Source: Jannaschia pohangensis (GTDB taxonomy: Bacteria; Pseudomonadota; Alphaproteobacteria; Rhodobacterales; Rhodobacteraceae). From it: DNA of 64,000 bases. The stretch spans positions 372,001 through 436,000 of the forward strand of contig NZ_FORA01000001.1 of NCBI RefSeq assembly GCF_900113875.1. Direction: 5' to 3'. Both the position numbers and the translations under genes were made by a program. Shown piece by piece: positions 1-64,000 of this stretch. Numbering within the stretch: position 1 is the first letter of the stretch; the number at the start of each line of letters is the position of its first letter. Under the pieces are notes generated by a model. That model saw nothing but the letters and a program-made list of their open reading frames with translations, was not told where the DNA came from and searched no databases.

Positions 1-317
1 TGCTGGCGCTGGATCTGAGCGGCCTGGCCGGGCTGGTCGTCATCATCGTCCTGCTGGCGGCGGGGAACTTCTGCCTCGGCTTCGTCATCCCGGCGGTGAT
101 GGTCATGGCGCTGGACGATCAGGGGGAGCGCGCGGGCCTCGCCTCGTCGCTGGGCGGCACGTTGCAGATGATGACGGGGGGCTTGCTCGTGGCGGCGGTC
201 GGGCCGCTCTTCGACGGGACGGCGACGCCGATGATCGCGACCATCGCATTCTGTGCCGTTGTCGCCACGGCTTTGGCACGGCTGGTCCCGGTTCAGGCGG
301 CGCGCGCCGCGACCTGA
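1..317 (+). CDS. MFS multidrug exporter, Bcr/CflA type (C-terminal end only)
   Basis: The reading frame is open from the window edge (first full codon at position 3) to the stop at 315-317, so only the last ~104 residues are visible. They hold the last three to four hydrophobic helices of a 12-helix transporter. The cytoplasmic turn between helices contains a GERAGLASSLGGTLQM stretch, which is typical of Bcr/CflA drug:proton antiporters, where a G-x-A-S-S-l-x-G motif sits in helix 10/11. Its role would be proton-driven export of small toxic molecules across the inner membrane. The 3' end overlaps the convergent dusA gene by 25 bp. The family is fairly sure; the substrate cannot be told. Confidence 0.75.
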   Translation, partial: LALDLSGLAGLVVIIVLLAAGNFCLGFVIPAVMVMALDDQGERAGLASSLGGTLQMMTGGLLVAAVGPLFDGTATPMIATIAFCAVVATALARLVPVQAARAAT

Positions 318-1291
318 TCCAGCGCCTGGTGCAGGACCTCGACCCCGGCGTCTGCCCTTGCGGCCCCCTCGGACAGGGTTCGCCGCCAGCCCCGCGCCCC
401 CGGCAAGCCGCTGAACAAGCCGAGCATGTGGCGTGTGACCTGACCCAGCTTGCCGCCTTCGGCCAGATGCGCCTCGATATAGGGGATCATTCGCAGGGCC
501 GCCGTCACCCGGTCGGGACAGGGATCGGCGGTGCCGAAGATCCGGCTGTCGGCCTGCAGGAGCAAGTTGCCGGGGTCGTGATAGGCCGCCCGCCCGATCA
601 TCACCCCGTCCATCACCGACAGCTGTGCCTCGGCCTCCTCCAGCGTGGCGATGCCACCGTTGATCGAGATGTGCAGGCCAGGAAATCGCGCCTTCATCGC
701 GTGGACTAACGGATAGTCGAGCGGTGGAACTTCGCGGTTTTCCTTGGGGCTGAGACCCTGGAGCCAGGCCTTGCGCGCATGGACCGTGACACGGGTCACG
801 CCGACGTCTTCCATGCGGCCCAACAGGTCGGGCAAGGCGTCTGCCGGGTCCTGATCGTCGACACCGATACGGCATTTCATAGTCACCGGCACCGATCCGG
901 CGGCCCCGACCATTGCCGCCAGGCATTCGGCCACCAAGGCAGGGCGCTCCATCAACACGGCCCCGAAGCAACCCGATTGCACCCTGTCCGACGGGCAGCC
1001 GACGTTCAGGTTCACCTCGTCATAGCCGCGCGCGACCGCCATCGCCGTGGCCTCCGCCAACTCTCCCGGATCGCTGCCACCCAATTGCAGCGCGACGGGG
1101 TGTTCGGTGTCGTCAAAGGCCAGCAAATGATCCGCCCCACCCCGGACAAGCGCAGCGGAAGTCACCATTTCCGTATAGAGCAACGCCCGCGCCGACAGAA
1201 TTCGGTGAAACACCCGGCAGGCCGAGGTCGTCCAATCCATCATGGGCGCAGCAGATAGGCGCGCTGCCTGAGTGGCTGCGTTTAAGGGCAT
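293..1291 (-). CDS. dusA: tRNA-dihydrouridine synthase A
   Basis: This 332-residue protein reduces uridine to dihydrouridine at positions 20/20a in the D-loop of tRNAs, using FMN and NADPH in the cytoplasm. The N-terminus carries the DusA signature AAPMMDWTTSACRVFHR (residues 14-30). The FMN/tRNA site NVGCPSDRVQSGCFGA follows at about 96-111, with catalytic Cys108 in the G-C-F-G-A part. MKCRIG, VHARKAWLQGLSPKENR and SINGGI are also classic DusA motifs and separate it from DusB/DusC. Length matches the family. It is convergent with the MFS gene, overlapping it by 25 bp. The start chosen gives a normal short leader before the motif. Confidence 0.95.
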   Translation of the reverse strand: MPLNAATQAARLSAAPMMDWTTSACRVFHRILSARALLYTEMVTSAALVRGGADHLLAFDDTEHPVALQLGGSDPGELAEATAMAVARGYDEVNLNVGCPSDRVQSGCFGAVLMERPALVAECLAAMVGAAGSVPVTMKCRIGVDDQDPADALPDLLGRMEDVGVTRVTVHARKAWLQGLSPKENREVPPLDYPLVHAMKARFPGLHISINGGIATLEEAEAQLSVMDGVMIGRAAYHDPGNLLLQADSRIFGTADPCPDRVTAALRMIPYIEAHLAEGGKLGQVTRHMLGLFSGLPGARGWRRTLSEGAARADAGVEVLHQALDQVAARAA

Positions 1292-1680
1292 TCAGCGTTC
1301 TCCTTGGGTCTGCCAGCATTTGGGCGGACCCGCAGTTCACACGATACGCAAACGAGACGTGATCTGCTACCCGACCCCGTGCAAAGACAGGAGATTGGCG
1401 CTTTCTGGACGGGTTCGAGGCCAACACCAATCAAAAAAGCCAATCTGTCGGAGCGCATCAGTCAAGGAATGCTCACCGACCATGCGAGTCAAGGAGCGGA
1501 TACTGCTGCGGCGCCAGCTATTGGGCTAGCGAGCCCTTTCCTGGCGCTTACCGTGCATGCAGCATTCGACGAGAGGGCGCGCGGCGAATGGGCGTACCCT
1601 GCGAGACTTGCCAATGCGTCCCAAGCTCACGGAGGATTGATCATTGGCCATGATCCATTCCTCGCGCCATGGCCTGACCA
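1292..1680. other. Intergenic stretch of 389 bp between dusA and the antiporter gene
   Basis: No convincing gene is seen. Open frames on both strands here have no ribosome binding site and no recognisable protein. About 26 bp past the antiporter stop codon (1639-1655) there is a perfect inverted repeat GATCAT-TGGCC-ATGATC. It could form a small hairpin downstream of the minus-strand gene, but no T-run follows it. The upstream end would hold the dusA promoter, although no clear -35/-10 pair could be assigned. Confidence 0.5.
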
Positions 1681-2847
1681 TCACGACCCAGGCACCTCGC
1701 GCGCGGAACGGCGCAGGCACGAGAGCGTGATCGGTGGTCCAAGAAGCTCGAACACGACCGTCGTGGCGATCACAAGCGAAACGATCTGCGTACTCCAAAC
1801 GGGGAATGTCTCTGCCGCGACAAGCGCCATTCCGACGGCAACCCCTGCCTGGGGCAACAGCGCGGGACCGTACAAATGGATCTCGGCCTTTGGGACTCGG
1901 CCAAATCGCGCGCCGATTTCGCCGCTTGCAAGGCGCGCAAGGACCCGTAGCACGATGAATGCCGCAGCGATCCACCCCATCGATACAAGCGCATCGAGGT
2001 CGAGCAAGGCCCCGGCCAGAAGGAAGAACAAGAGCATGAAGGGCAGTTCGATCCGTTCGATCTCGTTGAACGCATAGTCGTGATGACGCCCGAGATTGGC
2101 GATGATTGCACCTGCGGTCATCCCTGCGATGAGAAAGGACGATTCGAGCCAGAGCGCCAGCCCGGCGGTCAGGAAGACAATCCCCAGCGCTTCGATCTGG
2201 AGGGGCTCTCCCGGCTTAAGCCTCCCTGTCAGAATGGCGGCTGGCGCTCCGACGAGGATGCCCAACAAGACCGCCCCGCCGATCTCGCGCATCGCGCCGG
2301 AAACCGGGCCGATCCAATGCCCGGACTGGTGAAGGACGGCGAGGCAGACGCTGAACACCATCAACCCCCACAGATCGTCGATGGCCACGATGCCGCTGAT
2401 GGTCTCGCTGAAGCCGTTCTTGATGCCGGATTGGTGGATCACATCGGCGATGGCCGCCGGTGCGGTCGATGTTGCAATCGCGCCGAGAAGCAAGGCAAGC
2501 CCGGGGTCGACGCCAACCGCCGAGAGGCCCACCCAGATAAAGACCGTGGTACCCGCGACGATGGCAATCGATATTGCGAAGATCGCGCGCCCGTGGCTTG
2601 AAAGGTTTTCCCGGGTGAGATCCGCCCCCAGCAGGAAGGCGACCATCGTAAGGGCGACCACCGAAATTGGTTCGAACCAGTCCGTCGCTGCCTCCGGCAG
2701 AAGGCCAAGACCCGATGGTCCGACCAAGACCCCAAGCACCAACAGGATCGTCACCCGAGGCAGGCGCGTGATGCGCCCCATGTGATCGGCTGCGAGGCCC
2801 CCGAGAAAGACCGAGCCGATCGCGATGAGGAGGACGGCTTGATCCAT
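1681..2847 (-). CDS. Cation:proton antiporter, CPA2/Kef type membrane domain
   Basis: This is a 388-residue integral membrane protein with about 11-12 hydrophobic segments and no soluble RCK/TrkA-N domain. It begins directly with a helix (VLLIAIGSVFLGGLAAD). The TRLPRVTILLVLGVLVGPSGLGLLP segment at about 27-51 is the conserved CPA2 helix 1-2 region. AIATSTAPAAIADVI at about 124-138 and IDDLWGLMVFSVCLA at about 156-170 match the paired discontinuous helices; the Asp-Asp pair would be the ion/proton site. It would exchange Na+ or K+ for protons across the inner membrane. It lies 46 bp downstream of the cytochrome gene on the same strand, so the two may be co-transcribed. Proximity to Na+-NQR fits sodium cycling, but this is inference. 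Confidence 0.85.
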   Translation of the reverse strand: MDQAVLLIAIGSVFLGGLAADHMGRITRLPRVTILLVLGVLVGPSGLGLLPEAATDWFEPISVVALTMVAFLLGADLTRENLSSHGRAIFAISIAIVAGTTVFIWVGLSAVGVDPGLALLLGAIATSTAPAAIADVIHQSGIKNGFSETISGIVAIDDLWGLMVFSVCLAVLHQSGHWIGPVSGAMREIGGAVLLGILVGAPAAILTGRLKPGEPLQIEALGIVFLTAGLALWLESSFLIAGMTAGAIIANLGRHHDYAFNEIERIELPFMLLFFLLAGALLDLDALVSMGWIAAAFIVLRVLARLASGEIGARFGRVPKAEIHLYGPALLPQAGVAVGMALVAAETFPVWSTQIVSLVIATTVVFELLGPPITLSCLRRSAREVPGS

Positions 2848-2893
2848 GCTGTCAGTCCCTGTCGTCCGGGGTGCGGAGTTGAGGCGCGCGGCC

Positions 2894-4078
2894 CTATCTC
2901 AAAAGGCCAAGATCATCCATGTCCAAACCCAGAGGCGCACTTAGGTCTTCGATCGCGTCATAGAGAAGCTCCAGCGAATAGAGCGGGTTATGGGCGTAGT
3001 TTCCGGGATCTGCTGTCACCAGCTTCCAGTTGAAGGCAGTACGAAGGCCCCGCGGTGTCCAAGAGGCATAGGCAACGGGCCGACCGTCAGCCATATCGAT
3101 CGCCCCATCGCCATTGGCATCGGCAAAGAAATAGGGATAGCGCGTCGCATCGTAGATCGCGGGCGCTCCGACGACATCATCGGTGTAGTCCAGAAGCAAC
3201 GACATCAGGAGGTCTGCATTGGCCTGAATGTCCGACCGGATCCCGACCGTCGTATCACCGCTGCCGTCATAGCTTTGACGGGCAATCCGAATGTCGCCGG
3301 GACTGTTGGCCTCGTGGCAGGTCAAGCAGGGCTCGAATTGAACTTCGAGTGTGTGCGGGTCATGGCAGGAGTTGCAACTGGCCACCGGGCGCGCGTGAAA
3401 GAACCTCCCCGAGTATGCGTTACCCTCGTAATGATACCCGGCCGCGCCATATCCGCCGAGCCATGTCGCCGCGGCGGTGGCGTAGTGTGGATTGATGAAC
3501 CGCAATTCGCCGTTGGGTTCATCATCGGCCATTCCTTGCGTCGCGGCCAGGACAGTCGCACCCGCCGCCCTGCCCTGATGGCAGGTCAGGCACGAGGCTT
3601 CGACGCCGGTGACCGGATGAACGACACCACTCGGGAAGGTCACTTCGGAGATCTTGGCAAGGCCCGCGTTGTGGCAGGTTCCGCAATCGACGACGCCGCC
3701 CACGTCGATGGTCCCGTCAACCACGCCGGCCTGCGTGCCGTCGAGGCCGTAAAAATCCCGGAACCCTTCACCAGAATGGCAAGTGGCGCAGGCGGCATTG
3801 ATCTCACCTTCATCGTCCCAGTGGCTGAAAGCCTCGGCTGCGGCATTCGCATGGGCCGAGCGGAACCAATCGAGGATGGCCTGGTCGTTTTCGATATCAA
3901 TTTCGGCGGCATTGAATGGCCCCGATTGCGGCAATGCGAAGGGGATAGCCGTGTCGTCACCCTCCGCCTCGGTTATGCCAGGGGCCGTCTGCGCCCATGC
4001 GCCGATCCCAAGAGCCAAGAAACCGAGGCTCACATAAAGAACCACTGGTCGCATTGTCAGGAATGAGCCCAAAGACAT
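2894..4078 (-). CDS. Periplasmic pentaheme c-type cytochrome
   Basis: This 394-residue exported protein has an N-terminal hydrophobic signal (about residues 10-28, cleavage likely after AWA). It has five CxxCH haem-attachment motifs: CATCH (97-101), CGTCH (132-136), CLTCH (163-167), CNSCH (235-239) and CLTCH (251-255). The C-terminal third is haem-free and holds an EF-hand/dockerin-like calcium loop DANGDGAID (320-328). It resembles uncharacterised multihaem cytochromes rather than NrfA or NapC, lacking the CxxCK of NrfA and a NapC anchor. A GAGAGGGA ribosome site supports the start; an ATG eight codons later (MRPVVLYV) is an alternative. It diverges from the NQR operon and shares an FNR-type site with it, suggesting a low-oxygen respiratory or detoxifying electron-transfer role. 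The substrate is unknown. Confidence 0.85.
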   Translation of the reverse strand: MSLGSFLTMRPVVLYVSLGFLALGIGAWAQTAPGITEAEGDDTAIPFALPQSGPFNAAEIDIENDQAILDWFRSAHANAAAEAFSHWDDEGEINAACATCHSGEGFRDFYGLDGTQAGVVDGTIDVGGVVDCGTCHNAGLAKISEVTFPSGVVHPVTGVEASCLTCHQGRAAGATVLAATQGMADDEPNGELRFINPHYATAAATWLGGYGAAGYHYEGNAYSGRFFHARPVASCNSCHDPHTLEVQFEPCLTCHEANSPGDIRIARQSYDGSGDTTVGIRSDIQANADLLMSLLLDYTDDVVGAPAIYDATRYPYFFADANGDGAIDMADGRPVAYASWTPRGLRTAFNWKLVTADPGNYAHNPLYSLELLYDAIEDLSAPLGLDMDDLGLLR

Positions 4079-4116
4079 GATCGGAATCCCTCTCCGGATC
4101 TGGTTCGATACCGGTT

Positions 4117-4122
4117 ATTCTA
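4117..4122 (-). promoter_or_regulatory. Probable -10 box of the pentaheme cytochrome promoter
   Basis: Read on the minus strand the hexamer is TAGAAT, five of six bases of the sigma-70 consensus. It would place transcription start near 4110, about 32 bp before the cytochrome start codon. The centre of the FNR-type site (4151.5) then falls at about -41.5, the classical position for FNR/CRP-activated class II promoters. Confidence 0.5.
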
Positions 4123-4144
4123 CCCGACCAATCCACCCCGGACC

Positions 4145-4158
4145 TTGATCTCGATCAT
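4145..4158. promoter_or_regulatory. FNR/FnrL-type binding site between cytochrome and nqr operon
   Basis: TTGAT-CTCG-ATCAT matches the FNR consensus TTGAT-N4-ATCAA at nine of ten positions. It sits in the divergent intergenic region. Spacing to the minus-strand -10 box fits activation of the cytochrome. It is about 94 bp upstream of the chosen nqrA start, so an effect on nqr is possible but less well defined. Confidence 0.55.
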
Positions 4159-4251
4159 ATTGCCGGAAGGTTTCGCTTGCTAACCTTCGGCTCTGAGCCG
4201 CCGGGCTTGAAAGATCAGCATCTGGCGGGACCTGTCGTGATCGGAGGCCGA

Positions 4252-5520
4252 ATGGCAATGCATCGTGCCGGTGCGGGGTTGACCCCGGAGTTCCCGTCTC
4301 CGATCGAGCGCTTGGACAGCATCGACATCATCACCGAAGAGGCAGCCGTGCAGATGCCGGGTGCGCAAACGACGCGTGTGACGCCGCTGGTGCAAGAGGG
4401 TGACCTGATCGCCAAGGGCGCCGCGGTGGCGTGCCTCAGGCATGCACCGGACATCTGTCTTGTTGCGCCGATCGCAGGCCGCGTGGCGCAGATCTCGGTG
4501 ATACCGGGTCGTCGGCTTTCCGAAATCGTTCTGTTCCGCGAGGATCAGGGCGGCATCCAGCGTCATGGCACCGTAAGTTCGGAAAGCCCCGCAGCGCTTC
4601 GCAGGTTGATGCAGGCCGCCGGGGTCTGGCCGTGGATCCGCCGACGTCCGTTTGGGGGCATGCCCGCACCCAACGAGGCGCCAGCCGCAATTGTTGTCAT
4701 GGCCGCGGATACCCGCCCCTATGCGCCGTCGCCGATGCAGGCGCTGGAAGGGCGCGAGGAGGCGTTCGCCCGCGGGCTGGCCGCACTGGGTCAGATATCA
4801 CGAGGTCCGGTTTTCGTTTGCTGGCCTCGCGGCATGCCGGCCATGCAGCTGCCGACAACGATACCGGATGTTCGCTGGATCAGCTGCGGCAGCCGCCATC
4901 CCCAGGCGAGTCCCGGGATCCGCATTCACCGGGACATACCCGCAGGCCTCGACACACCGGTTTGGGACATGCACGCCGAGGACGTCGCGGCCCTCGGCGA
5001 TCTGCTGGAGACCGGCGAGCTGCCGATGCAGCGGCGTATCAGGATATCCGGCGCGGGCCTGCGTGAGGGCCGAAGCCTGCGCACCCACCCGGGCGCTGAC
5101 CTGCGTCAACTGACCCAGCACATCGTCGCCTCGGGTCCCCATATCCTGATGTCCGGCGGGCATCTCGATGGGCGGGCGGCGCGCTGGCTTGGTCAACGGC
5201 ACCGGCAGGTTACCGTACTTCCGCGGACCGCACAGCAACAAAGGCGGCATTGGCTGATCCACGCGCTGACGAAGTCGGCGACGTTGCGACCGGTGATCCC
5301 CACAGCTGCATTGACCCAGTCGTTTGGCGCCGTGCTGCCGGCCCCGGCGCTTATCCGCGCCCTTGGCGCGGGCGACAGTGAGGCGGCAATGGCTTTGGGT
5401 GCTTTATCCCTCTTGGAAGACGATGTCGCCCTGGCGGACTACGTGCTTGGCGCGGGCGGTGAGATCATGCTCCAGCTCCGGTCCTTGCTCGATCATATCC
5501 AGGCGGAGTACGCCGGATGA
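4252..5520 (+). CDS. nqrA: Na+-translocating NADH:quinone reductase subunit A
   Basis: This is the peripheral subunit of the sodium-pumping NADH:quinone oxidoreductase and carries no flavin or iron-sulfur cofactor. The start is set at ATG 4252 (GGAGG at 4243-4247; ATG 4258 is an alternative), giving about 422 residues against about 446 for characterised NqrA. The frame is open further upstream to a TTG at 4177, but that would add a leader not seen in the family. The N-terminal biotinyl-lipoyl-like part (LVAPIAGRVAQIS) and SGGHLDGRAARWLGQRHRQVTVLPR with later TQSFGAVLPAPALIRALGAGDSEAAMALGALSLLEDD (split here by their positions around residues 300-400) match NqrA order. The stop overlaps nqrB by ATGA. 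The sequence is divergent from Vibrio-type NqrA. Confidence 0.82.
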   Translation: MAMHRAGAGLTPEFPSPIERLDSIDIITEEAAVQMPGAQTTRVTPLVQEGDLIAKGAAVACLRHAPDICLVAPIAGRVAQISVIPGRRLSEIVLFREDQGGIQRHGTVSSESPAALRRLMQAAGVWPWIRRRPFGGMPAPNEAPAAIVVMAADTRPYAPSPMQALEGREEAFARGLAALGQISRGPVFVCWPRGMPAMQLPTTIPDVRWISCGSRHPQASPGIRIHRDIPAGLDTPVWDMHAEDVAALGDLLETGELPMQRRIRISGAGLREGRSLRTHPGADLRQLTQHIVASGPHILMSGGHLDGRAARWLGQRHRQVTVLPRTAQQQRRHWLIHALTKSATLRPVIPTAALTQSFGAVLPAPALIRALGAGDSEAAMALGALSLLEDDVALADYVLGAGGEIMLQLRSLLDHIQAEYAG

Positions 5521-6299
5521 AACAGGGCCTCTGGAACCGGGAAACTGTCGCGCTGATGACCTTTGCGGCGCTGTTGCCGCTTGGGACCTTCTGGCTGTGG
5601 TTCGAAGGGACCGACATGCTGGTGCGGCTGTTCATGACACTGTTGGTCATCGCGGTCTGGCAGCTGATCTTCATGCTGGCCCGCGCGCAATCGCCGTCCT
5701 TCTCCTGTCTGGTCACGGCGCTGGCCATTGCAATGCTTGCGCCCGAGGAACTTGGTGTGTTCGGGCTGACCTTCGGGATAAGCTTCGGTGTCGTCATGGG
5801 CGAACTCGTCTTCGGCGGCTGGGGCCGGAACGTGGTCAATCCCGCAACGGTGGCCCTCGCGTTCCTGGGCTTCGGGTTTCCGGCCGCGCCGTGGCCGGTG
5901 GCGGAGGTGCCCGTGGCATGGGCCGCGATCCCGGCGGCAATCCTTGGAACAACCTTGGGTGTCATGCCCGCAGCTCTCGTGATGACGACGGTCCTGTTGG
6001 GTGCCGTCGCGGCCTCGACCGGTATCCTGGCGGAGCCGATCGTCCAAGCGGCGGGGATCGTGCTTGTCTTGTTGGTGGCCGACCCCGTGACGAGCGCTGC
6101 AACCACGCTTGGCCGCTGCCTGCACGGGGCGCTTTACGTCGCGCTCGTGACATTGTTCGGGTTGGGATGGTCCGGGGCGGCGCCCTTCCAGATCGCCGTC
6201 GCCGCGGCGCTCCTGTCATCGCTGGCCGCCCCGTCATTCGACGAGCTTGCGATGAAGCTTTGGGTTCATCACCGCAGGAGACGACATGGCAGAACGTGA
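5517..6299 (+). CDS. nqrB: Short NqrB-like membrane subunit without the flavinylation motif
   Basis: This membrane subunit of the Na+ pump is only 260 residues; Vibrio-type NqrB is about 410. Recognisable NqrB parts are the GGWGRNVVNPATVALAFL segment (about residues 100-117), equal to the conserved G-x-N-x-x-N-P-A-x-x-x-x-A-F-L, and ADPVTSAATTLGRCLHGALY near 185-205, equal to the TDPVSAS-x-T-x-x-G-x-x-x-Y-G segment. The stretch that in canonical NqrB lies between these and carries the covalent-FMN threonine ([S/T]GAT) is missing, and no [S/T]GAT occurs anywhere. The N-terminal about 90 residues are also shorter. It overlaps nqrA by 4 bp and nqrC by 14 bp, so it is certainly in the operon. The assignment to NqrB rather than RnfD rests on those motifs and on the operon order. 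Confidence 0.8.
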   Translation: MKQGLWNRETVALMTFAALLPLGTFWLWFEGTDMLVRLFMTLLVIAVWQLIFMLARAQSPSFSCLVTALAIAMLAPEELGVFGLTFGISFGVVMGELVFGGWGRNVVNPATVALAFLGFGFPAAPWPVAEVPVAWAAIPAAILGTTLGVMPAALVMTTVLLGAVAASTGILAEPIVQAAGIVLVLLVADPVTSAATTLGRCLHGALYVALVTLFGLGWSGAAPFQIAVAAALLSSLAAPSFDELAMKLWVHHRRRRHGRT

Positions 6300-7080
6300 C
6301 GTGAGTCCATGGCGCCGGTTTCTGGCACTCCCCAACGAGAGCCGGACAAAAACCATCCTTGTGGCGTTTCTGGTCTCGGCCATTTGCGGCGCATTCGTCA
6401 GTTTGGCAACGGTCTATTTGCGGCCGATCCAGACCGCCAACCGTGCCGCGGAGGAACAGGCGCGGATCGAAGCGCTCGTGCAGGGCATTCCCGGCATGGC
6501 CGGTATTCTGGCGCAATCGGGCGGCGTCCTGTCGACCGTGGTCATCGATCTTGCGTCTGGGCGGGTGGCTGATGGCATAGCCCCCGACGCTCTGGAGAAC
6601 GCATTGGCCGACCCCGGGAACTGGACGCCGCTCGATCCTGCCGAGGATCTCGCAGGGCTCGGGCACCGGCCCGATTTTGTACAAGTGTTCCTTCTGCGCA
6701 GTGCCGACGAGGTGTCGCTTATCCTTTTGCCCCTCAGCGGGCAGGGCTACGGCGGACGGATCGACGCGATCCTGGCGCTCAGGGGGGATACCAACACCAT
6801 CGCCGGTCTGACGATCACCCAGCACTCGGAAACCCCGGGGCTCGGTGGACGGATCGACGAGGCATCCTGGCAGGCAAGCTTTCCGGGAACCGAACTGCGC
6901 GACGCCGCCGGAGAGATGCGGTTTCGCGTGGCCGGTGGCCCTGCGTCCGGCGTGCATGAGGTCGACGGGATCACCGGCGCCACGCGGACAGGGCGCGGCG
7001 TGACCCAGATGGTCCGCTTCTGGCTCGGCCCGAACGGTTACGGCCCATTCCTGCAGGCGATCGAGCGGGGTGAGTTCTAG
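6286..7080 (+). CDS. nqrC: Na+-NQR subunit C, covalent FMN carrier
   Basis: This 264-residue subunit has one N-terminal transmembrane helix (about 27-47) and a periplasmic FMN-binding domain. It carries FMN bound through a phosphoester to threonine, passing electrons within the sodium pump. The motif DGITGAT (227-233) fits the [DN]GxxGAT consensus and makes Thr233 the attachment residue. The preceding ITQHSETPGLGGRI segment (about 177-190) is the typical NqrC/RnfG H-x-E-T-P-G-L-G motif. The N-terminal SRTKTILVAFLVSAICGAFVS is also classic NqrC. The apbE gene needed for flavin attachment is in the same operon. It overlaps nqrB by 14 bp, and nqrD follows after 3 bp. Confidence 0.93.
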   Translation: MAERDVSPWRRFLALPNESRTKTILVAFLVSAICGAFVSLATVYLRPIQTANRAAEEQARIEALVQGIPGMAGILAQSGGVLSTVVIDLASGRVADGIAPDALENALADPGNWTPLDPAEDLAGLGHRPDFVQVFLLRSADEVSLILLPLSGQGYGGRIDAILALRGDTNTIAGLTITQHSETPGLGGRIDEASWQASFPGTELRDAAGEMRFRVAGGPASGVHEVDGITGATRTGRGVTQMVRFWLGPNGYGPFLQAIERGEF

Positions 7081-7083
7081 GCG

Positions 7084-7749
7084 ATGGGACCCAAGACGGA
7101 ATACTGGCGCGTTCTGACCGAGCCCCTTGTCCGGCAAAACCCGGTGACGCTCCAGATCCTGGGCATCTGTTCGGCGCTCGCCGTCACGACCACGCTTGCG
7201 ACCGCTTTCACCATGGCGGCATCGCTGACCGTCGTGCTGACCCTTGCCGCGGGCCTTGTCAGTGTGATCCGGCACCATATCCCCGACACCATCCGGCTCA
7301 TCGTGCAGATTGTGATCATCGCGTCGCTGGTCATCGTGATCGACCAGATCCTGCAAGCCTATTTCGCCGAGATCAGCCGCGCCCTGTCGGTCTATGTCGG
7401 ACTGATCACGACGAACTGTCTCGTGCTAGGCCGGACCGAAGCCTATGCTCGGCATAACCGCCCCGTGGCCGCCATGGTCGACGCCTTGGGCAACGGTCTG
7501 GGCTATTCCCTCGTCCTGATCCTGATCGGCGGTATACGGGAACTGTTCGGCAGGGGAGAGCTCTTTGGCGCTCGGGTTCTGCCGCTGTCCGAGTCCGGTG
7601 GCTGGTTCACGCCCCTCAGCCTGATGTTGCTTGCCCCATCGGCTTTCTTCCTGCTCGGCCTGCTGGTCTGGGCCATCCGAAGCTGGCGGCCCGAACAGGT
7701 GGAAGCAAGAGAGCATGAGCCGCCCGCCCGGGCGAAGGTGGCGGAATGA
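7084..7749 (+). CDS. nqrD: Na+-NQR subunit D
   Basis: This is a 221-residue six-helix membrane subunit that, paired with NqrE, forms the inverted-repeat core that in Vibrio binds an intramembrane iron. The two iron-ligand cysteines are present at Cys29 (LGICSAL) and Cys112 ([10 protein letters not shown]), the same numbers as in Vibrio cholerae Nqr[21 protein letters not shown] and [20 protein letters not shown] are family signatures. The C-terminal tail (about 195-221) is soluble and charged. It overlaps nqrE by 4 bp (ATGA). Confidence 0.95.
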
Positions 7750-8360
7750 ACGCCCTGTGGTCACTCTTCCTCAACGCGGCCTTCGTCGACAACATGCCGT
7801 TGATCCTGTTTCTGGGACTTTGCACCTTTCTGGCGCTCTCCAAAGAGGTTGGCGCGGCTTTCGGACTTGGGGTCGCCATGATCGCAGTCCTTGGCGTGAC
7901 CGTGCCCGTCAATCACCTGATCTACCAAACCTTCCTGGCACCCGGCGCATGGGCCTGGGCAGGTCTGCCGGAGCTTGATTTGTCCTATCTTGCCCTCATC
8001 GCGTTCATCGGGGTCATCGCGGCGGCTGTTCAGATACTCGAGATGATCCTCGACCGGTTCTTTCCTTCGATCCATGCCGCCTTTGGCGTTTTCCTGCCGC
8101 TGCTGACGGTCCAATGCGCCATCCTCGCGGGCAGCCTTTTCATGGTCGAGCGAAGCTACACATTGGCTGAATCCGCCGTATTCGGCCTGGGCAGTGGCGT
8201 TGGCTTCATGGTCGCCGTCGTCATGCTCGGCGCGATCCGCACCCGTCTGGCGTATGCCGACCTTCCCGCGGGGCTGCGCGGTCTTGGGGTGGCATTCATT
8301 CTGACTGGGATGATGTCGCTTGGCTTCGCCTCGTTCGCCCAGATGGTGGCCGCGCAATGA
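7746..8360 (+). CDS. nqrE: Na+-NQR subunit E
   Basis: This 204-residue six-helix membrane protein is homologous to NqrD and inserts with opposite topology. It keeps the iron-binding cysteines at Cys26 (FLGLCTFLA) and Cys124 (LTVQCAILA). Family features include the N-terminal [14 protein letters not shown], the central [20 protein letters not shown] and the C-terminal [16 protein letters not shown]. Length equals canonical NqrE (about 200). It overlaps nqrD and nqrF by ATGA at both ends, indicating translational coupling. Confidence 0.95.
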
Positions 8361-9580
8361 CGGAGGTACTGCTCGCAATCGGCACGATCGTTGTCCTGAT
8401 CGTGGGCATGTCAGGGGGCCTTGTCGGCCTTCGGCGGCTGCTCGTGCCCAATAATGCAATCGATGTGGACGTGAACGGGGTGCGGCATCTCACGGCGCAA
8501 CGCGGAGACGCGCTTTTGTCGGTCTTGCACAAGGGGGGCATCTTCATTCCTGCCGCGTGCGGCGGATCGGGCACCTGCGGGCTGTGCCGCGTGACCGTCA
8601 CCGGCGACGGCATCGGGACACCGCAGGCAACGGAGCAAGGCATCCTGTCCGCCCGTGAACGCCGCGCCCATGTCCGCCTTGCGTGCCAGGCTCGTGTGCG
8701 CGGCGACTGTGCTGTCACGGTCCCGGGCGACATCCTCAGCGTCGGTGGCGGTTTCCGGTGTACCGTGAGGTCTGCAAGGATGCTGGCCCCCCTCATCCGC
8801 GAGATCGTGGTCGATCTTCCGCCCGATCATGAGGAGGACTTCAGGGCCGGCGATTTCATGCAGGTCACTGTGCCGCCCTTTGAGCTGGATTTCCATGAGA
8901 TCGAGGTCCCGGAAGAATTCGCGACATCGTGGGAGAGTGAAGGCTGGCGTTCCCTGCGGGCCGGATCAGGGATCGAGGTCACGCGGGCCTATTCGCTCGC
9001 CAACAGGCCAGAGGATGCGGGCCGCGCCGTGTTCAACATTCGTCTTGCCGTGCCCCCGCCGGGCCGAGAAGGCGACGTGCCCCCCGGCGTGGTGTCGTCG
9101 TGGCTGTTCGCGCTGAACCCCGGAGACGATATCATGTTGTCCGGCCCGTTCGGAGATTTCCATGTCCAGCAGACAGGTCGTGAAATGGTTTTCGTTGGAG
9201 GCGGTGTCGGGATGGCCCCGTTGCGCGCGATGATCCATGAGGAACTGGCGCGCGGCTCTGAGCGCCGCATTCGGTATTTCTATGGCGCGCGATCTCGGGC
9301 CAACCTGTTTTACGGGGACGAATTCAGCGCACTTGCGGAAACGCACAAACTGTTCAGCTGGCGACCGACACTTTCCGACCCCATGCCCGGAGATCGCTGG
9401 ACGGGTGCGACAGGGTTCGTTCACGAAACCCTGAGGGCCGAACTGAGCAAGCATCCTGCGCCCGAGGACTGCGAATACTACCTGTGCGGACCGCCGATGA
9501 TGATCTCTGCGGTTCTTGCCACGCTGGATCGCCTGGGTGTCGAGGCGTCAGCGATTTTCTATGACGATTTTGGAGCCTGA
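8357..9580 (+). CDS. nqrF: Na+-NQR subunit F, NADH dehydrogenase entry subunit
   Basis: This 407-residue subunit accepts electrons from NADH. Order of parts: an N-terminal transmembrane helix (about 4-26), and a ferredoxin-type [2Fe-2S] domain with Cys68, Cys74, Cys77 ([14 protein letters not shown]) and Cys110 (RLACQARV). An FAD-binding domain follows with the RAYSLAN motif (R-x-Y-S-x-x-N). Next is an NAD-binding domain with [36 protein letters not shown] and a C-terminal [14 protein letters not shown]. Length matches canonical NqrF (about 408). Its stop TGA overlaps the apbE start by one base. Confidence 0.96.
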
Positions 9581-10560
9581 TGATGACGCAAAACGCATAT
9601 GGTTTGTCACGCCGCACGGCGATTGGCGCAATCGGGGCGGCCATGCTTGTCCCGCGTGCCGGTCGGGCCGCAGGTCTCCGAACCCTCTCGGGCAGCGCCT
9701 TTGGCACGACCTGGAGGCTCTCATTGCCGGAACACGTCGACCAGACGCCGATCGAAGGTGCCATCGATGCGCTTTTCCGTCGGGTCGACGAAGTCTTTTC
9801 CCCGTGGCGGACCGACAGCGTCCTTTCGCATTTCAATACGCAGTCCGCAGGCACGGCTTGCCGAAACGTCGAGCTTGCGGCGGTGACCCGAAGTGCGCTC
9901 GATATCGCAGGACAAAGCGACGGCGCCTTTGATCCAACCGTGGGGCCGCTTGTGGCACGCTGGGGGTTTGGCCCGATCCATCATGGCGGGGCGCCTGACT
10001 GGCGCGGTCTGTCCTCTGACACGGACGAGGTCCGCAAAAGCCATGATGACCTGACCCTCGATCTGTGCGGAATAGCCAAGGGCTGGGCACTTGATCGGGC
10101 CGCGGATCTTGTTGAAGCGCATGGCATCCGGGACTTTCTATTCGAACTCGGCGGGGAATTCGCCGCCCGCGGGCGTCACCCGGACGCGCGCCCATGGCGC
10201 ATCGCAGTCGAGATCCCTCCCACGATTGCACAGTCACAACCCGTGCTCCGCCTCCCTTCTGGCGCGGCCGTCGCGACATCGGGAACCTGGACGCAGAGCT
10301 ACCGACACGCGGACAATTTCTACAGCCACATCATCGACCCGGGAACGCGTATGCCGATCTCTGGCGCGCTTCGGTCCGTGACGGTTGTGTCCGAGACCGC
10401 AACGCTGGCGGATGGCTGGGCGACGGCTCTCTGTGCCGCCGGTGCTGAAGCCGGGCCAGACCTGGCGCAATCCATCGGACTTCCCGCGCTGTTCGAGATC
10501 GAGACCGAAACCGGCCTGAGAGGGGTCGAAACGGCGAGGATGGGGGAGTTCCTGCTATGA
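9580..10560 (+). CDS. apbE: FAD:protein FMN transferase, Tat-exported
   Basis: ApbE cleaves FAD and attaches the FMN part to threonine in [S/T]GAT motifs, here NqrC Thr233. This 326-residue copy begins with a twin-arginine signal (LSRRTAIGAIGAAML, residues 9-23), fitting its periplasmic action; many ApbE proteins are lipoproteins instead, and no lipobox Cys is present here. Family motifs are GTTWRLSLP near the N-terminus, VDEVFSPWRTDSVLSHFN, FDPTVGPLVARWGFGP, LDLCGIAKGWALDRAADLV and a C-terminal SGTWTQSYRHADNFYSHIIDPGT, with ATLADGWATALCAAG. Start codons 9580 and 9583 are adjacent ATGs. Confidence 0.93.
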   Translation: MMTQNAYGLSRRTAIGAIGAAMLVPRAGRAAGLRTLSGSAFGTTWRLSLPEHVDQTPIEGAIDALFRRVDEVFSPWRTDSVLSHFNTQSAGTACRNVELAAVTRSALDIAGQSDGAFDPTVGPLVARWGFGPIHHGGAPDWRGLSSDTDEVRKSHDDLTLDLCGIAKGWALDRAADLVEAHGIRDFLFELGGEFAARGRHPDARPWRIAVEIPPTIAQSQPVLRLPSGAAVATSGTWTQSYRHADNFYSHIIDPGTRMPISGALRSVTVVSETATLADGWATALCAAGAEAGPDLAQSIGLPALFEIETETGLRGVETARMGEFLL

Positions 10561-10573
10561 GGGAGGGCGCGTC

Positions 10574-10753
10574 ATGCTGGAAATGCTGATGGCGATGATC
10601 ATCTTCGCGCTTGCCGCAGGCGGCATTGGCCTTGGTCTCGCGATCGGGCGTGGCCCTGCAAGAACCAGTTGCGGCGCGACCGACCGGCTGGTTCACGCCC
10701 GCTGCGCGGATTGTCCCCTGCGTCGGCAGGCCTCGGAAAGAGATGCGCCATGA
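10574..10753 (+). CDS. nqrM: NqrM-like Na+-NQR maturation factor (59 residues)
   Basis: This small gene lies in the gap between apbE and the CBS gene. ATG 10574 follows a strong GGGAGGG ribosome site, and the stop is at 10751-10753. It encodes one hydrophobic helix (residues 5-24), then GRGPARTSCG (25-34) and a CADC pair (Cys44 and Cys47). This is the layout of NqrM (DUF539): helix, G-R-x-P-x-x-x-S-C-G, then a short Cys cluster. NqrM is known to be needed for assembly of active Na+-NQR, probably by delivering the iron to NqrD/NqrE. The stop overlaps the next start by ATGA. Length is slightly below the usual about 70-80. Confidence 0.8.
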   Translation: MLEMLMAMIIFALAAGGIGLGLAIGRGPARTSCGATDRLVHARCADCPLRRQASERDAP

Positions 10754-11142
10754 CTGCCTATCTGGTGCGCGAGATCGTGCGCAGAAACATACCTGTCTTG
10801 TCGCCTGACACACCGATCCGACAAGCGGCGTTTGCCCTTGTCGATGCCAAGGCCGACGCTGCGCCCGTCGTCGATGATGATGGGGTTCTGGTCGGCATCC
10901 TGTCGCAACGGGACTGTTTTCGTCCCGCGCTCCACGCCAGTTATCACCGCCAGTGGACGGGGCGCGTTATGGACCAGATGTCGCGCGACGTGGTGTCGAT
11001 CGAAGTCGAGGAAGAGATCATCCGCGCCGCCGAGATGTTCCTGATGCATCCGCACAGGGTCTTTCCAGTCCTGAATTCAAACCAGATAGAGGGGCTCCTC
11101 TATCGCTCGGAGGTGTTGCGGTTCCTGATACACTTCGGTTGA
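10750..11142 (+). CDS. Two-CBS-domain protein at the end of the nqr operon
   Basis: This 130-residue soluble protein is made of a tandem CBS pair (Bateman module). The first CBS repeat runs about 12-60 (VLSPDTPIRQAAFALVDA, VVDDDGVLVGILSQRDC) and the second about 76-128 (VVSIEVEEEIIRAAEMFL, FPVLNSNQIEGLLYRSEV). Such modules usually bind adenine nucleotides and tune enzymes or transporters. The start at ATG 10750 overlaps nqrM by 4 bp, so it is translationally coupled to the pump operon; longer in-frame starts upstream run through nqrM and are unlikely. A role as an energy-charge sensor for the Na+ pump is inference from position only. Confidence 0.8.
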   Translation: MTAYLVREIVRRNIPVLSPDTPIRQAAFALVDAKADAAPVVDDDGVLVGILSQRDCFRPALHASYHRQWTGRVMDQMSRDVVSIEVEEEIIRAAEMFLMHPHRVFPVLNSNQIEGLLYRSEVLRFLIHFG

Positions 11143-11816
11143 GGGACCAGCACCCGACCCGTGACACCCGTGCCCGGTGCCGCCGATGGGATGCAGTTCG
11201 GCGAAGAGCGCCCGGCGCCCTGAACGACGTCCATGAATGGCAAGACCTACTCCCCTTGACCAGAACAATGGTCGATTTGGCCCAGCCCCGTCATTCGCCC
11301 GCTGGGTACCGAAGGTTCGGTTTGGTCGGGTTGATATGCAGGTGACGGGGACATTCCGGTGAGAGACGACGCGCGCATGATGGCTCCGGAAGGATGATTT
11401 TGAACGACGGTCGTCGGCATAAGAGTGCAGAGGCGCCGCGGAATGACGACAACCTTGGCGCAACTCGATCTTCTGCCGCTCATGAACCCGGTAAACCGCT
11501 GACCTCCACGAGCAATCGTTCCGATCCTCCAAGGTAGGCACTTGTTCGATCACTCGGCAGGGCCCGCTGGTGAAGAGAGATGTGAACCGGGTCGAGGCGC
11601 ATCGCGACAATCCGGAGAAGCCTGGATTGGGCCTGACGGGCGCAGATAAATCCATCGGGCCGACGCAATGGTCCCTCGGTCAACCTGCAAGCCCAGTCCT
11701 GCCCCTTCTGTTCTCAGCTCATTGCGTTCCAGTTGATCTTGATCAGTGCAAACGGGCGCAACGTCGGGAAAGCTCGGGCGAATTCCACCGAATGATTCCT
11801 CTCTGGAGGCTCCCCC
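11143..11816. other. Intergenic stretch of 674 bp downstream of the nqr operon
   Basis: No gene is supported. Both strands have open frames up to about 190 codons, but none has a plausible ribosome site or a recognisable protein. Base composition is a little less GC-rich and codon structure is absent, in keeping with degraded DNA at the start of the accessory region. The only signals seen are an FNR-like site at 11733-11746 and the GGAGG ribosome site at 11807-11811 of the following gene. No clear terminator for nqr was found. Confidence 0.5.
11733..11746. promoter_or_regulatory. FNR-like site upstream of the CPBP protease gene
   Basis: TTGAT-CTTG-ATCAG matches the FNR consensus at nine of ten positions. 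It lies about 77 bp before the start of the downstream gene. No convincing -10 box stands at the right distance, so it is weaker than the site at 4145. Confidence 0.3.
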
Positions 11817-12650
11817 ATGTCTTCCATTGGAGATAGCCGGAGACCAATTTTGCCTTCCTACGCACTTCTTTTCTTCGCCTTGCTGACGTTCGGCGTCACC
11901 TGGAGCGTGATCGGAGGCTACATCTCCTATCCAGAGCAAGCCGCTGCGACCTTTGGTGAGATCAGCGGCAGGCATCCGCTTTACTTCCTTGCCACCTGGG
12001 CGCCCGGGATCGCGGGCATCTTGCTCGTGCTGGCCTTTGGCGGCTTGAGAGGGCTGCGCGCCTTCCTCTCCCGCCTTCTTCTATGGCGCTGCGCGCCGGT
12101 CTGGTGGGCCTTCATCCTGATCGGCATCCCGCTTGTCTTCATGGCCGGCTCGCTGATCAAGGGCGGGCCCCTGCTCGCGCCGGCCCCGCCCGAGGGAGTC
12201 GGCGCCATGGTCGCGCTTATGTTCATGATGCTGTTCCTTGGCCCGATGGAGGAATTCGGGTGGCGCGGCGTCGCGCAGCCGCTTTTGCAGCGCCATGTGG
12301 CACCGATCTGGGCCGGAGCGATCATCGGCGCGACCTGGGGCGTCTGGCATCTTCCCGCGTTCCATCTGGCGGGTGTCGTCTACGAGAACTGGTCCTTCCT
12401 TCCGTTCTTCATCGGCAATGTCACTCTGGCCATTCTGGTCACGCCCATCTTCAACAGCACAGGCGGGAGCCTTCTGCTGCCGATGCTGTTTCACTGGCAG
12501 TTGATCATCCCGTTCTGGCCAGATGCACAGCCTTGGGACACCCGCATCCTCGTTGTGGTCGCCATCGTGGTGGTCTGGCTGAACCGCAAGACAATGTTCA
12601 GCCGCGAAGGGGCTGCGACTGAAGTGATCCCGTCCGGGGCGCGGCCATGA
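11817..12650 (+). CDS. CPBP-family intramembrane metalloprotease (CAAX protease type)
   Basis: This 277-residue membrane protein has about eight hydrophobic segments. It carries the three CPBP/Abi motifs: GPMEEFGWRGVAQPLL (EExxxR, about 141-156), GVWHLPAF (HxxxF, about 178-185) and a third His in LPMLFHWQL (about 222-230). These residues form the glutamate/histidine site seen in Rce1-like enzymes. Bacterial members act in bacteriocin self-immunity or membrane protein turnover; this one's target is unknown. It starts at ATG 11817 after GGAGG. Its stop overlaps the next start by 4 bp (ATGA), so it once formed an operon with the now-broken serine hydrolase gene. Confidence 0.85.
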   Translation: MSSIGDSRRPILPSYALLFFALLTFGVTWSVIGGYISYPEQAAATFGEISGRHPLYFLATWAPGIAGILLVLAFGGLRGLRAFLSRLLLWRCAPVWWAFILIGIPLVFMAGSLIKGGPLLAPAPPEGVGAMVALMFMMLFLGPMEEFGWRGVAQPLLQRHVAPIWAGAIIGATWGVWHLPAFHLAGVVYENWSFLPFFIGNVTLAILVTPIFNSTGGSLLLPMLFHWQLIIPFWPDAQPWDTRILVVVAIVVVWLNRKTMFSREGAATEVIPSGARP

Positions 12651-13045
12651 GGGGTTGCATCGCCGGGTCGGCAGTCGTGGCGGCGGTGCTCACAAGCACC
12701 GCGTCAACGGCCGAGACGCAACAGGCGCGCATCAAGACGTTGCTCGACAGTTTCCATGATGAGTACGGGTTTCCGGGTGTGACCGCTGCATTCGCTCTGC
12801 CGGACGGAACCCTGCCGGTCAAGGGAACTGGTCTGGCCGACGCAGAAGCCGAAACGCCGATGACCCCTGACAGCCGCAAGATGGCTGCCAGCATTGGCAA
12901 ATCCTTCGTCGCCGCGACAGTCCTGGCAGTTGAGACCGACGGCGTCCTGAACCGCTCGGATCTTGTGTCCGCCCATCTCGGTGATCGCGGTTGGTTCGCC
13001 CTCCTGCCGAACCAGCCTCAGGTCCGCGATGTGGCGCCCCGCGCC
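12647..13045 (+). pseudogene. Serine hydrolase (beta-lactamase/CubicO fold), N-terminal remnant
   Basis: The first about 130 codons encode a signal peptide (residues 1-22) and the start of a class C beta-lactamase-like hydrolase. It has the nucleophile motif MAASIGKSFVAATVLAVE (SxxK, intact) and a following SDLVSAHLGDRGWFALLPN segment. After about 13040 the homology stops and the frame runs on as arginine/proline-rich nonsense to 13354, reading across a flavodoxin remnant in another frame. The YxN and later motifs are missing. The likely cause is a deletion joining two formerly separate genes. The product would be non-functional. Confidence 0.7.
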
Positions 13046-13082
13046 CGATCTCATCATCTCCGCCTACCGGGGAGACGCCCCG

Positions 13083-13340
13083 ATGACCAACAGGATCCAT
13101 GTCGCCTGTGCAACGCGCGCCGGGTCCACCGCCGTGGCCGAGTGGGCGAAACACACCGCAAGCGCGCGCGACCTGATCATCCCGACCGACGAGGTCTTTT
13201 TCGAAGGCATGATCGACCCCGCGCGCCTGTCCTTTTTCGACCGCCTCGCCGTGCGCCTTGTGAAATCGCCGGTCGGCGACAGGCGCAATCGGGACCGGAT
13301 CGCCGCCTGGGCCGACACCCTTGCGCCCCGATTGACCTGA
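13083..13340 (+). pseudogene. Flavodoxin-domain protein, internally deleted remnant
   Basis: ATG 13083 opens 85 codons. They begin like a flavodoxin/HemG-type protein (MTNRIHVACATRAGSTAVAEW) and end like one (DPARLSFFDRLAVRLVKSP, then GDRRNRDRIAAWADTL). The centre that carries the rest of the FMN-binding loops is missing, since intact homologues are about 170 residues. The two ends are joined in frame by a short segment (ASARDLIIPTDEVFFEG). Without the middle it cannot bind flavin normally, so I call it a decayed gene, though it may still be translated. Confidence 0.6.
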
Positions 13341-13350
13341 GGAGACTTGC

Positions 13351-14313
13351 TTGACCACCCGACGTGCCATTCTTCTCGGTCTGGGTGGGCTCGCCCTTGC
13401 GGGCGGAGGCTATGTCGCGGGCGCGTTCCGTGAGGCGCGCATTCAGGCTGACAGCAGGTTGTTTCGGCAAGGCACCCTGATCGACACGCGCGCACGCACC
13501 CTTGAATACGCCATCGCCGGAGACGGCCCGCCCCTGATGATGATCCACGGCACCGGCGGCGGGTTCGACCAGGGTCTTCTCTTTGCCGCAGGGCTCAGGC
13601 AGCGCGGAGTTCAGGTCATAGCGCCGTCGCGTTTCGGGTATCTCGGCACCGCCTTTCCCGACGATGCCTCTCCGGCGCACCAGGCTGACACGCTGGTCGA
13701 GTTGCTGGACCATCTCGGCATCGAGCGATTGCCGGTCGCGGGCGGCTCTGCCGGGGCGCTGAGTGCCGCCGAATTTGCGCTGAGACATCCGGACCGATGC
13801 TCCCACCTTGTTCTGATCGTCCCGGCCGCGAACCTGACGAACAGCGATCCGGTTGAGTTCACGGCGCTGCAGCGCCGAGCCGTCGGTGCGGTGCTGGGAT
13901 CGGATTTCTGGTTCTGGTCCCTGACGCGCCTGGCGCCGGGGCAGATGATCCGCACCCTGCTCGCCACCGATCCGGCCCTTCTGGACCAAGTGTCGGAGGC
14001 CGAACGCAGCCGGGCCGTGGCGATACTCGACCAGATATTCCCCATCAGCCGCAAGGTCGACGGGCTGCGCACCGACGGCTTCTGGGCCGGAACGCCCTCG
14101 CCCACGGCATACGAGCGGATCGAGACGCCGACCCTGATCCTGTCTTGCGAGGATGACCTTTTCGGCACGGCCAAAACCGCGAGATTGCTGGCCAACCGCA
14201 TCCCCGATGCCCGGCTGACGATCTACCCCGACGGCGGTCATATCTGGCTGGGCCATGACGATGCCCTGTCGCGCGAGATCACAGAGTTCATTCGTCAGGC
14301 GGACAGCGCCTGA
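13351..14313 (+). CDS. Alpha/beta hydrolase with Tat-like leader
   Basis: This 320-residue protein starts at TTG 13351 with AGGAG 8-12 bp upstream. The leader TTRRAILLGLGGLALAGGGY (2-21) looks like a twin-arginine signal or a membrane anchor. The fold signatures are MMIHGTGGGFDQG for the oxyanion region (about 63-75), nucleophile elbow AGGSAGALSAA (Ser133), acid loop LSCEDDLFG and histidine loop PDGGHIWLGHD near the C-terminus, so the triad is complete. It probably hydrolyses an ester, amide or similar bond in the periplasm; the substrate is unknown. It is followed after 21 bp by the oxidoreductase gene, likely one transcription unit through 16778. Confidence 0.85.
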   Translation: MTTRRAILLGLGGLALAGGGYVAGAFREARIQADSRLFRQGTLIDTRARTLEYAIAGDGPPLMMIHGTGGGFDQGLLFAAGLRQRGVQVIAPSRFGYLGTAFPDDASPAHQADTLVELLDHLGIERLPVAGGSAGALSAAEFALRHPDRCSHLVLIVPAANLTNSDPVEFTALQRRAVGAVLGSDFWFWSLTRLAPGQMIRTLLATDPALLDQVSEAERSRAVAILDQIFPISRKVDGLRTDGFWAGTPSPTAYERIETPTLILSCEDDLFGTAKTARLLANRIPDARLTIYPDGGHIWLGHDDALSREITEFIRQADSA

Positions 14314-14334
14314 CCAAGATGGAGGAGACGCCCG

Positions 14335-15345
14335 ATGCCCTGGACCCGTGTCAGACTGAACGCCTTCGGCGGCCCCGAGGAACTGGAGCTTGAGACCGTC
14401 CCCGACCTGCCGGAACCGGGACCGGGGGAGGCGCGGGTGCGCGTGCTGGTGACCAGCGCCGCCTTCACCGACGTGATGATCCGCAAGGGGCTCTACCCTG
14501 ACGTTAAGAACAAGCCGCCCTTCACGCTTGGCTACGACATGGTGGGGATCATCGATGCCGCAGGCCCCGATGCGATGCGCTTCAAACCCGGCGACCGTGT
14601 CGCGGACCTGACCACCATCGGTGCCTATGGCGAATACATCTGCCTGCCCGAAGACCGCCTGACGCCGGTGCCCGAGGGTGTTTCGGACGCCGATGCGCTT
14701 GGCATGATCTTGTCGGCAGTGACGCCCTGGCAGATGCTCACCCGCGTCGCCAAGATGCGAAAGGGCCAGAGCCTGCTGATCCACGGCGCGGGCGGGGCGG
14801 TCGGCACGGGGATGCTTCAACTGGCACGGGACGCCGACATCACGGCCTTCGGCACCGATGTGGTCGCCAAACACGACCTGATCCGCAGCCTCGGCGCCAC
14901 GCCGCTGGACGCCGACGCGCCCGAGGCAACCCTGTTGACGGCGACGGGGGGCGGGGTCGATGCTGTGTTCGACCCGCTGGGCGGCGAGAGCCTGCCGCGC
15001 TCACTGCACGCGCTCAAGCCCGGCGGGATGCTGGTCGCCTTCGGGTTCCAGAACGAAGTTCTGGGCCGGGCCGGGTCGATCCCGGTGGATTTCATCAAGC
15101 TGAAGCTCTGGGACTGGCTGCCGAACGGGCACGCCACGGCGTTCTATTCCATCGGCGCGATGCGACGGAAACATCCCGGGTGGTTCCGCGAGGATCAGAC
15201 GCGGCTGTTTGGCATGCTTGCAGAAGGCCGCATCGACCCGGTCGTCGCCGAGATCGTTCCCCTGAGCGACGTGCGGCGGGCGCACGCACGGGTCGAGGCG
15301 GGCGAGATCGCAGGGAAACTGATCTTCAGGGTGACGGAGCGATGA
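14335..15345 (+). CDS. Medium-chain reductase, quinone-oxidoreductase type (zinc-free)
   Basis: This 336-residue cytoplasmic NAD(P)H-dependent enzyme belongs to the quinone-reductase/crotonyl-reductase branch of the medium-chain dehydrogenase superfamily. The GroES-like domain spans about 1-125 and includes TSAAFTDVMIRKGLYP and FTLGYDMVGIIDAAG. The Rossmann domain carries LLIHGAGGAVGTGMLQLA (about 146-163). No zinc-ligand cysteine cluster is present. The GGAG ribosome site lies just upstream. The stop overlaps the next start by ATGA (15342-15345). Substrate unknown. Confidence 0.88.
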   Translation: MPWTRVRLNAFGGPEELELETVPDLPEPGPGEARVRVLVTSAAFTDVMIRKGLYPDVKNKPPFTLGYDMVGIIDAAGPDAMRFKPGDRVADLTTIGAYGEYICLPEDRLTPVPEGVSDADALGMILSAVTPWQMLTRVAKMRKGQSLLIHGAGGAVGTGMLQLARDADITAFGTDVVAKHDLIRSLGATPLDADAPEATLLTATGGGVDAVFDPLGGESLPRSLHALKPGGMLVAFGFQNEVLGRAGSIPVDFIKLKLWDWLPNGHATAFYSIGAMRRKHPGWFREDQTRLFGMLAEGRIDPVVAEIVPLSDVRRAHARVEAGEIAGKLIFRVTER

Positions 15346-16778
15346 AACGCTTTTCCAACACCGCTTTGGCGGTCGCGCTGACGGTCGGGCTGGCCGCACA
15401 GACGCAGGCACAAGTGCAATCCGAAACGCTGCTGACCGACGTCACCATAGTCGACGTAGCAGAGGGTACGCTCGCGGCAGGGCAATCCGTCCTGATCCGC
15501 GACGGTCTTATCACCGGGGTCGGCACTGATGTCGGTGCTGGTCGTGCCGCGATGCGCGTCGATGGGAACGGCGGCTATCTTATCCCCGGTTTGTGGGACA
15601 GCCATGTGCACATCTTCTCCTCCGCGACCGAACCGGATACCGCCCTGCCCCTCTACCTGATCCACGGGGTCACCGGCATTCGCGACATGGGCGCGCTTTG
15701 GCCAATCGCCGAACAACAGGCACTGCAAACCCGGATCGAGGCAGGAGACGTCCTTGGCCCGCGGTTGATCCTTGCGGGTGCCTGGGTCGATGCATCGCCG
15801 GGGTCCTGGCCCGGCATGTTTCTCGCCGATACGCCCGAACAGGCGCGGGCTGTCGTGGCGCAGATCGCGGCGGAAGGCTGGGCGGCGGTGAAGGCCTATT
15901 CGATGCTCGACGAGGCAACCTACCTCGCCTTGGCCGAGGCGGCTCATGATGCCGGTCTGTCCTTTGTGGGGCACATTCCCGAACGCGTGGCCCTTGGCAC
16001 GGCGATCGACGCGGGTCAGGACGGGATGGAGCATTTCGGTCGAGTCGCGATGGCCTGTTCGACCGACGAGACCCGGATGCTCACCGATTTGCGCGACGCG
16101 ATGGCCGGGGGTGCGGACCTGCGGCGTGTCTTCGAGATCATGGCCTCGCGCAACCGGATCATCCTGGAGACCTGGGACAATGCGCTTTGCAACACGGTTC
16201 TCGCGCGGATGGCTGGTGCGGGCATGCAGGTCAGCCCGACGCTGGTCGTGGCCGATTTCTACACCGGCAACTGGCCCGCCCCCGAGGCACCGCGGATGCA
16301 GATGATCCCCGAGGTTGTACGGGAGGCTTGGGGGCGACCGGATTTCCGACTGGAGGCGATGACCGACGAGGTCCGCGCGCTGGCGACGGACAGCATCGCG
16401 CTCGACCGTCGCACCTTCCTCATGGCGCATCGGGCGGGCGTGCCGATCCTCGCCTCCACCGATGCCTCCTTCGCCAACCCCTATCTGTTCCACGGCTTTC
16501 CCCTGCTTGATGAACTGGATCTTTATGTCGAGATCGGTCTGACCCCGCGTGAGGCGCTCTACACCGCCACCGTCGCGCCGCCGCGGTTCTTCGACCTCGC
16601 GGACCAGGACGGCACCATCGCGCCGGGCCGCCGCGCCGATCTGGTCTTGCTCGACGCAAATCCGCTCGACGGTCTTGCCACGCTGCGCCACCCGCGGGCG
16701 GTGATCGCCGGTGGGCGTGTGTTGAACCGCGCGGCGCTGGACAGGCTCGAGGCAACCCTTCTCGAACACGGCGAATAG
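15342..16778 (+). CDS. Exported amidohydrolase (imidazolonepropionase-like)
   Basis: The start at ATG 15342 gives 478 residues with a Sec signal peptide (cleavage near AQTQAQ). It is a metal-dependent TIM-barrel amidohydrolase. YLIPGLWDSHVHIF has the HxH metal site (about 83-88), KAYS contains the bridging Lys position, FVGHIPERV and GMEHF give further His ligands, and ILASTDASFANPYLFHGFPLL gives the terminal Asp. The C-terminal composite domain includes DGTIAPGRRADLVLLDANP, a hallmark of the superfamily. Related exported enzymes act on peptides or organophosphate-like lactones; the actual substrate is unknown. It starts inside the end of the preceding gene. A longer in-frame start at 15180 lies within that gene and is unlikely. 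Confidence 0.87.
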   Translation: MKRFSNTALAVALTVGLAAQTQAQVQSETLLTDVTIVDVAEGTLAAGQSVLIRDGLITGVGTDVGAGRAAMRVDGNGGYLIPGLWDSHVHIFSSATEPDTALPLYLIHGVTGIRDMGALWPIAEQQALQTRIEAGDVLGPRLILAGAWVDASPGSWPGMFLADTPEQARAVVAQIAAEGWAAVKAYSMLDEATYLALAEAAHDAGLSFVGHIPERVALGTAIDAGQDGMEHFGRVAMACSTDETRMLTDLRDAMAGGADLRRVFEIMASRNRIILETWDNALCNTVLARMAGAGMQVSPTLVVADFYTGNWPAPEAPRMQMIPEVVREAWGRPDFRLEAMTDEVRALATDSIALDRRTFLMAHRAGVPILASTDASFANPYLFHGFPLLDELDLYVEIGLTPREALYTATVAPPRFFDLADQDGTIAPGRRADLVLLDANPLDGLATLRHPRAVIAGGRVLNRAALDRLEATLLEHGE

Positions 16779-16809
16779 GCATGGCTCTTGGCAGGATCGG
16801 ACCAGCGAC

Positions 16810-17712
16810 ATGGACCCGGAAATCCCCTCTTCGCGCCCACGCCAAAGCCTGCGTCGCATCATGGTGACGGCGGGCATTGTCCTGTTGGTCATCCTGATCG
16901 GAGGCTTGATCTGGCTCGTCGCCATCAGCGCCGGCCGCTCCGCCCCGTTGCGTGACGAGGCGGGCCAGATCATCCCCGGCAGTCTCTCGGACCGCGTGAC
17001 CGTCGATATCGGGGGCATCCCGCAAACCATGATCATCCAGAGCGTCGATCCCGCCAACCCGGTCTTGCTTTTCCTGCATGGCGGCCCCGGCATGACGGAG
17101 TTCTTCATGGAACTGGAGTATCCCACCGGGCTGGAGCAGCATTTCACCATGGTCTGGTGGGAACAACGCGGGGCCGGCATGTCGTTCTCGGCCGACATCC
17201 CGCCCGAGACCATGACCATGGAAAGGATGATCGCAGACACGGTTGAGGTGGCGGATTACTTGCGGACACGCTTCGGCCAGGACCGTATCGTGCTGCTCGG
17301 TCATTCCTGGGGCAGCTATTTGGGCGTTCAGGTGGCGGCCGCTGCACCAGACCGGTTCCTTGCCTATGTCGGGATGGCACAGATCGCGCTCCAGCTTCGA
17401 TCCGAGGTGATGGCGCACGATGCCCTGCTGGACACGTACCGGGCGCGCGGCGATACCGCCATGGTCCGCAGGCTGGAGGCCTCCCCGGTCAGCATGGAGG
17501 CAGGCACGTCGCCAGAGTGGATGCAGCTGCGCGATACGGCCATGCACCGTGCAGGTGCCGGCCATACCCACGACATGACTTCGGTCATTACCGGAATCTT
17601 CCTGCCCATGTGGCGGGTGCGGGCCTATACACTCATGGACAAGATCAACGTCCGGCGCGGCAAGATCTGGTCGCGCCCGTTCTTCTGGGACCGGCTGCTA
17701 CGCGATAACCTC
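16810..17712 (+). pseudogene. Alpha/beta hydrolase (proline-iminopeptidase-like), C-terminus lost
   Basis: About 300 good codons encode an N-terminal membrane anchor (about 19-40), an oxyanion loop LFLHGGPGMTEF (HGGPG at 90-94), WWEQRGAGMS, and nucleophile elbow LLGHSWGSYLG (Ser166). Homology to S33-type hydrolases then breaks off near 17712 after RPFFWDRLLRDNL. The frame continues as unrelated sequence into a beta-lactamase remnant and stops at 18198. The acid and histidine of the triad are absent, so the protein cannot be active. A hydrolase C-terminal piece lies at 18785-19154 and may belong to a relative or to the same ancestral gene. Confidence 0.7.
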
Positions 17713-17886
17713 AGCGCGCGCCGATGCAAGGTGAAGGCGGAGACTGATGGCAACCGAACGCTGGATGATCACGCTGTCACCCTGAGCCGCCGCACGTCTG
17801 CGTGCAATGATGGCGATCCAGTCGGTCATGCCGTGGCGCGCGGTCGGTGCCGGCACCGGGTCGAGTGGGCGGCACAAACAGGGGCA

Positions 17887-18775
17887 ATGAGATGGGCCAT
17901 CGCGATCGCGGCAGCGCTTCTGGCAATGGGGCAGGCCGTCGCCAACGCGCAGGCCGGGCCCGATGCCGTTGGCCCATCCTTGCGCGAAATCGCGACGGCC
18001 CGGATGGCGCGTGACGGCGTGGCAGGGACCGTGATCGTTCTGCTGCAACACGGGCGGCTCCTCAGGACAGTTGCCTTCGGCACGGCCGACCCCGCCACGG
18101 GTCGGGTGATGGGCGAAAATATTCCGTTCCCTGTCGAGCCCCTTTCGAAACCAGTCACCGCCTGGGCCGCGATTCATCGCCCGGCAACTCCTGTCTGAGG
18201 CGGCGGGCCTCGGCTTCGGCGATTTCACCGAGCGCTACGCGCCAGGCGACGCACGTCCCGGCCTGTCCGATCATCTGGACCGCGATTTCCGGAAGGTCGC
18301 CTCGCCGGGCGCGCGGTACGTCTATTCCAAAACCGGCTACAACCTTCTCGAACTGGTGATCGAGGATTGCGCCGGCGTGGGATATGCCGCCTTCGTCGAA
18401 CGGGAGATTTTCACGCCACTGCGCATAAAATTAGCAACCTATGACTGGCCCGGCCCTGCCATGACCGTTGGCCACGACCTGCGGGGGTGGCCCGTGGCAA
18501 CTTACGTCTCCCCCTGGCGCGGTTCCGAAGGATTGTTCGCGACGGCAAGCGACATCGCCCGCCTTGCCGCCGCCAGCATGACGGGCGCGGATCAAGCTGT
18601 GCTGTCAGAGGCCGGGGCGAGACTCTTGCGCCGCCCCGTCGTGACGGTCGACGGTCTGTTCGGGGTCACGGCTGAGGGCTACGGCCTCGGCCATTCCTGG
18701 GGCAAGATACTGGGCGCGCGGCTCGTGGCGTGCTCGCCCGGGGACTACGCGCGCTACGTCGGTGTAGGCCAATAG
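17887..18775 (+). pseudogene. Serine beta-lactamase-like hydrolase, deleted, frameshifted and active-site mutated
   Basis: ATG 17887 starts a signal peptide and N-terminal domain in one frame up to about 18170. Homology resumes from about 18182 in another frame (RQLLSEAAGLGFGDFTERYAPG) to the stop at 18775. About 50 residues between the two parts are missing. The SxxK motif reads EPLSKPVTAW, so the catalytic serine position is Pro. The YxN motif reads YVYSKTGYN, so Asn is Lys. With deletion, frameshift and both active-site motifs mutated, this is a well-decayed pseudogene. Confidence 0.8.
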
Positions 18776-18784
18776 GTCGACAAG

Positions 18785-19154
18785 ATGCGCGGCGTGGCGA
18801 TGACGCTGGACTGGCTGCGGCAGGTCGCGCCGGAATACCGGCTGCCCGAGTACCTGCGCCGACTGAACGGAGCGAACCGGGGCAGCGGGCCGATGTGGCG
18901 GAGTACTCGCGCGCGATCTGATGGCCGAGGTGCCGAGGATGCCGGTTCCGGTGCTGCTGATCTCGGGCGCGTGCGCCATGACCACGCCGGTCGCTCTCGT
19001 GCGGGACTGGATCCCGCAGGTCGAGGCGCTGCGTGGCAAACAGATGGTCGTTTTCGACGCTTCCGGCCATGCCCCGTTCGTGTCCAAGACCGAGCATTTC
19101 GTCAAGACGGCCCGCGGCTTCGGGGTGGAGGTCGTGGGGGCAGGTGGAGAATGA
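18785..19154 (+). pseudogene. Alpha/beta hydrolase C-terminal fragment in two frames
   Basis: One frame from 18785 reads like a hydrolase cap segment (MTLDWLRQVAPEYRLPEYL, then NGANRGSGPMWR). The following part, in a second frame from about 18918 to 19154, carries the acid loop (VPVLLISGACAMTTPVALV) and histidine loop (MVVFDASGHAPFVSKTEHF) of an alpha/beta hydrolase. No nucleophile domain is attached. A single frameshift near 18915 separates the two parts. Confidence 0.65.
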
Positions 19155-19161
19155 TCGCGCG

Positions 19162-20133
19162 TCATCCCCCGCGCCCAGCGTCCCCTGCCAATCGATCCCC
19201 CCGCACCAGAAACCGCCCGTCGATCCGCAGCGCGCGTGGTTCGCCCGAGATTGGCGGGGCACCTTCCGGCGCCGGGCGTTGCGCGTGGATGTGCAAAGGC
19301 TGCTCGGGTCAGGCGCCGGAATTGCCGACCTCGCCCAGCCGATCCCACACCGCCACCGTGTCACCCGGCGTGACGGCGACGCTGTCCTGCCGCATATGCG
19401 CCAGCACGATCTCTGTATTGCCCCAGCGCAGGATGACGTGGTTGCCGAGACGGTTCTCGCTGTCCTTGGAGGGCACGTCGAAATCCGGCATAGCCCCCAC
19501 GGCCGCCACGATGCTACCGGCACAGGGCGCGCGCAATTCTGCGCCGAAAATGGCATAGACCGCCGGATCGGCAGGCCGCCATCCCCGCGCGCGCAGCCCC
19601 AATGTACCCAGCCCGAAGAAGTCGGCGGCATGGGACTGTCCGGGCCACGGCCGGAACCGGTCCACCGTTTGATCGAGGGTCCGCAGATGGCTGTTCACCA
19701 GCGTGTTCGGGTCGCCATGACCGACAAGGTACCGGCCAGGACCAAATTGGTTGGCGATATCCAGGATCTCGAGGGGCGGCAGCCTCTGGCCTGCCAGCGC
19801 CTTTGCGCCACAATGGCCACCGAGAGCGAGCAACACGATCGCCAAGGCATTTCCCGCCCATGCCAAGGACGTCTGCGCATAGAGCGGCAGGTCAGACAGG
19901 CTGTGCCGCAAGAGCCTTGCGAGACGCGCCGCGAACCACAGCGCGCCGTAGACCAAAGGCAACCACCAGACGGGCAAGGCCCATTGCGCAACGCGCGCCA
20001 GTCCAAAGAGAAGCGCGCCCGTCCCTGCCGCCTGCGCCACGAAACCGGCAAGGCTTTTTGCAGGCAGAATGGCGAGCCAGCCATTCAGTGCCAGAGGCAA
20101 GGCGACTTGTGTCACCAGGATCAGCGCCATCAT
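19162..20133 (-). pseudogene. Membrane-anchored M23 (LytM-type) peptidase interrupted by a stop codon
   Basis: The open frame 20133-19309 (274 codons) has four to five N-terminal hydrophobic helices (about 1-110), then a M23 peptidase domain. It includes SHAADFFGLG (first His/Asp), APCAGSIVAAVGAMPD, ENRLGNHVILRWGNTEIVLAHM and VGNSGA. It then meets TGA at 19309-19311. Reading on in the same frame gives PEQPLHIHAQRPAP, the HxH zinc motif expected immediately after G-N-S-G-A, and ends at 19162. In intact homologues this residue is typically Ser or Thr, so a single-base change to TGA would explain the break. Without the HxH motif the enzyme would be inactive. Confidence 0.7.
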
Positions 20134-20259
20134 GCCGGGAATTCCTTATTCGGATCCCGGGGCAATCACATGAGATCGGCCCTCCAAAGGCCGGCCCCCA
20201 GCGCAGCAAGACTGCGGAGAACGCCGCGAGGGCAAAGGCGAAGCCGGAATTGCGGCCAC

Positions 20260-20931
20260 TCATCGATCGCCCAGATCCTTCACGAAACTTCGCAACGCGG
20301 CGACCGCACGGGGGTCCGGCTCTTTCCCCGTGAACCCGCGCAAGTACCCTTCGATCCTCTCCAACCGGCTGTCCATCGGCTCGCGCAGCTCCAGGGCGTG
20401 ATAGCCAAGCTGCATGAAATAGAGGATGCGCGCGCGGGTATCGGCATCGGAGGGCGGGTAACCGAAGCGCTGAAACATCTCGGTGACAGCGGCAAGCCGC
20501 GTCTGATCTGCGGCATCAATGCGCTGGCGCACCCGCCCGTCACGACGCGACCATTCCCGGACCGCGAAATCCAGCCCCTGATCGAACAGGTCGGGGTCGA
20601 GGAAACACCGAAAGAAGTTGCACACAGCCGCGCCGATCGACGGGGCGGGCAAGGCGCAGGCGTCGATGATCGTCTGGGTGTTGCGATCTTCCCAACCGTC
20701 GAGCAACGCCTCCAAAAGGTGCTTCCGGCTCTTGAAATACCAGTAGAAGCTGGAACGCGACACCTCCAGCCGCTGGCCAAGCGCCAACACTTTCACATCG
20801 GCCACGCCATCGCTGACCAAGACATCGCGGGCCACGTTCAGCCAATCGTCGCGCGTGACCTTCACATGGCCGACAAGCGGGTCCTTGCTTGGATCATCGC
20901 GGTGCAGAAGCGGTGTCGCGCGGTCTGCCAT
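20260..20931 (-). CDS. TetR/AcrR-family regulator
   Basis: This 223-residue regulator starts at ATG 20931, within a few bases of the MttB-like stop (20933). The N-terminal helix-turn-helix covers about 25-70 (DDWLNVARDVLVSDGVADV, then LALGQRLEVSRSSFYWYFKS, which has the TetR S-x-x-x-F-Y-W-Y/H-F signature). The remaining helical part binds an unknown ligand. It is the last gene of a three-gene minus-strand unit with an MttB-like methyltransferase and an FAD/GcvT dehydrogenase, so it may control methylated-amine use. A longer frame reading upstream lies inside the mttB gene and is not used. Confidence 0.88.
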   Translation of the reverse strand: MADRATPLLHRDDPSKDPLVGHVKVTRDDWLNVARDVLVSDGVADVKVLALGQRLEVSRSSFYWYFKSRKHLLEALLDGWEDRNTQTIIDACALPAPSIGAAVCNFFRCFLDPDLFDQGLDFAVREWSRRDGRVRQRIDAADQTRLAAVTEMFQRFGYPPSDADTRARILYFMQLGYHALELREPMDSRLERIEGYLRGFTGKEPDPRAVAALRSFVKDLGDR

Positions 20932-20932
20932 G

Positions 20933-22489
20933 TCAGCTTTCGGGCGGCGCACCGCCCTCCCCTGTGCGCTTGTCGATAAAGGCCTGCAGCGCCTCGCGCC
21001 GCGCGGGGTCGGTGACGGGGCGCTTGTCGGCAGCAAGTATGTCCTGCCAGACCTTCGTGGCCCGGGTCGAGGCGTCCTTGGCGCCGCGCTCCGTCCAGGT
21101 CCCGAAATTCGCGTAGTCATGGACCACAGGCTCATAGAATTCGGTGGTGTAGCGCGCCAGCGTTTGGGTCGTGGCGAAGAAATGACCGCTGGGCGCGACC
21201 TCGGCGATAGCGGTCTCGAAGCCGATCTCGTCGGAGCCCGCCTTGTTGCCCGCGCAGAGTTCGGCCACCATGTTGAGCACTTCGACATCGGCGATGAGTT
21301 TTTCGTAGGAGAAGGTGAGCCCCCCCTCCAGCCAGCCCGCCGAGTGGATGATCACGGAAGCGCCTGCCAGAAGACACCCCCAGAGCCCCATCTGATTTTC
21401 GTTGGCCGCCTGCGCATCGTTGACGTTCGAGGCGGAACCTGCTGCCGACCGCCAGGGAAGCCCCAGAAACCGCGCCATCTGGCCAGCAGCAAGGCTTGCC
21501 TGAAAATGCGTCGGCGTGCCAAGCGCCGGTGCGCCCGATTTCATGTCCACATTGGAGGTGAACGTGCCGTAGCAGACCGGCGCGCCCGGGCGCACCAGCT
21601 GGTGCAGCGCGATGGACGCCAGAACTTCCGCGTGGCTGAGCGTGATCGCGCCCGCCACCGTGATGGGGGCCATCGCACCCATCAGTGTGAAGGGCGTGAT
21701 GATCGGCATCTGCCCATGCCGCGCGAAGTCGATGACGCCCTGGGCCATCGGGATGTCGAGGGTGCGGGGCGAGTTTGTGTTGATGATCGTGTAGCAATGC
21801 GGGTTGGCCGCGAATTCAGCGTCCGACAGGCCGCGAAAGTCCCGGACCATCTCGAAATTGTCCATCGTCTGCGGCGTGCCGCGCGCGTAGAGGAATGGAA
21901 ACTTGTCGGTGAGCTCCAGCTGCGCCTGTGTGGTGAAATAGTGCCGGACATTGGTGGCGATGTCCTGAGGTTCGGTCAGCGCCGAGATCATCTGGAACAC
22001 GTCAAAATGATGCGTCAACTGCACCAGATCGCGGAAATCGCGCCCCGAACCGGGCCGCCGCCCGCGCTCACGGTCCGTGACATGGGGCGCGCTCCCCCCA
22101 GGCTGGAACGTCAGGCAGCCCAGTTCCAGAAGAACGTCGCGGTGCCGCGCGCCGGCCATGCAGGCGATGGACTTCGGCGCCGACGCCAGTCCCGCCTCAA
22201 CGATATCCCGCCCGATATAAACCATCTGCGTCGTCTCATCGACGCGGGCGCCGCCCTGTGCGTAGATCTTGCGCGCCTCGGGCAAAAGGACCTTGATGCC
22301 CAGCTCCTCGAGGATGCGCAGGGCGGTATCGTGCATCGCGGCGATCTCGTCGTCCGAGAACACGTTCATGTGGGGAAACGGGCTGCGCAACTGACGGTAA
22401 TTGGGCGTTCGTTTCGACGCAGGGATCGAACCATCGCCCCGGCCCCGCCGCCGTTTCGGCTCGGGGATTGTCGTTTCCGGCAGGCTCAT
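20933..22489 (-). CDS. Trimethylamine/betaine methyltransferase family protein (MttB-like, non-pyrrolysine)
   Basis: This 518-residue TIM-barrel protein belongs to the MttB superfamily that demethylates quaternary or tertiary amines. Characteristic parts are SDDEIAAMHDTALRILEELGIKV near the N-terminus (about 45-67), PFTLMGAMAPITVAGAITLSHAE in the centre, and YGTFTSNVDMKSGAPALGTP. The reading frame is continuous with no amber codon, so it is the non-pyrrolysine type (MtgB-like), usually acting on glycine betaine-like substrates with a corrinoid partner, though no corrinoid protein is nearby. The start (ATG 22489) overlaps the stop of the upstream dehydrogenase by ATGA; a longer start at 22555 is inside that gene. 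Confidence 0.85.
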   Translation of the reverse strand: MSLPETTIPEPKRRRGRGDGSIPASKRTPNYRQLRSPFPHMNVFSDDEIAAMHDTALRILEELGIKVLLPEARKIYAQGGARVDETTQMVYIGRDIVEAGLASAPKSIACMAGARHRDVLLELGCLTFQPGGSAPHVTDRERGRRPGSGRDFRDLVQLTHHFDVFQMISALTEPQDIATNVRHYFTTQAQLELTDKFPFLYARGTPQTMDNFEMVRDFRGLSDAEFAANPHCYTIINTNSPRTLDIPMAQGVIDFARHGQMPIITPFTLMGAMAPITVAGAITLSHAEVLASIALHQLVRPGAPVCYGTFTSNVDMKSGAPALGTPTHFQASLAAGQMARFLGLPWRSAAGSASNVNDAQAANENQMGLWGCLLAGASVIIHSAGWLEGGLTFSYEKLIADVEVLNMVAELCAGNKAGSDEIGFETAIAEVAPSGHFFATTQTLARYTTEFYEPVVHDYANFGTWTERGAKDASTRATKVWQDILAADKRPVTDPARREALQAFIDKRTGEGGAPPES

Positions 22490-24897
22490 GGTCGTCCTCG
22501 CATCGCTAGACCTTCGGGATCGTAGGGCGAGGGCGCGATCACCCGCGCCGCACATTCGGCGCCCACGACATGCACGCTCAATTCAGTGCCGACCGCCGTT
22601 GCCGCACGGTCCAGCATCGCCATCGCCAGCGACTTTCCGACCGTGTGGCCATACCCGCCCGACGTCACGAAGCCGACCAGCGCGCCATCCTGCCATACCG
22701 GCTCGAACCCGCTGGCATCGGCATCGGTCGCGTCCACCTCAAGCGTGACGACGATCCGATCCGGCCCGTTGCTGTCGCGTTCCGCCAGCGCCGCCGCCTT
22801 GCCGGTGAAGTCCTTGCCCCAGTCGATCCAGCGGTCCATGCCGGTCTCAGCGGCGGTGTAGCCTTGGGTGAATTCGGCGTTCCAGATGCCGAAGCTCTTT
22901 TCCAGCCGCAGGCTCAGCAGCGCGTTGAACCCGATTTCGCGGATGCCCAAATCGGCGCCCGCCGCCAGCAGCGTTTCCCGCAAGGTGATATGTTCGGCCG
23001 CCGAGCAATGGACCTCGTAGCCAAGTTCGCCCGCGACCGAGAGCCGCCCGACCCTGGCGCGGATCATGCCGATATCGAAGGTGCCGCAGCCCATGAAGGG
23101 CAGATCGGCGATCGGGCCGTCGGTGAGTTTCTCCAGCACCTTGCAACTGTTCGGCCCCGAGAGGGAAAAGCCCACCGTCGCATCCCCGATGTCGCGCAGG
23201 GTTGCATCTTCGCCCATCTGACCTTGGAACCAGCGCATGTGCCATTCGCGCAGGTAATAGCTGCCCATGATCCACCAGGTGCCGTCGCCCCAGTTGAATA
23301 CGGTCAGATCTCCCTTGAGCTTGCCCTCGGGCGACAGCATCGGCGCCAGCTTGGCGCGGCCCGGTTTGGGAAGGCGCGATGCCATGATGCGGTCCAGCCA
23401 GACTTCGGCCCCCGCACCGCTGACCTCGAAGCGCGAGAAGCCGGAGATGTCGAGAAGTCCCACGGCTTCGCGGACGGCCTTGCATTCGACGGCCACGATC
23501 TCGTGCGCATTGGAGCGTTTGAGCGTCGGCGTTTCCTTGAAATCCGACGATGGCGCAAAATAGAGCGGCACCTCCAATCCCCAGCTTGCGCCCCATTGGC
23601 ACCCGGCGGCGCTCATGTCGGAATAGGCCCCCGACTTTTTGAGCGGCCGACCGGCAGAAAGCTGTTCGTTGGGATAGGTCATCACGAACCGGCGGGTATA
23701 GAACTGGCCGGTGGTTTCCTTGATGAACCGCTTGTTCTGCGCATAGTCGCCGAACCGCGCCACGTCCATGCCGAAGACATCGGCCTCCGGCTCGCCATGG
23801 ATCATCCATTCCGCAAGCGATTTGCCCACGCCTCCGCCCTGCAGGAAGCCCGCCATGACGCCGCAGGCGCACCAGTATCCCGGCTTGCCCCGCACCGGAC
23901 CCACCAGCGGGTTGCCATCGGGCGCGAAGGTGAAGGCCCCGTTCACCCAGGTCTTGATCCCGACGTTCTGCAATGCCGGATAGCGTTCATACCCAAGGAT
24001 CAACTCGCGTTCGATCCGATCGGTATCCTCTTGTTGCAACTCAAACCCGTATTCCCAGGGCGCGCCATCCATCATCCAATGGTCGTGGTCGGTCTCGTAT
24101 ATCCCCATCAACAGACCCTTCTGGTCCTGCCGCGTATAGGTGAACCCTTCCAGATCGACCGTCAGCGGCACCTCGAAATCGAGCGTCTCCAGTTCGGGGA
24201 CGGTATCGGAAATCAGGTAATGGTGGTTGAGCGGCGAGACCGGCAATTCGATGCCCGCCATGCGGCCGACCTGCTTGGCCCAAAGACCGGCGGCATTGAC
24301 CACATGTCCGGTATGGATCGTGCCCTGTTCGGTGACGACGTCCCAGCCATCCTTCGTCTGGATCAACTCCAGCACCCGATTGTTCTCGATCACCTCGGCG
24401 CCGTACTTTTTCGCGGCCCCGGCATAGGCATGGACGGTGCCGGTGGTGTCCACGTAGCCTTCACGGTCGGCCCACATGCCGCCCAGGATGCCATGCGTGG
24501 AAATCAGCGGGTTCAATTCGCCCGCCTCCCTGGCGGTGATCAGACGCACATCGTCGATCCCGATCGACTGAAAGGTGCGATAGGCCGACTGCAGCCATTC
24601 CCAGCGGTCCGGCGTGCCGGCCAATGTCATGCCGCCGGTCATGTGCATGCCGACGGACTGACCGGATTCCTTCTCGATCTCTGACAGAAGGTCGATGGTA
24701 TAGGCCTGGAGCGAGGCGATGTTGGGATCGGCGTTCAGCGCATGAAAACCGCCCGCCGCGTGCCAGCTCGACCCGGCGGTCAGGATCTTCCGCTCGATCA
24801 GACAGACATCCTTCCAACCGAACTTGGCAAGATGATACAGCACCGAAGCGCCGACAACGCCGCCGCCTATGATGACCGCGCGATAATGGCTTTTCAC
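22486..24897 (-). CDS. FAD-dependent dimethylglycine/sarcosine dehydrogenase-like protein with GcvT domain
   Basis: This 803-residue protein starts at GTG 24897 with GAGG upstream. The N-terminal DAO-type FAD domain begins with AVIIGGGVVGASVLYHLAKFG (7-27) and has SSWHAAGGFHAL (about 43-54), whose His is the covalent FAD position in dimethylglycine dehydrogenase. A middle FAO_M-type domain (about 370-430) and a C-terminal GcvT/aminomethyltransferase domain (about 430-800; CGTFDIGMIRARVGRLSVAG, then GELGYEVHCSAAEH) follow. It would oxidatively remove a methyl group from N-methylated glycine and pass it to tetrahydrofolate. The next gene downstream is the MttB-like enzyme, fitting stepwise demethylation of betaine-type compounds. 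Confidence 0.88.
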   Translation of the reverse strand: MKSHYRAVIIGGGVVGASVLYHLAKFGWKDVCLIERKILTAGSSWHAAGGFHALNADPNIASLQAYTIDLLSEIEKESGQSVGMHMTGGMTLAGTPDRWEWLQSAYRTFQSIGIDDVRLITAREAGELNPLISTHGILGGMWADREGYVDTTGTVHAYAGAAKKYGAEVIENNRVLELIQTKDGWDVVTEQGTIHTGHVVNAAGLWAKQVGRMAGIELPVSPLNHHYLISDTVPELETLDFEVPLTVDLEGFTYTRQDQKGLLMGIYETDHDHWMMDGAPWEYGFELQQEDTDRIERELILGYERYPALQNVGIKTWVNGAFTFAPDGNPLVGPVRGKPGYWCACGVMAGFLQGGGVGKSLAEWMIHGEPEADVFGMDVARFGDYAQNKRFIKETTGQFYTRRFVMTYPNEQLSAGRPLKKSGAYSDMSAAGCQWGASWGLEVPLYFAPSSDFKETPTLKRSNAHEIVAVECKAVREAVGLLDISGFSRFEVSGAGAEVWLDRIMASRLPKPGRAKLAPMLSPEGKLKGDLTVFNWGDGTWWIMGSYYLREWHMRWFQGQMGEDATLRDIGDATVGFSLSGPNSCKVLEKLTDGPIADLPFMGCGTFDIGMIRARVGRLSVAGELGYEVHCSAAEHITLRETLLAAGADLGIREIGFNALLSLRLEKSFGIWNAEFTQGYTAAETGMDRWIDWGKDFTGKAAALAERDSNGPDRIVVTLEVDATDADASGFEPVWQDGALVGFVTSGGYGHTVGKSLAMAMLDRAATAVGTELSVHVVGAECAARVIAPSPYDPEGLAMRGRP

Positions 24898-25293
24898 TTG
24901 GTGCCTCTTTCACGAATAAGAACGTTTGATGGACGCTATCGCCGCGCAACGGTCCCGTCTAGACATCTCTGTCCGGACTCCGATCAACGCCGATCCGTGG
25001 CACTCAACGGCCTGCGGATCACCTGCGCTATGACTGGTCCCTGAAGCGTGACTTCCCGCCAGGTCTGCTGCAAGACTTCGTCAAACTTCAACGGCCCCTG
25101 ACATGACCCAGACAGTTGCTTCTTTCCTGTTCGCACGTGGCGGCATATTGCGCGCGCCGACCGGCTTGGAACAGGCTTCCGGTACGATCGAGGTGCTGGT
25201 TGACGACGAATTGGATGAGGGCGGGATCACCCTCACCTCCACCGGGCTCGCGCGGGGCGAAGTCTTGATCCCAGGACGTTTTGAAAGGTTACA
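24898..25293. other. Divergent intergenic region of about 400 bp
   Basis: It lies between the GTG start of the dehydrogenase (minus) and the 2-hydroxyacid dehydrogenase (plus), so it must contain both promoters. The right half holds a possible small gene (25103-25297). No clear operator palindrome or sigma-70 pair was identified. Confidence 0.45.
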
Positions 25294-25297
25294 ATGA
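25103..25297 (+). CDS. Possible small gene of 64 residues, function unknown
   Basis: ATG 25103 opens 64 codons rich in Leu, Gly and acidic residues, ending ARGEVLIPGRFERLQ. The stop overlaps the next start as ATGA (25294-25297), the arrangement of coupled genes. No Shine-Dalgarno sequence precedes the ATG and I recognise no family. It may instead be the 3' end of a decayed gene. No signal peptide or membrane helix is visible. Confidence 0.3.
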   Translation: MTQTVASFLFARGGILRAPTGLEQASGTIEVLVDDELDEGGITLTSTGLARGEVLIPGRFERLQ

Positions 25298-26262
25298 AGG
25301 TTCATATCCTTGACGATTGGTTCGACACGCTGCGCACCTTGCCGTGTTTTGCCAAACTGGACCGCCACGATGTCACGGTCTGGACAGACCACGAACCCGA
25401 CCCCGCAAAGCTTGCCGAAAGGGTGCAGGATGCGGAGTGCCTGGTTCTCTTTCGCGAACGCAGCGCTATCGGTACAGAGCTTCTGTCGCGGCTTCCCAAC
25501 CTGAAACTGATCAGCCAACGGTCGGTCTATCCCCATGTCGACGTCGAGGCCTGTACCGGCAATGGCGTCCTGCTGTGTTCGAACATGCAGAGCGACACAC
25601 CGTCCTATGCGGCGGCGGAACTGACGCTGGCGCTGATCCTTGCCAGCTATCGCCAGATTCCGCAGCAGGTCGCATCCCTGCGGGCCGGCAGCTGGCAAAT
25701 GGGTGTCGGGCGCACGTTGCGCGGTCGCACACTGGGGCTTTACGGCCATGGCCGGATTGCCGGAGTGGTGGCGGACTATGCCAGGGCAATGGGCGTCGAT
25801 GTGCAATGGTGGGGATCAGAGGCCGGGCGTGCGCGCGCATCCGCAGCTGGTGAAACCGTCGCGCCATCGCGCGAGGCGTTCTTTGCCACATCGGATGTGG
25901 TCAGCCTGCATGTCCGCCTCACCTCTGAAACCAGGGGGCTGATTTCAGCCGATGATCTGGCCGCAATGAAGCCGAGGTCCCTGTTCGTGAACACCTCACG
26001 CTCGGGCCTCGTGGCGACAGGCGCGCTAGAGGCCGAGATCGAAAGAGGCCGCATCTTCGCGGCGGTCGATGTCTTCGACACGGAACCGATGCGCGATGCG
26101 GACCATATCCTTGCGACCCACCCCAATGTGCTGCCCACGCCGCATATCGGCTATGTCACCGAGGACGAATTCGACATGCAGTTCAGCGACATCTTCGATC
26201 AGATCAACGCCTATGCGCAGGGCGCGCCGATCCACATGATCAATCCTTCGGTCTGGGGCTGA
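25294..26262 (+). CDS. D-2-hydroxyacid dehydrogenase family NAD-dependent enzyme
   Basis: This 322-residue cytoplasmic oxidoreductase is of the SerA/glyoxylate reductase superfamily. The NAD-binding motif is TLGLYGHGRIAGVVADYARAMG (GxGxxG variant YGHGRIAG, about 148-155). The catalytic Arg is in FVNTSRSGLV, the Glu in AVDVFDTEP and the His in PTPHIGYVTEDEF, so the R-E-H set is complete. It would interconvert a 2-oxoacid and a D-2-hydroxyacid; the substrate is not predictable. The GAAAGG ribosome site precedes ATG 25294. The 3' end overlaps the convergent AbrB gene by 23 bp. Confidence 0.88.
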   Translation: MKVHILDDWFDTLRTLPCFAKLDRHDVTVWTDHEPDPAKLAERVQDAECLVLFRERSAIGTELLSRLPNLKLISQRSVYPHVDVEACTGNGVLLCSNMQSDTPSYAAAELTLALILASYRQIPQQVASLRAGSWQMGVGRTLRGRTLGLYGHGRIAGVVADYARAMGVDVQWWGSEAGRARASAAGETVAPSREAFFATSDVVSLHVRLTSETRGLISADDLAAMKPRSLFVNTSRSGLVATGALEAEIERGRIFAAVDVFDTEPMRDADHILATHPNVLPTPHIGYVTEDEFDMQFSDIFDQINAYAQGAPIHMINPSVWG

Positions 26263-27268
26263 AGACGCGCGCGGCGAGTGGCGCACCAAGGATGACGACA
26301 AAAATCCGCAAGACGTGGTGGGCGATCACGAACGCCATGTCCGCCCCCACGATCAACGCCAGAATCGTCATCTCCGCCTGACCGCCGGGCGCGAAGGCCA
26401 GCAGCGTTTCGAGCGGCGGTGCAAGCTCCATCAGATGGATCGCCTCGGCGAAAATCACCGTGAGGATCAACAGGATCACGCAAAACCCGATTGCTGCGGC
26501 AACGTCTCGGCGCACTTCCGGCATCGTCACGCCGACGTATTTGGTCCCCACGGTCATGCCGATGAAGAACTGCGCCAACCAGATCGCTTCGGAGGGGGGG
26601 CGATGTTGCAGAACCCCGAGCAAGGCAAGAATCGCGGCAAGGATCAGGGGCCCCAGAATGGACGCCCCGAACATGCCGATCGCCTTGGCACCGCGCCAGC
26701 CGACAAGCCCGCAAAAGACCATCAGCAGAAGCTGTGTCGGCGCAACCGACGTGGCGGGCGCGCCCGGCGGGTTGGACAGATCAGCGTCCCACACACCCTG
26801 CAAGATGAACGGCAGGGCCACGACAATCACCATGACCCGTGTCGCATGGATCAGCGAGAGCGCCCGCACGTCTCCGCCCGCTTCTTCCCCGAAGGCCAGC
26901 ATGTCCTGCAAACCGCCAGGCATCGCCGAATAATAGCTGGTCGCGAAGTCAAACCCCCAGATCCGCTGGAAGTACGGGATACCGATCGCGCCAATGCTGG
27001 CGATCATCAGCGGGATCATGAGCAGCGTCGGCCACATGTCTACCATCGACCCCAACAGCGCGACGGTAAAGGTCGCCCCGACGGCCACACCCAGGATCGA
27101 CCGCATTGCATCGTTGACCAGCTTGTTTCCCCGAAGCGGCAGGCCACACAGGGCCGCAATCAGGCAAGCGAAGATCGGACCAAGTAGCCAGGGCAACGGC
27201 AGGCGCAGCAGGTGAAACACCGCAACACCCACTGCCGCCACCGCATAGGTCAGGGCAAGCCGCTTCAT
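26240..27268 (-). CDS. AbrB-family (AmoA-like regulator) membrane protein, putative transporter
   Basis: This 342-residue protein has about ten hydrophobic helices in two similar halves, as in the AbrB/DUF family once misnamed ammonia monooxygenase. Typical parts are LPLPWLLGPIFACLIAALCG (about 23-42), SYYSAMPGGLQDMLAFGEEAG (about 131-151) and LLAFAPGGQAEMTILALIVG near the C-terminus; the repeated PGG-x-x-(D/E)-M motif is the family hallmark. Function is not established; transport of small organic acids is often suspected. The start overlaps the GntR gene stop by ATGA, so the two form an operon. Confidence 0.85.
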   Translation of the reverse strand: MKRLALTYAVAAVGVAVFHLLRLPLPWLLGPIFACLIAALCGLPLRGNKLVNDAMRSILGVAVGATFTVALLGSMVDMWPTLLMIPLMIASIGAIGIPYFQRIWGFDFATSYYSAMPGGLQDMLAFGEEAGGDVRALSLIHATRVMVIVVALPFILQGVWDADLSNPPGAPATSVAPTQLLLMVFCGLVGWRGAKAIGMFGASILGPLILAAILALLGVLQHRPPSEAIWLAQFFIGMTVGTKYVGVTMPEVRRDVAAAIGFCVILLILTVIFAEAIHLMELAPPLETLLAFAPGGQAEMTILALIVGADMAFVIAHHVLRIFVVILGAPLAARVFSPRPKD

Positions 27269-27915
27269 CCCCGCATGACCGACAGGCGGTGGCGCAGGGA
27301 GGTCTGCAAATGCGCCTCGGCCGAAGCGCCGGCCGCCTTTGGATCACCGTTCCGGATGGCGTCGATGATGTCTTGATGCTGGCGGCACACGACAGCAATC
27401 CGACCTTCGTCGGCCAGCGTCGTCGGACCAAGCAACATCAGGGCGTTATTCAAGGCGCGCGCGGATTCCAGAAGAAACCGGTTGCGCGTGGCAAGGTAGA
27501 TGCAGCGGTGGAACTGCTGATTGATCGACGCGGCCCGGGCCGGATCAGCCACCGCATCGGCAATCGTCGCGTTCAATTCATCGAGTTCATCAATTTCGGC
27601 GTCTATGGCGTGTTTCGCCGCCATCTCTGCCGCCGTGCGTTCCAGCACCAGCCGCATCTCGTAGAGCTCGACCACCTCGGTATGGCCGAGCGCCCGGACG
27701 ATTGCACCAAGGCGGGGCCGGTGTTCGACGATACCATCGGCTTCCAGCTTGCGAAGGGCTTCCCTGACCGGGGTGCGCGACAACGCCATTCGTGCCCCGA
27801 CATCTTCCTCGCGGAGCCTGTCGCCGGGTTGAAACACACCACCACGAATGGCCTCGAGCAGCTTGGCATAGGCAACGTCGCCCTGAGACATTTCGGAGGA
27901 TGGACCGGCGCGCAT
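27265..27915 (-). CDS. GntR/FadR-type regulator with FCD domain
   Basis: This 216-residue repressor-type protein starts at ATG 27915 (GGAAAG upstream). The winged helix covers about 15-75 (YAKLLEAIRGGVFQPGDRL, then EEDVGARMALSRTPVREALRKLEADG). The FCD ligand domain follows with the metal-ligand type motif NQQFHRCIYLATRNRFL and HQDIIDAIRNGDP. It is divergent from the aldehyde dehydrogenase gene and upstream of the AbrB membrane gene. A perfect palindrome (27933-27948) lies 18 bp before its start, probably its own operator. An upstream in-frame extension to 28212 runs through this operator and is not used. Confidence 0.9.
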   Translation of the reverse strand: MRAGPSSEMSQGDVAYAKLLEAIRGGVFQPGDRLREEDVGARMALSRTPVREALRKLEADGIVEHRPRLGAIVRALGHTEVVELYEMRLVLERTAAEMAAKHAIDAEIDELDELNATIADAVADPARAASINQQFHRCIYLATRNRFLLESARALNNALMLLGPTTLADEGRIAVVCRQHQDIIDAIRNGDPKAAGASAEAHLQTSLRHRLSVMRG

Positions 27916-27932
27916 CGTAAGCTTTCCAAATT

Positions 27933-27948
27933 GTATCCCTTTGGATAC
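27933..27948. promoter_or_regulatory. Perfect palindrome, probable GntR/FCD operator
   Basis: GTATCC-CTTT-GGATAC is a perfect inverted repeat with 6-bp arms and a 4-bp spacer. FCD-type GntR regulators typically bind short repeats of the TTGTATNCNATAC kind, and the flanking TT at 27931-27932 fits that. It sits between the divergent gntR and aldehyde dehydrogenase genes, nearer to gntR. Confidence 0.6.
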
Positions 27949-28126
27949 CAGCGGAGCGTAGCCACGAGATCGCGTCGTGTCAAAGAAGAAGATTGTCGTT
28001 GCGGGGTCGCGAAACGCGGCCCTGGACGGCAAAGCCGACTGAACGCTTTGCCGGATCGCAGCCGCTCTGTCACAGAAGGCGTACTTGGGCTTATGCTGCC
28101 GCAGGCAGCGAATGGGAGAGTGCGCG

Positions 28127-29626
28127 ATGTTGACCGGACAACAGCTTATTGCGGGGACGTGGAAGATGGGGGTGGCGACGTTCACCTCGGCCCCGGCGTC
28201 GGGTGCGCCCATGACCGTCTACGTGGCCGGACCCGACGATATCGCGGCGGCGGTCGAGGCGGCGGAAGGGGCCTTCGCGTCTTTCGGGGCGACACCCCGC
28301 AGTCAGCGAGCGGCCTTCCTGAACACCATCGCCGACGAGATCGACGCGCGGGGCGAGGCCATCACCAGCATCGGGACCGCCGAGACGGGCCTGCCCGAAG
28401 CGCGCCTGAACGGCGAGCGGGGCCGCACCGTGGGGCAGCTGCGCCTGTTTGCGAAGCACATCCTGGACGGCGGGTATCTGGACCGGCGACATGACGAGGC
28501 CCTGCCCGACCGCAAGCCACTGCCACGCTCCGACCTGCGGATGATCCAGCGACCCGTCGGCCCCGTTGCGGTCTTCGGCGCGTCGAATTTCCCGCTGGCC
28601 TTCTCGACCGCCGGGGGCGACACCGCCGCCGCGCTGGCCGCCGGATGTCCCGTCGTCGTCAAGGGCCACCCGGCCCATCCGGGCACGGGCGAGATCATCG
28701 CGCAGGCCATTGACGCCGCGATCCGGGCGCACGACCTCCATCCGGGCGTTTTCTCTCTGTTGCAGGGCGATACGCACGACATCGGTCAGGCGCTTGTCAC
28801 GCATCCGCTGATTGCGGCGGTCGGGTTCACCGGCTCGCTCGGCGCGGGGCGCGCGCTCTTCGATCTTTGCGCGGCACGGCCTGTCCCGATCCCGTTCTAC
28901 GGCGAACTGGGGTCGATCAACCCCGTATTCCTGCTGCCGGCGGCCCTGGCCGCGCGTGCCGAGGCGATGGCCCGGGGGTGGGCCGCATCGCTGACCATGG
29001 GCGCGGGGCAATTCTGCACCAACCCGGGCGTCGTCGTGGCCATCGCCGGGGAGGCAGCCGAGCAATTCGTCGCCACCGCGACCGATGCCCTGACCGAAGC
29101 GCCCGAACAGACGATGCTGACCGACGGCATCGCCTCGGCCTATCGGCGCGGGCGCGATGCTGCCACCTCTGGGTGCACGCCGCTCGTTCGCTCAGAAAGC
29201 GCCGGGCGCAAAGCAAGCGCGGACCTGCTGCGGGTCAGCGGGGCCGATTGGCTTGCCAACCCCACCCTTTCGCACGAAGTTTTCGGCCCCCTTGGGATCA
29301 TCGTCCTGGCCGAGGACGCGGCCCAGGTCACCGAGATCGCCACGCGCCTTGACGGGCAATTGACCTGCACCCTTCAGATGGACGCAGGCGATAACGACGT
29401 GGCCCGGGCCCTCCTGCCGATCCTGGAGCGCAAGGCGGGGCGCATCCTGGCCAATGGTTTCCCGACGGGGGTCGAGGTCAGCGATGCCATGGTGCACGGC
29501 GGCCCCTACCCTGCGTCAACGAATTTCGGCGCGACCTCCGTAGGCACGATGGCGATCCGGCGGTTCCTGCGGCCCGTCTGCTATCAGGACATTCCCGCAA
29601 CCCTTTTGCCCGACGACCTGACCTGA
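28127..29626 (+). CDS. NADP-type aldehyde dehydrogenase, ketoglutarate-semialdehyde dehydrogenase-like
   Basis: This 499-residue enzyme starts at ATG 28127 behind GGGAGAG. It belongs to the branch that oxidises 2,5-dioxovalerate (alpha-ketoglutaric semialdehyde). Motifs are RPVGPVAVFGASNFPLAFS (about 145-163), VVKGHPAHPGTGEIIAQAI, catalytic Glu in FYGELGSINP and catalytic Cys in GAGQFCTNPGVVV. This branch feeds pentonate, glucarate or hydroxyproline degradation into the TCA cycle. It is divergent from gntR and probably controlled through the palindrome. It precedes the binding-protein gene but is separated by a hairpin and about 190 bp. Confidence 0.88.
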   Translation: MLTGQQLIAGTWKMGVATFTSAPASGAPMTVYVAGPDDIAAAVEAAEGAFASFGATPRSQRAAFLNTIADEIDARGEAITSIGTAETGLPEARLNGERGRTVGQLRLFAKHILDGGYLDRRHDEALPDRKPLPRSDLRMIQRPVGPVAVFGASNFPLAFSTAGGDTAAALAAGCPVVVKGHPAHPGTGEIIAQAIDAAIRAHDLHPGVFSLLQGDTHDIGQALVTHPLIAAVGFTGSLGAGRALFDLCAARPVPIPFYGELGSINPVFLLPAALAARAEAMARGWAASLTMGAGQFCTNPGVVVAIAGEAAEQFVATATDALTEAPEQTMLTDGIASAYRRGRDAATSGCTPLVRSESAGRKASADLLRVSGADWLANPTLSHEVFGPLGIIVLAEDAAQVTEIATRLDGQLTCTLQMDAGDNDVARALLPILERKAGRILANGFPTGVEVSDAMVHGGPYPASTNFGATSVGTMAIRRFLRPVCYQDIPATLLPDDLT

Positions 29627-29634
29627 TCCGTCCG

Positions 29635-29659
29635 GGCCGCCCGACCGGTGCGGGCGGCC
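29635..29659 (+). terminator. Hairpin after the aldehyde dehydrogenase gene
   Basis: GGCCGCCCG and CGGGCGGCC form a perfect 9-bp stem with a 7-nt loop, starting 9 bp after the stop codon. Only AATTT follows, so the U-tract is weak, but the strong stem is a likely transcript end. Confidence 0.5.
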
Positions 29660-29672
29660 AATTTCGGAAAAA

Positions 29673-29689
29673 TGAGACGCTCGGGTATG
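29673..29689 (+). promoter_or_regulatory. Shared 17-bp element, copy 1, upstream of the binding-protein gene
   Basis: TGAGACGCTCGGGTATG stands 130 bp upstream of the solute-binding-protein start. The same element with one mismatch lies upstream of the permease operon (33296-33312). The AraC-type regulator encoded between the two is the natural candidate to bind it. Confidence 0.45.
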
Positions 29690-29818
29690 ACGTCGCACCC
29701 CCGGTAATCACGAATTCCGCAACCGCGCCTACCGTCTGAGGACGAGGATCGAGGTCGCACCGCCACGGCCACGCGAAGGGGCCAACAGGCATTCATGCGA
29801 CCCGAAAGGGAGGATGAC

Positions 29819-31078
29819 ATGAACAGATTTATTGCAAGCGTTGTCGCTGCGACAGCGTTGACGATGCCCTTGACCGCACAAGCCCAGGAAGCGTTCAAGA
29901 TCGGCGTGCTGGTCACCCAGGAAGGCACGTTCACCGTTGCCGGCGGTGACGGCATCCGGGGCGTTGAGCTGGCCATCGACCAGTTCGGCGGCGAAGTCGC
30001 CGGTCGGCCCATCGAATGGGTTCTGGGACCATCGGACGCCACGCCGGACACGGCCGTACGCGTCGCACGCAAGCTGATCGAGCAGGACGGCGTCGACATC
30101 ATCGTCGGCCCGCTGTCCGGGTCCGAGGGTATCGCGATGCGCGACTACTCCAAGACGATCCCGGACAAGACGATCATCAACGGTATCTCGGGCGCTCTCG
30201 AGACGACCTTCGTCGATCCGTCGCCCAATTTCTTCCGGTTCAACACCGACGGCAACCAGTGGGGCTCGGGCCTCGGAAGCTATGTCGTGAACGAACTGGG
30301 CTGGACGAACATCGCCACGGTCGCGGCGGATTATTCGTTCGGCTACACCAACTTCATGGGCTTCGCCGTCGACTATTGCCGCGCGGGCGGCAAGATCGAG
30401 GAACGCTTCTGGCAGCCATTGGGCAGCTCGGACTTCGGATCGGTCATCGCGGCCCTGCCCGATGACGTCGATGCGATCTATCTGGGGATCGGCGGCACGG
30501 ACGCCATCAACTTCCTGAACCAGTATCAGCAGGCCGGCTCGGAGACGAACATCATCGCGGGCACCATCCTGGTCGACCAGTCGGTCCTGACGGCCGAGGG
30601 GCGCGCCAAGGACGCGCTGATCGGGACCGTGTCGTCTGGTCCGCAGGCCGACGACTACGACAGCCCGGCCTGGAAGGCCTATGTCGAAGCCTATCAGGCG
30701 AAGTGGGCCCCCGAAGACCGCTTCCCCACCCCGTCGCTGTTCGCGACCGGCTACTACAACGCGACGATGGCCGCCCTGACCGCCCTGCAGGAGGTCGAGG
30801 GCGACACGAGCGACGGACAGGAAGCGTTCCGCGCCGCACTCTCGGGCCTGACCCTGGCCAGCCCCATCGGTGACATCACCCTGAATGAGAACCGTCAGGC
30901 CACCGGCCCCGTGTTCATCAGCGAGGTGATCGAGAACGAGGACGGCACCCTGTCGACCAAGATGGTGAGCAAGGTCGAAGGCGTGACCCAGACCCTGGGC
31001 CTCGAGATGGCGGATTTCGCCGCCCTTGGCCTGCCGTCGCGGGACACGCCGGATTGCGACGCCCTCAACGGCGGCTGA
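29819..31078 (+). CDS. Branched-chain amino acid-type ABC transporter substrate-binding protein
   Basis: This 419-residue periplasmic protein starts at ATG 29819 (AAAGGGAGG upstream). The Sec signal is cleaved near AQA-QE (about residue 22). The mature part is a type I periplasmic-binding fold of the LivK/amide group: FKIGVLVTQEGTFTVAGGDG, IEWVLGPSDATPDTAVRVA, VDIIVGPLSGSEGIAMRDY and VAADYSFGYTNFMGF (each near the expected position). Such proteins in Rhodobacterales bind varied small organic acids and amides as well as amino acids. The permease and ATPase genes follow at 33.4-36.3 kb, interrupted by an alcohol dehydrogenase and the AraC gene; a hairpin directly follows this gene and would lower readthrough, as is usual for abundant binding proteins. 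Confidence 0.9.
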   Translation: MNRFIASVVAATALTMPLTAQAQEAFKIGVLVTQEGTFTVAGGDGIRGVELAIDQFGGEVAGRPIEWVLGPSDATPDTAVRVARKLIEQDGVDIIVGPLSGSEGIAMRDYSKTIPDKTIINGISGALETTFVDPSPNFFRFNTDGNQWGSGLGSYVVNELGWTNIATVAADYSFGYTNFMGFAVDYCRAGGKIEERFWQPLGSSDFGSVIAALPDDVDAIYLGIGGTDAINFLNQYQQAGSETNIIAGTILVDQSVLTAEGRAKDALIGTVSSGPQADDYDSPAWKAYVEAYQAKWAPEDRFPTPSLFATGYYNATMAALTALQEVEGDTSDGQEAFRAALSGLTLASPIGDITLNENRQATGPVFISEVIENEDGTLSTKMVSKVEGVTQTLGLEMADFAALGLPSRDTPDCDALNGG

Positions 31079-31097
31079 CCTGTTCCCGAACGCCTGA

Positions 31098-31131
31098 GCG
31101 GGGCCGGCTTGGCGCTGGCCCCGCCCCTTTT
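31098..31131 (+). terminator. Rho-independent terminator or attenuator after the binding-protein gene
   Basis: Arms at 31098-31108 and 31114-31124 pair at ten of eleven positions (GCGGGGCCGGC with GCTGGCCCCGC) around a 5-nt loop. CCCTTTT follows. It probably lets most transcripts end after the binding-protein gene. Confidence 0.65.
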
Positions 31132-31192
31132 GCAGACATTGCGCCGGGGGACCTTGCCGTCCCGACCGGCGGACGTTCGGAGGGGCCGCATC

Positions 31193-32326
31193 ATGTCATT
31201 GATCACGTATCTGACCCGTGTGCGCTTTGCCGACGCGGTTCTCGAAGACGGGATCGAGTCCGAACTGCGTCAATGCGGGATCACCCGCCCCTTCGTCCTG
31301 ACCGATCGCGAACCTGACGGAGCCTTGCTGGCCCGGTTCCTCGGGGCCTTGCCCGACGGGATGCCGGTCACCCGACAGCTGCTGCCCAATGCCCCCCTGA
31401 CCCAGGCCAACCTGCTGATCGCGGTCGAGCGGTTTCGCGCGGGCCGCTGCGACGGGGTCATCGGCTTTGGTGGCATCGCGGCCATCGACATGGCCCGCCT
31501 GCTGGCCCTGACCTATGCGGACAAATCGGCCCGCACGCGCGTTCTGACCGGGACGGCCACCACCCTTCGGGACCGGGGTCGCGCCCTGCCGGTGATCACG
31601 GTGCCCACGACGGCCGCCTGTGGCGCGGGTCTGGGCAATTGCATCCGACTGGTGCGCGCCGATACCCGGCCCGTCACCCTGATCGGCCCGGCGCTGCTGC
31701 CGTCGGCCACGCTCTGCGATCCGACCCTGATGTCCGACGAAGGCCCCGAGGCCATGGCCGCGGCCGTCATCGACGTGCTGGTCCATTGCGTCGAAACCTA
31801 TCTGTGCACCGATTGGAACCCGCCCGCCGACGGCATCGCGCTCGAAGGGTTGCGGCGGGCTTCCGCCGTGCTGGACCGGGCAGTCGATGACAGGGGTGAC
31901 CTCGAGGCGCGGCGCGAATTGATGGCCGCCGCGTTGAACGGCGCGCTGGCGGGGCAAAAGGGCCTTGGCGGCATTCACGCGCTGGCCCATGCGCTCGAAC
32001 GTCAGGTGCCCGGCGGGCCCGCGCCCCATGGACAGCTTCACGCGGCCCTCGCACCCCATGTCCTTGAATTCAACGCGCCCGCCGTTGGCAAACGCTATCG
32101 CCTGATTGCCGAGACGATGCGCCTGCCCGAAAGCGCGGACCTGCCGACGGCCTTCGCGAAGCTGGGCGAGAGACTGTCCCTGCCCCTGCGGCTCAGCCCG
32201 ACCGGACTGGCCCGCACGGCGCTGCCGCAGATCGCCGCGCAGGCCGAGGCGGACCCGACCAACCGGACCAACCCGCGCATGGCCACGGCCGCCGATTACC
32301 AGACCATGCTGGAGGCCGCATTGTGA
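31193..32326 (+). CDS. Iron-containing alcohol dehydrogenase / maleylacetate reductase-like
   Basis: This 377-residue protein starts at ATG 31193 behind GGAGGGG. The N-terminal dinucleotide domain carries VIGFGGIAAIDMARLLAL (GGG/SxxD variant, about 92-109). ITVPTTAACGAG corresponds to the P-T-T-x-x-x-G-S/A motif. The C-terminal metal domain has DVLVHCVETYLC, GIHALAHALERQVPGGPAPHG and HAALAPHVLEFN, matching the Asp/His metal ligands of Fe-ADH. The branch with GIHALAHAL-type motifs includes maleylacetate reductases of ring-cleavage pathways as well as generic alcohol dehydrogenases. It lies between the transporter genes, so it probably acts on an intermediate of the imported compound. Confidence 0.85.
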   Translation: MSLITYLTRVRFADAVLEDGIESELRQCGITRPFVLTDREPDGALLARFLGALPDGMPVTRQLLPNAPLTQANLLIAVERFRAGRCDGVIGFGGIAAIDMARLLALTYADKSARTRVLTGTATTLRDRGRALPVITVPTTAACGAGLGNCIRLVRADTRPVTLIGPALLPSATLCDPTLMSDEGPEAMAAAVIDVLVHCVETYLCTDWNPPADGIALEGLRRASAVLDRAVDDRGDLEARRELMAAALNGALAGQKGLGGIHALAHALERQVPGGPAPHGQLHAALAPHVLEFNAPAVGKRYRLIAETMRLPESADLPTAFAKLGERLSLPLRLSPTGLARTALPQIAAQAEADPTNRTNPRMATAADYQTMLEAAL

Positions 32327-32411
32327 GCCAAGAACAAAACCTTGTCTTTTGGCGCAACAAGATTAGGCTTGCCCTAGGGTCGCGTTACCAAAAGTTGCGC
32401 GAGGGAGGAAG

Positions 32412-33248
32412 ATGAGCACTGCTGCCGCCGTAATTCACGGGCCTTTTGGTCGCGTGTGCCTCTACAACATGGATCGCCCCATGGTGCGTCACGCCCATAG
32501 GGAAGGCCATCTTGTGTTCCACGTTCAGGGCCCGCCTGCGGAAATGGTGGTGGAGTCCAAGGCCTATCCGATCGCGCCCGGACAGGCCGCCGCCGTCAGC
32601 CCGTGGCAACCCCACCTCTACAGACCGCTGCACGATGAGCCGACGCTCGCGCTGGTTCTCTATATCAATCCCGGCTGGTTTCTGGAGGCCAGCCGACGCG
32701 CCACCTCGTCCCTGCGCTTCGGGCGCAACGCCATCGAGGCCAGCACGCCGATCAACGCACATGTCCACCACATCGCCCGCGTCATGCTGGAGCACGAGGT
32801 CGATGACGGCAACGTCGAGGACGAGATCTGCGCCCTGACCCAGACCTGTTTCGACCAGTCGTGGCAATGGACGACCGAGGGCACGGCCTTCGTCGGACGT
32901 GCCCTGCCCGTCTGGGATTTCCGGGTCCGCGCGTCCCTGCGCCTGATGCGCGACCACGTCGGCAGCGACGACACCCTGACCGACATTGCCCGTGCGGCCG
33001 GCCTGTCACGACCGCATTTCTACAAGCTGTTCCGGCAACACGTGGGCGTGACCCCGAACCTCTACATGAACGCCCTGCGGATGGAGCGTGCCATCGGCCT
33101 TCTGACCGACAGCCAGGACGCCGTGACGGACATCGGCTTTGACCTCGGCTTTTCCAGCCAAGCCAGTTTTTCGCGGTTCTTCATCGCCAATGGCGTGGTG
33201 GCCCCGTCCGACTATCGCCGCAGCGTTCTCAACGCGATGACGCTCTGA
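32412..33248 (+). CDS. AraC-family transcriptional regulator with cupin-type sensor
   Basis: This 278-residue protein has an N-terminal cupin-like ligand domain (about 20-130; HAHREGHLVFHVQG, then VSPWQPHLYRPL). The C-terminal double helix-turn-helix is at about 175-275 (DIARAAGLSRPHFYKLFRQH, then IGFDLGFSSQASFSRFFIANG), the canonical AraC signature. GAGGGAGGAAG precedes ATG 32412. Upstream 85 bp form its promoter. It sits inside the transporter/catabolic cluster and is the likely activator, perhaps via the 17-bp element at 29673 and 33296. Confidence 0.92.
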   Translation: MSTAAAVIHGPFGRVCLYNMDRPMVRHAHREGHLVFHVQGPPAEMVVESKAYPIAPGQAAAVSPWQPHLYRPLHDEPTLALVLYINPGWFLEASRRATSSLRFGRNAIEASTPINAHVHHIARVMLEHEVDDGNVEDEICALTQTCFDQSWQWTTEGTAFVGRALPVWDFRVRASLRLMRDHVGSDDTLTDIARAAGLSRPHFYKLFRQHVGVTPNLYMNALRMERAIGLLTDSQDAVTDIGFDLGFSSQASFSRFFIANGVVAPSDYRRSVLNAMTL

Positions 33249-33295
33249 AACCGGCGCCGATCTCGCCGATGTTTACGCGACCCTGCGCCACGCTT

Positions 33296-33312
33296 TGAGA
33301 CTCTCGGGTATG
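33296..33312 (+). promoter_or_regulatory. Shared 17-bp element, copy 2, upstream of the permease operon
   Basis: TGAGACTCTCGGGTATG lies 85 bp upstream of the first permease gene and differs from the copy at 29673 by one base. Downstream, CCTAGAGTAGAC (33334-33345) contains a possible -10 (TAGAGT). Confidence 0.45.
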
Positions 33313-33396
33313 CCCGCGCCCCGGCCCCGCCCCTAGAGTAGACGGCGTCACGTCGGCTCCCGCAGGGGAATCGTCACGTACATCGGGGAGGAATTC

Positions 33397-34410
33397 ATGA
33401 GGGCGTTCACTCAGCGCTATCCGGTCTGGTCGGCTCTCATCGGCTTGGCGGCCCTCATCCTGCTGTATGCCATCTTCGCCCCCTGGTCGGACGCCGCCGA
33501 AGACATTTTCGGACGCAAGCGCATCTTCCTGAACGCGCTCTTCGGGGGCATCACCCTCGGGGCGCTCTACTTCCTGGTCGCGTCGGGGTTCACGCTGATC
33601 TTCGGACTGATGAAGAACGTCAACCTGGCCCATGGGTCGCTCTATCTGTTCGGCGGCTACATGGGCTATCTCTGGGTCGATCTGACGGGCCTGTGGATCT
33701 GGGCGTTCCCCGTCGTCTTCATCATCGTGGCCCTGATCGGCGTGGTCCTCCAATATGTTGTCTTCCGCCGGATGGAGGGCGAGGATCTGCGCCAGACCCT
33801 TGTCACCATCGGGATCGGCATCGTCGCCGCCGACATCATGCTGTGGATCTGGGGCGGCCAAAGCTACACCATCCTGACGCCCGAATGGCTGTCGGGTCCG
33901 ACAAAACTGCCGATCATCTCGTCCATCCGGGACAGCGGCGAGATCGTCTATCTCAGCTATCCGCAGGTGCGCATCGCGATCCTCGTGGCCTCCATCGTGA
34001 TCGGCCTGGGCATGTGGTTCGCCCTGAACAAGACGCGGATCGGGATGCTGATCCGGGCCGGCGTCGACGACAAGGAGATGCTGACGGCGACGGGCGTGCG
34101 CATCCAGCTGGTTTTCGTCGGGGTCTTTGCCTTCGGCGCGGGGCTGGCGGGCATCGCGGGCATCGTCGGCGGCACGTTCCAGTCGATTTCCCCGGGTGAA
34201 GACACGCGCTTCCTGCTGGCAAGCCTCGTGGTGGTGATCGTGGGCGGCATGGGGTCGATCCCGGGGGCGGCGCTCGGCGCGCTCATCATCGGTCTCGCCG
34301 ATCAGCTCGGGTCGGTCTACATGCCGACCTATTCGGTGGTCCTGTCGTTCCTCATCATGGCGCTGGTCCTGGCGTTCCGGCCCCAGGGCCTTCTGGGGGG
34401 TGGTCGCTGA
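33397..34410 (+). CDS. ABC transporter permease, LivH type
   Basis: This 337-residue inner-membrane permease has about eight to nine helices. After a helix at about 15-32 come LNALFGGITLGALYFLVASG and LMKNVNLAHGSLYLFGGYMG, typical of the LivH family (N-x-A-H-G-x-x-x-x-x-G). The coupling helix region is near ALNKTRIGMLIRAGVDDKEM, and the C-terminus ends ALVLAFRPQGLLGGGR as LivH does. GGGGAGGAATTC precedes the ATG. It starts a dense run of overlapping genes that continues to 52149. It overlaps the next permease start by one base. Confidence 0.93.
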   Translation: MRAFTQRYPVWSALIGLAALILLYAIFAPWSDAAEDIFGRKRIFLNALFGGITLGALYFLVASGFTLIFGLMKNVNLAHGSLYLFGGYMGYLWVDLTGLWIWAFPVVFIIVALIGVVLQYVVFRRMEGEDLRQTLVTIGIGIVAADIMLWIWGGQSYTILTPEWLSGPTKLPIISSIRDSGEIVYLSYPQVRIAILVASIVIGLGMWFALNKTRIGMLIRAGVDDKEMLTATGVRIQLVFVGVFAFGAGLAGIAGIVGGTFQSISPGEDTRFLLASLVVVIVGGMGSIPGAALGALIIGLADQLGSVYMPTYSVVLSFLIMALVLAFRPQGLLGGGR

Positions 34411-35465
34411 TGGCCGTCACCGACACCAGACCGCAGCCCTCCTATCAGTGGATCGAGCATATCTCGGCCACCAACTTCGGGATCATCGCGCTGGCGCTCA
34501 TCATGCCCGTGCTGGCCAACGATTTCATCCTGTTCCAGGTCTTCGGTTGGGCCTTCATCCTGGGGACCATCGCCCTGTCGCTGCAGTTCCTCGCGGGTTA
34601 TGGCGGCATGGTCAGCCTGCTTCAGATGACCGTCGCGGGGCTGGCCGGATATGGCGTGGCCCTCTTCGGGGACAGCGGCGCGGCCCTGTCGCTCGGCTGG
34701 CCCTGGTGGTTGAACATCCCGGTCGCCATCATCGTCGCGGGCATCTTTGCGACCCTCGTGGGTGCCCTCGCCGTGCGGACCGAGGGGATCTATACCATCA
34801 TGATCACCCTCGCCATCGCCTCGGCGTTCTTCTATTTCGCGCGGCAGAACTATCCGATCTTCAACGGCTATACCGGGTTCAACCTGGTCATCCCACCACA
34901 GCTCTTTGGCGTCGACTGGCGGCAACCCGTGCCGTTCTACTACCTGACGCTCGGGGCCGCGACGCTCTCGTTCATCTGCGTCCTCTATGTATCGCGGTCG
35001 CCCTTCGGCCTGGCCCTTCAAGGCGTGCGCGACAACCCGCGCCGCATGGCGGCCCTCGGATTCAACGTCACGATGCACCGCATCTATGCCTATACCTTCG
35101 CCAGCTTCTTTGCCTCCATCGGGGGCATCCTTCTGGTCTGGCAGAACGCGCAGGTATCGCCCGGCACCGTGGGCCTGCCCAATGTCTTCGACATCCTGGT
35201 GATCGCCGTGGTCGGCGGTCTGCGCCACCCCATCGGACCCTTCATCGGCGCGCTGATCTATTGCGTTCTGCGGGCCTTTGCCCCCGACATCCTGCTGGCG
35301 TTCGGTCTGTCGGGCGAGCGGTTCAAGATGCTGATCGGCCTTGGTTTTCTCGCCATCGTGTTCTGGTCGCCCGACGGTGTCCTGGGCCTTTGGGATCGCT
35401 GGAAAGCGCGCAGATCGGCCAATGCGGATCCGCTGACCGGGAAAGCACGCGGGGGGTCGGCATGA
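34410..35465 (+). CDS. ABC transporter permease, LivM type
   Basis: This 351-residue permease has about nine helices. Family features are SLQFLAGYGGMVSLLQMTVAG (about 51-71, matching the LivM L-x-x-G-Y-x-G-x-x-S/V-x-G-x motif), ALAVRTEGIYTIMITLAIASAF and SPFGLALQGVRDNPRRMAALG, the last being the coupling helix, with a final SPDGVLGLWDRWK. It pairs with the LivH-type subunit to form the channel. Its stop overlaps the ATPase start by 4 bp. Confidence 0.93.
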   Translation: MAVTDTRPQPSYQWIEHISATNFGIIALALIMPVLANDFILFQVFGWAFILGTIALSLQFLAGYGGMVSLLQMTVAGLAGYGVALFGDSGAALSLGWPWWLNIPVAIIVAGIFATLVGALAVRTEGIYTIMITLAIASAFFYFARQNYPIFNGYTGFNLVIPPQLFGVDWRQPVPFYYLTLGAATLSFICVLYVSRSPFGLALQGVRDNPRRMAALGFNVTMHRIYAYTFASFFASIGGILLVWQNAQVSPGTVGLPNVFDILVIAVVGGLRHPIGPFIGALIYCVLRAFAPDILLAFGLSGERFKMLIGLGFLAIVFWSPDGVLGLWDRWKARRSANADPLTGKARGGSA

Positions 35466-36253
35466 CGATGACCGATACCGCCGCCGACCGTCTGGGCAGC
35501 GCCAGCAGCGGCAACGCGCTGGAACTGCGGGGTGTCACCAAGCTCTTCGGTGCGCTTGCCGCGCTCACCGATATCAACCTGACCGTCCGGCCCGGCGAAC
35601 GGCGCGCGGTTCTGGGCTCCAACGGCGCGGGCAAGACCACGCTGTTCAATTGCGTCACGGGCGATTTCCTTCCGACGAACGGCTCCATCCGCCTTTTTGG
35701 TGAAGACGTCACCAGCTTTCCGCCGCAGGAGCGTATCCGGCGCGGCCTTCGGCGCACCTATCAGATTTCGCTGCTGTTCGGCGGGCTGTCGGTGATCGAC
35801 AACGTCTATCTGGCCTGTCGCGGTGTCAGCCGGGGACGGTTTTCGATGCTGCGGCCCCGGCGCAACGACACGCTGATGGCGCGGGCGGCCGAACTGATCG
35901 AGGCGGTCCACATGACGCCGCTCAAGGACACCATGGTCCGCAACCTGGCTTACGGCCAGCAGCGGCAGCTCGAGATCGCGCTGGCCCTGTCCGGGGCACC
36001 CCGCCTGATCCTATTCGATGAGCCAGCGGCCGGCCTGTCGCCCACCGAGCGCAGCGAGTTGATCGCCATCCTGATGGGTTTGCCCGGACACATCGGATAC
36101 ATCATCATCGAGCATGACATGGACGTGGCCCTGCGTGTCGCGACCTCGGTTTCGATGATGCACAACGGGCGCATCTTCAAGGAAGGCAGCCCCGAAGAAA
36201 TCGAAAACGATCCGGAGGTGCAGGAATTGTACCTGGGGGGTGGCCATGGCTGA
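35462..36253 (+). CDS. ABC transporter ATPase, LivG type
   Basis: This 263-residue ATPase starts at ATG 35462; longer frames to 34400 lie in the permease gene. Walker A is GSNGAGKT (52-59). The signature loop is LAYGQQRQLEIALAL, Walker B is LILFDEPAAGLSPTE, and the H-loop is IIIEHDMDVALRVA. The order and spacing are those of LivG (about 255-260 residues). It energises import together with the following LivF-type ATPase. Its last bases overlap the next start. Confidence 0.94.
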   Translation: MTMTDTAADRLGSASSGNALELRGVTKLFGALAALTDINLTVRPGERRAVLGSNGAGKTTLFNCVTGDFLPTNGSIRLFGEDVTSFPPQERIRRGLRRTYQISLLFGGLSVIDNVYLACRGVSRGRFSMLRPRRNDTLMARAAELIEAVHMTPLKDTMVRNLAYGQQRQLEIALALSGAPRLILFDEPAAGLSPTERSELIAILMGLPGHIGYIIIEHDMDVALRVATSVSMMHNGRIFKEGSPEEIENDPEVQELYLGGGHG

Positions 36254-38435
36254 GCGCGCGCAGGCACCAGCCCTCGACGTCAAGGGTCTCAACGTCTTCT
36301 ATGGCGCGTCGCATGCGTTGCAGGGCGTCGATCTGCACCTGGCGGGCGGCGTCCTGTCGGTCGTGGGCCGCAACGGGATGGGCAAGACGACCTTGTGCAA
36401 GGCGATCATGGGTCTGGTGCCCGCCGCCGCCGGGTCCATCACCTTCGCCGGGCAAAGCCTGATCGGGAAATCCCCCGCTGAAATCGCCCGTCTCGGTGTC
36501 GGCTACGTGCCGCAGGGGCGGCGTCTCTGGCGGTCGCTGACGGTGGATGAACACCTGCGGCTGGTGGCCACCAAGTCAGGTGCCTGGACGGTCGAGCGGA
36601 TCTATTCGACCTTCCCCCGCCTGGCCGAACGCAAGTCCAACGGTGGCGCCCAACTGTCGGGCGGAGAGCAGCAGATGCTCGCCATCAGCCGTGCGCTTCT
36701 GTCCAACCCGAAACTTCTCATCATGGATGAGCCGACCGAGGGGCTCGCTCCGGTGATCGTCGAACAGGTGGAGCAGATGCTGATCCGCCTTGCCGAAGAC
36801 GGCGACATCGACGTGCTGGTGATCGAACAGAACATCGGGGTTGCCACGGCGATTGCCGAAGACGTGGCCATCATGGTCAACGGGCGGATCAACCGGCTGG
36901 TCGACGCGGGGCTTCTGGCTTCGGACCGCGATCTGCAACAGCGGCTTCTGGGTGTGGGTCGCCACGGCGAGGGCGATGGTCCCGGCGAAGGGGAGGCCGC
37001 GCCGCAGGACTCGCCCGAGGCGGCGGCGCCGAGCCCGACCACGGTCACCAAGATCTATCTGTCCAACCCGAAGACGCCGACCCGGTGGAGCCGGCCCGTT
37101 CCCGTCGACGTCCTGGAAACGCAGGCGCGGATCAAGACGACCGGCCCCGCCGTTCAGGGCAGCCAGCCTGTCATCCAGCCGATTACCCCATCGGTCGAGA
37201 ATATCGTTCTGGTCGCCGGCACCTTCGACACCAAGGGCGCAGAGCTGCGCTTCATGCGCGACATCCTGCGGGCGTCCGGCCTGCCCGTGCGGACCGTCGA
37301 TCTGTCGACGACCAACGTCCATTCCGGCGCGGATGTGCCCGCCCATCAGATCGCCGCTTTCCACCCGCGCGGCGCGTCGGGCGTGTTCACCAACGACCGG
37401 GGCCAGTCGGTCGCGGGCATGACGCTGGCGTTCGAGCGTTGGATGCGCGGTCAGTCCGGCATCCTCGGCATTCTGTCGGCGGGCGGGTCGGGCGGCACGG
37501 CCATCGTCGCCCCGGCCATGCGGTCGCTGCCGGTCGGGGTGCCCAAGATCATCGTCTCGACCGTCGCCTCGGGCGAGGTGTCGCAATACGTCGGCGCGGC
37601 GGACATCACGATGATGCATTCGGTGGCCGACGTCCAGGGGATCAACGCGATCACCCGCTCGGTTCTGGGCAATGCGGCCAACGCCATGGCGGGGATGGCC
37701 AACGCCCGTCGCAAGGCAGGCCCGGCCCCGACCGAGGCGCGCGCCGCCATCGGCCTGACGATGTTCGGCGTCACCACCCCCGCGGTCCAGCAGATCACGG
37801 CGGCGATGCAGGACGACTATGACTGCCTCGTCTTCCACGCCACCGGGATCGGCGGGCAGTCGATGGAGAAGCTGGTCGACTCCGGCATGATCAAGGGTGT
37901 CATCGACGCGACCACGACCGAGGTCTGCGACATGATGATGGGCGGGGTCTTTGCCGCCACCGAAGATCGCTTCGGCGCGATGATCCGTGCCCGGATGCCC
38001 TATGTCGGCGCGGTCGGGGCCCTCGACATGGTGAATTTCGGCGCGCCCAACACCGTGCCCGAAAAATACCGGGGTCGGCTGTTCTATGAACACAACCCGC
38101 AAGTCACCCTGATGCGGACCACGCCCGAGGAAAACACCGCCATGGGCCGCTGGATCGGCGAGCGGTTGAACCAGATGGAGGCGCCGGTGCGCTTCTTTCT
38201 GACCGAAGGCGGCGTGTCGCTGCTGGATGCGCCGGGCAAGCCCTTTGACGATCCGCGCGCCCGCGCCGCGCTTTTCGATGCTCTGGAACAGACCGTGCGA
38301 CAGACGCCCGCACGTCGCCTGATCCGCCTTCCCCATAACATCAACGCCCCCGAGGCATCGGCGGCCATGGTCGCGGCCTTCCGCGAACTTCACGGACCGG
38401 TGCGCCCGCACAGCAAGACAAAGGTAGCAAGATGA
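36246..38435 (+). CDS. Fusion: LivF-type ABC ATPase plus Tm-1-like (UPF0261) domain
   Basis: This 729-residue protein starts at ATG 36246 (GGGGGG upstream; GTG 36240 also possible). Residues 1-235 are a complete LivF ATPase with Walker A GRNGMGKT, signature [12 protein letters not shown], Walker [14 protein letters not shown] and H-loop [10 protein letters not shown] Gly/Glu/Pro-rich linker covers about 235-310. The remaining about 415 residues are a Tm-1-like ATP-binding domain: [57 protein letters not shown] and [14 protein letters not shown]. Tm-1 in tomato blocks tobamovirus replication; bacterial relatives have no defined role. The next gene is the TIM-barrel partner commonly paired with this domain. 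Walker and nucleotide residues in both halves look intact, so I expect a functional fusion rather than an assembly error; the frame is continuous. Confidence 0.9.
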
Positions 38436-39259
38436 TTTCCAGACAGTCCCTGCTCGAAAAGTTCCAGGCCATGAAAGCCGCAGGCACGCCCATCGTCGGC
38501 GGCGGGGCCGGCACCGGACTTTCCGCGAAATGCGAAGAGGCGGGCGGCATCGACCTGATCGTGATCTATAATTCCGGCCGTTACCGCATGGCGGGGCGCG
38601 GATCGCTTGCGGGTCTCATGCCCTACGGTGATGCCAATGCCATCGTCATGGAAATGGCCTCCGAAGTCCTGCCGGTCATCAAGCACACCCCGGTTCTGGC
38701 GGGCGTCTGCGCCACCGACCCCTTCCGCCTGATGGACAAGTTCCTGGACGAGGTGAAGGCGCGCGGCTTTTCGGGGGTGCAGAATTTCCCGACGGTCGGC
38801 CTGATCGACGGCACCTTCCGCGCCAACCTCGAAGAGACGGGAATGTCCTTTGGGCTGGAGATCGACATGATCGCCAAGGCCCATCAGAAGGACCTGTTCA
38901 CCACGCCCTACGTCTTCAACGAAGACGACGCGACAGCCATGGCCAAGGCGGGCGCGGATATCATCGTCTGCCATCTGGGCCTGACGACCGGCGGCTCCAT
39001 CGGGGCGGATACCGCCGTCACGCTGGAGCAATGTCCGGCCCTGGTCGACGGCATGGCCGAAGCGGCGCTGCGAGTGAACAAGGACGCCATCGTCCTGGTC
39101 CACGGCGGCCCCGTCGCGATGCCCGCAGACGCGGAATACGTCCTCAAGAACACGCAGAATTGCCACGGCTTCTATGGCGCCTCCTCGATGGAACGGCTGC
39201 CGACCGAGGTCGCGCTCACGGAACAAACCCGTCTGTTCAAACAGATTTCGGGCAAGTGA
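38432..39259 (+). CDS. PEP-hydrolase-like TIM-barrel protein (Tm-1 partner family)
   Basis: This 275-residue soluble protein is of the phosphoenolpyruvate hydrolase-like/PEP mutase superfamily found fused to or beside Tm-1-like domains. Features are [33 protein letters not shown] (positions 14-50, abbreviated by position), [27 protein letters not shown] and [14 protein letters not shown], all typical. It starts at ATG 38432, overlapping the preceding stop by ATGA. Its chemistry has not been established in bacteria. Given the cluster, cleavage or isomerisation of a 2-oxoacid-like intermediate is conceivable, but that is inference. Confidence 0.85.
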
Positions 39260-39278
39260 TCAGGGAAGGATTACAGCA

Positions 39279-41918
39279 ATGACCGGACAGATCATCGGAC
39301 AGCTCGTCTTGTGGCTCATCGTGGCGGTTATCGTTATCGCCATTCTCTACTGGGTGATGAACTGGCTCTATCGCCGCTCCACCAAGGAAGTGGCCTTCGT
39401 GCGAACGGGTTTCCTGGGCGAAAAGGTCGTGATCGACGGCGGTGCCTTCGTCTGGCCCATCGTCCACGACATCACGCCCGTCAACATGAACACCCTGCCC
39501 CTCGCTGTCACGCGCACGCAGAAGAACGCGCTCATCACCAAGGACAGGATGCGCGTGGACGTCGAAGCCGAATTCTACGTCCGCGTCCGCCCCGAGCGGC
39601 CCGCCGTGTCGATGGCCGCGTCGACCCTGGGTCGCCGAACGCTGGAGGCAGAGAACCTGCACGGCCTTCTGTCGGGCAAGTTCGAATCCGCCATGCGCAC
39701 CGTCGCCGCCGAAATGTCGATGTCCGACATGCACGAGAACCGGAACGCCTATGTCACCAAGGTCCGTGAAATCGCGCAGGACGATCTGACCAAGAACGGG
39801 CTGGAGCTGGAATCGGTCGCCATCATCGACATCGACCAGACCAGCCTCGAATTCTTCAACCCCTCCAACCGGTTCGATGCCGAAGGTCTGACCACGCTCA
39901 TCCAGGACATCGAGGCGCGCCGCAAGCTGCGCAACGACATCGAGCAGGACAGCATGATCCAGATCCGGACCCGCAACCTGCAGGCCGAAAAGGAAGCGCT
40001 CGACATCGAAAGCGCCTCCGAGGAAGCGCGCTTGACCCAGGAACGCGACGTCGAATTCCGCCGCGCGCAGCAACGGGCCGAACTGGCGCGGGAGCGTGCG
40101 GAGCGCGAGACCGAGGGCGAGACCGCCCAGATCACCGCCCGCGAGATCATCGAGAAGGCGCGCATCGCCAACGAGCAGAGCATTTCCGAAACCCGCATCG
40201 CCTCCGAGCGCCAGATCCGCAGCCGCGAGATCGCCCGCCAGCGCGAGATCGAGGCCGAGGAAATCGCTGCCCGCGAACAGACCGAGACCGCCCGCATCCT
40301 TCAGGAACGGACCGTCAAGGAAGCGCGGATCACCAACGATCAGGAAACCCAGTCCAGGGAAATCGCCAAGGCCCGCGCCATCGAAGAGGCCGAGATCGCC
40401 GCCCGCGAAGCAACCGAACGCGCGCGCATCGAACAGGAGCGCGCACTGGCCGAAGCCCGCATCGCCAAGGACCGCGAGACACAGGCCCTCGAAATCGAGC
40501 GCCAGCGCGTGACCGAACAGGCCGAGATCAAGGCCACCGAAGAAACCGAGCGTGCCCGCATGGCCCGGACACTCGTCATCAACCAGACCCGCATCAGCGG
40601 CGAGGAAAAGGTCCGCCTGCAGGAGATCACCCGCCAGAAGACGCTCGACGAAGCCGAGATCGCCGCGCGAGAGACCGTGGAGCGCATCCGCATCCTCCAG
40701 GCCGCCGAGGTTTCCGAGGCCCGGATTGCAGAGGATCAGCGCATTCGCGAGTTGGAAATCGACCGCCAGAAGGCCGTCGAAGCCGCGGAGATCGCCGCCG
40801 CGGAAAGCATCGAACAGGCGCGCATCGCCCGCGAGCGCGAAGTGGCCGCGACACGGATCGCGGCGGATCAGACGACCCGGTCGCAGGAGATCGCCCGCAA
40901 CCGCGCGCTCGACGAGGCGAAGTTGGCCGCCGACGAGGCCATCGAACAGGCGCGAATTGCCCAAAAGAAGACGCTGGACGCCGAACGCATCGCCGCCCAT
41001 CAGGCCACCCGCGCCCGCGAGATCGAGCGCGAGGAGGCGATCGAGACCGCCGAAGTCGCCCGCGAACAGGCCGTGGAGGCCAGCCGGATCGAGCGCCGCC
41101 GGTCCATCGAGCAGCTGGAAATCGCCCGGATTCAGGCGCTTCGCGAGGCCGAGATCGAAAGCCGCGAGGATATCGAGCGCGCCCGCATCGCGTCCGAGCG
41201 CGGGATCGACGAGATCCGGATCAGCCACGAGACCGAGCGCCGTCGCCTGGAGATCGAGCGGGAGCAGTCGGTCGAGACGGTCCAGCTCGACAAGGCCATC
41301 GCGATCTATGCCAAGTCGCTGGAGGAGTCGGCGGCCCGCGCCAAGGCCGATGCCGCCCGCGCCACAGCCGCCGAGGCCGAAGAGAAGGTCAAGACCGTCC
41401 GAGAGACCGAGGTCGCCAACCGCAAGCAGAAGATCGACGTGCTGATGGCGCAGAAGGCCGCCGAAGAAGCAAAGATTGCGGCCGAGGCCGAAAAGGTCCG
41501 CAGTTCGGTCATGGCCGAGGCACAACGCCTGATCAACGAGGCCGAGAACGTGCTGACCGATCCGGCCCGCGCCAGCCTCTTCAAGCTCAAGATGCTGGAG
41601 CATGTGGAGGGCATCGTCGCCGCGTCCGTCAAGCCGCTCGAGAAGATCCAGGATATCCGCATCATGCAGCTCGATGGCATGGGCGGCGGTTCCGGGTCGT
41701 CGGGGGGCAGCCCGACGGACGAGGTCATCAATTCCGCCCTGCGCTACCGCGTCCAGGCGCCGATGATCGACAGCCTGCTGTCCGACATCGGCATAGACGG
41801 ATCGAACATCGCCAAGCAGGGCGGCCTCATGCGCGAGGCGTCCGACATGCAGCGCGTGGCCGATGGGGCGGCCAAGGCGGCCAAACCCGACGCCAAGCCG
41901 GAAGGGGACAAGAAATAA
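39279..41918 (+). CDS. Giant SPFH/flotillin-like membrane scaffold with hendecad repeats
   Basis: This 879-residue protein starts at ATG 39279 (AGGGAAGGA upstream). It has one N-terminal transmembrane helix (about 8-30), an SPFH/band-7 domain (about 36-215; VRTGFLGEKVVIDGGAFVWP and VDVEAEFYVRVRPERPAVSM), a very long charged coiled coil (about 210-700) and a C-terminal flotillin-like tail (about 735-879) with a Gly/Ser stretch. Residues 283-667 are nine tandem repeats of 44 residues (one of 33), that is 35 hendecads. YqiK-type flotillins are about 500-700 residues, so this one is enlarged by the repeats. Flotillins form membrane rings or cages that organise other complexes. Position between transporter and hydroxylase genes suggests it scaffolds this pathway. 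The stop overlaps the next start by one base. Confidence 0.9.
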   Translation: MTGQIIGQLVLWLIVAVIVIAILYWVMNWLYRRSTKEVAFVRTGFLGEKVVIDGGAFVWPIVHDITPVNMNTLPLAVTRTQKNALITKDRMRVDVEAEFYVRVRPERPAVSMAASTLGRRTLEAENLHGLLSGKFESAMRTVAAEMSMSDMHENRNAYVTKVREIAQDDLTKNGLELESVAIIDIDQTSLEFFNPSNRFDAEGLTTLIQDIEARRKLRNDIEQDSMIQIRTRNLQAEKEALDIESASEEARLTQERDVEFRRAQQRAELARERAERETEGETAQITAREIIEKARIANEQSISETRIASERQIRSREIARQREIEAEEIAAREQTETARILQERTVKEARITNDQETQSREIAKARAIEEAEIAAREATERARIEQERALAEARIAKDRETQALEIERQRVTEQAEIKATEETERARMARTLVINQTRISGEEKVRLQEITRQKTLDEAEIAARETVERIRILQAAEVSEARIAEDQRIRELEIDRQKAVEAAEIAAAESIEQARIAREREVAATRIAADQTTRSQEIARNRALDEAKLAADEAIEQARIAQKKTLDAERIAAHQATRAREIEREEAIETAEVAREQAVEASRIERRRSIEQLEIARIQALREAEIESREDIERARIASERGIDEIRISHETERRRLEIEREQSVETVQLDKAIAIYAKSLEESAARAKADAARATAAEAEEKVKTVRETEVANRKQKIDVLMAQKAAEEAKIAAEAEKVRSSVMAEAQRLINEAENVLTDPARASLFKLKMLEHVEGIVAASVKPLEKIQDIRIMQLDGMGGGSGSSGGSPTDEVINSALRYRVQAPMIDSLLSDIGIDGSNIAKQGGLMREASDMQRVADGAAKAAKPDAKPEGDKK
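40125..41279 (+). repeat. Tandem 132-bp coding repeats (44-residue units) in the flotillin gene
   Basis: Units begin at residues 283, 327, 371, 415, 459, 503, 547, 591 and 624. All are 44 residues except the eighth (591-623), which is 33. Units start AEIAARE-x-x-E-x-A-R-I or close variants, and the total of 385 residues is exactly 35 x 11. The 33-residue unit has lost exactly one hendecad, so the 11-residue phase is preserved throughout. Confidence 0.85.
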
Positions 41919-42355
41919 TGCCCCGCGTCTTCATCTCCTCCGTCATCGGGGCCCCGCCCGCAAAGGTCTGGGACAAGATCCGGGATTTCAACGCCCTGCC
42001 CCGCTGGCACCCGCGCATCCGCGACAGCCGGATCGAGAACGGCGAGCCGTCCGACCGCGTGGGATGCGTCCGCGACTTCCACCTGCAGAACGGCGACCGG
42101 ATCCGCGAAAAGCTTCTGGCGCTCAGCGATTTCGACCTGTCGTGCACCTATGCGATCCTGGAAAGCCCGATGCCGCTGACCGACTATGTCGCGACCCTGC
42201 GGCTCACGCCGATCACCGACGGGGACCGCACCTTCGCCGAATGGACCGCCGAATTCGACTGTGCCGAAGCGGATGCAGAGGATCTTGTCGTCGGAATTGG
42301 CAACAACGTGTTCCAGGCGGGTTTCGACGCGCTCAAGCGACAGATGACGGGCTGA
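41918..42355 (+). CDS. SRPBCC-family (polyketide-cyclase/MxaD-like) protein, copy 1
   Basis: This 145-residue START-like protein starts at ATG 41918, overlapping the flotillin stop codon by one base. The pattern APPAKVWDKIRDFNALPRWHP near the N-terminus and GCVRDFHLQNGDRIREKLL in the middle are typical of the SRPBCC dehydratase/MxaD group. A helix-grip fold makes a hydrophobic cavity for a small ligand. Homologous CoxG in CO dehydrogenase clusters anchors a molybdenum hydroxylase to the membrane, which suits the genes that follow, but the ligand here is unknown. It is clearly a tandem relative of the gene at 42480. Confidence 0.85.
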   Translation: MPRVFISSVIGAPPAKVWDKIRDFNALPRWHPRIRDSRIENGEPSDRVGCVRDFHLQNGDRIREKLLALSDFDLSCTYAILESPMPLTDYVATLRLTPITDGDRTFAEWTAEFDCAEADAEDLVVGIGNNVFQAGFDALKRQMTG

Positions 42356-42413
42356 CGGACCAGCTTGCGACGGCACGGCGACCGATCCGGTCGCACGAAA
42401 GGGAGGAGACGAC

Positions 42414-42467
42414 ATGACAGCACCGATTTCGACCGCTCCGCGCCGCGCCCCCCTGGGCCGCAGGTAA
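42414..42467 (+). CDS. Possible 17-residue leader peptide with strong ribosome site
   Basis: ATG 42414 follows GGGAGGAG at ideal spacing and opens MTAPISTAPRRAPLGRR before TAA at 42465. The peptide is basic (four Arg) and Pro/Ala-rich. It ends 12 bp before the next gene. It could be a translated leader that couples or tunes the next gene, or the start of a gene lost by deletion. Nothing but the ribosome site supports it. Confidence 0.3.
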   Translation: MTAPISTAPRRAPLGRR

Positions 42468-42479
42468 GGGGCGTCGCCA

Positions 42480-42926
42480 ATGGTCAAGGTCGTCACATCC
42501 ACCATCCTGCCCGCCCCGGTCGAGGCGGTCTGGGACGTGATCCGCGATTTCAACGGCCACGACCGCTGGCATCCCGCCGTCAGCGACAGCGCCATCGACC
42601 GCGGCCAGCCTGCCGACAAGGTCGGCTGCGTGCGCCGCTTTCATCTGGCCGACGGGTCGGAACTGCGCGAGCAACTCCTGTCGCTGTCGGATATCGACAT
42701 GGCGTTCAGCTATTGCCTGCTCGAGACGCCGATCCCGCTGTTGAATTATGTGGCGCATGTCCGGCTCCTGCCGGTGACCGACGACGATCACACCTTCTGG
42801 CACTGGGAGTCGCGCTTCGACACGCCACCGGGTCAGGAAAAGACCCTGAGGGAGATGGTCGGCAGCCAGATCTATCAGGGCGGCATGGACGCCGTGAAAT
42901 CCTATATGAGACTGGAAGGCGCGTAA
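42480..42926 (+). CDS. SRPBCC-family protein, copy 2
   Basis: This 148-residue protein, a tandem paralogue of the gene at 41918, shares AVWDVIRDFNGHDRWHPAV, VGCVRRFHLADGSELREQLL and SLSDIDMAFSYCLLETPIPL at the same positions, by eye about half identical. The same fold and possible membrane-recruitment or ligand-cavity roles apply. Its stop overlaps the ATG of the FAD subunit by one base (TAATG), linking it tightly to the molybdenum hydroxylase. It has no clear Shine-Dalgarno sequence of its own apart from AAGGGG at 42466-42471. Confidence 0.85.
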   Translation: MVKVVTSTILPAPVEAVWDVIRDFNGHDRWHPAVSDSAIDRGQPADKVGCVRRFHLADGSELREQLLSLSDIDMAFSYCLLETPIPLLNYVAHVRLLPVTDDDHTFWHWESRFDTPPGQEKTLREMVGSQIYQGGMDAVKSYMRLEGA

Positions 42927-43726
42927 TGGCTTTTACCATCGAAACCTATGCGACAACCGCCGAAGCGGCCCGGGCCATGGGGGCCGATGCCCGCTTTCTG
43001 GCCGGCGGAACGCTCGTCATGCGCGACGTGAACGCGGGCGACCAGAGCTTCACGCGCATCATTCGCAGCACTGATCCCGCGCTGACCGCCATCCGCGGCA
43101 CCGGCGACGGGATCAGCGTCGGGGCCTGCGTCACGCTGCACCAGATCGTCGCGAACCCCGACCTTGCCTTTTTGGCCCCGGTGGCACGCCAGGTTGGGGG
43201 ACCACAGGTGCGCAACATGGGCACCGTTGGCGGCAACCTCTTCGCGCCGCACCCTTATGGCGATTTTACCGTCGCCCTTCTGGCGATCGGGGCGAAGGTG
43301 ACGACGGCCCAGGGTCAGAAACCGGTCGACGATTTCCTGCGCGACCGGGACCGGTCGGGGCTGGTCACCGAAATCCTGATCCCGCGCCCGCGCGATCCGG
43401 GCAGTTTTGGCTGGCACAAGGTCAGCCGGACCAAGCCCAAGGGCGCGTCGGTCATGTCCATCGCCGCCTATCTGCCGCGCGAAGGCGGGCGCATCCGCAA
43501 TGTCCGCATCGCCTTTGGCGCCATGGGCGGCCATCCGTTGCGGGCGACGGGGGCCGAACGCGCGCTGGAGGGGCAATCCCTCGACGCCTCGACAATCGCC
43601 AGGGCTGCGGCAGTGACGCTGGAGGGGCTGTCGCCTCCGACCGACCCGCTCGCCTCCGAATGGTACCGGCGCGAGGTCGCGGCGGTCCATTTGACCCGCC
43701 TTCTGACCCGGATGGAGCGTTCGTGA
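42926..43726 (+). CDS. Molybdenum hydroxylase FAD-binding medium subunit (CoxM/XdhB type)
   Basis: The start at ATG 42926 gives 266 residues. The FAD subunit passes electrons from the iron-sulfur subunit to a final acceptor. Motifs are ADARFLAGGTLVMRDV (AGGT pyrophosphate loop, about 20-35), VGGPQVRNMGTVGGNLFAPHPYGDF (second FAD loop around residues 90-112, T-x-G-G-N) and the C-terminal CO_deh_flav_C domain (FGWHKVSRTKPKGASVMSIA). Length is usual. It overlaps both neighbours by one base. An open frame upstream to 42365 is not used. Confidence 0.9.
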   Translation: MAFTIETYATTAEAARAMGADARFLAGGTLVMRDVNAGDQSFTRIIRSTDPALTAIRGTGDGISVGACVTLHQIVANPDLAFLAPVARQVGGPQVRNMGTVGGNLFAPHPYGDFTVALLAIGAKVTTAQGQKPVDDFLRDRDRSGLVTEILIPRPRDPGSFGWHKVSRTKPKGASVMSIAAYLPREGGRIRNVRIAFGAMGGHPLRATGAERALEGQSLDASTIARAAAVTLEGLSPPTDPLASEWYRREVAAVHLTRLLTRMERS

Positions 43727-44202
43727 TGGGCAAGACGCCAGTGACCCTGACCCTCAACAAGGCGGAGCGCGCGGGCTTCACCGATCCGGGCGAGAACCTG
43801 TTGAACTTCCTGCGGCGTGGTCTGGGGGACCTGTCCCCCAAATACGGCTGCGGCCAGGGCACCTGCGGCGCCTGCACCGTCCTGATCGACGGCGAACCGC
43901 AGCTGTCCTGCCTCGTGCTGGCGGAAACCGTGTCGGGCAAGACAGTCAACACCACGGGCGGCCTGGCCGACGGCGCGCAGCTTCACGCCCTGCAAACCGC
44001 CTTCATGGACGGCTTCGCGGCCCAATGCGGCTATTGCACGCCGGGCATGTTGATGGCGGCCAAGGCCCTGCTCGACCGCAACCCGCGCCCCTCCCGTGAC
44101 GAAATCGCCGAAGCGATCAGCGGCAACCTCTGCCGCTGCACCGGCTACGCCCCCATCATCGACGCGATCCTCGCGGCCACAGGACAGCAGGTGCAAGGAT
44201 GA
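43726..44202 (+). CDS. Molybdenum hydroxylase 2x[2Fe-2S] small subunit (CoxS/XdhC type)
   Basis: This is a 158-residue subunit. The plant-type cluster is bound by YGCGQGTCGACTVLIDG with a fourth Cys in QLSCLVLAE (about 40-70). The alpha-helical cluster is bound by AQCGYCTPGM and GNLCRCTGYAPI (about 100-147). These eight cysteines are the complete set. Electrons run from the Mo centre through the two clusters to FAD. The start at ATG 43726 overlaps the preceding stop by one base, and the end overlaps the next gene by ATGA. Confidence 0.95.
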   Translation: MGKTPVTLTLNKAERAGFTDPGENLLNFLRRGLGDLSPKYGCGQGTCGACTVLIDGEPQLSCLVLAETVSGKTVNTTGGLADGAQLHALQTAFMDGFAAQCGYCTPGMLMAAKALLDRNPRPSRDEIAEAISGNLCRCTGYAPIIDAILAATGQQVQG

Positions 44203-45848
44203 TCGAATTCCGCAAGGACCTTTTCGCCGACGAACGCGATGACACCCTGAACGAGGTCGGCAAACCCACGCGGCGGCAGGATATTCTGGGCCATGTCACC
44301 GGGCGGTCGCCCTATTTCGACGACCATCTGTTCGACGGGCTGCTGCATATGCGCGCCGTTCGTTCGCCCCATCACCACGCCCGTATCCGCCGCATCGACA
44401 CCGCCGAGGCCGAACGGATGCCCGGCGTCGTCCGCGTGCTGACCGGCAAGGACGTGCCGCAGAACCTCAACACCCTGCTCAGTCTTCTGGATTTCGGCAT
44501 CGACGACGAGCCGCTGTTGTCCACGGACAAGGTCGCCTACCGGGGCGAGCCGGTGGCCTGCGTCATCGCGGCGACGGAGCTTCAGGCGCGCGATGCGGTC
44601 GCCAAGGTGCGGGTCGACTACGAGGAATTGCCCGCCGTCTTCGACGTGGAAGAGGCGCTGAAGCCCGGCGCGCCCACCGTGAACCCGGTCTATCCGAAGA
44701 ACGCCTTCGTCTATCACGGTCGCTACGACCATCAGAAGCTGCGCTTCGGCGACGTGGATGCGGCTTTGGCCCAGGCCGATCATGTGGTCGAGGGGCGCTA
44801 TCAGATGTCGCCCATCGAGCAGGCCCCGATGGAGACCTGCGGCGCCATCGCCGCCCCCGAACAGAACGACCGCTATGTCTGCTATACCTCGACGCAGGCC
44901 CTGTTCTTCAGCCTGGGGACAGCGGCCAAGATGCTCAAGATGGGCTCCAACCGGCTGCATTTCATCGGCGGGACGGTGGGGGGCGGTTTCGGCGGCAAGG
45001 TGGACAGCCTGCACGAGCCGATGGCCATTCTGGGGGCAAGCCTGACGGGTCGACCCTGCAAATTCGCGTGGGACCGCGAGGAAGAGATGCAGGTCGGCGC
45101 GCCGCGTGGCGCGGAACGCTGGTATCTGACCGATGGCGTGATGAACGACGGGCGGATCGTGGCCCGCAAGTTCACCGGCTATTTCGACAGCGGGGCTTAT
45201 ACACGCCTGTCCTCCTACGCGATCATCAAGGGCGTGGGGCATTTGCCCGGGCCCTATACCATCCCGAACGTCCATGCCGACGTCTACTGCGTCTTTACCA
45301 ACCGCACGCCCGCCACGGCCATGCGGGGGTTCGGCATCACCGGCGTCGATTTCGCCATCGAGGCGCATATGGACAAGGTGGCCGAGGTGGTCGGCATGAA
45401 CCCGATCGACCTGCGCATCCTGAACGCCTACCGCGACGGCGACATGAAGGCGCACAGGCGTCTGGCCAAGAATACCGCACTGATCGAATGCTGTCAGGTC
45501 GCGGCGCAGAAGGCCGGGTGGTCCATCGCCCCCAGTTCGCAGGCCGCCGCATCGATGAAAGACGGCGGTGGCGCGCGCGCGGCGCTGCCCGCGCATACGG
45601 TCACCGATCAGAAAGGCCTGGTCGAGGGGTTCGACAGCGGCTCCTATGCCAAGAAGGCCGGGGCCTCCGCACCGCCCTCCCCGTCATCGGCGCAGCCAAA
45701 CCGCCCGACCCCGACACCGACGCCAGGCCAGGCGGCCCCTGCCCCGGCGCAGGCCCGCCCGGCGCCGCAAACGGCGGCATCGTCCCCGGATCAGCCGCGG
45801 AACAAGCCCAACCGCTTTTCCTCCCTCTCCGGCTTCAGGAGGCGTTGA
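44199..45848 (+). CDS. Molybdenum hydroxylase large subunit, N-terminal half with Pro-rich tail
   Basis: This 549-residue protein covers the first domains of the Mo-cofactor subunit: VGKPTRRQDILGHVTGRSPY at the N-terminus, GGTVGGGFGGKVDSLHEP (about 258-275, the GGGFGGK Mo-cofactor loop) and ATAMRGFGITGVDFAIE (the MRGFG site). It ends after ECCQVAAQKAGW plus about 110 residues, of which the last about 60 are rich in Pro, Ala and Ser/Thr and finish FRRR. In most xanthine dehydrogenase or CoxL proteins the chain continues; here the C-terminal domain is a separate gene starting one base after the stop. Both halves look well conserved, so I interpret a natural split. It lacks the CoxL form I active-site motif, so it is not a CO dehydrogenase. 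Confidence 0.88.
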   Translation: MIEFRKDLFADERDDTLNEVGKPTRRQDILGHVTGRSPYFDDHLFDGLLHMRAVRSPHHHARIRRIDTAEAERMPGVVRVLTGKDVPQNLNTLLSLLDFGIDDEPLLSTDKVAYRGEPVACVIAATELQARDAVAKVRVDYEELPAVFDVEEALKPGAPTVNPVYPKNAFVYHGRYDHQKLRFGDVDAALAQADHVVEGRYQMSPIEQAPMETCGAIAAPEQNDRYVCYTSTQALFFSLGTAAKMLKMGSNRLHFIGGTVGGGFGGKVDSLHEPMAILGASLTGRPCKFAWDREEEMQVGAPRGAERWYLTDGVMNDGRIVARKFTGYFDSGAYTRLSSYAIIKGVGHLPGPYTIPNVHADVYCVFTNRTPATAMRGFGITGVDFAIEAHMDKVAEVVGMNPIDLRILNAYRDGDMKAHRRLAKNTALIECCQVAAQKAGWSIAPSSQAAASMKDGGGARAALPAHTVTDQKGLVEGFDSGSYAKKAGASAPPSPSSAQPNRPTPTPTPGQAAPAPAQARPAPQTAASSPDQPRNKPNRFSSLSGFRRR

Positions 45849-45849
45849 G

Positions 45850-46878
45850 ATGACCATTCACAAGGGGCGCGGGTTCGCCTGCATCAACTATCCCATCGGC
45901 ATGAACCTGGGCGGCGACCCGTCGCAGGCGCTGGTCCATTCGAACCCCGACGGCAAGTTCACCGTCGCCCTGTCGGCCATCGACCTTGGGCAGGGGATGA
46001 AATCGGTGACGCGGCAGATCGCGGCCGAAACACTTGGTGTGCCGGTCGAGGACGTCTATGTCGACACCGCCGACAGCGACACAGGCCCCCACGACATGGG
46101 CAGCTTTGCCAGTCGCGGCACACACCGGGTCGGCAACGCCGTCATTCGCGCCGCCGAAGAGGCGCGGGGCGTGATGCTGGAGGCCGCCGCCGAGGAGCTG
46201 GAGGTCGATGCGGGCGACCTTGTAACCGACGGGCGGGGCAACATCCACGTGCGCGGCGCGCCCTCGCGGTCGATCACCACGATGGCGGCAAGCCAGGCGG
46301 CCCAGTTCAAGCAGGGGCGCACCATCGCCGGTCGCGGCATCTTCCTCATCCCGCTCTCCGAAGTGGACCCCGAGACGGGCGAGATGACGCCCGTGTCCTG
46401 TTTCGCCCACGCGGGGCTGGTCGTGGACCTGACCGTCGATGACGAGACGGGCGAGGTGGAGGTCCTTCAGATCAATTCGGCCTATGAAGTCGGGCGCGCC
46501 CTGAACCCGCGTCTGGTCGAACAGCAGTTGATCGGCGGGGCCTGGATGGGTCTGTCCCATGCGCTTTGGGAGACGACCGAGCCCTATTATCCGAACCGCG
46601 ACCACGGGCCGGTGGATTTCGTCAACTACCTGATGCCGGGGCCCGGCGAAGTCACCCCGCACAACATCGCGGTGCTGGAACGGCCCGCCGAAGACGCGCC
46701 TTTCGGCGGCAAGGGCCCGGGCGAGATGTGCGCCAACCCCGTTCTGCCCGCCGTGGCCAACGCGCTCTATAATGCGGTCGGCGTCCGCTTCGACGAGCTG
46801 CCGATCACCCCCGAGAAGATCCTGCGCGGCTTGCGGGCGAATGGCGGCGCGCGGCCCCAAGCGGTCAGGCAAGGCTGA
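45850..46878 (+). CDS. Molybdenum hydroxylase large subunit, C-terminal half
   Basis: This 342-residue protein starts at ATG 45850 after AGGAGGCG. It begins HKGRGFACINYPIGMNLGG, corresponding to the middle of a normal large subunit. VALSAIDLGQGMKSVTRQIAAE is the Q-G-x-x-x Mo-cofactor loop. DTADSDTGPHDMGSFASRGT follows. GKGPGEMCANPVLPAVANAL near the end holds the Glu that serves as catalytic base in the family (G-x-G-E). Together with the preceding ORF it makes a full large subunit of about 780 aligned residues plus linker. It overlaps the MoxR gene by one base. Confidence 0.9.
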   Translation: MTIHKGRGFACINYPIGMNLGGDPSQALVHSNPDGKFTVALSAIDLGQGMKSVTRQIAAETLGVPVEDVYVDTADSDTGPHDMGSFASRGTHRVGNAVIRAAEEARGVMLEAAAEELEVDAGDLVTDGRGNIHVRGAPSRSITTMAASQAAQFKQGRTIAGRGIFLIPLSEVDPETGEMTPVSCFAHAGLVVDLTVDDETGEVEVLQINSAYEVGRALNPRLVEQQLIGGAWMGLSHALWETTEPYYPNRDHGPVDFVNYLMPGPGEVTPHNIAVLERPAEDAPFGGKGPGEMCANPVLPAVANALYNAVGVRFDELPITPEKILRGLRANGGARPQAVRQG

Positions 46879-47759
46879 TGCCGGTCCGCCCCTCCATCGC
46901 CGGGATCGACAGCCCGGACCGCCTGGCCGAGGTGCTGCGCGACGCGCAGTACATTGCCGACGAGGGGCTTTCGACCGCGGGTTATCTGGCGCTGGCCCTG
47001 GGCAAGCCGCTCCTGCTCGAAGGGGCGCCGGGCGTGGGCAAGACCGAAGCGGCCAAGGCCATCGCCTCGGTTCTGGGGCGGGGCCTGGTCCGGTTGCAGT
47101 GCTACGAGGGGATCGATGCCTCGGCGGCCATGTACGAATGGAATTTCCCGCGTCAGATGCTGGCAATCCGGCAGGCGGGCGAGGATTTCATCAACCTCTA
47201 CGGCGACGAATACCTGATTGCGCGGCCCATGTTGCAGGCGTTGCAGAACCCGCGCCAGACCGTCCTGCTGATCGATGAGATCGACCGCGCGGACCCGGAG
47301 TTCGAGGCGTTCTTGCTGGAATTCCTGTCCGACTTCACCCTGTCCATCCCCGAGCGCGGAACCCTGCGCGCCGAGGAGCATCCGGTCGTCGTTCTCACGT
47401 CGAACCGCACGCGCGAATTGCACGAGGCCTTGCGCCGTCGCTGCGTGTATCACTGGATCGACTATCCGGCCCCGGCGCTGGAAGCGCAGATCGTGATGAT
47501 GCGGGCCAGCACCGTGGCTGAGCGGACGGCCGCGGCCGTTGTCGCCGCCGTCAACCGCCTGCGCGCGGAGCCGCTGGCCAAACCTCCCGGCGTCGCCGAA
47601 ACGGTCGAATGGGCCGAGGCGGCGACGCTGCTCAATGCCCAGGGGGCGGCCTGGCCCACGGCCTTTGCGCGGGCCATCGGCGTGGCCCTCAAGGATCAGG
47701 ACGACGTAAGCTATGTGGCGCCCGGTCTCGACGCCCTGCTGGCCGAGGTGGCGGCATGA
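46878..47759 (+). CDS. MoxR-type AAA+ ATPase (CoxD-like)
   Basis: This 293-residue ATPase has Walker A EGAPGVGKTEAAKAIA (GAPGVGKT at 49-56), Walker B TVLLIDEIDRADPEFEAFLL (about 129-148), sensor 1 VVLTSNRTRELHEALRRR and an arginine finger region. MoxR/CoxD proteins act with VWA-domain partners to mature molybdenum hydroxylases, for example inserting sulfur and copper in CO dehydrogenase. Gene order hydroxylase-MoxR-VWA is exactly that of cox clusters. It starts at ATG 46878, overlapping the previous stop, and ends overlapping the VWA gene by ATGA. Confidence 0.93.
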   Translation: MPVRPSIAGIDSPDRLAEVLRDAQYIADEGLSTAGYLALALGKPLLLEGAPGVGKTEAAKAIASVLGRGLVRLQCYEGIDASAAMYEWNFPRQMLAIRQAGEDFINLYGDEYLIARPMLQALQNPRQTVLLIDEIDRADPEFEAFLLEFLSDFTLSIPERGTLRAEEHPVVVLTSNRTRELHEALRRRCVYHWIDYPAPALEAQIVMMRASTVAERTAAAVVAAVNRLRAEPLAKPPGVAETVEWAEAATLLNAQGAAWPTAFARAIGVALKDQDDVSYVAPGLDALLAEVAA

Positions 47760-48856
47760 CCGTCCCCCGGCCCCTTCTTCCCTATCTCCATTTCGCCGCC
47801 GCGCTGCGGGCCCACGGCTTTCCGGCGGCGTCCGAACAGACAGTGGACGTGATCGCCGCGACGGAACTGCTTGGCCCCCGGGCGCTTGCCGACATCAGGG
47901 CGGCGGCGCGCGCGCTCTATGGTCCGCCGCCCGAACGCTGGCCCGAATTCGACGCGCTGTTCGATCAGTCGTTCCTGGGCCGGACCATCGCCGCCCCGGC
48001 CATGGGCGACCCCGAGGACATGCCCGACGCCTATGACGCGGGCACCCCCGAATTGCAGCCCGAAGCCGAGGAGGAAGACCCGTCCGGCAGCGAGGCGACG
48101 GTTGCCGAACGCCTCTTCGCGCGCGACTTCGACGCCCTGAGCGAGGCGCAGACGCTGCGCCGTTTCGCGCGGTCCGCACCCGCGGCGATGCCCATGCGAA
48201 GGACGCGCCGCACCGAAAGCCATACCAAGGGCCCCCGCCCCGACCCAGCCCGCGCCTTCCGCGACATGGCCCGCCGGGACGGCGATATCGGCCATCTGCC
48301 GGTCCGGCGTCGGGTGGTGAAACCCCGGAGAGTCCTGCTGCTGATCGACGTCTCGGGCTCCATGAAGGCGCAGACGGACAGCGCGCTGCGCATCGCCCAT
48401 GCCGTCACCCAGGCCTTGCCGCACGTAGAGACCTTCACCCTTGGCACGCGTCTGACGCGCGTGACCCGCGCCCTGCGACCGCGCGAGCAGGGCCTTGCCC
48501 TGTCGCGCGTGGCGGGACTGGTGGCCGATTGGGACGGCGGCACCCGTCTGGGCGACACGTTGCAGGTCTTCCTGTCTGTCCCACGCTTCGCAAGTTTCGC
48601 GCGGGGGGCCTATTGCGTGATCCTGTCTGACGGGTTGGAACGCGGCGATCCGCAGGCCCTGACCGATGCTGTGGCCCGCCTGTCGCGGCTGTCCTGGGGG
48701 GCGTTGTGGCTGTCGCCGCTGGTGCAGGCCGGACAGACGCCCGAGACGGCGGCGATGCAGGCCATCGCGCCCCTGATCGACCACATCGGGGACGGCTCCT
48801 CTGCCGCGCGCATCTGCGCCGAGATCCTCGGCTTCGCACGGGGGGCCCCGGCATGA
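47756..48856 (+). CDS. VWA-domain protein (CoxE-like), MoxR partner
   Basis: This 366-residue protein starts at ATG 47756; longer frames lie in the MoxR gene. The C-terminal half is a von Willebrand A domain with MIDAS motif LLIDVSGSMKAQT (DVSGS at 198-202), a second metal residue near WDGGTRLGD (T) and a third in VILSDGLERGD. The N-terminal half is acidic (about 85-115) and helical. CoxE-type proteins work with the MoxR ATPase as a metal-dependent chaperone for the Mo-hydroxylase active site. It overlaps the amidohydrolase gene by ATGA. Confidence 0.92.
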   Translation: MTVPRPLLPYLHFAAALRAHGFPAASEQTVDVIAATELLGPRALADIRAAARALYGPPPERWPEFDALFDQSFLGRTIAAPAMGDPEDMPDAYDAGTPELQPEAEEEDPSGSEATVAERLFARDFDALSEAQTLRRFARSAPAAMPMRRTRRTESHTKGPRPDPARAFRDMARRDGDIGHLPVRRRVVKPRRVLLLIDVSGSMKAQTDSALRIAHAVTQALPHVETFTLGTRLTRVTRALRPREQGLALSRVAGLVADWDGGTRLGDTLQVFLSVPRFASFARGAYCVILSDGLERGDPQALTDAVARLSRLSWGALWLSPLVQAGQTPETAAMQAIAPLIDHIGDGSSAARICAEILGFARGAPA

Positions 48857-49740
48857 TCGACAGCCATTTCCATATCTGGCGTCAGGCCGACCTGCACTGG
48901 CTTCAGGGGCCGAGCCAGCCGCGCATCTTCGGCGAATACGACGCCATCAAGCGCGATTACCCGATCGAGGAATACCTGAGCGACGCGCAAGGCGCCGGCA
49001 TCACCGGCAGTGTCTATGTGCAGGCCAACTGGCCCACCGAGCGGGCCGAGGACGAAGTCGCCTGGGTCAGTCAGACGGCGCAGGACACCGGCTGGCCCAT
49101 GGGGATCGTGGGCTATGCCGACATGACCGTGCCCGATGCCCGCCCCGCCCTCGACCGGCTGGCGCGATACCCGCTTCTGCGCGGCATCCGGCAGCAGTTT
49201 CACTGGCACGAGAACCCGACCTATCGCTTTGCGCAGGATCCCGACATCTGTCGCTTTCCGAACGTGCAGGCCAATATCGCGCGGCTGGCCGATTATGGCC
49301 TGACCTTCGACCTTCAGGTGTTCGCCGGGCAGATGGACAGCGCCGCGGCCCTTGCCCGGGCCTGTCCGCGCGTGACGTTGATCCTGCAACATGCCGGGAT
49401 GCTCGAAGACCTGAGCGATGCGGGCCGCGCCGACTGGCGGCAGGCGATGGCGACCCTGGCTGCGGAACCCAATGTCGTGTCGAAACTGTCGGGTTTCGGC
49501 ACCTTCATCCACCGCAACGACCCCGCGCTTATCGCCTGGCTCATCAGCGAGACGGTGGGCCTGTTCGGGGCACAGCGCTGCCTCTGGGGCTCCAACTTTC
49601 CCATCGAGAAGCTCTGGACCAGCTACGACCGGCTTCTCGACGCCCACAGGCAGGGCGCAGGCGGGCTGAGCGCCGCCGAACAGGCCGACATCTTCACCAA
49701 TACCGCAGTCCGGGTCTACCGGCTGTCCGCAACACACTAG
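48853..49740 (+). CDS. Amidohydrolase 2-family TIM-barrel hydrolase/lactonase
   Basis: This 295-residue protein starts at ATG 48853 and overlaps the VWA gene. MIDSHFHIWR carries the HxH metal pair (His5, His7). LRGIRQQFHWHE, TLILQHAGML and CLWGSNFPIEKLW supply further active-site residues, the last holding the place of the usual Asp (G-S-D/N-F-P); here it is Asn. Members hydrolyse lactones or decarboxylate 2-oxo or aromatic acids (4-sulfomuconolactone, 2-pyrone dicarboxylate). This fits ring catabolism downstream of a Mo-hydroxylase, but the substrate is inferred only from context. Confidence 0.87.
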   Translation: MIDSHFHIWRQADLHWLQGPSQPRIFGEYDAIKRDYPIEEYLSDAQGAGITGSVYVQANWPTERAEDEVAWVSQTAQDTGWPMGIVGYADMTVPDARPALDRLARYPLLRGIRQQFHWHENPTYRFAQDPDICRFPNVQANIARLADYGLTFDLQVFAGQMDSAAALARACPRVTLILQHAGMLEDLSDAGRADWRQAMATLAAEPNVVSKLSGFGTFIHRNDPALIAWLISETVGLFGAQRCLWGSNFPIEKLWTSYDRLLDAHRQGAGGLSAAEQADIFTNTAVRVYRLSATH

Positions 49741-49752
49741 GGAGGACCGAAA

Positions 49753-50601
49753 TTGGCTCTGGAAATCAAAATCCTGGACTACGGCGATATCGAACTGGAA
49801 AGCAGCTTCCTGGTGCTGGCACGCGAATGCGGGCGCACCCGGCGCGTTCCGGTCTATGGCTTCCTGATCCTGGGCGGCACCTATCCCATCGTGGTGGACA
49901 CCGGCTACCGGGACAACGCGATCATGGAAACGCTCGGCATGCGCGGGCTGCAATTCCATGAAAACATGATCGAAAACCAGCTGGCCCGCCACGGCGTCAA
50001 GGTCGGCGATGTTCGCTATGTCTGCCACACGCATCTGCACATCGACCATGCGGGCAAGGACGACAAGTTTCCGATGAATACCACCGTCGTCATCAACCGG
50101 CGTGAAATGGAATGCTCCGTCTCGGGCCTGATGCATCCGCAGTATCCCAAGCCCGACATCCAGCACCTGATCGAACGGCTGCACACGCCCCACGCCCTGC
50201 GCTTCGAAGACCTGGAGCTGTCGGGCGCGATCGAACTCATCCCCGGCGTCTATCTGGAGGCGGCGAACGCCCATACCGAGGGGTCGATGAACGTCCACGT
50301 GGAAACCGCCGAGGGTCTGGCGACGATCTGCGGCGACGTGATCTATGACTTTCAGGATCAGATCGTCGAGCCGCTGTTCCAGGTCAACGACCACGAGGTG
50401 CAGGTGACCGGCAACCACGCGGGCTCCAAGCGCAGCGAAAAGGCTGCCGTCAAGAAGCTGCTCAACAGCTCCCGCTTCCTGCTGCCGATCCACGACAAAC
50501 CCGCCAAGATCGAGAACGGGCAAGTCGTCGGACGCCTCGACATGCAGGTCCCGGGGCCAGTCAGCCAGACGGTCCAGAAACGCAACTGGTTCCCCGTCTA
50601 A
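49753..50601 (+). CDS. Metallo-beta-lactamase-fold hydrolase (AHL-lactonase-like)
   Basis: This 282-residue enzyme starts at TTG 49753 behind GGAGGACC. The dinuclear zinc motif is HTHLHIDHAG (His94, His96, Asp98, His99), with a further His in ANAHTEGSMNVHV, Asp in TICGDVIYDF and a late His in LLPIHDKP. The layout agrees with N-acyl homoserine lactonases of the AiiA/AttM branch, but that branch also contains catabolic lactonases. In this cluster a lactone ring-opening step is more plausible than quorum quenching. It lies 12 bp after the amidohydrolase and 15 bp before the fusion gene. Confidence 0.87.
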   Translation: MALEIKILDYGDIELESSFLVLARECGRTRRVPVYGFLILGGTYPIVVDTGYRDNAIMETLGMRGLQFHENMIENQLARHGVKVGDVRYVCHTHLHIDHAGKDDKFPMNTTVVINRREMECSVSGLMHPQYPKPDIQHLIERLHTPHALRFEDLELSGAIELIPGVYLEAANAHTEGSMNVHVETAEGLATICGDVIYDFQDQIVEPLFQVNDHEVQVTGNHAGSKRSEKAAVKKLLNSSRFLLPIHDKPAKIENGQVVGRLDMQVPGPVSQTVQKRNWFPV

Positions 50602-50616
50602 CCCCAAGGACAGACC

Positions 50617-52149
50617 ATGCCCCATACCGCCGTCACCCCCGCATTCGATGCGCTTCTGGATGTGAACGCGCCCGTTCGCACCATCGGCAGCGGGTTCATC
50701 TTTACCGAAGGCCCGATCTGGCATCCGTCCGAGCATCATCTGACGTTCTCGGACATGCCCGGAGATGTGCGGCGACGGTGGGACGGGGCGAATATCACCG
50801 AGGTCGCGCGCCCGTCGCACAAGGGCAACGGGATGACCTATGACGCGAGCCTGAACCTGATGGTGTGCGAACACGCCACCTCGTCGGTTGTCCGCATCGC
50901 GCCCGACGGGACCCGCGTGGTTCTGGCCAGCCATTTCGAGGGCAAGGAGCTGAATTCGCCCAATGACATCGTGGTGAAGTCCGACGGCTCCATCTGGTTC
51001 ACCGACCCTTGGTATGGCCGGATGCCGCACTACGGCGTGGAGCGGCCGCGGGAGCTTGGCTGGCAAGGGGTGTTCCGCCTGCCGCCGGGCGGCGGCGACC
51101 CGGAACTGATGGTCGACCGCCACATGTTCAGCCAGCCGAACGGCCTGTGCTTCTGCCCAGACGAAAGCAAGCTCTACGTAAATGATACCGAACAGGCGAA
51201 CATCCGGGTGTTCTACCTCAAGGGCGACAAGCTGGACGGCGGCCGGATCTTTGCGTCGGGCATTCGCGACGGGCGGCTGCCCGGCGTGCCAGACGGGATG
51301 AAATGCGACGCGCAGGGCAACGTCTGGGTCACCGCCCCGGGGGGGCTGTGGGTCTATGCGCCGTCGGGCGCGTTGATCGGCAAGGTGGCCATCCCCGAAC
51401 AGGCGGCGAACCTGCATTGGGGCGGGCACGATTGGCACACGCTCTTCGTCACCGCCGGAACATCGGTCTATGCGGTGCCCACCAGGATTGGCCCAAGACG
51501 GGAGCCTTTCATGTCAGCTTCCTCCCCCCCCGCCGGCACCGAACCCCTGATGCTCGACACGGCTCGCTGCGCCCTCATCATCCAGGACATGCAGAACGAC
51601 GTGATCATGGACGGCGGGGCCTTTGCAGAGACCGGGTCGCCTGACCATTGCCGGGCGCAGCAGAACATTCCCAAGACCGCCGATCTGGCCGCGCATTGTC
51701 GCAAACTCGGCGTGCCGGTGATCCACGTCTGGTTCAAGAACCCGCCCGGCGGCCAGGGCCTGACCCTGAATGCGCCCCTGTTCGAGGGAGTTCTCGACAA
51801 CAATGCGCTGGTCGAAGGGACCTGGGGGTCGGAACCCGCCCCCGGGCTGGAGGCGCAGGCAGGCGACCACATCGTCACCAAGAACCGAATGTCCGCCTGG
51901 GAGGGCACGCGGCTCGAGACGATCCTGAAGGCCGAAGGCCGCGACATCCTGATCCAATGTGGCGCCTGGACCAACATGAGCGTGGAGCACACGGCCCGGA
52001 CCGGGGCCGACAAGGGCTATGTCATGGTCATCCCCGAAGACGGGTGCAGCACGATGAACGCCGATTGGCACCGCGCGTCCATCGACTATGCGATGACCAA
52101 CGTCGCCCTTGTCACCAAGGTGTCCAGCGTCATCGCCGCCCTGCGCTGA
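50617..52149 (+). CDS. Fusion: SMP-30/gluconolactonase plus isochorismatase-like hydrolase with Cys-to-Ser nucleophile
   Basis: This 510-residue protein has two domains. Residues about 15-290 form an SMP-30/gluconolactonase beta-propeller: FTEGPIWHPSEHHLTFSDMP has the metal Glu, LNSPNDIVVKSDGSIWFTDP the Asn/Asp pair, and GVPDGMKCDAQGNVWV the last Asp. Residues about 305-510 form an isochorismatase/cysteine hydrolase fold: Asp324 in LIIQDMQND and Lys422 in VTKNRMSAW are in place. The nucleophile position, normally Cys in V-C-V-E-x-T, reads NMSVEHTAR, so it is Ser455. The frame is continuous through a short Ser/Pro linker. A lactone hydrolysis plus amide hydrolysis pairing would fit breakdown of an N-containing ring. 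It ends the cluster and is convergent with cbpM. Confidence 0.9.
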   Translation: MPHTAVTPAFDALLDVNAPVRTIGSGFIFTEGPIWHPSEHHLTFSDMPGDVRRRWDGANITEVARPSHKGNGMTYDASLNLMVCEHATSSVVRIAPDGTRVVLASHFEGKELNSPNDIVVKSDGSIWFTDPWYGRMPHYGVERPRELGWQGVFRLPPGGGDPELMVDRHMFSQPNGLCFCPDESKLYVNDTEQANIRVFYLKGDKLDGGRIFASGIRDGRLPGVPDGMKCDAQGNVWVTAPGGLWVYAPSGALIGKVAIPEQAANLHWGGHDWHTLFVTAGTSVYAVPTRIGPRREPFMSASSPPAGTEPLMLDTARCALIIQDMQNDVIMDGGAFAETGSPDHCRAQQNIPKTADLAAHCRKLGVPVIHVWFKNPPGGQGLTLNAPLFEGVLDNNALVEGTWGSEPAPGLEAQAGDHIVTKNRMSAWEGTRLETILKAEGRDILIQCGAWTNMSVEHTARTGADKGYVMVIPEDGCSTMNADWHRASIDYAMTNVALVTKVSSVIAALR

Positions 52150-52161
52150 GCGCGCGGGCCC

Positions 52162-52494
52162 TCAGCCGTCCGGCCTCATCGCCGCCAGAACACGGTCGCG
52201 CAGATCCGGGGGCAGCGTCTGGATGGCATGGGCCATCGTGGCCAGATCCTGCCGCGCGGCGTGCAGCTGATCGATCAGCGACAACACGATGCCGAGCGCC
52301 GTCTCGTCCAGATCGAGGTCGAGCGACAGGTCGCAGAGCAGTTCCAGCCGCGCGATATCGACACGCCGGAACGAATAGCCGCCCGCCCCGCGTTCGGGTT
52401 TGACGAAGTCGCTTTCGATGAAGCGGATCAACTGGCTTCGGGTCAGGCGGGTGACGGTGACGACCACCTCGTCTTCGGAGAAACGCTCGCTCAT
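52162..52494 (-). CDS. cbpM: CbpM-type chaperone modulator (MerR-like)
   Basis: This is a 110-residue protein with a MerR-like winged helix (TRLTRSQLIRFIESDFVKPE, about 14-33, then GYSFRRVDIARLELLCDLSLDL). It has a coiled C-terminus and no effector domain, as in CbpM, which binds the J-domain of CbpA and restrains it. It starts at ATG 52494, overlapping the cbpA stop by 4 bp. It is convergent with the fusion gene; the 12-bp gap between the stops shows no hairpin. Confidence 0.85.
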   Translation of the reverse strand: MSERFSEDEVVVTVTRLTRSQLIRFIESDFVKPERGAGGYSFRRVDIARLELLCDLSLDLDLDETALGIVLSLIDQLHAARQDLATMAHAIQTLPPDLRDRVLAAMRPDG

Positions 52495-53438
52495 CTGCCT
52501 GCCTCCCGCATCAGATCGGCCCTTGGGTCAACGGCGTGGGTCTTGCGCCATTCCCGCAGGAAGTCGCGCAACCCGTCGTCCGGATCGGGCGGAACGACGA
52601 TCCGAAGCTCCACCAGCTGATCCCCCGGCGTCCCCTTGCCCGGCCGCGCGATCCCCCGCCCGCGCAGGCGCAGAACACGGCCGGAGCTTGCCCCGGGCGG
52701 CACGGTCAGGCCGACCGGGCCGCCGATGGTGGGCGCGGTGACCTTTGCGCCCAGAACCGCCTCGTCCAATGTGATGGGCAGGGTCAGATGGATGTCATCG
52801 CCCGCACGCCGAAAGACCGGATGGGGCCGCACCATGACCGTGATCAGGGCATCGCCCGGCGGGCCGCCCCCGAACCCCGGCGCGCCTTTGCCGCGCAGGC
52901 GCAGGGTCTGGCCGTCGTCCGTGCCTTGCGGGATCTTGACGGCAAGGTTCTGACCGTCGGGCAAGGTGATCCGCGTCTCGGCCCCCCGCGCCGCGTCGAG
53001 GAAGGACACGGTGAGCGAATAGCGCGCGTCGGAACCGGCGGCGCGAAACCCGCCGCCCATGTCGTCCCCCATGCCGCCCTGACGGGCTCGGTTACGCAGG
53101 ATTTCGGCAAAGATATCGGCGGGGTCGACCCCCGCGCCAAAGCCCTTTCGGCTCTGATAGGCGTTGCCCGGCGCATCGCTGAAATCGCGATAGTATTGCC
53201 GCCCCGGCTTCTCGGCCCCAAGCCCGTCGATCTCGCCCGCGTCAAAGCGCGCGCGGGTTTCGGGGTCTTTCAACAGATCATGGGCCATCGAAATCGCCTT
53301 GAACCGGGCTTCGGCATCGGGATCGTCGGGGTGCAGGTCCGGATGGCTGCTCCGGACGAGTTTGCGGTAGGCCTTCTTGATCTCGTCGGCCGTTGCCGCC
53401 TTGGTCAGGCCAAGCACCTCGTATGGATCGTCAGTCAT
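52491..53438 (-). CDS. cbpA: CbpA-type DnaJ co-chaperone
   Basis: This 315-residue protein has an N-terminal J-domain (about 3-68; DPYEVLGLTKAATADEIKKAY, with HPD in RSSHPDLHPDDP), a Gly-containing linker and a DnaJ C-terminal substrate-binding domain (about 130-295; LRLRGKGAPGFGGGPPGDAL and LPITLDEAVLGAKVTAPT). It has no zinc-finger domain, which separates CbpA from DnaJ. It would deliver clients to DnaK. cbpM follows with a 4-bp overlap. An FNR-like site lies about 60 bp upstream. Confidence 0.92.
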   Translation of the reverse strand: MTDDPYEVLGLTKAATADEIKKAYRKLVRSSHPDLHPDDPDAEARFKAISMAHDLLKDPETRARFDAGEIDGLGAEKPGRQYYRDFSDAPGNAYQSRKGFGAGVDPADIFAEILRNRARQGGMGDDMGGGFRAAGSDARYSLTVSFLDAARGAETRITLPDGQNLAVKIPQGTDDGQTLRLRGKGAPGFGGGPPGDALITVMVRPHPVFRRAGDDIHLTLPITLDEAVLGAKVTAPTIGGPVGLTVPPGASSGRVLRLRGRGIARPGKGTPGDQLVELRIVVPPDPDDGLRDFLREWRKTHAVDPRADLMREAGR

Positions 53439-53492
53439 CCGGGCCCCCTTCGTATCATCCCGAAACCCCTATCATGTCGTCGCATCACGTCC

Positions 53493-53506
53493 TTGATCGA
53501 GATCAG
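53493..53506. promoter_or_regulatory. FNR-like site upstream of cbpA
   Basis: TTGAT-CGAG-ATCAG matches the FNR consensus at nine of ten positions and is centred 61 bp before the cbpA start. A weak TGATAG at the expected -10 position (53469-53474, minus strand) is the only promoter support. GATC-rich chance occurrence is possible. Confidence 0.3.
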
Positions 53507-53512
53507 GCCCGT

Positions 53513-54364
53513 TCAGCCGGACCCGCCCATGCGCACCGACCGGCGGCGCAACGCCTCCAGCGTGAAGAGGAGCGCCGCCGACAGGACGACAAGCAGGGTT
53601 GCGACGGCCAGGATCGTGGGATTGATCTGTTCACGCAGGCCCGAGAACATCTGACGCGGGATGGTCCGCTGTTCCGGACCGGCCAGAAACAGGACCAGCA
53701 CCACCTCGTCAAAGGATGTCACGAAGGCAAAGAGGCCGCCCGAGATCACCCCGGGCCGGATCAGCGGGATCACCACGTCCCAGAAGACCTTGACGGGCCG
53801 CGCCCCAAGGCTGAGGCCTGCGATGAAAAGCGACCGGTCAAAGCCGCTGAGCGTAGCGGTGACGGTGATGATGACAAAGGGCACCCCAAGGGCGGCATGG
53901 GCGATGATCAACCCCGGATAGGTGCCGACCAGATTGAAGCGCGTATAGAAGAAGAACATGCCCGCCGCGATGATGATGAGCGGGACGATCATCGGCGACA
54001 GCAGGAGCGCCGTGATCAGCCGCTTGTAGGGCATCCAGGGCGACGAAAGACCGACCGCCGCCAAAGTGCCCAGAGTCGTCGCGATCAGGGCCGAGGCGAT
54101 GCCGATGGCAAAGCTGTTCCAGATCGCCAGACGCCAGTTCGGGTCGTCCGCGAACTCCTGATACCAGCGCGTCGAATAGGCGTCAGGATCGAGCGCCAGC
54201 ATCCCGTCGGTGAAGGTGAAGAACGGCTCGGCGTTGAACGACAGCGGCATGATCACGAGGATCGGCAGCATCAGGAAGATCAGCACCAGAAAGGCGAACA
54301 GGCGCAGGCCATAGTGACCCGCGATGTGCCGGAACGTGTAATAGGCTGGGAAACGCTTCATCAC
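53513..54364 (-). CDS. ABC transporter permease, PotC type
   Basis: This 283-residue inner-membrane permease has six helices. The EAA coupling motif region reads ATLSGFDRSLFIAGLSLGARP (about 183-203), with DVVIPLIRPGVISGGLFAFV after it, typical of PotC/YdcV subunits of polyamine or opine importers. It starts directly at the base after the PotB stop. It would pair with the PotB-type subunit to form the channel. The last gene of its operon. Confidence 0.9.
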   Translation of the reverse strand: MMKRFPAYYTFRHIAGHYGLRLFAFLVLIFLMLPILVIMPLSFNAEPFFTFTDGMLALDPDAYSTRWYQEFADDPNWRLAIWNSFAIGIASALIATTLGTLAAVGLSSPWMPYKRLITALLLSPMIVPLIIIAAGMFFFYTRFNLVGTYPGLIIAHAALGVPFVIITVTATLSGFDRSLFIAGLSLGARPVKVFWDVVIPLIRPGVISGGLFAFVTSFDEVVLVLFLAGPEQRTIPRQMFSGLREQINPTILAVATLLVVLSAALLFTLEALRRRSVRMGGSG

Positions 54365-55606
54365 CTATCCCAGCTTGATGTTGTCGGTGCCGACGAACCG
54401 GTCGAACAGCCAATAGAGCAGAAGGATCAGCAGCAGCAGAAGCGACCCCAGGGCGGCGGCCAGTTCCCAATTGTTCGACTCGCGCATGTGGAAGGCGATG
54501 ATGTTGGAAATCATCTGACCGTCCGTGCCGCCGACGAGGGCGGGCGTGATGTAGTAGCCGACCGAGATGATGAACACGAGAAGCGCCCCCGCAGACAGGC
54601 CCGGCAGGCTCATGGGAAGGTAGATCTTGTACCACGCGCCGAGGGGTCGGCTCCCCATTGAAATCGCGGCGCGCATGAAGCTGCTGTCGATGCCCCGCAT
54701 CACCGCATAGAGCGGCAAGACCATGAACGGCAGCAGGATATGCGTCATCGCGATGATGGTCGAAAACTCGGTATAGAGCATCTCGATCGGGGCATCGGTG
54801 ATCCCTGTGGCCATCAGGGTCGAATTGACCACGCCGTTGGTCTGCAACAGCGCGATCCAGGCCGTCGTCCGCACCAACAGCGAGGTCCAGAACGGCAGCA
54901 GGACAAAGACCATCAGGAAGTTGGCCAGCCCGTCCGACGCATGCGCCATGTAGAAGGCGAGCGGATAGCCAAGAAGGATCGTGAGCAGCGTGATGATCAG
55001 CGCCATGCGCAGCGTCTTGACGTATAGCTTCTTGTAGATCTGCGTGTCCCGCTGCACGATGCCCCCGCCCGCCGTATGTTCAAGGTCGACAGACGTCAGG
55101 TAGTAGTCGGCCGTATAGACACGCCCGGCCGCCTTCAGCGCGCGCCAGGTGTCCGGCTCCGCCCACCGATCGTTCGCGGCCAGCAAAAGGGCCGCGCCAT
55201 TGGTGGCAAGGTCGGCATCATCGACCCGCCGCAGGCTGCGCGCCGTGGCTTTGACGACGCTCGACATGCCTGGCAAAGCGCGGTTGATCTCGTCTGCGAT
55301 CTGTCCCGAGGTTCGGTCGTTCGCCATGCGTTTCAGGTCGACCGCGAACTGGGTCAGCACGGCGTCATCTGGAAGGGTTTCACCGGACCAGTCGGAGAGC
55401 GCGGCCAAAGTCTCGGGGACGAGGTTGGCGACCGTCGGGTTGTGGACGCTGCGATAGAGCATCGTCGCAATCGGGGCGACAAAGGCCAGCACGACAAAGA
55501 CCAAGAGCGGCACGACGAACAGGAACGCCTGCACCTTGCGCTTGCGCACTTCGCGGGCGGCGTTCTGCGCGTCGGCGCGGCTCAATCCTGTGTCGAGGCT
55601 GGTCAT
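54365..55606 (-). CDS. ABC transporter permease, PotB type, with enlarged periplasmic loop
   Basis: This permease has 413 residues; typical PotB is about 285-320. The extra length is a soluble segment between the first helix (about 28-50) and the second (about 185-210). It is rich in Asp, Ala and Arg, and includes VDDADLATNGAALLLAANDR. The rest is standard, including the coupling motif RGIDSSFMRAAISMGSRPLG and YKIYLPMSLPGLSAGALLVF. Similar long PotB forms are common in Rhodobacterales, where the loop probably docks the binding protein. It lies downstream of the binding-protein gene after a stem-loop. Confidence 0.88.
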   Translation of the reverse strand: MTSLDTGLSRADAQNAAREVRKRKVQAFLFVVPLLVFVVLAFVAPIATMLYRSVHNPTVANLVPETLAALSDWSGETLPDDAVLTQFAVDLKRMANDRTSGQIADEINRALPGMSSVVKATARSLRRVDDADLATNGAALLLAANDRWAEPDTWRALKAAGRVYTADYYLTSVDLEHTAGGGIVQRDTQIYKKLYVKTLRMALIITLLTILLGYPLAFYMAHASDGLANFLMVFVLLPFWTSLLVRTTAWIALLQTNGVVNSTLMATGITDAPIEMLYTEFSTIIAMTHILLPFMVLPLYAVMRGIDSSFMRAAISMGSRPLGAWYKIYLPMSLPGLSAGALLVFIISVGYYITPALVGGTDGQMISNIIAFHMRESNNWELAAALGSLLLLLILLLYWLFDRFVGTDNIKLG

Positions 55607-55623
55607 GTCGCGGGGTCCAGAAG

Positions 55624-55650
55624 CCCCTGCGCCGACGGGCGGCGCAGGGG
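55624..55650 (-). terminator. Stem-loop between binding-protein and PotB genes
   Basis: CCCCTGCGCC and GGCGCAGGGG form a perfect 10-bp stem with a 7-nt loop, immediately after the binding-protein stop. No T-run follows on the minus strand. It therefore more likely acts as a 3' mRNA stabiliser or partial attenuator that raises binding-protein levels relative to the permeases. Confidence 0.5.
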
Positions 55651-55658
55651 ACGCCTTG

Positions 55659-56702
55659 TTACTGCAAGAGCCACTCGTTGAACTTCTCGCCCAGTGTCTC
55701 GCCGTAATCGGCCCAGAAGATGCCGTCGGCCTTCAGGCCCACATCAAGGTGCGCGGTCGGCAGATCCTGCTTCACGCTCTCGGGCAGCAGGGCCTGGGCA
55801 GAGCGGCGGGTCGGGCCATAGGCCACGTCCTGCATCCCCGACAAGGGCACGGTGCGGGTGGCGAACTGGATGAATTCCATCGCCTTTTCCTTGTTCGGCG
55901 TGCCCTTCATGATCGCCCAGACGTCGAGATCATAGACATGGCTGTCCCAGACGATCTGGAAGGGAGCGCCATCGTCCTGAATGGCCGCGAAGATGCGGCC
56001 GTTGGCCGATTGCACCATCTGCGCGCCGCCATCGTTCAGAAGGACGGGGGCCTGCGACCAGCTGTCGTACCAGACGATATCGGCCTTTATCGTGTCGAGC
56101 TTGGCAAAGGCGCGGGCCTGCCCTTCTTCGGTCGCGAGCGTCTCGTAGACGTCTTCGGGGGCCACGCCATCGGCGATCAGCGCCCATTCCATGTTGACCT
56201 GCGGCCGCTTGCGCAGGCCACGCTTGCCCGGAAAGGCCTCGGTGTCGAAGAACTCGGCAATGGTCTGCGGTCCGGGGCCGTTCTCGGTGTTGACCGCGAA
56301 GACGACCGACCAGACGATGTTGCCGACGCCGCATTCGTTGGCCAGCGCGTCCTCGATGAAGTCGTCGGCGGCTGCCACGCCGTCATCCCCGGCGGGCAGG
56401 ACGCTCTGGTCGATGACTTCGAGATAGCCCTCGGCGCAGGCGCGCTCCAGGTCGATCACCTCGATGTCGACCACGTCCCACTGGATGTTGCCGGCCTCGA
56501 CCTGGGCCTTCATTTCCGCGATCCCGCCGCCGTAATCCTCGAACAGGATGTTGGTGCCGGTCTCGGCCACGAAGGGGTCGATCATATGCTCCTTCTGCGC
56601 AGCACCGTAAGCGCCGCCGAAGGATGTAACAGTGAGATCTTGTGCCGCGAGGGGGCTGGCAGTCAGCGCCAGGGTGGCAAGTAACGTCAGATTCTTCTTC
56701 AT
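55659..56702 (-). CDS. Periplasmic binding protein of Pot-type ABC importer
   Basis: This 347-residue protein starts at ATG 56702 behind GGAGAG; an in-frame upstream extension runs into the ATPase gene. The Sec signal (1-20, cleavage near PLAAQD) precedes a type II binding fold: LTVTSFGGAYGAAQKEHMID, then FEDYGGGIAEMKAQVEAGNIQWDVVDIEV (about 47-76, given by position), and VWYDSWSQAPVLLNDGGAQM, all PotD/SBP_bac_8-like. It probably binds a polyamine, opine or similar amino compound; binding residues do not allow a firm choice. Confidence 0.9.
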   Translation of the reverse strand: MKKNLTLLATLALTASPLAAQDLTVTSFGGAYGAAQKEHMIDPFVAETGTNILFEDYGGGIAEMKAQVEAGNIQWDVVDIEVIDLERACAEGYLEVIDQSVLPAGDDGVAAADDFIEDALANECGVGNIVWSVVFAVNTENGPGPQTIAEFFDTEAFPGKRGLRKRPQVNMEWALIADGVAPEDVYETLATEEGQARAFAKLDTIKADIVWYDSWSQAPVLLNDGGAQMVQSANGRIFAAIQDDGAPFQIVWDSHVYDLDVWAIMKGTPNKEKAMEFIQFATRTVPLSGMQDVAYGPTRRSAQALLPESVKQDLPTAHLDVGLKADGIFWADYGETLGEKFNEWLLQ

Positions 56703-56758
56703 CGGTCTCTCCTTGTCGGTTCGGGATTTTCGCAGGACCCCGGTTTGTCCCTTGTCGC

Positions 56759-57853
<1,095 letters not shown>

Positions 57854-57883
57854 TCTTGGCGCACACTCCCCAGTGACAGCCTC

Positions 57884-57913
57884 AGCCTACGCAGGTGTCA
57901 GGGCCTTTGACAA
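57884..57913 (-). promoter_or_regulatory. Possible sigma-70 promoter of the Pot-type operon
   Basis: On the minus strand TTGTCA (57908-57913) is followed after 18 bp by TAGGCT (57884-57889). The -35 is good and the -10 is fair. It lies about 30 bp upstream of the ATPase start. Confidence 0.3.
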
Positions 57914-57922
57914 CACGGAGAT

Positions 57923-59662
57923 TCAGCGAGGCGGACCCGACCCCACGCCTCCGTGGGACAGCCGCGTCTTTCGGACGGCATCATATTGCGACAGGAAGAT
58001 TTCGCCGGTCAGCTCGTGCAGGAATGCCTGTTTTTCGAGCCGGTCCATGACCGGGCCCTTCACCTCGGACAGGTGCAGCTTCACATCCATTTCGCGCAGG
58101 CGTTCGTTGATCGCCTCCAGCGATTCCAGCGCGCTCATGTCGATCTCGTTGATGGCGGAGCATTGCAGGATGACGTGGCGGATATTCGGGTCGCCCGCGA
58201 CGCGGTTCTGGATCCGGTCCTCCAGAAAGCGCGCATTGGCGAAGTACAGGCTTTCGTCCACGCGCAGGGTCAGGACGGTCGGATCAGTGATCACGTCATG
58301 GCGCAGGACATTGCGGAAATGCTCGGTTCCCGGGATCTGACCGACCTCCGCGATATGCGGTTTCGAGGAGCGATAGAGGTGCAGCAGGATGGACAGGCCG
58401 ACGCCGGCCGACACCCCCACCTCGACGCCCAATGCCAGCGTCGCAAGGATCGTGGTCAGAACAGCAGCGAAATCGGCCTTGGAATAGAACCAGCTGCGCT
58501 TGAGGACCGAAAGGTCCACGAGGCTGAGAACGGCCACGATGATCGTCGCGGCCAGCGTCGCCTTGGGCAGAAAGAAGATCAGCGGCGTTAGCGCCAGCGC
58601 CGTGATCGCCAGCCCCACAGCCGTGAATGCGCCTGCGGCCGGGGTCCTTGCACCCGCGTCGAAGTTGACGACGGAACGCGAGAACCCACCTGTGACCGGA
58701 AAGCCCCCGGTGAAGGCCGCGCCGACATTGGCCGCGCCAAGGCCGATCAACTCCTGATCCGGGTCGATCCGCTGGCGTGTCTTGGCCGCGAGGGTCTGCG
58801 CAACGGAAATGGATTCGACGAAACCGATGACCGAAATCAGCAGCGCGGGCAGCAGCAGTTGCCCGATCAGGTCGGGCGATACCGACGGCAACGTCAACGG
58901 CGGCAGGCTGCGCGGAACCGCCCCGACGACATCCACCCCCCGATCCGTCAGCGACAGGGCCCAGACGGCATAGGTGGTGCCAGCGACGACCATCACCGGA
59001 CCCGTCTTGACCAGAATGTCAGCCAAACCCGCGCCAAGCCCAAGCCGCCGGAGCAGCGGACCAAGCCCCTTGCGCACCCAGAACAGGAACCCCACGGCAA
59101 AGACCCCGATCACCGCCGTGACGGGATTGGTCTCCGTCAGGTGTTCGGCCAGGGACAGGCCAAGTTCCAACAGGTCATGGCCCTGCGCATCGATGCCCAG
59201 GATGTGCTTGAGCTGGCTGGCCGCGATGATGATCCCCGAGGCCGTTATGAACCCCGAAATGACGGGATGGGACAGGAAATTCGCAAGGAACCCCACGCGA
59301 AACACCCCCATCACCAGCAGGATCACGCCCGACAGGCCCGCAAGTGTCAGGGCCGCGACCCCATAGCCCATAGTGCCCTGTTCAGCGATCTTGCCAAGCG
59401 CCGCCGCCGTCATCAGCGAGACGACAGCCACCGGCCCGACCGCCAACGCCCCGCTGGTTCCGAAGAACGCATAGAGGATGATCGGTGCGATCGATGCATA
59501 GAGCCCGGCCTCGGGCGGCAATCCGGCCAGCAGCGCATAGGCCAGCGATTGCGGGATCAGCATCACCGTCACGATCAGGGCAGCGATCAGGTCACCACCA
59601 AAGGCAGACCTGTCATAGGCCCGCCCCCACGTCAGGATGGGCAGGTATCGGGAAAGCGTCAT
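57923..59662 (-). CDS. SulP-family anion transporter with STAS domain
   Basis: The start at ATG 59662 gives 579 residues; upstream in-frame ATGs at 59668 and 59698 are alternatives. The membrane part (about 15-420) has the SulP signature DLIAALIVTVMLIPQSLAYALLAGLPPEAGLY and GLGAANVGAAFTGGFPVTGGFSRSVVNFDAGART (given by positions about 24-55 and 295-328). The C-terminal cytoplasmic STAS domain (about 440-560) includes VILQCSAINEIDMSALESLE. It carries sulfate or related anions. As the last gene of the sulfide oxidation operon, it may export sulfate or sulfite formed there or import sulfate; direction is inferred. Confidence 0.9.
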   Translation of the reverse strand: MTLSRYLPILTWGRAYDRSAFGGDLIAALIVTVMLIPQSLAYALLAGLPPEAGLYASIAPIILYAFFGTSGALAVGPVAVVSLMTAAALGKIAEQGTMGYGVAALTLAGLSGVILLVMGVFRVGFLANFLSHPVISGFITASGIIIAASQLKHILGIDAQGHDLLELGLSLAEHLTETNPVTAVIGVFAVGFLFWVRKGLGPLLRRLGLGAGLADILVKTGPVMVVAGTTYAVWALSLTDRGVDVVGAVPRSLPPLTLPSVSPDLIGQLLLPALLISVIGFVESISVAQTLAAKTRQRIDPDQELIGLGAANVGAAFTGGFPVTGGFSRSVVNFDAGARTPAAGAFTAVGLAITALALTPLIFFLPKATLAATIIVAVLSLVDLSVLKRSWFYSKADFAAVLTTILATLALGVEVGVSAGVGLSILLHLYRSSKPHIAEVGQIPGTEHFRNVLRHDVITDPTVLTLRVDESLYFANARFLEDRIQNRVAGDPNIRHVILQCSAINEIDMSALESLEAINERLREMDVKLHLSEVKGPVMDRLEKQAFLHELTGEIFLSQYDAVRKTRLSHGGVGSGPPR

Positions 59663-59716
59663 GTGCATCTCGTCGATTGGGCATGGCGCCAAGGCCATGC
59701 CATGCGAACCGCCGCG

Positions 59717-61390
59717 CTATTCGGCGGCGATCTTTTCCGGCTTGGCCAGCCATTCCCGGCCCTTGAGCATGCCCTGCCAATAGACCGGCGGCAGCAGCTT
59801 CTCCTTGAGGAACCAGGCGGCGCGGGTCGGTTTCGTCCCGTCGATCAGGGCCTTGGGGAAACTGGGCAGTAGCGTGCCGCCATATCCGAACTCCGCAAGG
59901 ACGATCTTGCCCCGCTCGACCGTCAGAGGGCAGGAGCCATAGCCGTTGTATTGCGCCACGGGCGACCGGCCGCGCATGTCGGCCAGGATGTTCTCGGCCA
60001 CCACCGGCGCCTGCACCCGTGCCGCGGCCGCCGTCTTCGCGTTCGGCGCGTTCATCACGTCGCCCAGGGACCAGACGTTGTCATGGGTCTTGTGGCGCAA
60101 GGTCGCCTGATCCACGTCGATCCAGCCTGCCGCATCGGCCAGCGGCGAGACGCGGATGAAATCGGGCGCGGTCTGCGGCGGACAGACGTGCATTATGTCG
60201 AAACCCATTTCGACCCGCTCGACCGGCTGATCGGGCTTGGCCACATCGAACCAGGCCTTGCGCGCGGGTCCATCGACGGCCACGAGATTGTGGAAAAAGT
60301 TGAGGTTCGCGTCGTATTTCTCGACGTATTTCATGAGCGCGGGGACATAGTCCTTGACCCCAAACAGAACGCCGCCCGCATTGTTGAAATTGACCTCGAT
60401 GTCCGAGAGCACGCCGCGCCGCTTCCAGGCGTCGCAGGACAGATACATCGCCTTCTGCGGTGCGCCCGCACATTTGATCGGCATGGGCGGTTGGGTGAAG
60501 ATCGCCCTGCCCTGCCGCATGTTGCGGACCAATTCCCAGGTATAGGGCGCAAGGTCATAGCGATAGTTCGACGTGACCCCGTTGCGGCCAAGGGTGTCGA
60601 CCAACCCGTCCACCTTGTGCCAGTCGAGCTTGAGGCCGGGACAAACGATCAGGCGGCCGTATTTGACCACCCGGCACCCATCCAGGATCACGGCGTTGTT
60701 GTCGGGCTCGAAGGCGGCGACGGCGGCCTTGATCCAGTGGACGCCTTTCGGGATCAGCGATCCCATGGTCCGCGAGGTGTCCTTGGGCTCGAAGATGCCA
60801 CCGCCGACCATGGTCCATCCCGGCTGGTAATAATGCACGTCGGCGGGGTCGATGATCGCGATTTCCAGGCCCGGTTTGCGGGCCTTCAGGCTTGCGGCGG
60901 CGGCAATGCCGGCCGCGCCGGCCCCGACGATCACGATCTCATAGGTGGCATCAACGGTCTGTGTCGGTGTCTTTCCCCCGTTGGCGATGCGACGCACGAC
61001 GCCGCCCATATCGTAGCCGGCGGCGCGGGTCGCGGTCAGGATGTCGGACAGGTCGCGCCGCTTCGCCTCGCTCAGCGACCAGAGCGTCGCCGACCGCGTC
61101 CCCGACCGGCAATAGGCCAGAACCGGACCTGGCAGATCACCGATCAGCTTGTCAAAGGCCTCGGCGTCCGCGTCGCCCACCTTGCCGGTCTCGACCGGCT
61201 GGTAGTGCGCATCGAGGCCCTGCTTGCGGGCTGCGCGTTCGATTTCGGCGAAGGTCGGCTGATCCGCCCCCTCGCCATCCGGCCGGTTGCAGATGACGGC
61301 GCGAAACCCGGCCTCCTTGATCGCCTTCAGGTCGGCGGGCAGGATCTGCGCGCTGACCGAAAGCTTTGGCGTCAGTGTCTTGATCTCCAT
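59717..61390 (-). CDS. Fusion: DUF442 phosphatase-like domain plus sulfide:quinone oxidoreductase
   Basis: This 557-residue protein's N-terminal about 115 residues form a TIGR01244/DUF442 tyrosine-phosphatase-like domain with active-site loop AYCRSGTRSATLW (CRSGTR, 94-99). The remaining part is an FAD-dependent sulfide:quinone oxidoreductase. It has YEIVIVGAGAAGIAAAASL (GAGAAG, 156-161), HYYQPGWTMVGGGIF, YLSCDAWKRRG and MHVCPPQTAPDF carrying the two disulfide-forming cysteines, and GSCPLTVERGKIVLAEFGYGG. Sulfide is oxidised to persulfide while quinone is reduced at the inner membrane. The N-terminal domain, also fused to persulfide dioxygenases in other bacteria, may act on persulfide intermediates. 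It is 16 bp downstream of the dioxygenase gene. Confidence 0.93.
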   Translation of the reverse strand: MEIKTLTPKLSVSAQILPADLKAIKEAGFRAVICNRPDGEGADQPTFAEIERAARKQGLDAHYQPVETGKVGDADAEAFDKLIGDLPGPVLAYCRSGTRSATLWSLSEAKRRDLSDILTATRAAGYDMGGVVRRIANGGKTPTQTVDATYEIVIVGAGAAGIAAAASLKARKPGLEIAIIDPADVHYYQPGWTMVGGGIFEPKDTSRTMGSLIPKGVHWIKAAVAAFEPDNNAVILDGCRVVKYGRLIVCPGLKLDWHKVDGLVDTLGRNGVTSNYRYDLAPYTWELVRNMRQGRAIFTQPPMPIKCAGAPQKAMYLSCDAWKRRGVLSDIEVNFNNAGGVLFGVKDYVPALMKYVEKYDANLNFFHNLVAVDGPARKAWFDVAKPDQPVERVEMGFDIMHVCPPQTAPDFIRVSPLADAAGWIDVDQATLRHKTHDNVWSLGDVMNAPNAKTAAAARVQAPVVAENILADMRGRSPVAQYNGYGSCPLTVERGKIVLAEFGYGGTLLPSFPKALIDGTKPTRAAWFLKEKLLPPVYWQGMLKGREWLAKPEKIAAE

Positions 61391-61406
61391 GGTTTCGCTC
61401 CTGTTT

Positions 61407-62288
61407 TTACAGACCGTTGACCGGGACTTTGAGCATCTGCCTGCCGTCCTTGTCGGTGGGGATTTCGCCGGCCCGCATGTTCACCTGCAAAGACGGAATG
61501 ATGAGTTTGGGCATCGCCAGTTGCGCGTCCCGTTCCGTGCGGAAACGGATGAAATCGTCCCGGGTCTTGCCGCCGCCCACGTGGATGTTCTCGCGCTTCT
61601 GCTCGGCGACCGTGGTTTCCCACCGGATCGCGCGGCCATTGGGACCGTAGTCGTGGCACATGAACAGCCGCGTCTCGTCCGGCAGGGACAGCACCTTCTG
61701 GATGCTGTCATAGAGATCGCCCGCGTCGCCCCCCGGAAAGTCGCAGCGCGCCGACCCGCCGTCGGGCATGAAGAGCGTGTCGCCCACAAAGGCGGCATCC
61801 CCGATCACATGAACCATGCAGGCCGGGGTATGGCCCGGAGTGTGGATCGCGACGGCCTCCATGGTGCCGATCCGGTAGGTATCGCCGTCCTTGAAGAGCA
61901 CGTCGAACTGGGAGCCGTCGCGCTGGAACTCGGTGCCTTCGTTGAAGACCTTGCCGAAGGTTTCCTGCACCACCTTGATCCCCTCGCCCACGCCGATCTT
62001 GCCGCCAAGACGCTCTTGCAGATAGGGCGCGGCACTCAGGTGGTCAGCGTGGACATGGGTTTCGATGATCCAGTCCAGCGTCAGGCCCCGCGCCTCGATC
62101 TCGGCGATCAGGGCGTCGGCATGGTCGAAGGTGATCCGGCCAGCGGCATAGTCGATGTCCATCACGCTGTCGATGATGGCGCAATGGTCGCTGCGCGGAT
62201 CCTTGACGATATAGGATATGGTATTGGTGGCCTCGTCGAAATGGGCGGACACCTCGGGTTTGGTCGTCATGTCGATTGAAACCTTCAT
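61407..62288 (-). CDS. Persulfide dioxygenase-like metallo-beta-lactamase-fold protein (ETHE1/Blh family)
   Basis: This 293-residue protein starts at ATG 62288 with GGAAAGGAGA upstream. The non-haem iron or metal motif is IIETHVHADHLSAA (His78, His80, Asp82, His83), with HTPGHTPACMVHVIG, FVGDTLFMPDGGSARCDFPGGDA and LFMCHDYGPNGRAIRWETTV. The pattern D-G-G-x-x-R-x-D-F and C-H-D-Y is that of persulfide dioxygenases of the Blh group. It would oxidise glutathione persulfide made by the neighbouring SQR to sulfite. An open upstream extension crosses the DUF2892 gene and is not used. Confidence 0.92.
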   Translation of the reverse strand: MKVSIDMTTKPEVSAHFDEATNTISYIVKDPRSDHCAIIDSVMDIDYAAGRITFDHADALIAEIEARGLTLDWIIETHVHADHLSAAPYLQERLGGKIGVGEGIKVVQETFGKVFNEGTEFQRDGSQFDVLFKDGDTYRIGTMEAVAIHTPGHTPACMVHVIGDAAFVGDTLFMPDGGSARCDFPGGDAGDLYDSIQKVLSLPDETRLFMCHDYGPNGRAIRWETTVAEQKRENIHVGGGKTRDDFIRFRTERDAQLAMPKLIIPSLQVNMRAGEIPTDKDGRQMLKVPVNGL

Positions 62289-62331
62289 CTGTCTCTCCTT
62301 TCCTTGATGGTCGGATGGGTCGAACCCAAAG

Positions 62332-62544
62332 TCAGATCTTGCAGGTCTGGATCCCCAAAACGCGGTAGAGCGGGCAGAACCGCATGGCCGATGTCGCCAG
62401 CAGAACGATGCCGACGACCACGGACACGACGGTGGCCGCCGTGGATGCAAAGAGCGCAAACCCGCTCACGAAGGGCGCCGCCACGAGCAGCAGGCCCAGG
62501 ATTGCACGCAGGGCGCGGTCGACAGTGCCAAGATTCGCAGTCAT
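62332..62544 (-). CDS. DUF2892 (YgaP-like) small membrane protein
   Basis: This 70-residue protein has two hydrophobic helices (about 11-30 and 36-52) and a conserved C-terminal AMRFCPLYRVLGIQTCKI, the DUF2892 hallmark CPLYxxLGixTC. The start at ATG 62544 has GAGGAGA upstream. Such proteins often accompany rhodanese, SQR or persulfide dioxygenase genes (YgaP is a rhodanese fused to this domain), and the two Cys may carry persulfide sulfur at the membrane; that role is inferred. It is 43 bp upstream of the dioxygenase gene. Confidence 0.85.
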   Translation of the reverse strand: MTANLGTVDRALRAILGLLLVAAPFVSGFALFASTAATVVSVVVGIVLLATSAMRFCPLYRVLGIQTCKI

Positions 62545-62598
62545 GTCTCGATCTCCTCTGAAACTGCCCCAAGCATAGCTGGCGCACGAAGGATCGTC

Positions 62599-62613
62599 GG
62601 TGACATAGTCACC
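62599..62613. promoter_or_regulatory. Perfect palindrome upstream of the sulfide oxidation genes
   Basis: GGTGAC-ATA-GTCACC is a perfect inverted repeat with 6-bp arms and a 3-bp spacer, in the 86-bp gap between the Crp/Fnr gene and the DUF2892 gene. The TGA-N5-TCA core resembles Crp/Fnr-family half-sites. It is a likely target of the regulator encoded just upstream. Confidence 0.5.
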
Positions 62614-62630
62614 AATCGCGGGCGATCCGT

Positions 62631-63296
62631 CTAGGCGTGATGATCCGCCAGCTTCATCAGCGCGGTTCTGTCCATCAGATTGACCCGCCCCCGGCTCTGC
62701 GCGATCCAGCCGCGCCGCTGGAATTCCTGAAGCTGGCGCGAGATGACCTCCCGCGCTGTCCCCAACTCGACCGAAAGCTTCTGATGCGTCGTGGCCACGA
62801 CACCCTCGTCGTCCGCAAGCTCGATCAAGCGGTCGGCCAGCCGCACATCCATCCGCTGAAACGCCACCTCGTCGATCATCACGAAGAGATCGGTGATGCG
62901 CTTGGAAAATGCCGCGAAGACGAAGTCGCGAAACGATTTCGACCGCGCCACAAGATCGTCGAAGACGGCCCGAGGGATCGCCGCGGCCTGGACATCCGTC
63001 TCGGTGATGCCTTCGGCGGAATAGTCGTCGTAGGCCAGAAGACAGGCCGTCGTCAGGACACAGCTTTCCCCGGAATGAATGCGGTAGAGGACGATCTCGT
63101 GCCCGCTGTCGGACACCTGTTGAACCCGCACCGTCCCGTCCAGCAGGAACAGCATGTTCTCGGGCGACTTGCCGGGCCCGAAGATCGTGGTGTCCGGCGG
63201 CAGGGACATGACCTTGCTCTGCGCACGCAACATGTCCTTCACCGGCGCCTCGAGCCGGGACAGCCCCGGAAACCGGTCCACCCAATCCTGCGTCAT
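62631..63296 (-). CDS. Crp/Fnr-family regulator of the sulfide module
   Basis: This 221-residue protein starts at ATG 63296. It has a cyclic-nucleotide-type sensor domain (about 20-120; FGPGKSPENMLFLLDGTVRV), dimer helix (about 125-150) and winged helix-turn-helix near 165-205 (HQKLSVELGTAREVISRQLQEFQRRG). It lacks the N-terminal Cys cluster of FNR, so it is not an oxygen-sensing FNR. Instead Cys79 and Cys85 (GESCVLTTACLLAY) stand in the sensor beta-barrel. This GESCxxTxxCL pattern recurs in a Crp subgroup near sulfur and redox genes, so a thiol or persulfide switch is possible. It is the first gene of the sulfide operon. Confidence 0.88.
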   Translation of the reverse strand: MTQDWVDRFPGLSRLEAPVKDMLRAQSKVMSLPPDTTIFGPGKSPENMLFLLDGTVRVQQVSDSGHEIVLYRIHSGESCVLTTACLLAYDDYSAEGITETDVQAAAIPRAVFDDLVARSKSFRDFVFAAFSKRITDLFVMIDEVAFQRMDVRLADRLIELADDEGVVATTHQKLSVELGTAREVISRQLQEFQRRGWIAQSRGRVNLMDRTALMKLADHHA

Positions 63297-63375
63297 CGCA
63301 TCACCCCCCGATTGTGTTCGCCGTGGCCGAAGATCCGGCGGCACCTTCACGAACGCCAAGTCAACCTGACCCGCC

Positions 63376-64000
63376 CTAGACAGATCGCGTCACGCCGCCG
63401 TCCACCCGAATGTTCTGTCCGGTGATATAAGCACCCCCCGGCGACGCCAGAAAGGCCACGACGCTGGCGATTTCATTGCGCGAACTGCCATAGCGTCCCA
63501 TTGGCACCATGCTGCAAAACTCCTCCTTCTCGGGCAGGCTGTCGATGAAGCCGGGCAGGACGTTGTTCATCCTTATGTTCTCGGCCGCATATCTGTCGGC
63601 GAAAAGCTTGGTGAAGGCCGCGAGACCTGCGCGCATCACACCACTCGTGGGGAACACCGCATTCGGCTCGAACGCCGCGAAGGTCGAGATGTTGATGATC
63701 GCGCCACCGCCCTGCTTCTGCATGATCGGCGTGACGAGCCGCGAAGGCCGGACCGCGTTGAGAAAATAAACCTCCATCCCCTCATGCCAGTCGGCGTCGG
63801 TGAGCTCCAGCACGGGCGCGCGGGGGCCGTGGCCCGCCGAATTGACCAGCACGTCGATCCGGCCCCATTTGCGCATCGCGGCATCGACAAGGGCCTGCAG
63901 GTCGTCGTCGGACCTGTTCGAGCCGGTCACACCCACGCCGCCCAGTTCCTCGGCCAGGGCCGCGCCCTTGCCCGAGGACGACAGGATCGCGACACGGAAC
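63376..64000 (-). CDS. SDR-family oxidoreductase (N-terminus beyond the window)
   Basis: This short-chain dehydrogenase continues through the window end; about 208 residues are visible. Visible parts are a Rossmann piece (RVAILSSSGKGAALAEELGG), IDVLVNSAGHGPRAPVLELTD, GGAIINISTFAAFEPNAVFPTSG with the catalytic Ser, and a late INGG-like GQNIRVDGGVTRSV. The usual catalytic Y-x-x-x-K (about 14 residues after the Ser) is not present as such. At that place PTSGVMRAGLAAFTKLFADRYA has neither Tyr nor an aligned Lys at normal spacing, so catalysis may be altered. It lies 79 bp upstream of, and on the same strand as, the Crp/Fnr gene. Confidence 0.85.
   Translation of the reverse strand, partial: FRVAILSSSGKGAALAEELGGVGVTGSNRSDDDLQALVDAAMRKWGRIDVLVNSAGHGPRAPVLELTDADWHEGMEVYFLNAVRPSRLVTPIMQKQGGGAIINISTFAAFEPNAVFPTSGVMRAGLAAFTKLFADRYAAENIRMNNVLPGFIDSLPEKEEFCSMVPMGRYGSSRNEIASVVAFLASPGGAYITGQNIRVDGGVTRSV

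What the first reader, a model, noticed from the sequence alone, without database searches (positions are those of the whole stretch)
29673..52149. A 22-kb, nearly gap-free catabolic system with transporter, membrane scaffold, Tm-1-like proteins and a dedicated Mo-hydroxylase
From the binding-protein gene to the SMP-30/isochorismatase fusion, 21 plus-strand genes (counting the possible leader peptide) lie together, most with overlaps of 1-4 bp. Content seen: Liv-type importer, Fe-ADH, AraC regulator, LivF/Tm-1 fusion, PEP-hydrolase-like barrel, giant flotillin, two SRPBCC proteins, four-gene Mo-hydroxylase, MoxR and VWA, amidohydrolase, MBL-fold lactonase, SMP-30/isochorismatase fusion. Known family chemistry allows a chain of import, ring hydroxylation, lactone or amide opening and oxidation. 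The combination of a hydroxylase with a flotillin and Tm-1-like partners is not a pathway I can name. My inference is one unit for degrading an unidentified cyclic, probably N-containing acid, organised at the membrane.
Basis: partly seen in the sequence, partly recalled or inferred. Interest (0 to 1): 0.75.

Follow-up and report, generated by a model that had tools for sequence, protein, structure and literature searches.

The report
Flotillin-linked molybdenum hydroxylase catabolic system
A block of about twenty neighbouring bacterial genes, found in the same order in many only distantly related alphaproteobacteria, appears to import and break down an unidentified ring-shaped compound with a molybdenum enzyme tied to an unusually long membrane-scaffold protein.

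Summary
In detail: 20 plus-strand genes (29819-52149), 10 of 19 junctions overlapping by 1-4 bp; an aldehyde dehydrogenase gene just upstream (28085-29626) was missed. It is one sporadic, horizontally moved system, not found in the papers I could search. The hydroxylase has the split large subunit of nicotinate dehydrogenase (3HRD best by sequence and fold) and cox-type gene order. New findings: (1) all 70 complete MoN subunits of flotillin-bearing clusters carry an 86-201-residue tail with a conserved RFxS motif near the end; nine relatives shown to lack a flotillin nearby lack it; the terminal RRR is mostly the next gene's Shine-Dalgarno. (2) The flotillin rod varies from 248 to 845 residues in steps of 11. 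(3) In hydroxylase-less clusters the second SRPBCC protein is fused to a quinone-oxidoreductase-like enzyme. Best reading: import-coupled catabolism of a cyclic compound by a hydroxylase at a flotillin-organised membrane site, with SRPBCC proteins as redox or substrate adaptors. Substrate unknown; N-heterocycle plausible, unproven.

The parts
28085..29626 (+). aldehyde dehydrogenase frame upstream of LivK (longest frame, TTG start; true start not settled), probable accessory gene
   Evidence: Aldedh E 6.7e-46 over residues 43-338; relatives upstream of the cluster in G399, L009 and, other strand, G1031
29819..31078 (+). LivK-type binding protein
   Evidence: Peripla_BP_6 E 3.5e-56; closest solved 4zpj, ligand not stated
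31193..32326 (+). Fe-ADH (4-hydroxybutyrate-dehydrogenase-like), optional member
   Evidence: a match in 31 of 68 stretches, 26-47%
32412..33248 (+). AraC-family regulator
   Evidence: in place in most relatives
33397..34410 (+). LivH permease
34410..35465 (+). LivM permease
35462..36253 (+). LivG ATPase
36240..38435 (+). LivF ATPase fused to UPF0261 (Tm-1-like) domains
   Evidence: fused in 66 of 66 stretches where both were placed; solved relatives Tm-1 3wry and 9mpy
38432..39259 (+). PEP_hydrolase-like TIM barrel (TBST)
   Evidence: PF09370 E 8.8e-132; solved relative 2p10
39279..41918 (+). giant flotillin: predicted N-terminal membrane helix, SPFH domain, about 556-residue rod, Flot domain
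   Evidence: 11-residue periodicity; low-confidence model with helices 3-34, 201-582 and 595-758
41918..42355 (+). SRPBCC protein 1
   Evidence: PF10604 E 1.8e-25
42480..42926 (+). SRPBCC protein 2 (in hydroxylase-less clusters fused to an MDR/quinone-oxidoreductase domain)
   Evidence: PF10604 E 4.5e-20; fusion
42926..43726 (+). hydroxylase FAD subunit (CoxM/NdhF-like)
43726..44202 (+). hydroxylase 2x[2Fe-2S] subunit (CoxS/NdhS-like)
44199..45848 (+). MoN, N-terminal half of the Mo subunit (NdhL-like) with disordered C-terminal tail
45525..45845 (+). coding region of the MoN tail (107 residues after residue 442) ending RFSSLSGFRRR; AGGAGG at 45837 within the RRR codons is the likely Shine-Dalgarno of MoC
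   Evidence: pLDDT < 50 over residues 469-549
45850..46878 (+). MoC, C-terminal half of the Mo subunit (NdhM-like); Tyr14 and catalytic-type Glu292 conserved
46878..47759 (+). MoxR-type AAA+ ATPase (CoxD position)
47756..48856 (+). VWA_CoxE protein (CoxE position)
   Evidence: PF05762 E 5.2e-39
48853..49740 (+). Amidohydro_2 (lactonase/amidohydrolase)
   Evidence: L-fuconolactonase-like but below its cut-off; closest solved 4dlf
49753..50601 (+). MBL-fold lactonase-like protein
50617..52149 (+). SMP-30/gluconolactonase fused to an isochorismatase-type domain (Ser at the usual Cys position)
   Evidence: fused in 8 of 8 relatives; Ser

Best explanation
A self-contained, horizontally moving uptake-and-catabolism system. 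A Liv-type importer whose second ATPase is fused to a UPF0261 (Tm-1-like) ATP-binding module brings in a small cyclic compound; the PEP-hydrolase-like barrel, the usual partner of UPF0261, acts on or senses it at the importer (inferred). The central oxidation is carried out by a four-subunit molybdenum hydroxylase of the nicotinate-dehydrogenase architecture, matured by MoxR and VWA_CoxE proteins as in cox clusters. The hydroxylase works at the membrane: the flotillin forms a long-walled scaffold, the two SRPBCC proteins connect the redox enzyme to the membrane (quinone or hydrophobic-substrate handover, by analogy with CoxG), and the disordered RFxS-ended tail of MoN tethers the enzyme to one of these partners. 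Ring or lactone opening then follows through the Amidohydro_2, MBL and SMP-30 hydrolases, with Fe-ADH and aldehyde dehydrogenase as optional side steps. Shown here: one conserved unit, domain content, split hydroxylase, tail present in the flotillin-bearing clusters, hendecad rod, SRPBCC fusions. Inferred: every catalytic step, the tether, the electron route, and an N-heteroaromatic or lactam-type acid as substrate (about 0.4).
For: Synteny: 47 of 49 flotillin-bearing loci with at least 8.5 kb downstream have MoN and MoC; 0 of 10 flotillin-less PEPh loci do; LivF-Tm1 fused 66/66, MoN/MoC split 64/64, SMP30-Iso fused 8/8. Eight stretches reach SMP30-Iso in the same order. Hydroxylase: best solved match 3HRD for both halves (1.7e-56, 1.6e-44) and best fold match for MoN; Tyr14 in 80 of 80 and Glu292 in 79 of 80. 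Tail: all 70 complete MoN of flotillin-bearing clusters, the window included; none of 9 relatives with at least 14 kb read upstream and no flotillin. [RPQ]F stands 9-11 residues from the end in 69 of 70, with R in 66 and the fourth-place S in 66 of the 69, written by 42 different DNA 12-mers. Rod: 22 distinct lengths, all in two classes mod 11 (0 of 100,000 random draws). SRP2 fused to an MDR/QOR domain in the 2 hydroxylase-less clusters found without regard to it, and in a third found by searching for the fusion. CoxG analogy: PMC4240915 and PMC13240472 (passages). The genome holds MoaA-type and XdhC-type genes.
Against: No substrate, expression, binding or localisation data. The tailed MoN form one clade, so the link with flotillin may reflect a single event, and it is equally a link with LivF-Tm1, PEPh and SRP2. 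The terminal RRR is largely a Shine-Dalgarno (AGG codons 52 and 57 of 69 against 119 of 3333 Arg codons in the cores). Tail and rod length correlate weakly (rho 0.32, P 0.013, n 60) and not after phylogenetic contrasts (r 0.24, P 0.14). G524 has an untailed hydroxylase cluster and, on another contig, a flotillin cluster, so the two need not go together in a genome. SRP1/SRP2 do not match CoxG's own Pfam model at E <= 0.001. Three hydrolases resemble lactonases rather than amidases, and the isochorismatase domain lacks the Cys.
Confidence: 0.5

Rival explanations
1. The hydroxylase oxidises an aldehyde, hemiacetal or carbohydrate-like compound to a lactone or acid, and the three lactonase-like enzymes open lactones; no N-heterocycle is involved.
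For: Amidohydro_2 resembles L-fuconolactonase, MBL resembles AHL/4-pyridoxolactonase, SMP-30 resembles gluconolactonase; the FAD and FeS subunits also resemble glyceraldehyde dehydrogenase subunits; an aldehyde dehydrogenase frame lies upstream of LivK and Yoonia has SDR, FAA_hydrolase and aldehyde dehydrogenase genes in its cluster; UPF0261/PEPh pairs elsewhere sit beside sugar importers.
Against: Both Mo halves match nicotinate dehydrogenase best among solved structures; a cyclase-family gene directly follows the related split hydroxylase of Salinigranum.
Confidence: 0.3
2. The hydroxylase is an ordinary soluble enzyme; flotillin and SRPBCC proteins belong to transport or to sequestering a hydrophobic or toxic intermediate, and the MoN tail is a solubility or translation-coupling feature.
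For: The RRR end doubles as the MoC Shine-Dalgarno; tail and rod lengths do not co-vary after contrasts; UPF0261-PEPh-SRPBCC triads occur with several importer types and no flotillin annotated.
Against: RFxS is conserved at the protein level by many different codons; split relatives without a tail exist, for example Salinigranum, where the two Mo genes overlap; SRP2 is covalently fused to a redox enzyme in hydroxylase-less clusters.
Confidence: 0.25
3. UPF0261/PEP-hydrolase is a sensing or transport-regulation module unrelated to the oxidation, merely carried along.
For: PEP_hydrolase domains are the N-terminal domain of sigma-54 regulators; the pair follows many kinds of importers; an earlier paper (PMC5028733, passages) suggests a signalling role.
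Against: High conservation of PEPh (70-85% in 68 stretches with flotillin and MoC) and close co-location with the hydroxylase.
Confidence: 0.2

Closest known systems
Nicotinate dehydrogenase NdhFSLM of Eubacterium barkeri (PDB 3HRD; organism recalled)
   Same: Four separate subunits with the Mo domain split into L and M; best solved match for both halves; catalytic-type Glu and a Tyr near the start of M aligned and conserved.
   Different: About 30% identity; long tail on MoN; accompanied by MoxR/VWA, SRPBCC, flotillin and importer; no nicotinate pathway genes recognised.
cox cluster of aerobic CO dehydrogenase (coxMSLDEFG)
   Same: Order FAD-FeS-Mo-MoxR-VWA_CoxE as M-S-L-D-E; SRPBCC protein nearby as CoxG.
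   Different: Large subunit split and far below CO dehydrogenase cut-offs (177.2 of 950 and 175.6 of 991 bits); AMRGFG instead of a Cys-bearing loop (motif recalled); two SRPBCC genes placed in front; no CoxG model match.
Flotillin / SPFH cages (human FLOT1/2, HflKC)
   Same: Band_7 and Flot domains, long helix; the human flotillin complex is a right-handed helical barrel (PMC11260169 abstract).
   Different: Rod of about 556 residues here (248-845 over 69 flotillins) against wall helices of 44-189 residues for the SPFH proteins compared in PMC11260169 (section read); length changes in 11-residue steps.
UPF0261 + TBST/PEP_hydrolase pair (plant Tm-1-like)
   Same: Same two families side by side; reported to co-evolve (PMC5028733 passages).
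   Different: Here UPF0261 is fused to an ABC importer ATPase and followed by PEPh, flotillin and SRPBCC genes.

Membership tests
Nicotinate dehydrogenase (NdhFSLM type) | Mo subunit split into two polypeptides with separate FAD and FeS subunits | tested here: met
   split in 64 of 64 stretches
Nicotinate dehydrogenase (NdhFSLM type) | catalytic Glu of the Mo hydroxylases | tested here: met
   Glu292 of MoC aligned to the 3HRD chain B Glu; 79 of 80; its role is recalled
Nicotinate dehydrogenase (NdhFSLM type) | acts on nicotinate; Se at the active site (recalled) | not testable with these tools
   needs enzyme assay and metal analysis
Nicotinate dehydrogenase (NdhFSLM type) | neighbouring nicotinate-fermentation genes | tested here: inconclusive
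   none recognised by Pfam/NCBIfam in the cluster; absence of names is not proof
Aerobic CO dehydrogenase | CO dehydrogenase large-subunit model cut-off | tested here: not met
   NF040766 177.2 of 950 bits, TIGR02416 175.6 of 991 bits for MoN
Aerobic CO dehydrogenase | Cys-bearing active-site loop for Cu (recalled) | tested here: not met
   sequence reads TAMRGFGITG at this place; the CO dehydrogenase motif and its place are recalled
cox-type maturation | MoxR ATPase followed by VWA_CoxE | tested here: met
   AAA_5 E 3.3e-13, PF05762 E 5.2e-39
CoxG | COXG Pfam model | tested here: not met
   only PF10604 and PF03364 at E <= 0.001
Flotillin | Band_7 and Flot domains above cut-off | tested here: met
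   62.9 against 23.6 and 111.5 against 27 bits
Flotillin | forms a membrane cage | not testable with these tools
   needs EM
UPF0261 (Tm-1-like) | N and C domain models above cut-off | tested here: met
   PF06792 193.7 bits, PF23189 281.5 bits
Cys-dependent isochorismatase-fold amidase (RutB, BiuH) | nucleophilic Cys (recalled) | tested here: not met
   Ser in the window and in 8 of 8 relatives
Bacterial microcompartment / encapsulin | shell protein in the cluster | tested here: not met
   no such Pfam match among the 20 proteins at E <= 0.001

The most novel reading that the evidence does not exclude
A new kind of enzyme compartment: SPFH/flotillin proteins with extended hendecad walls build a tall membrane-bound cage whose height is set in 11-residue steps, and a catabolic redox enzyme is recruited to it either by a C-terminal RFxS tail on a long disordered linker (Mo-hydroxylase version) or by covalent fusion to an SRPBCC adaptor (quinone-oxidoreductase version), beside an importer whose ATPase carries a Tm-1 domain, so that uptake and oxidation are coupled at one membrane spot.
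Probability: 0.2. Interest if true: 0.92.

Novelty: new variant of a known kind. Interest (0 to 1): 0.7.

Why it matters
UPF0261 and PEP_hydrolase are widespread families for which I found no assigned function in the papers searched (also present in plants as Tm-1-like), and what bacterial flotillins carry is largely open (from general knowledge). This cluster ties both to one importer and one redox enzyme, gives a defined set of partners to test, and has a natural comparison set: flotillin-less clusters with an untailed hydroxylase, and flotillin clusters with an SRPBCC-reductase fusion. If the scaffold reading is right, flotillins would have a role as catabolic enzyme scaffolds.

Tried and rejected
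Rejected: that the two blocks are chance neighbours. That the tail holds the two Mo halves together: split relatives without a tail exist. That the RRR end is by itself a docking signal: it is mostly the Shine-Dalgarno of MoC, gap -1 to 3 bp in 63 of 69; I kept only the RFxS part. That tail length follows rod length: not after contrasts (a first attempt with too narrow a motif caught only 8 loci). That it is a CO dehydrogenase. The 124-bp SRP1-SRP2 gap with a 17-codon frame is not general: hits of the two genes lie 20 bp or less apart in 9 of 10 full clusters; the tenth, Yoonia, has a 159-bp hypothetical gene there.

Literature: ten searches gave no paper on this cluster; the library holds only CC-licensed PubMed Central papers. 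Kropp et al. 2025 on CoxG and quinone is not held and is cited only through PMC13240472. For PMC5028733, PMC2364660, PMC4240915 and PMC13240472 I saw passages; for PMC11260169 abstract, outline and one section; for PMC12005517 abstract and outline only, and nothing here rests on it.

Limits of counts: the 80 loci are the best matches to the window's own PEPh (336 relatives found), so 47 of 49 describes close relatives. In one search, 11 flotillin-bearing loci with less than 8.5 kb downstream were set aside. Of the 12 MoN without a flotillin in the stretch, 9 have at least 14 kb read upstream (G289, G464, G524, G567, G667, G719, Salinigranum, Nonomuraea, Sinorhizobium BG8; the last has a frame break, with MoC starting 46 bp on, so no room for a tail); the two G196 copies begin near a contig start, so a flotillin cannot be excluded; G918 is broken and cut. 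The F of RFxS was part of the motif used to find it; one of 70 tails, L047, reads RHLI and was left out of the 69. In one search, 69 frames with both anchor motifs were used, not checked one by one; L050 and G524's second cluster lacked an anchor match. Of the 16 genomes, G514 and G611 were not fetched in full. G028 is taken as the same genome as L050 (same matches and identities; contig lengths differ by 100 bases). The models of MoN (pLDDT 68) and flotillin (pLDDT 62, pTM 0.25) are weak.

Full report
What is there. Twenty genes on the plus strand from 29819 to 52149. Ten of 19 junctions overlap by 1-4 bp. Directly upstream on the same strand is an aldehyde dehydrogenase frame (28085-29626) that may belong; further out and downstream are unrelated minus-strand genes. 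The carrier is in the same family as G871, whose contig length and MoN/MoC sequence are those of Rhodosalinus halophilus L024, so a Rhodobacterales origin is likely.

One system. I fetched 80 loci with the closest PEP-hydrolase-like relatives from named genomes (336 relatives found, 80 kept) and mapped all proteins. Sixty have a flotillin. Of the 49 of these with at least 8.5 kb downstream, 47 carry MoN and MoC in the same order; the exceptions are L037, where a shorter flotillin lies apart from PEPh, and L050 (see below). Of 10 flotillin-less loci with enough sequence none has them. The LivF-Tm1 fusion (66/66), the MoN/MoC split (64/64) and the SMP30-isochorismatase fusion (8/8) are constant where both halves were placed; outside this set, Thermomicrobium has LivF and UPF0261 as two adjacent genes. 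Eight longer stretches show the order continuing to SMP30-Iso, with some genes missing in some clusters, such as MBL in G159 and Shinella and AmH in G399. Carriers include Bosea, Bradyrhizobium, Roseibium, Xanthobacter, Hoeflea, Roseomonas, Aurantimonas, Acuticoccus and a Granulosicoccaceae MAG, and plasmids of Yoonia and Shinella.

Distribution. MoC relatives at E <= 1e-100 occur in 8 of 385 genomes of the class and 4 of 60 close relatives, 2 of the 20 genus members counting the own genome; at E <= 1e-90 in 16 of 398 of the phylum and 8 of 292 of the order. These sets overlap. Of the 27 genomes fetched, 19 have the flotillin block, each with all 13 core genes from LivH to MoC; 7 have no flotillin in the stretch read and one is cut. 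In the tree of MoN+MoC the window groups with Hoeflea, Roseomonas, Gemmobacter and Rhodosalinus, which does not follow taxonomy: sporadic, horizontally moved.

The hydroxylase. Both halves of the Mo subunit find nicotinate dehydrogenase (3HRD) first among solved sequences, and the model of MoN finds it first by fold. The Glu aligned with the 3HRD active-site Glu is kept in 79 of 80 and a Tyr near the start of MoC in 80 of 80; that this Tyr lies at the substrate in 3HRD is recalled. MoxR and VWA_CoxE follow, as CoxD and CoxE follow CoxL; CO dehydrogenase itself is excluded by score. The genome has MoaA-type and XdhC-type genes.

A tail that goes with the flotillin cluster. All 70 complete MoN proteins in flotillin-bearing clusters (window included) have 86-201 extra residues rich in Pro and Ala. 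Nine MoN from stretches with at least 14 kb read upstream and no flotillin lack it; so do two G196 copies whose contigs begin too close to tell, and G918 is broken and cut. The model gives the tail no confident structure. Its end is conserved: [RPQ]F stands 9-11 residues from the end in 69 of 70 (L047 reads RHLI), with R in 66 and S in fourth place in 66 of the 69; 42 different DNA 12-mers encode it, so the protein is what is kept. The final RRR is a warning: its first two codons are AGG in 52 and 57 of 69, against 119 of 3333 Arg codons in the cores, and MoC starts -1 to 3 bp after the stop in 63 of 69, so RRR is mostly a ribosome site. The tailed proteins form one clade apart from G918, so the association may rest on one event and cannot single out the partner. 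G524 has an untailed hydroxylase and, on another contig, a hydroxylase-less flotillin cluster.

The flotillin. It has a predicted N-terminal membrane helix, SPFH domain, Flot domain and a rod of about 556 residues (weak model). Across 69 flotillins the rod has 22 distinct lengths from 248 to 845 residues, all equal to 6 or 9 modulo 11; no random draw of 100,000 did so, and no other modulus from 7 to 15 shows it. Self-identity within the rod peaks at spacings of 44, 77, 22, 33, 55 and 11 residues. Hendecads suit right-handed helical barrels (general knowledge), as described for human flotillin; wall helices of 44-189 residues are given for the SPFH proteins compared there (PMC11260169). Rod and tail lengths correlate weakly and not after phylogenetic contrasts.

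Another redox partner. In Variovorax (L129) and a Rhodospirillaceae MAG (L050, also held as G028) the Liv-Tm1-PEPh-flotillin-SRP1-SRP2 unit has no hydroxylase in the stretch read; in both the second SRPBCC protein is fused in one frame to an MDR/quinone-oxidoreductase-type enzyme. A search for that fusion in 398 genomes of the phylum found L050's copy and one more, in G524, again behind Liv-Tm1-flotillin-SRP1 but without a PEPh hit. So SRP2 looks like the natural partner of the redox enzyme. CoxG, also an SRPBCC protein, is proposed to bring CO dehydrogenase to the membrane and pass electrons to quinone (PMC4240915, PMC13240472; passages). SRP1 and SRP2 are not CoxG by the Pfam model; the parallel is functional and inferred.

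The Tm-1/PEP-hydrolase pair. The pair follows several kinds of importers in other bacteria, in some records with an SRPBCC gene next to it and in others without, and the PEP_hydrolase domain is the N-terminal domain of sigma-54 regulators. In Thermomicrobium the pair stands beside LivF and Mo-hydroxylase genes. This favours a role at the importer or as ligand handler or sensor over a pathway-specific step.

Substrate. Unknown. The nicotinate-dehydrogenase architecture, and a cyclase-family gene right behind the related hydroxylase of Salinigranum, favour an N-heterocycle or lactam; an amidase in Sinorhizobium BG8 lies about 13 kb from the hydroxylase with unrelated genes between and counts for little. 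Three lactonase-like enzymes and the aldehyde dehydrogenases favour an aldehyde or lactone route. The isochorismatase domain has Ser for the usual Cys in the window and 8 of 8 relatives, against a standard amidase role.

Verdict. The unit is real and conserved, and I found no paper on it in the searches named. Most parts belong to known kinds; the combination, the flotillin rod, the tail and the SRPBCC fusions make it a new variant with a testable route to something more unusual.

Noticed in passing
   Followed up: partly
L127:9318-11051, L122:5815-7638: PEP_hydrolase domain fused to Sigma54_activat, AAA lid and Fis HTH: the barrel is the N-terminal domain of a transcription regulator beside UPF0261/PEPh genes.
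   Followed up: partly
L130 (Thermomicrobium roseum plasmid), 8119-25328: Liv importer, LivF, UPF0261 (not fused), PEPh, cyclase, FAA hydrolase, Mo-hydroxylase genes and a split PEP-synthase-like pair (PPDK_N and PEP-utilizers) in one run of genes.
   Followed up: partly
L085:14652-19758 (Salinigranum rubrum plasmid): An archaeal split, untailed Mo-hydroxylase of the same kind with cyclase and SRPBCC genes behind it.
   Followed up: partly
L087:14207-21309, and the same order in G464, G567 and G719: Flotillin-less sister clusters: SRPBCC, FAD, FeS, MoN, MoC, MoxR, VWA, Amidohydro_2, with an AraC-like gene in front.
   Followed up: partly
window 45837-45852: The last Arg codons of MoN (AGG AGG CGT) form the likely Shine-Dalgarno of MoC; widespread in the relatives.
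   Followed up: yes
L083:31324-34522 (Yoonia plasmid): Three integrase genes lie downstream of the cluster, in keeping with mobility.
   Followed up: no
L165 (G918, 3359 bases at a contig end): MoN hit broken in two pieces and a stop inside the MoC match: possibly a decaying or misassembled copy.
   Followed up: no
PMC2364660: A Brucella UPF0261 gene (BAB2_1127) is mentioned there as screened by signature-tagged mutagenesis with an attenuation score.
   Followed up: no
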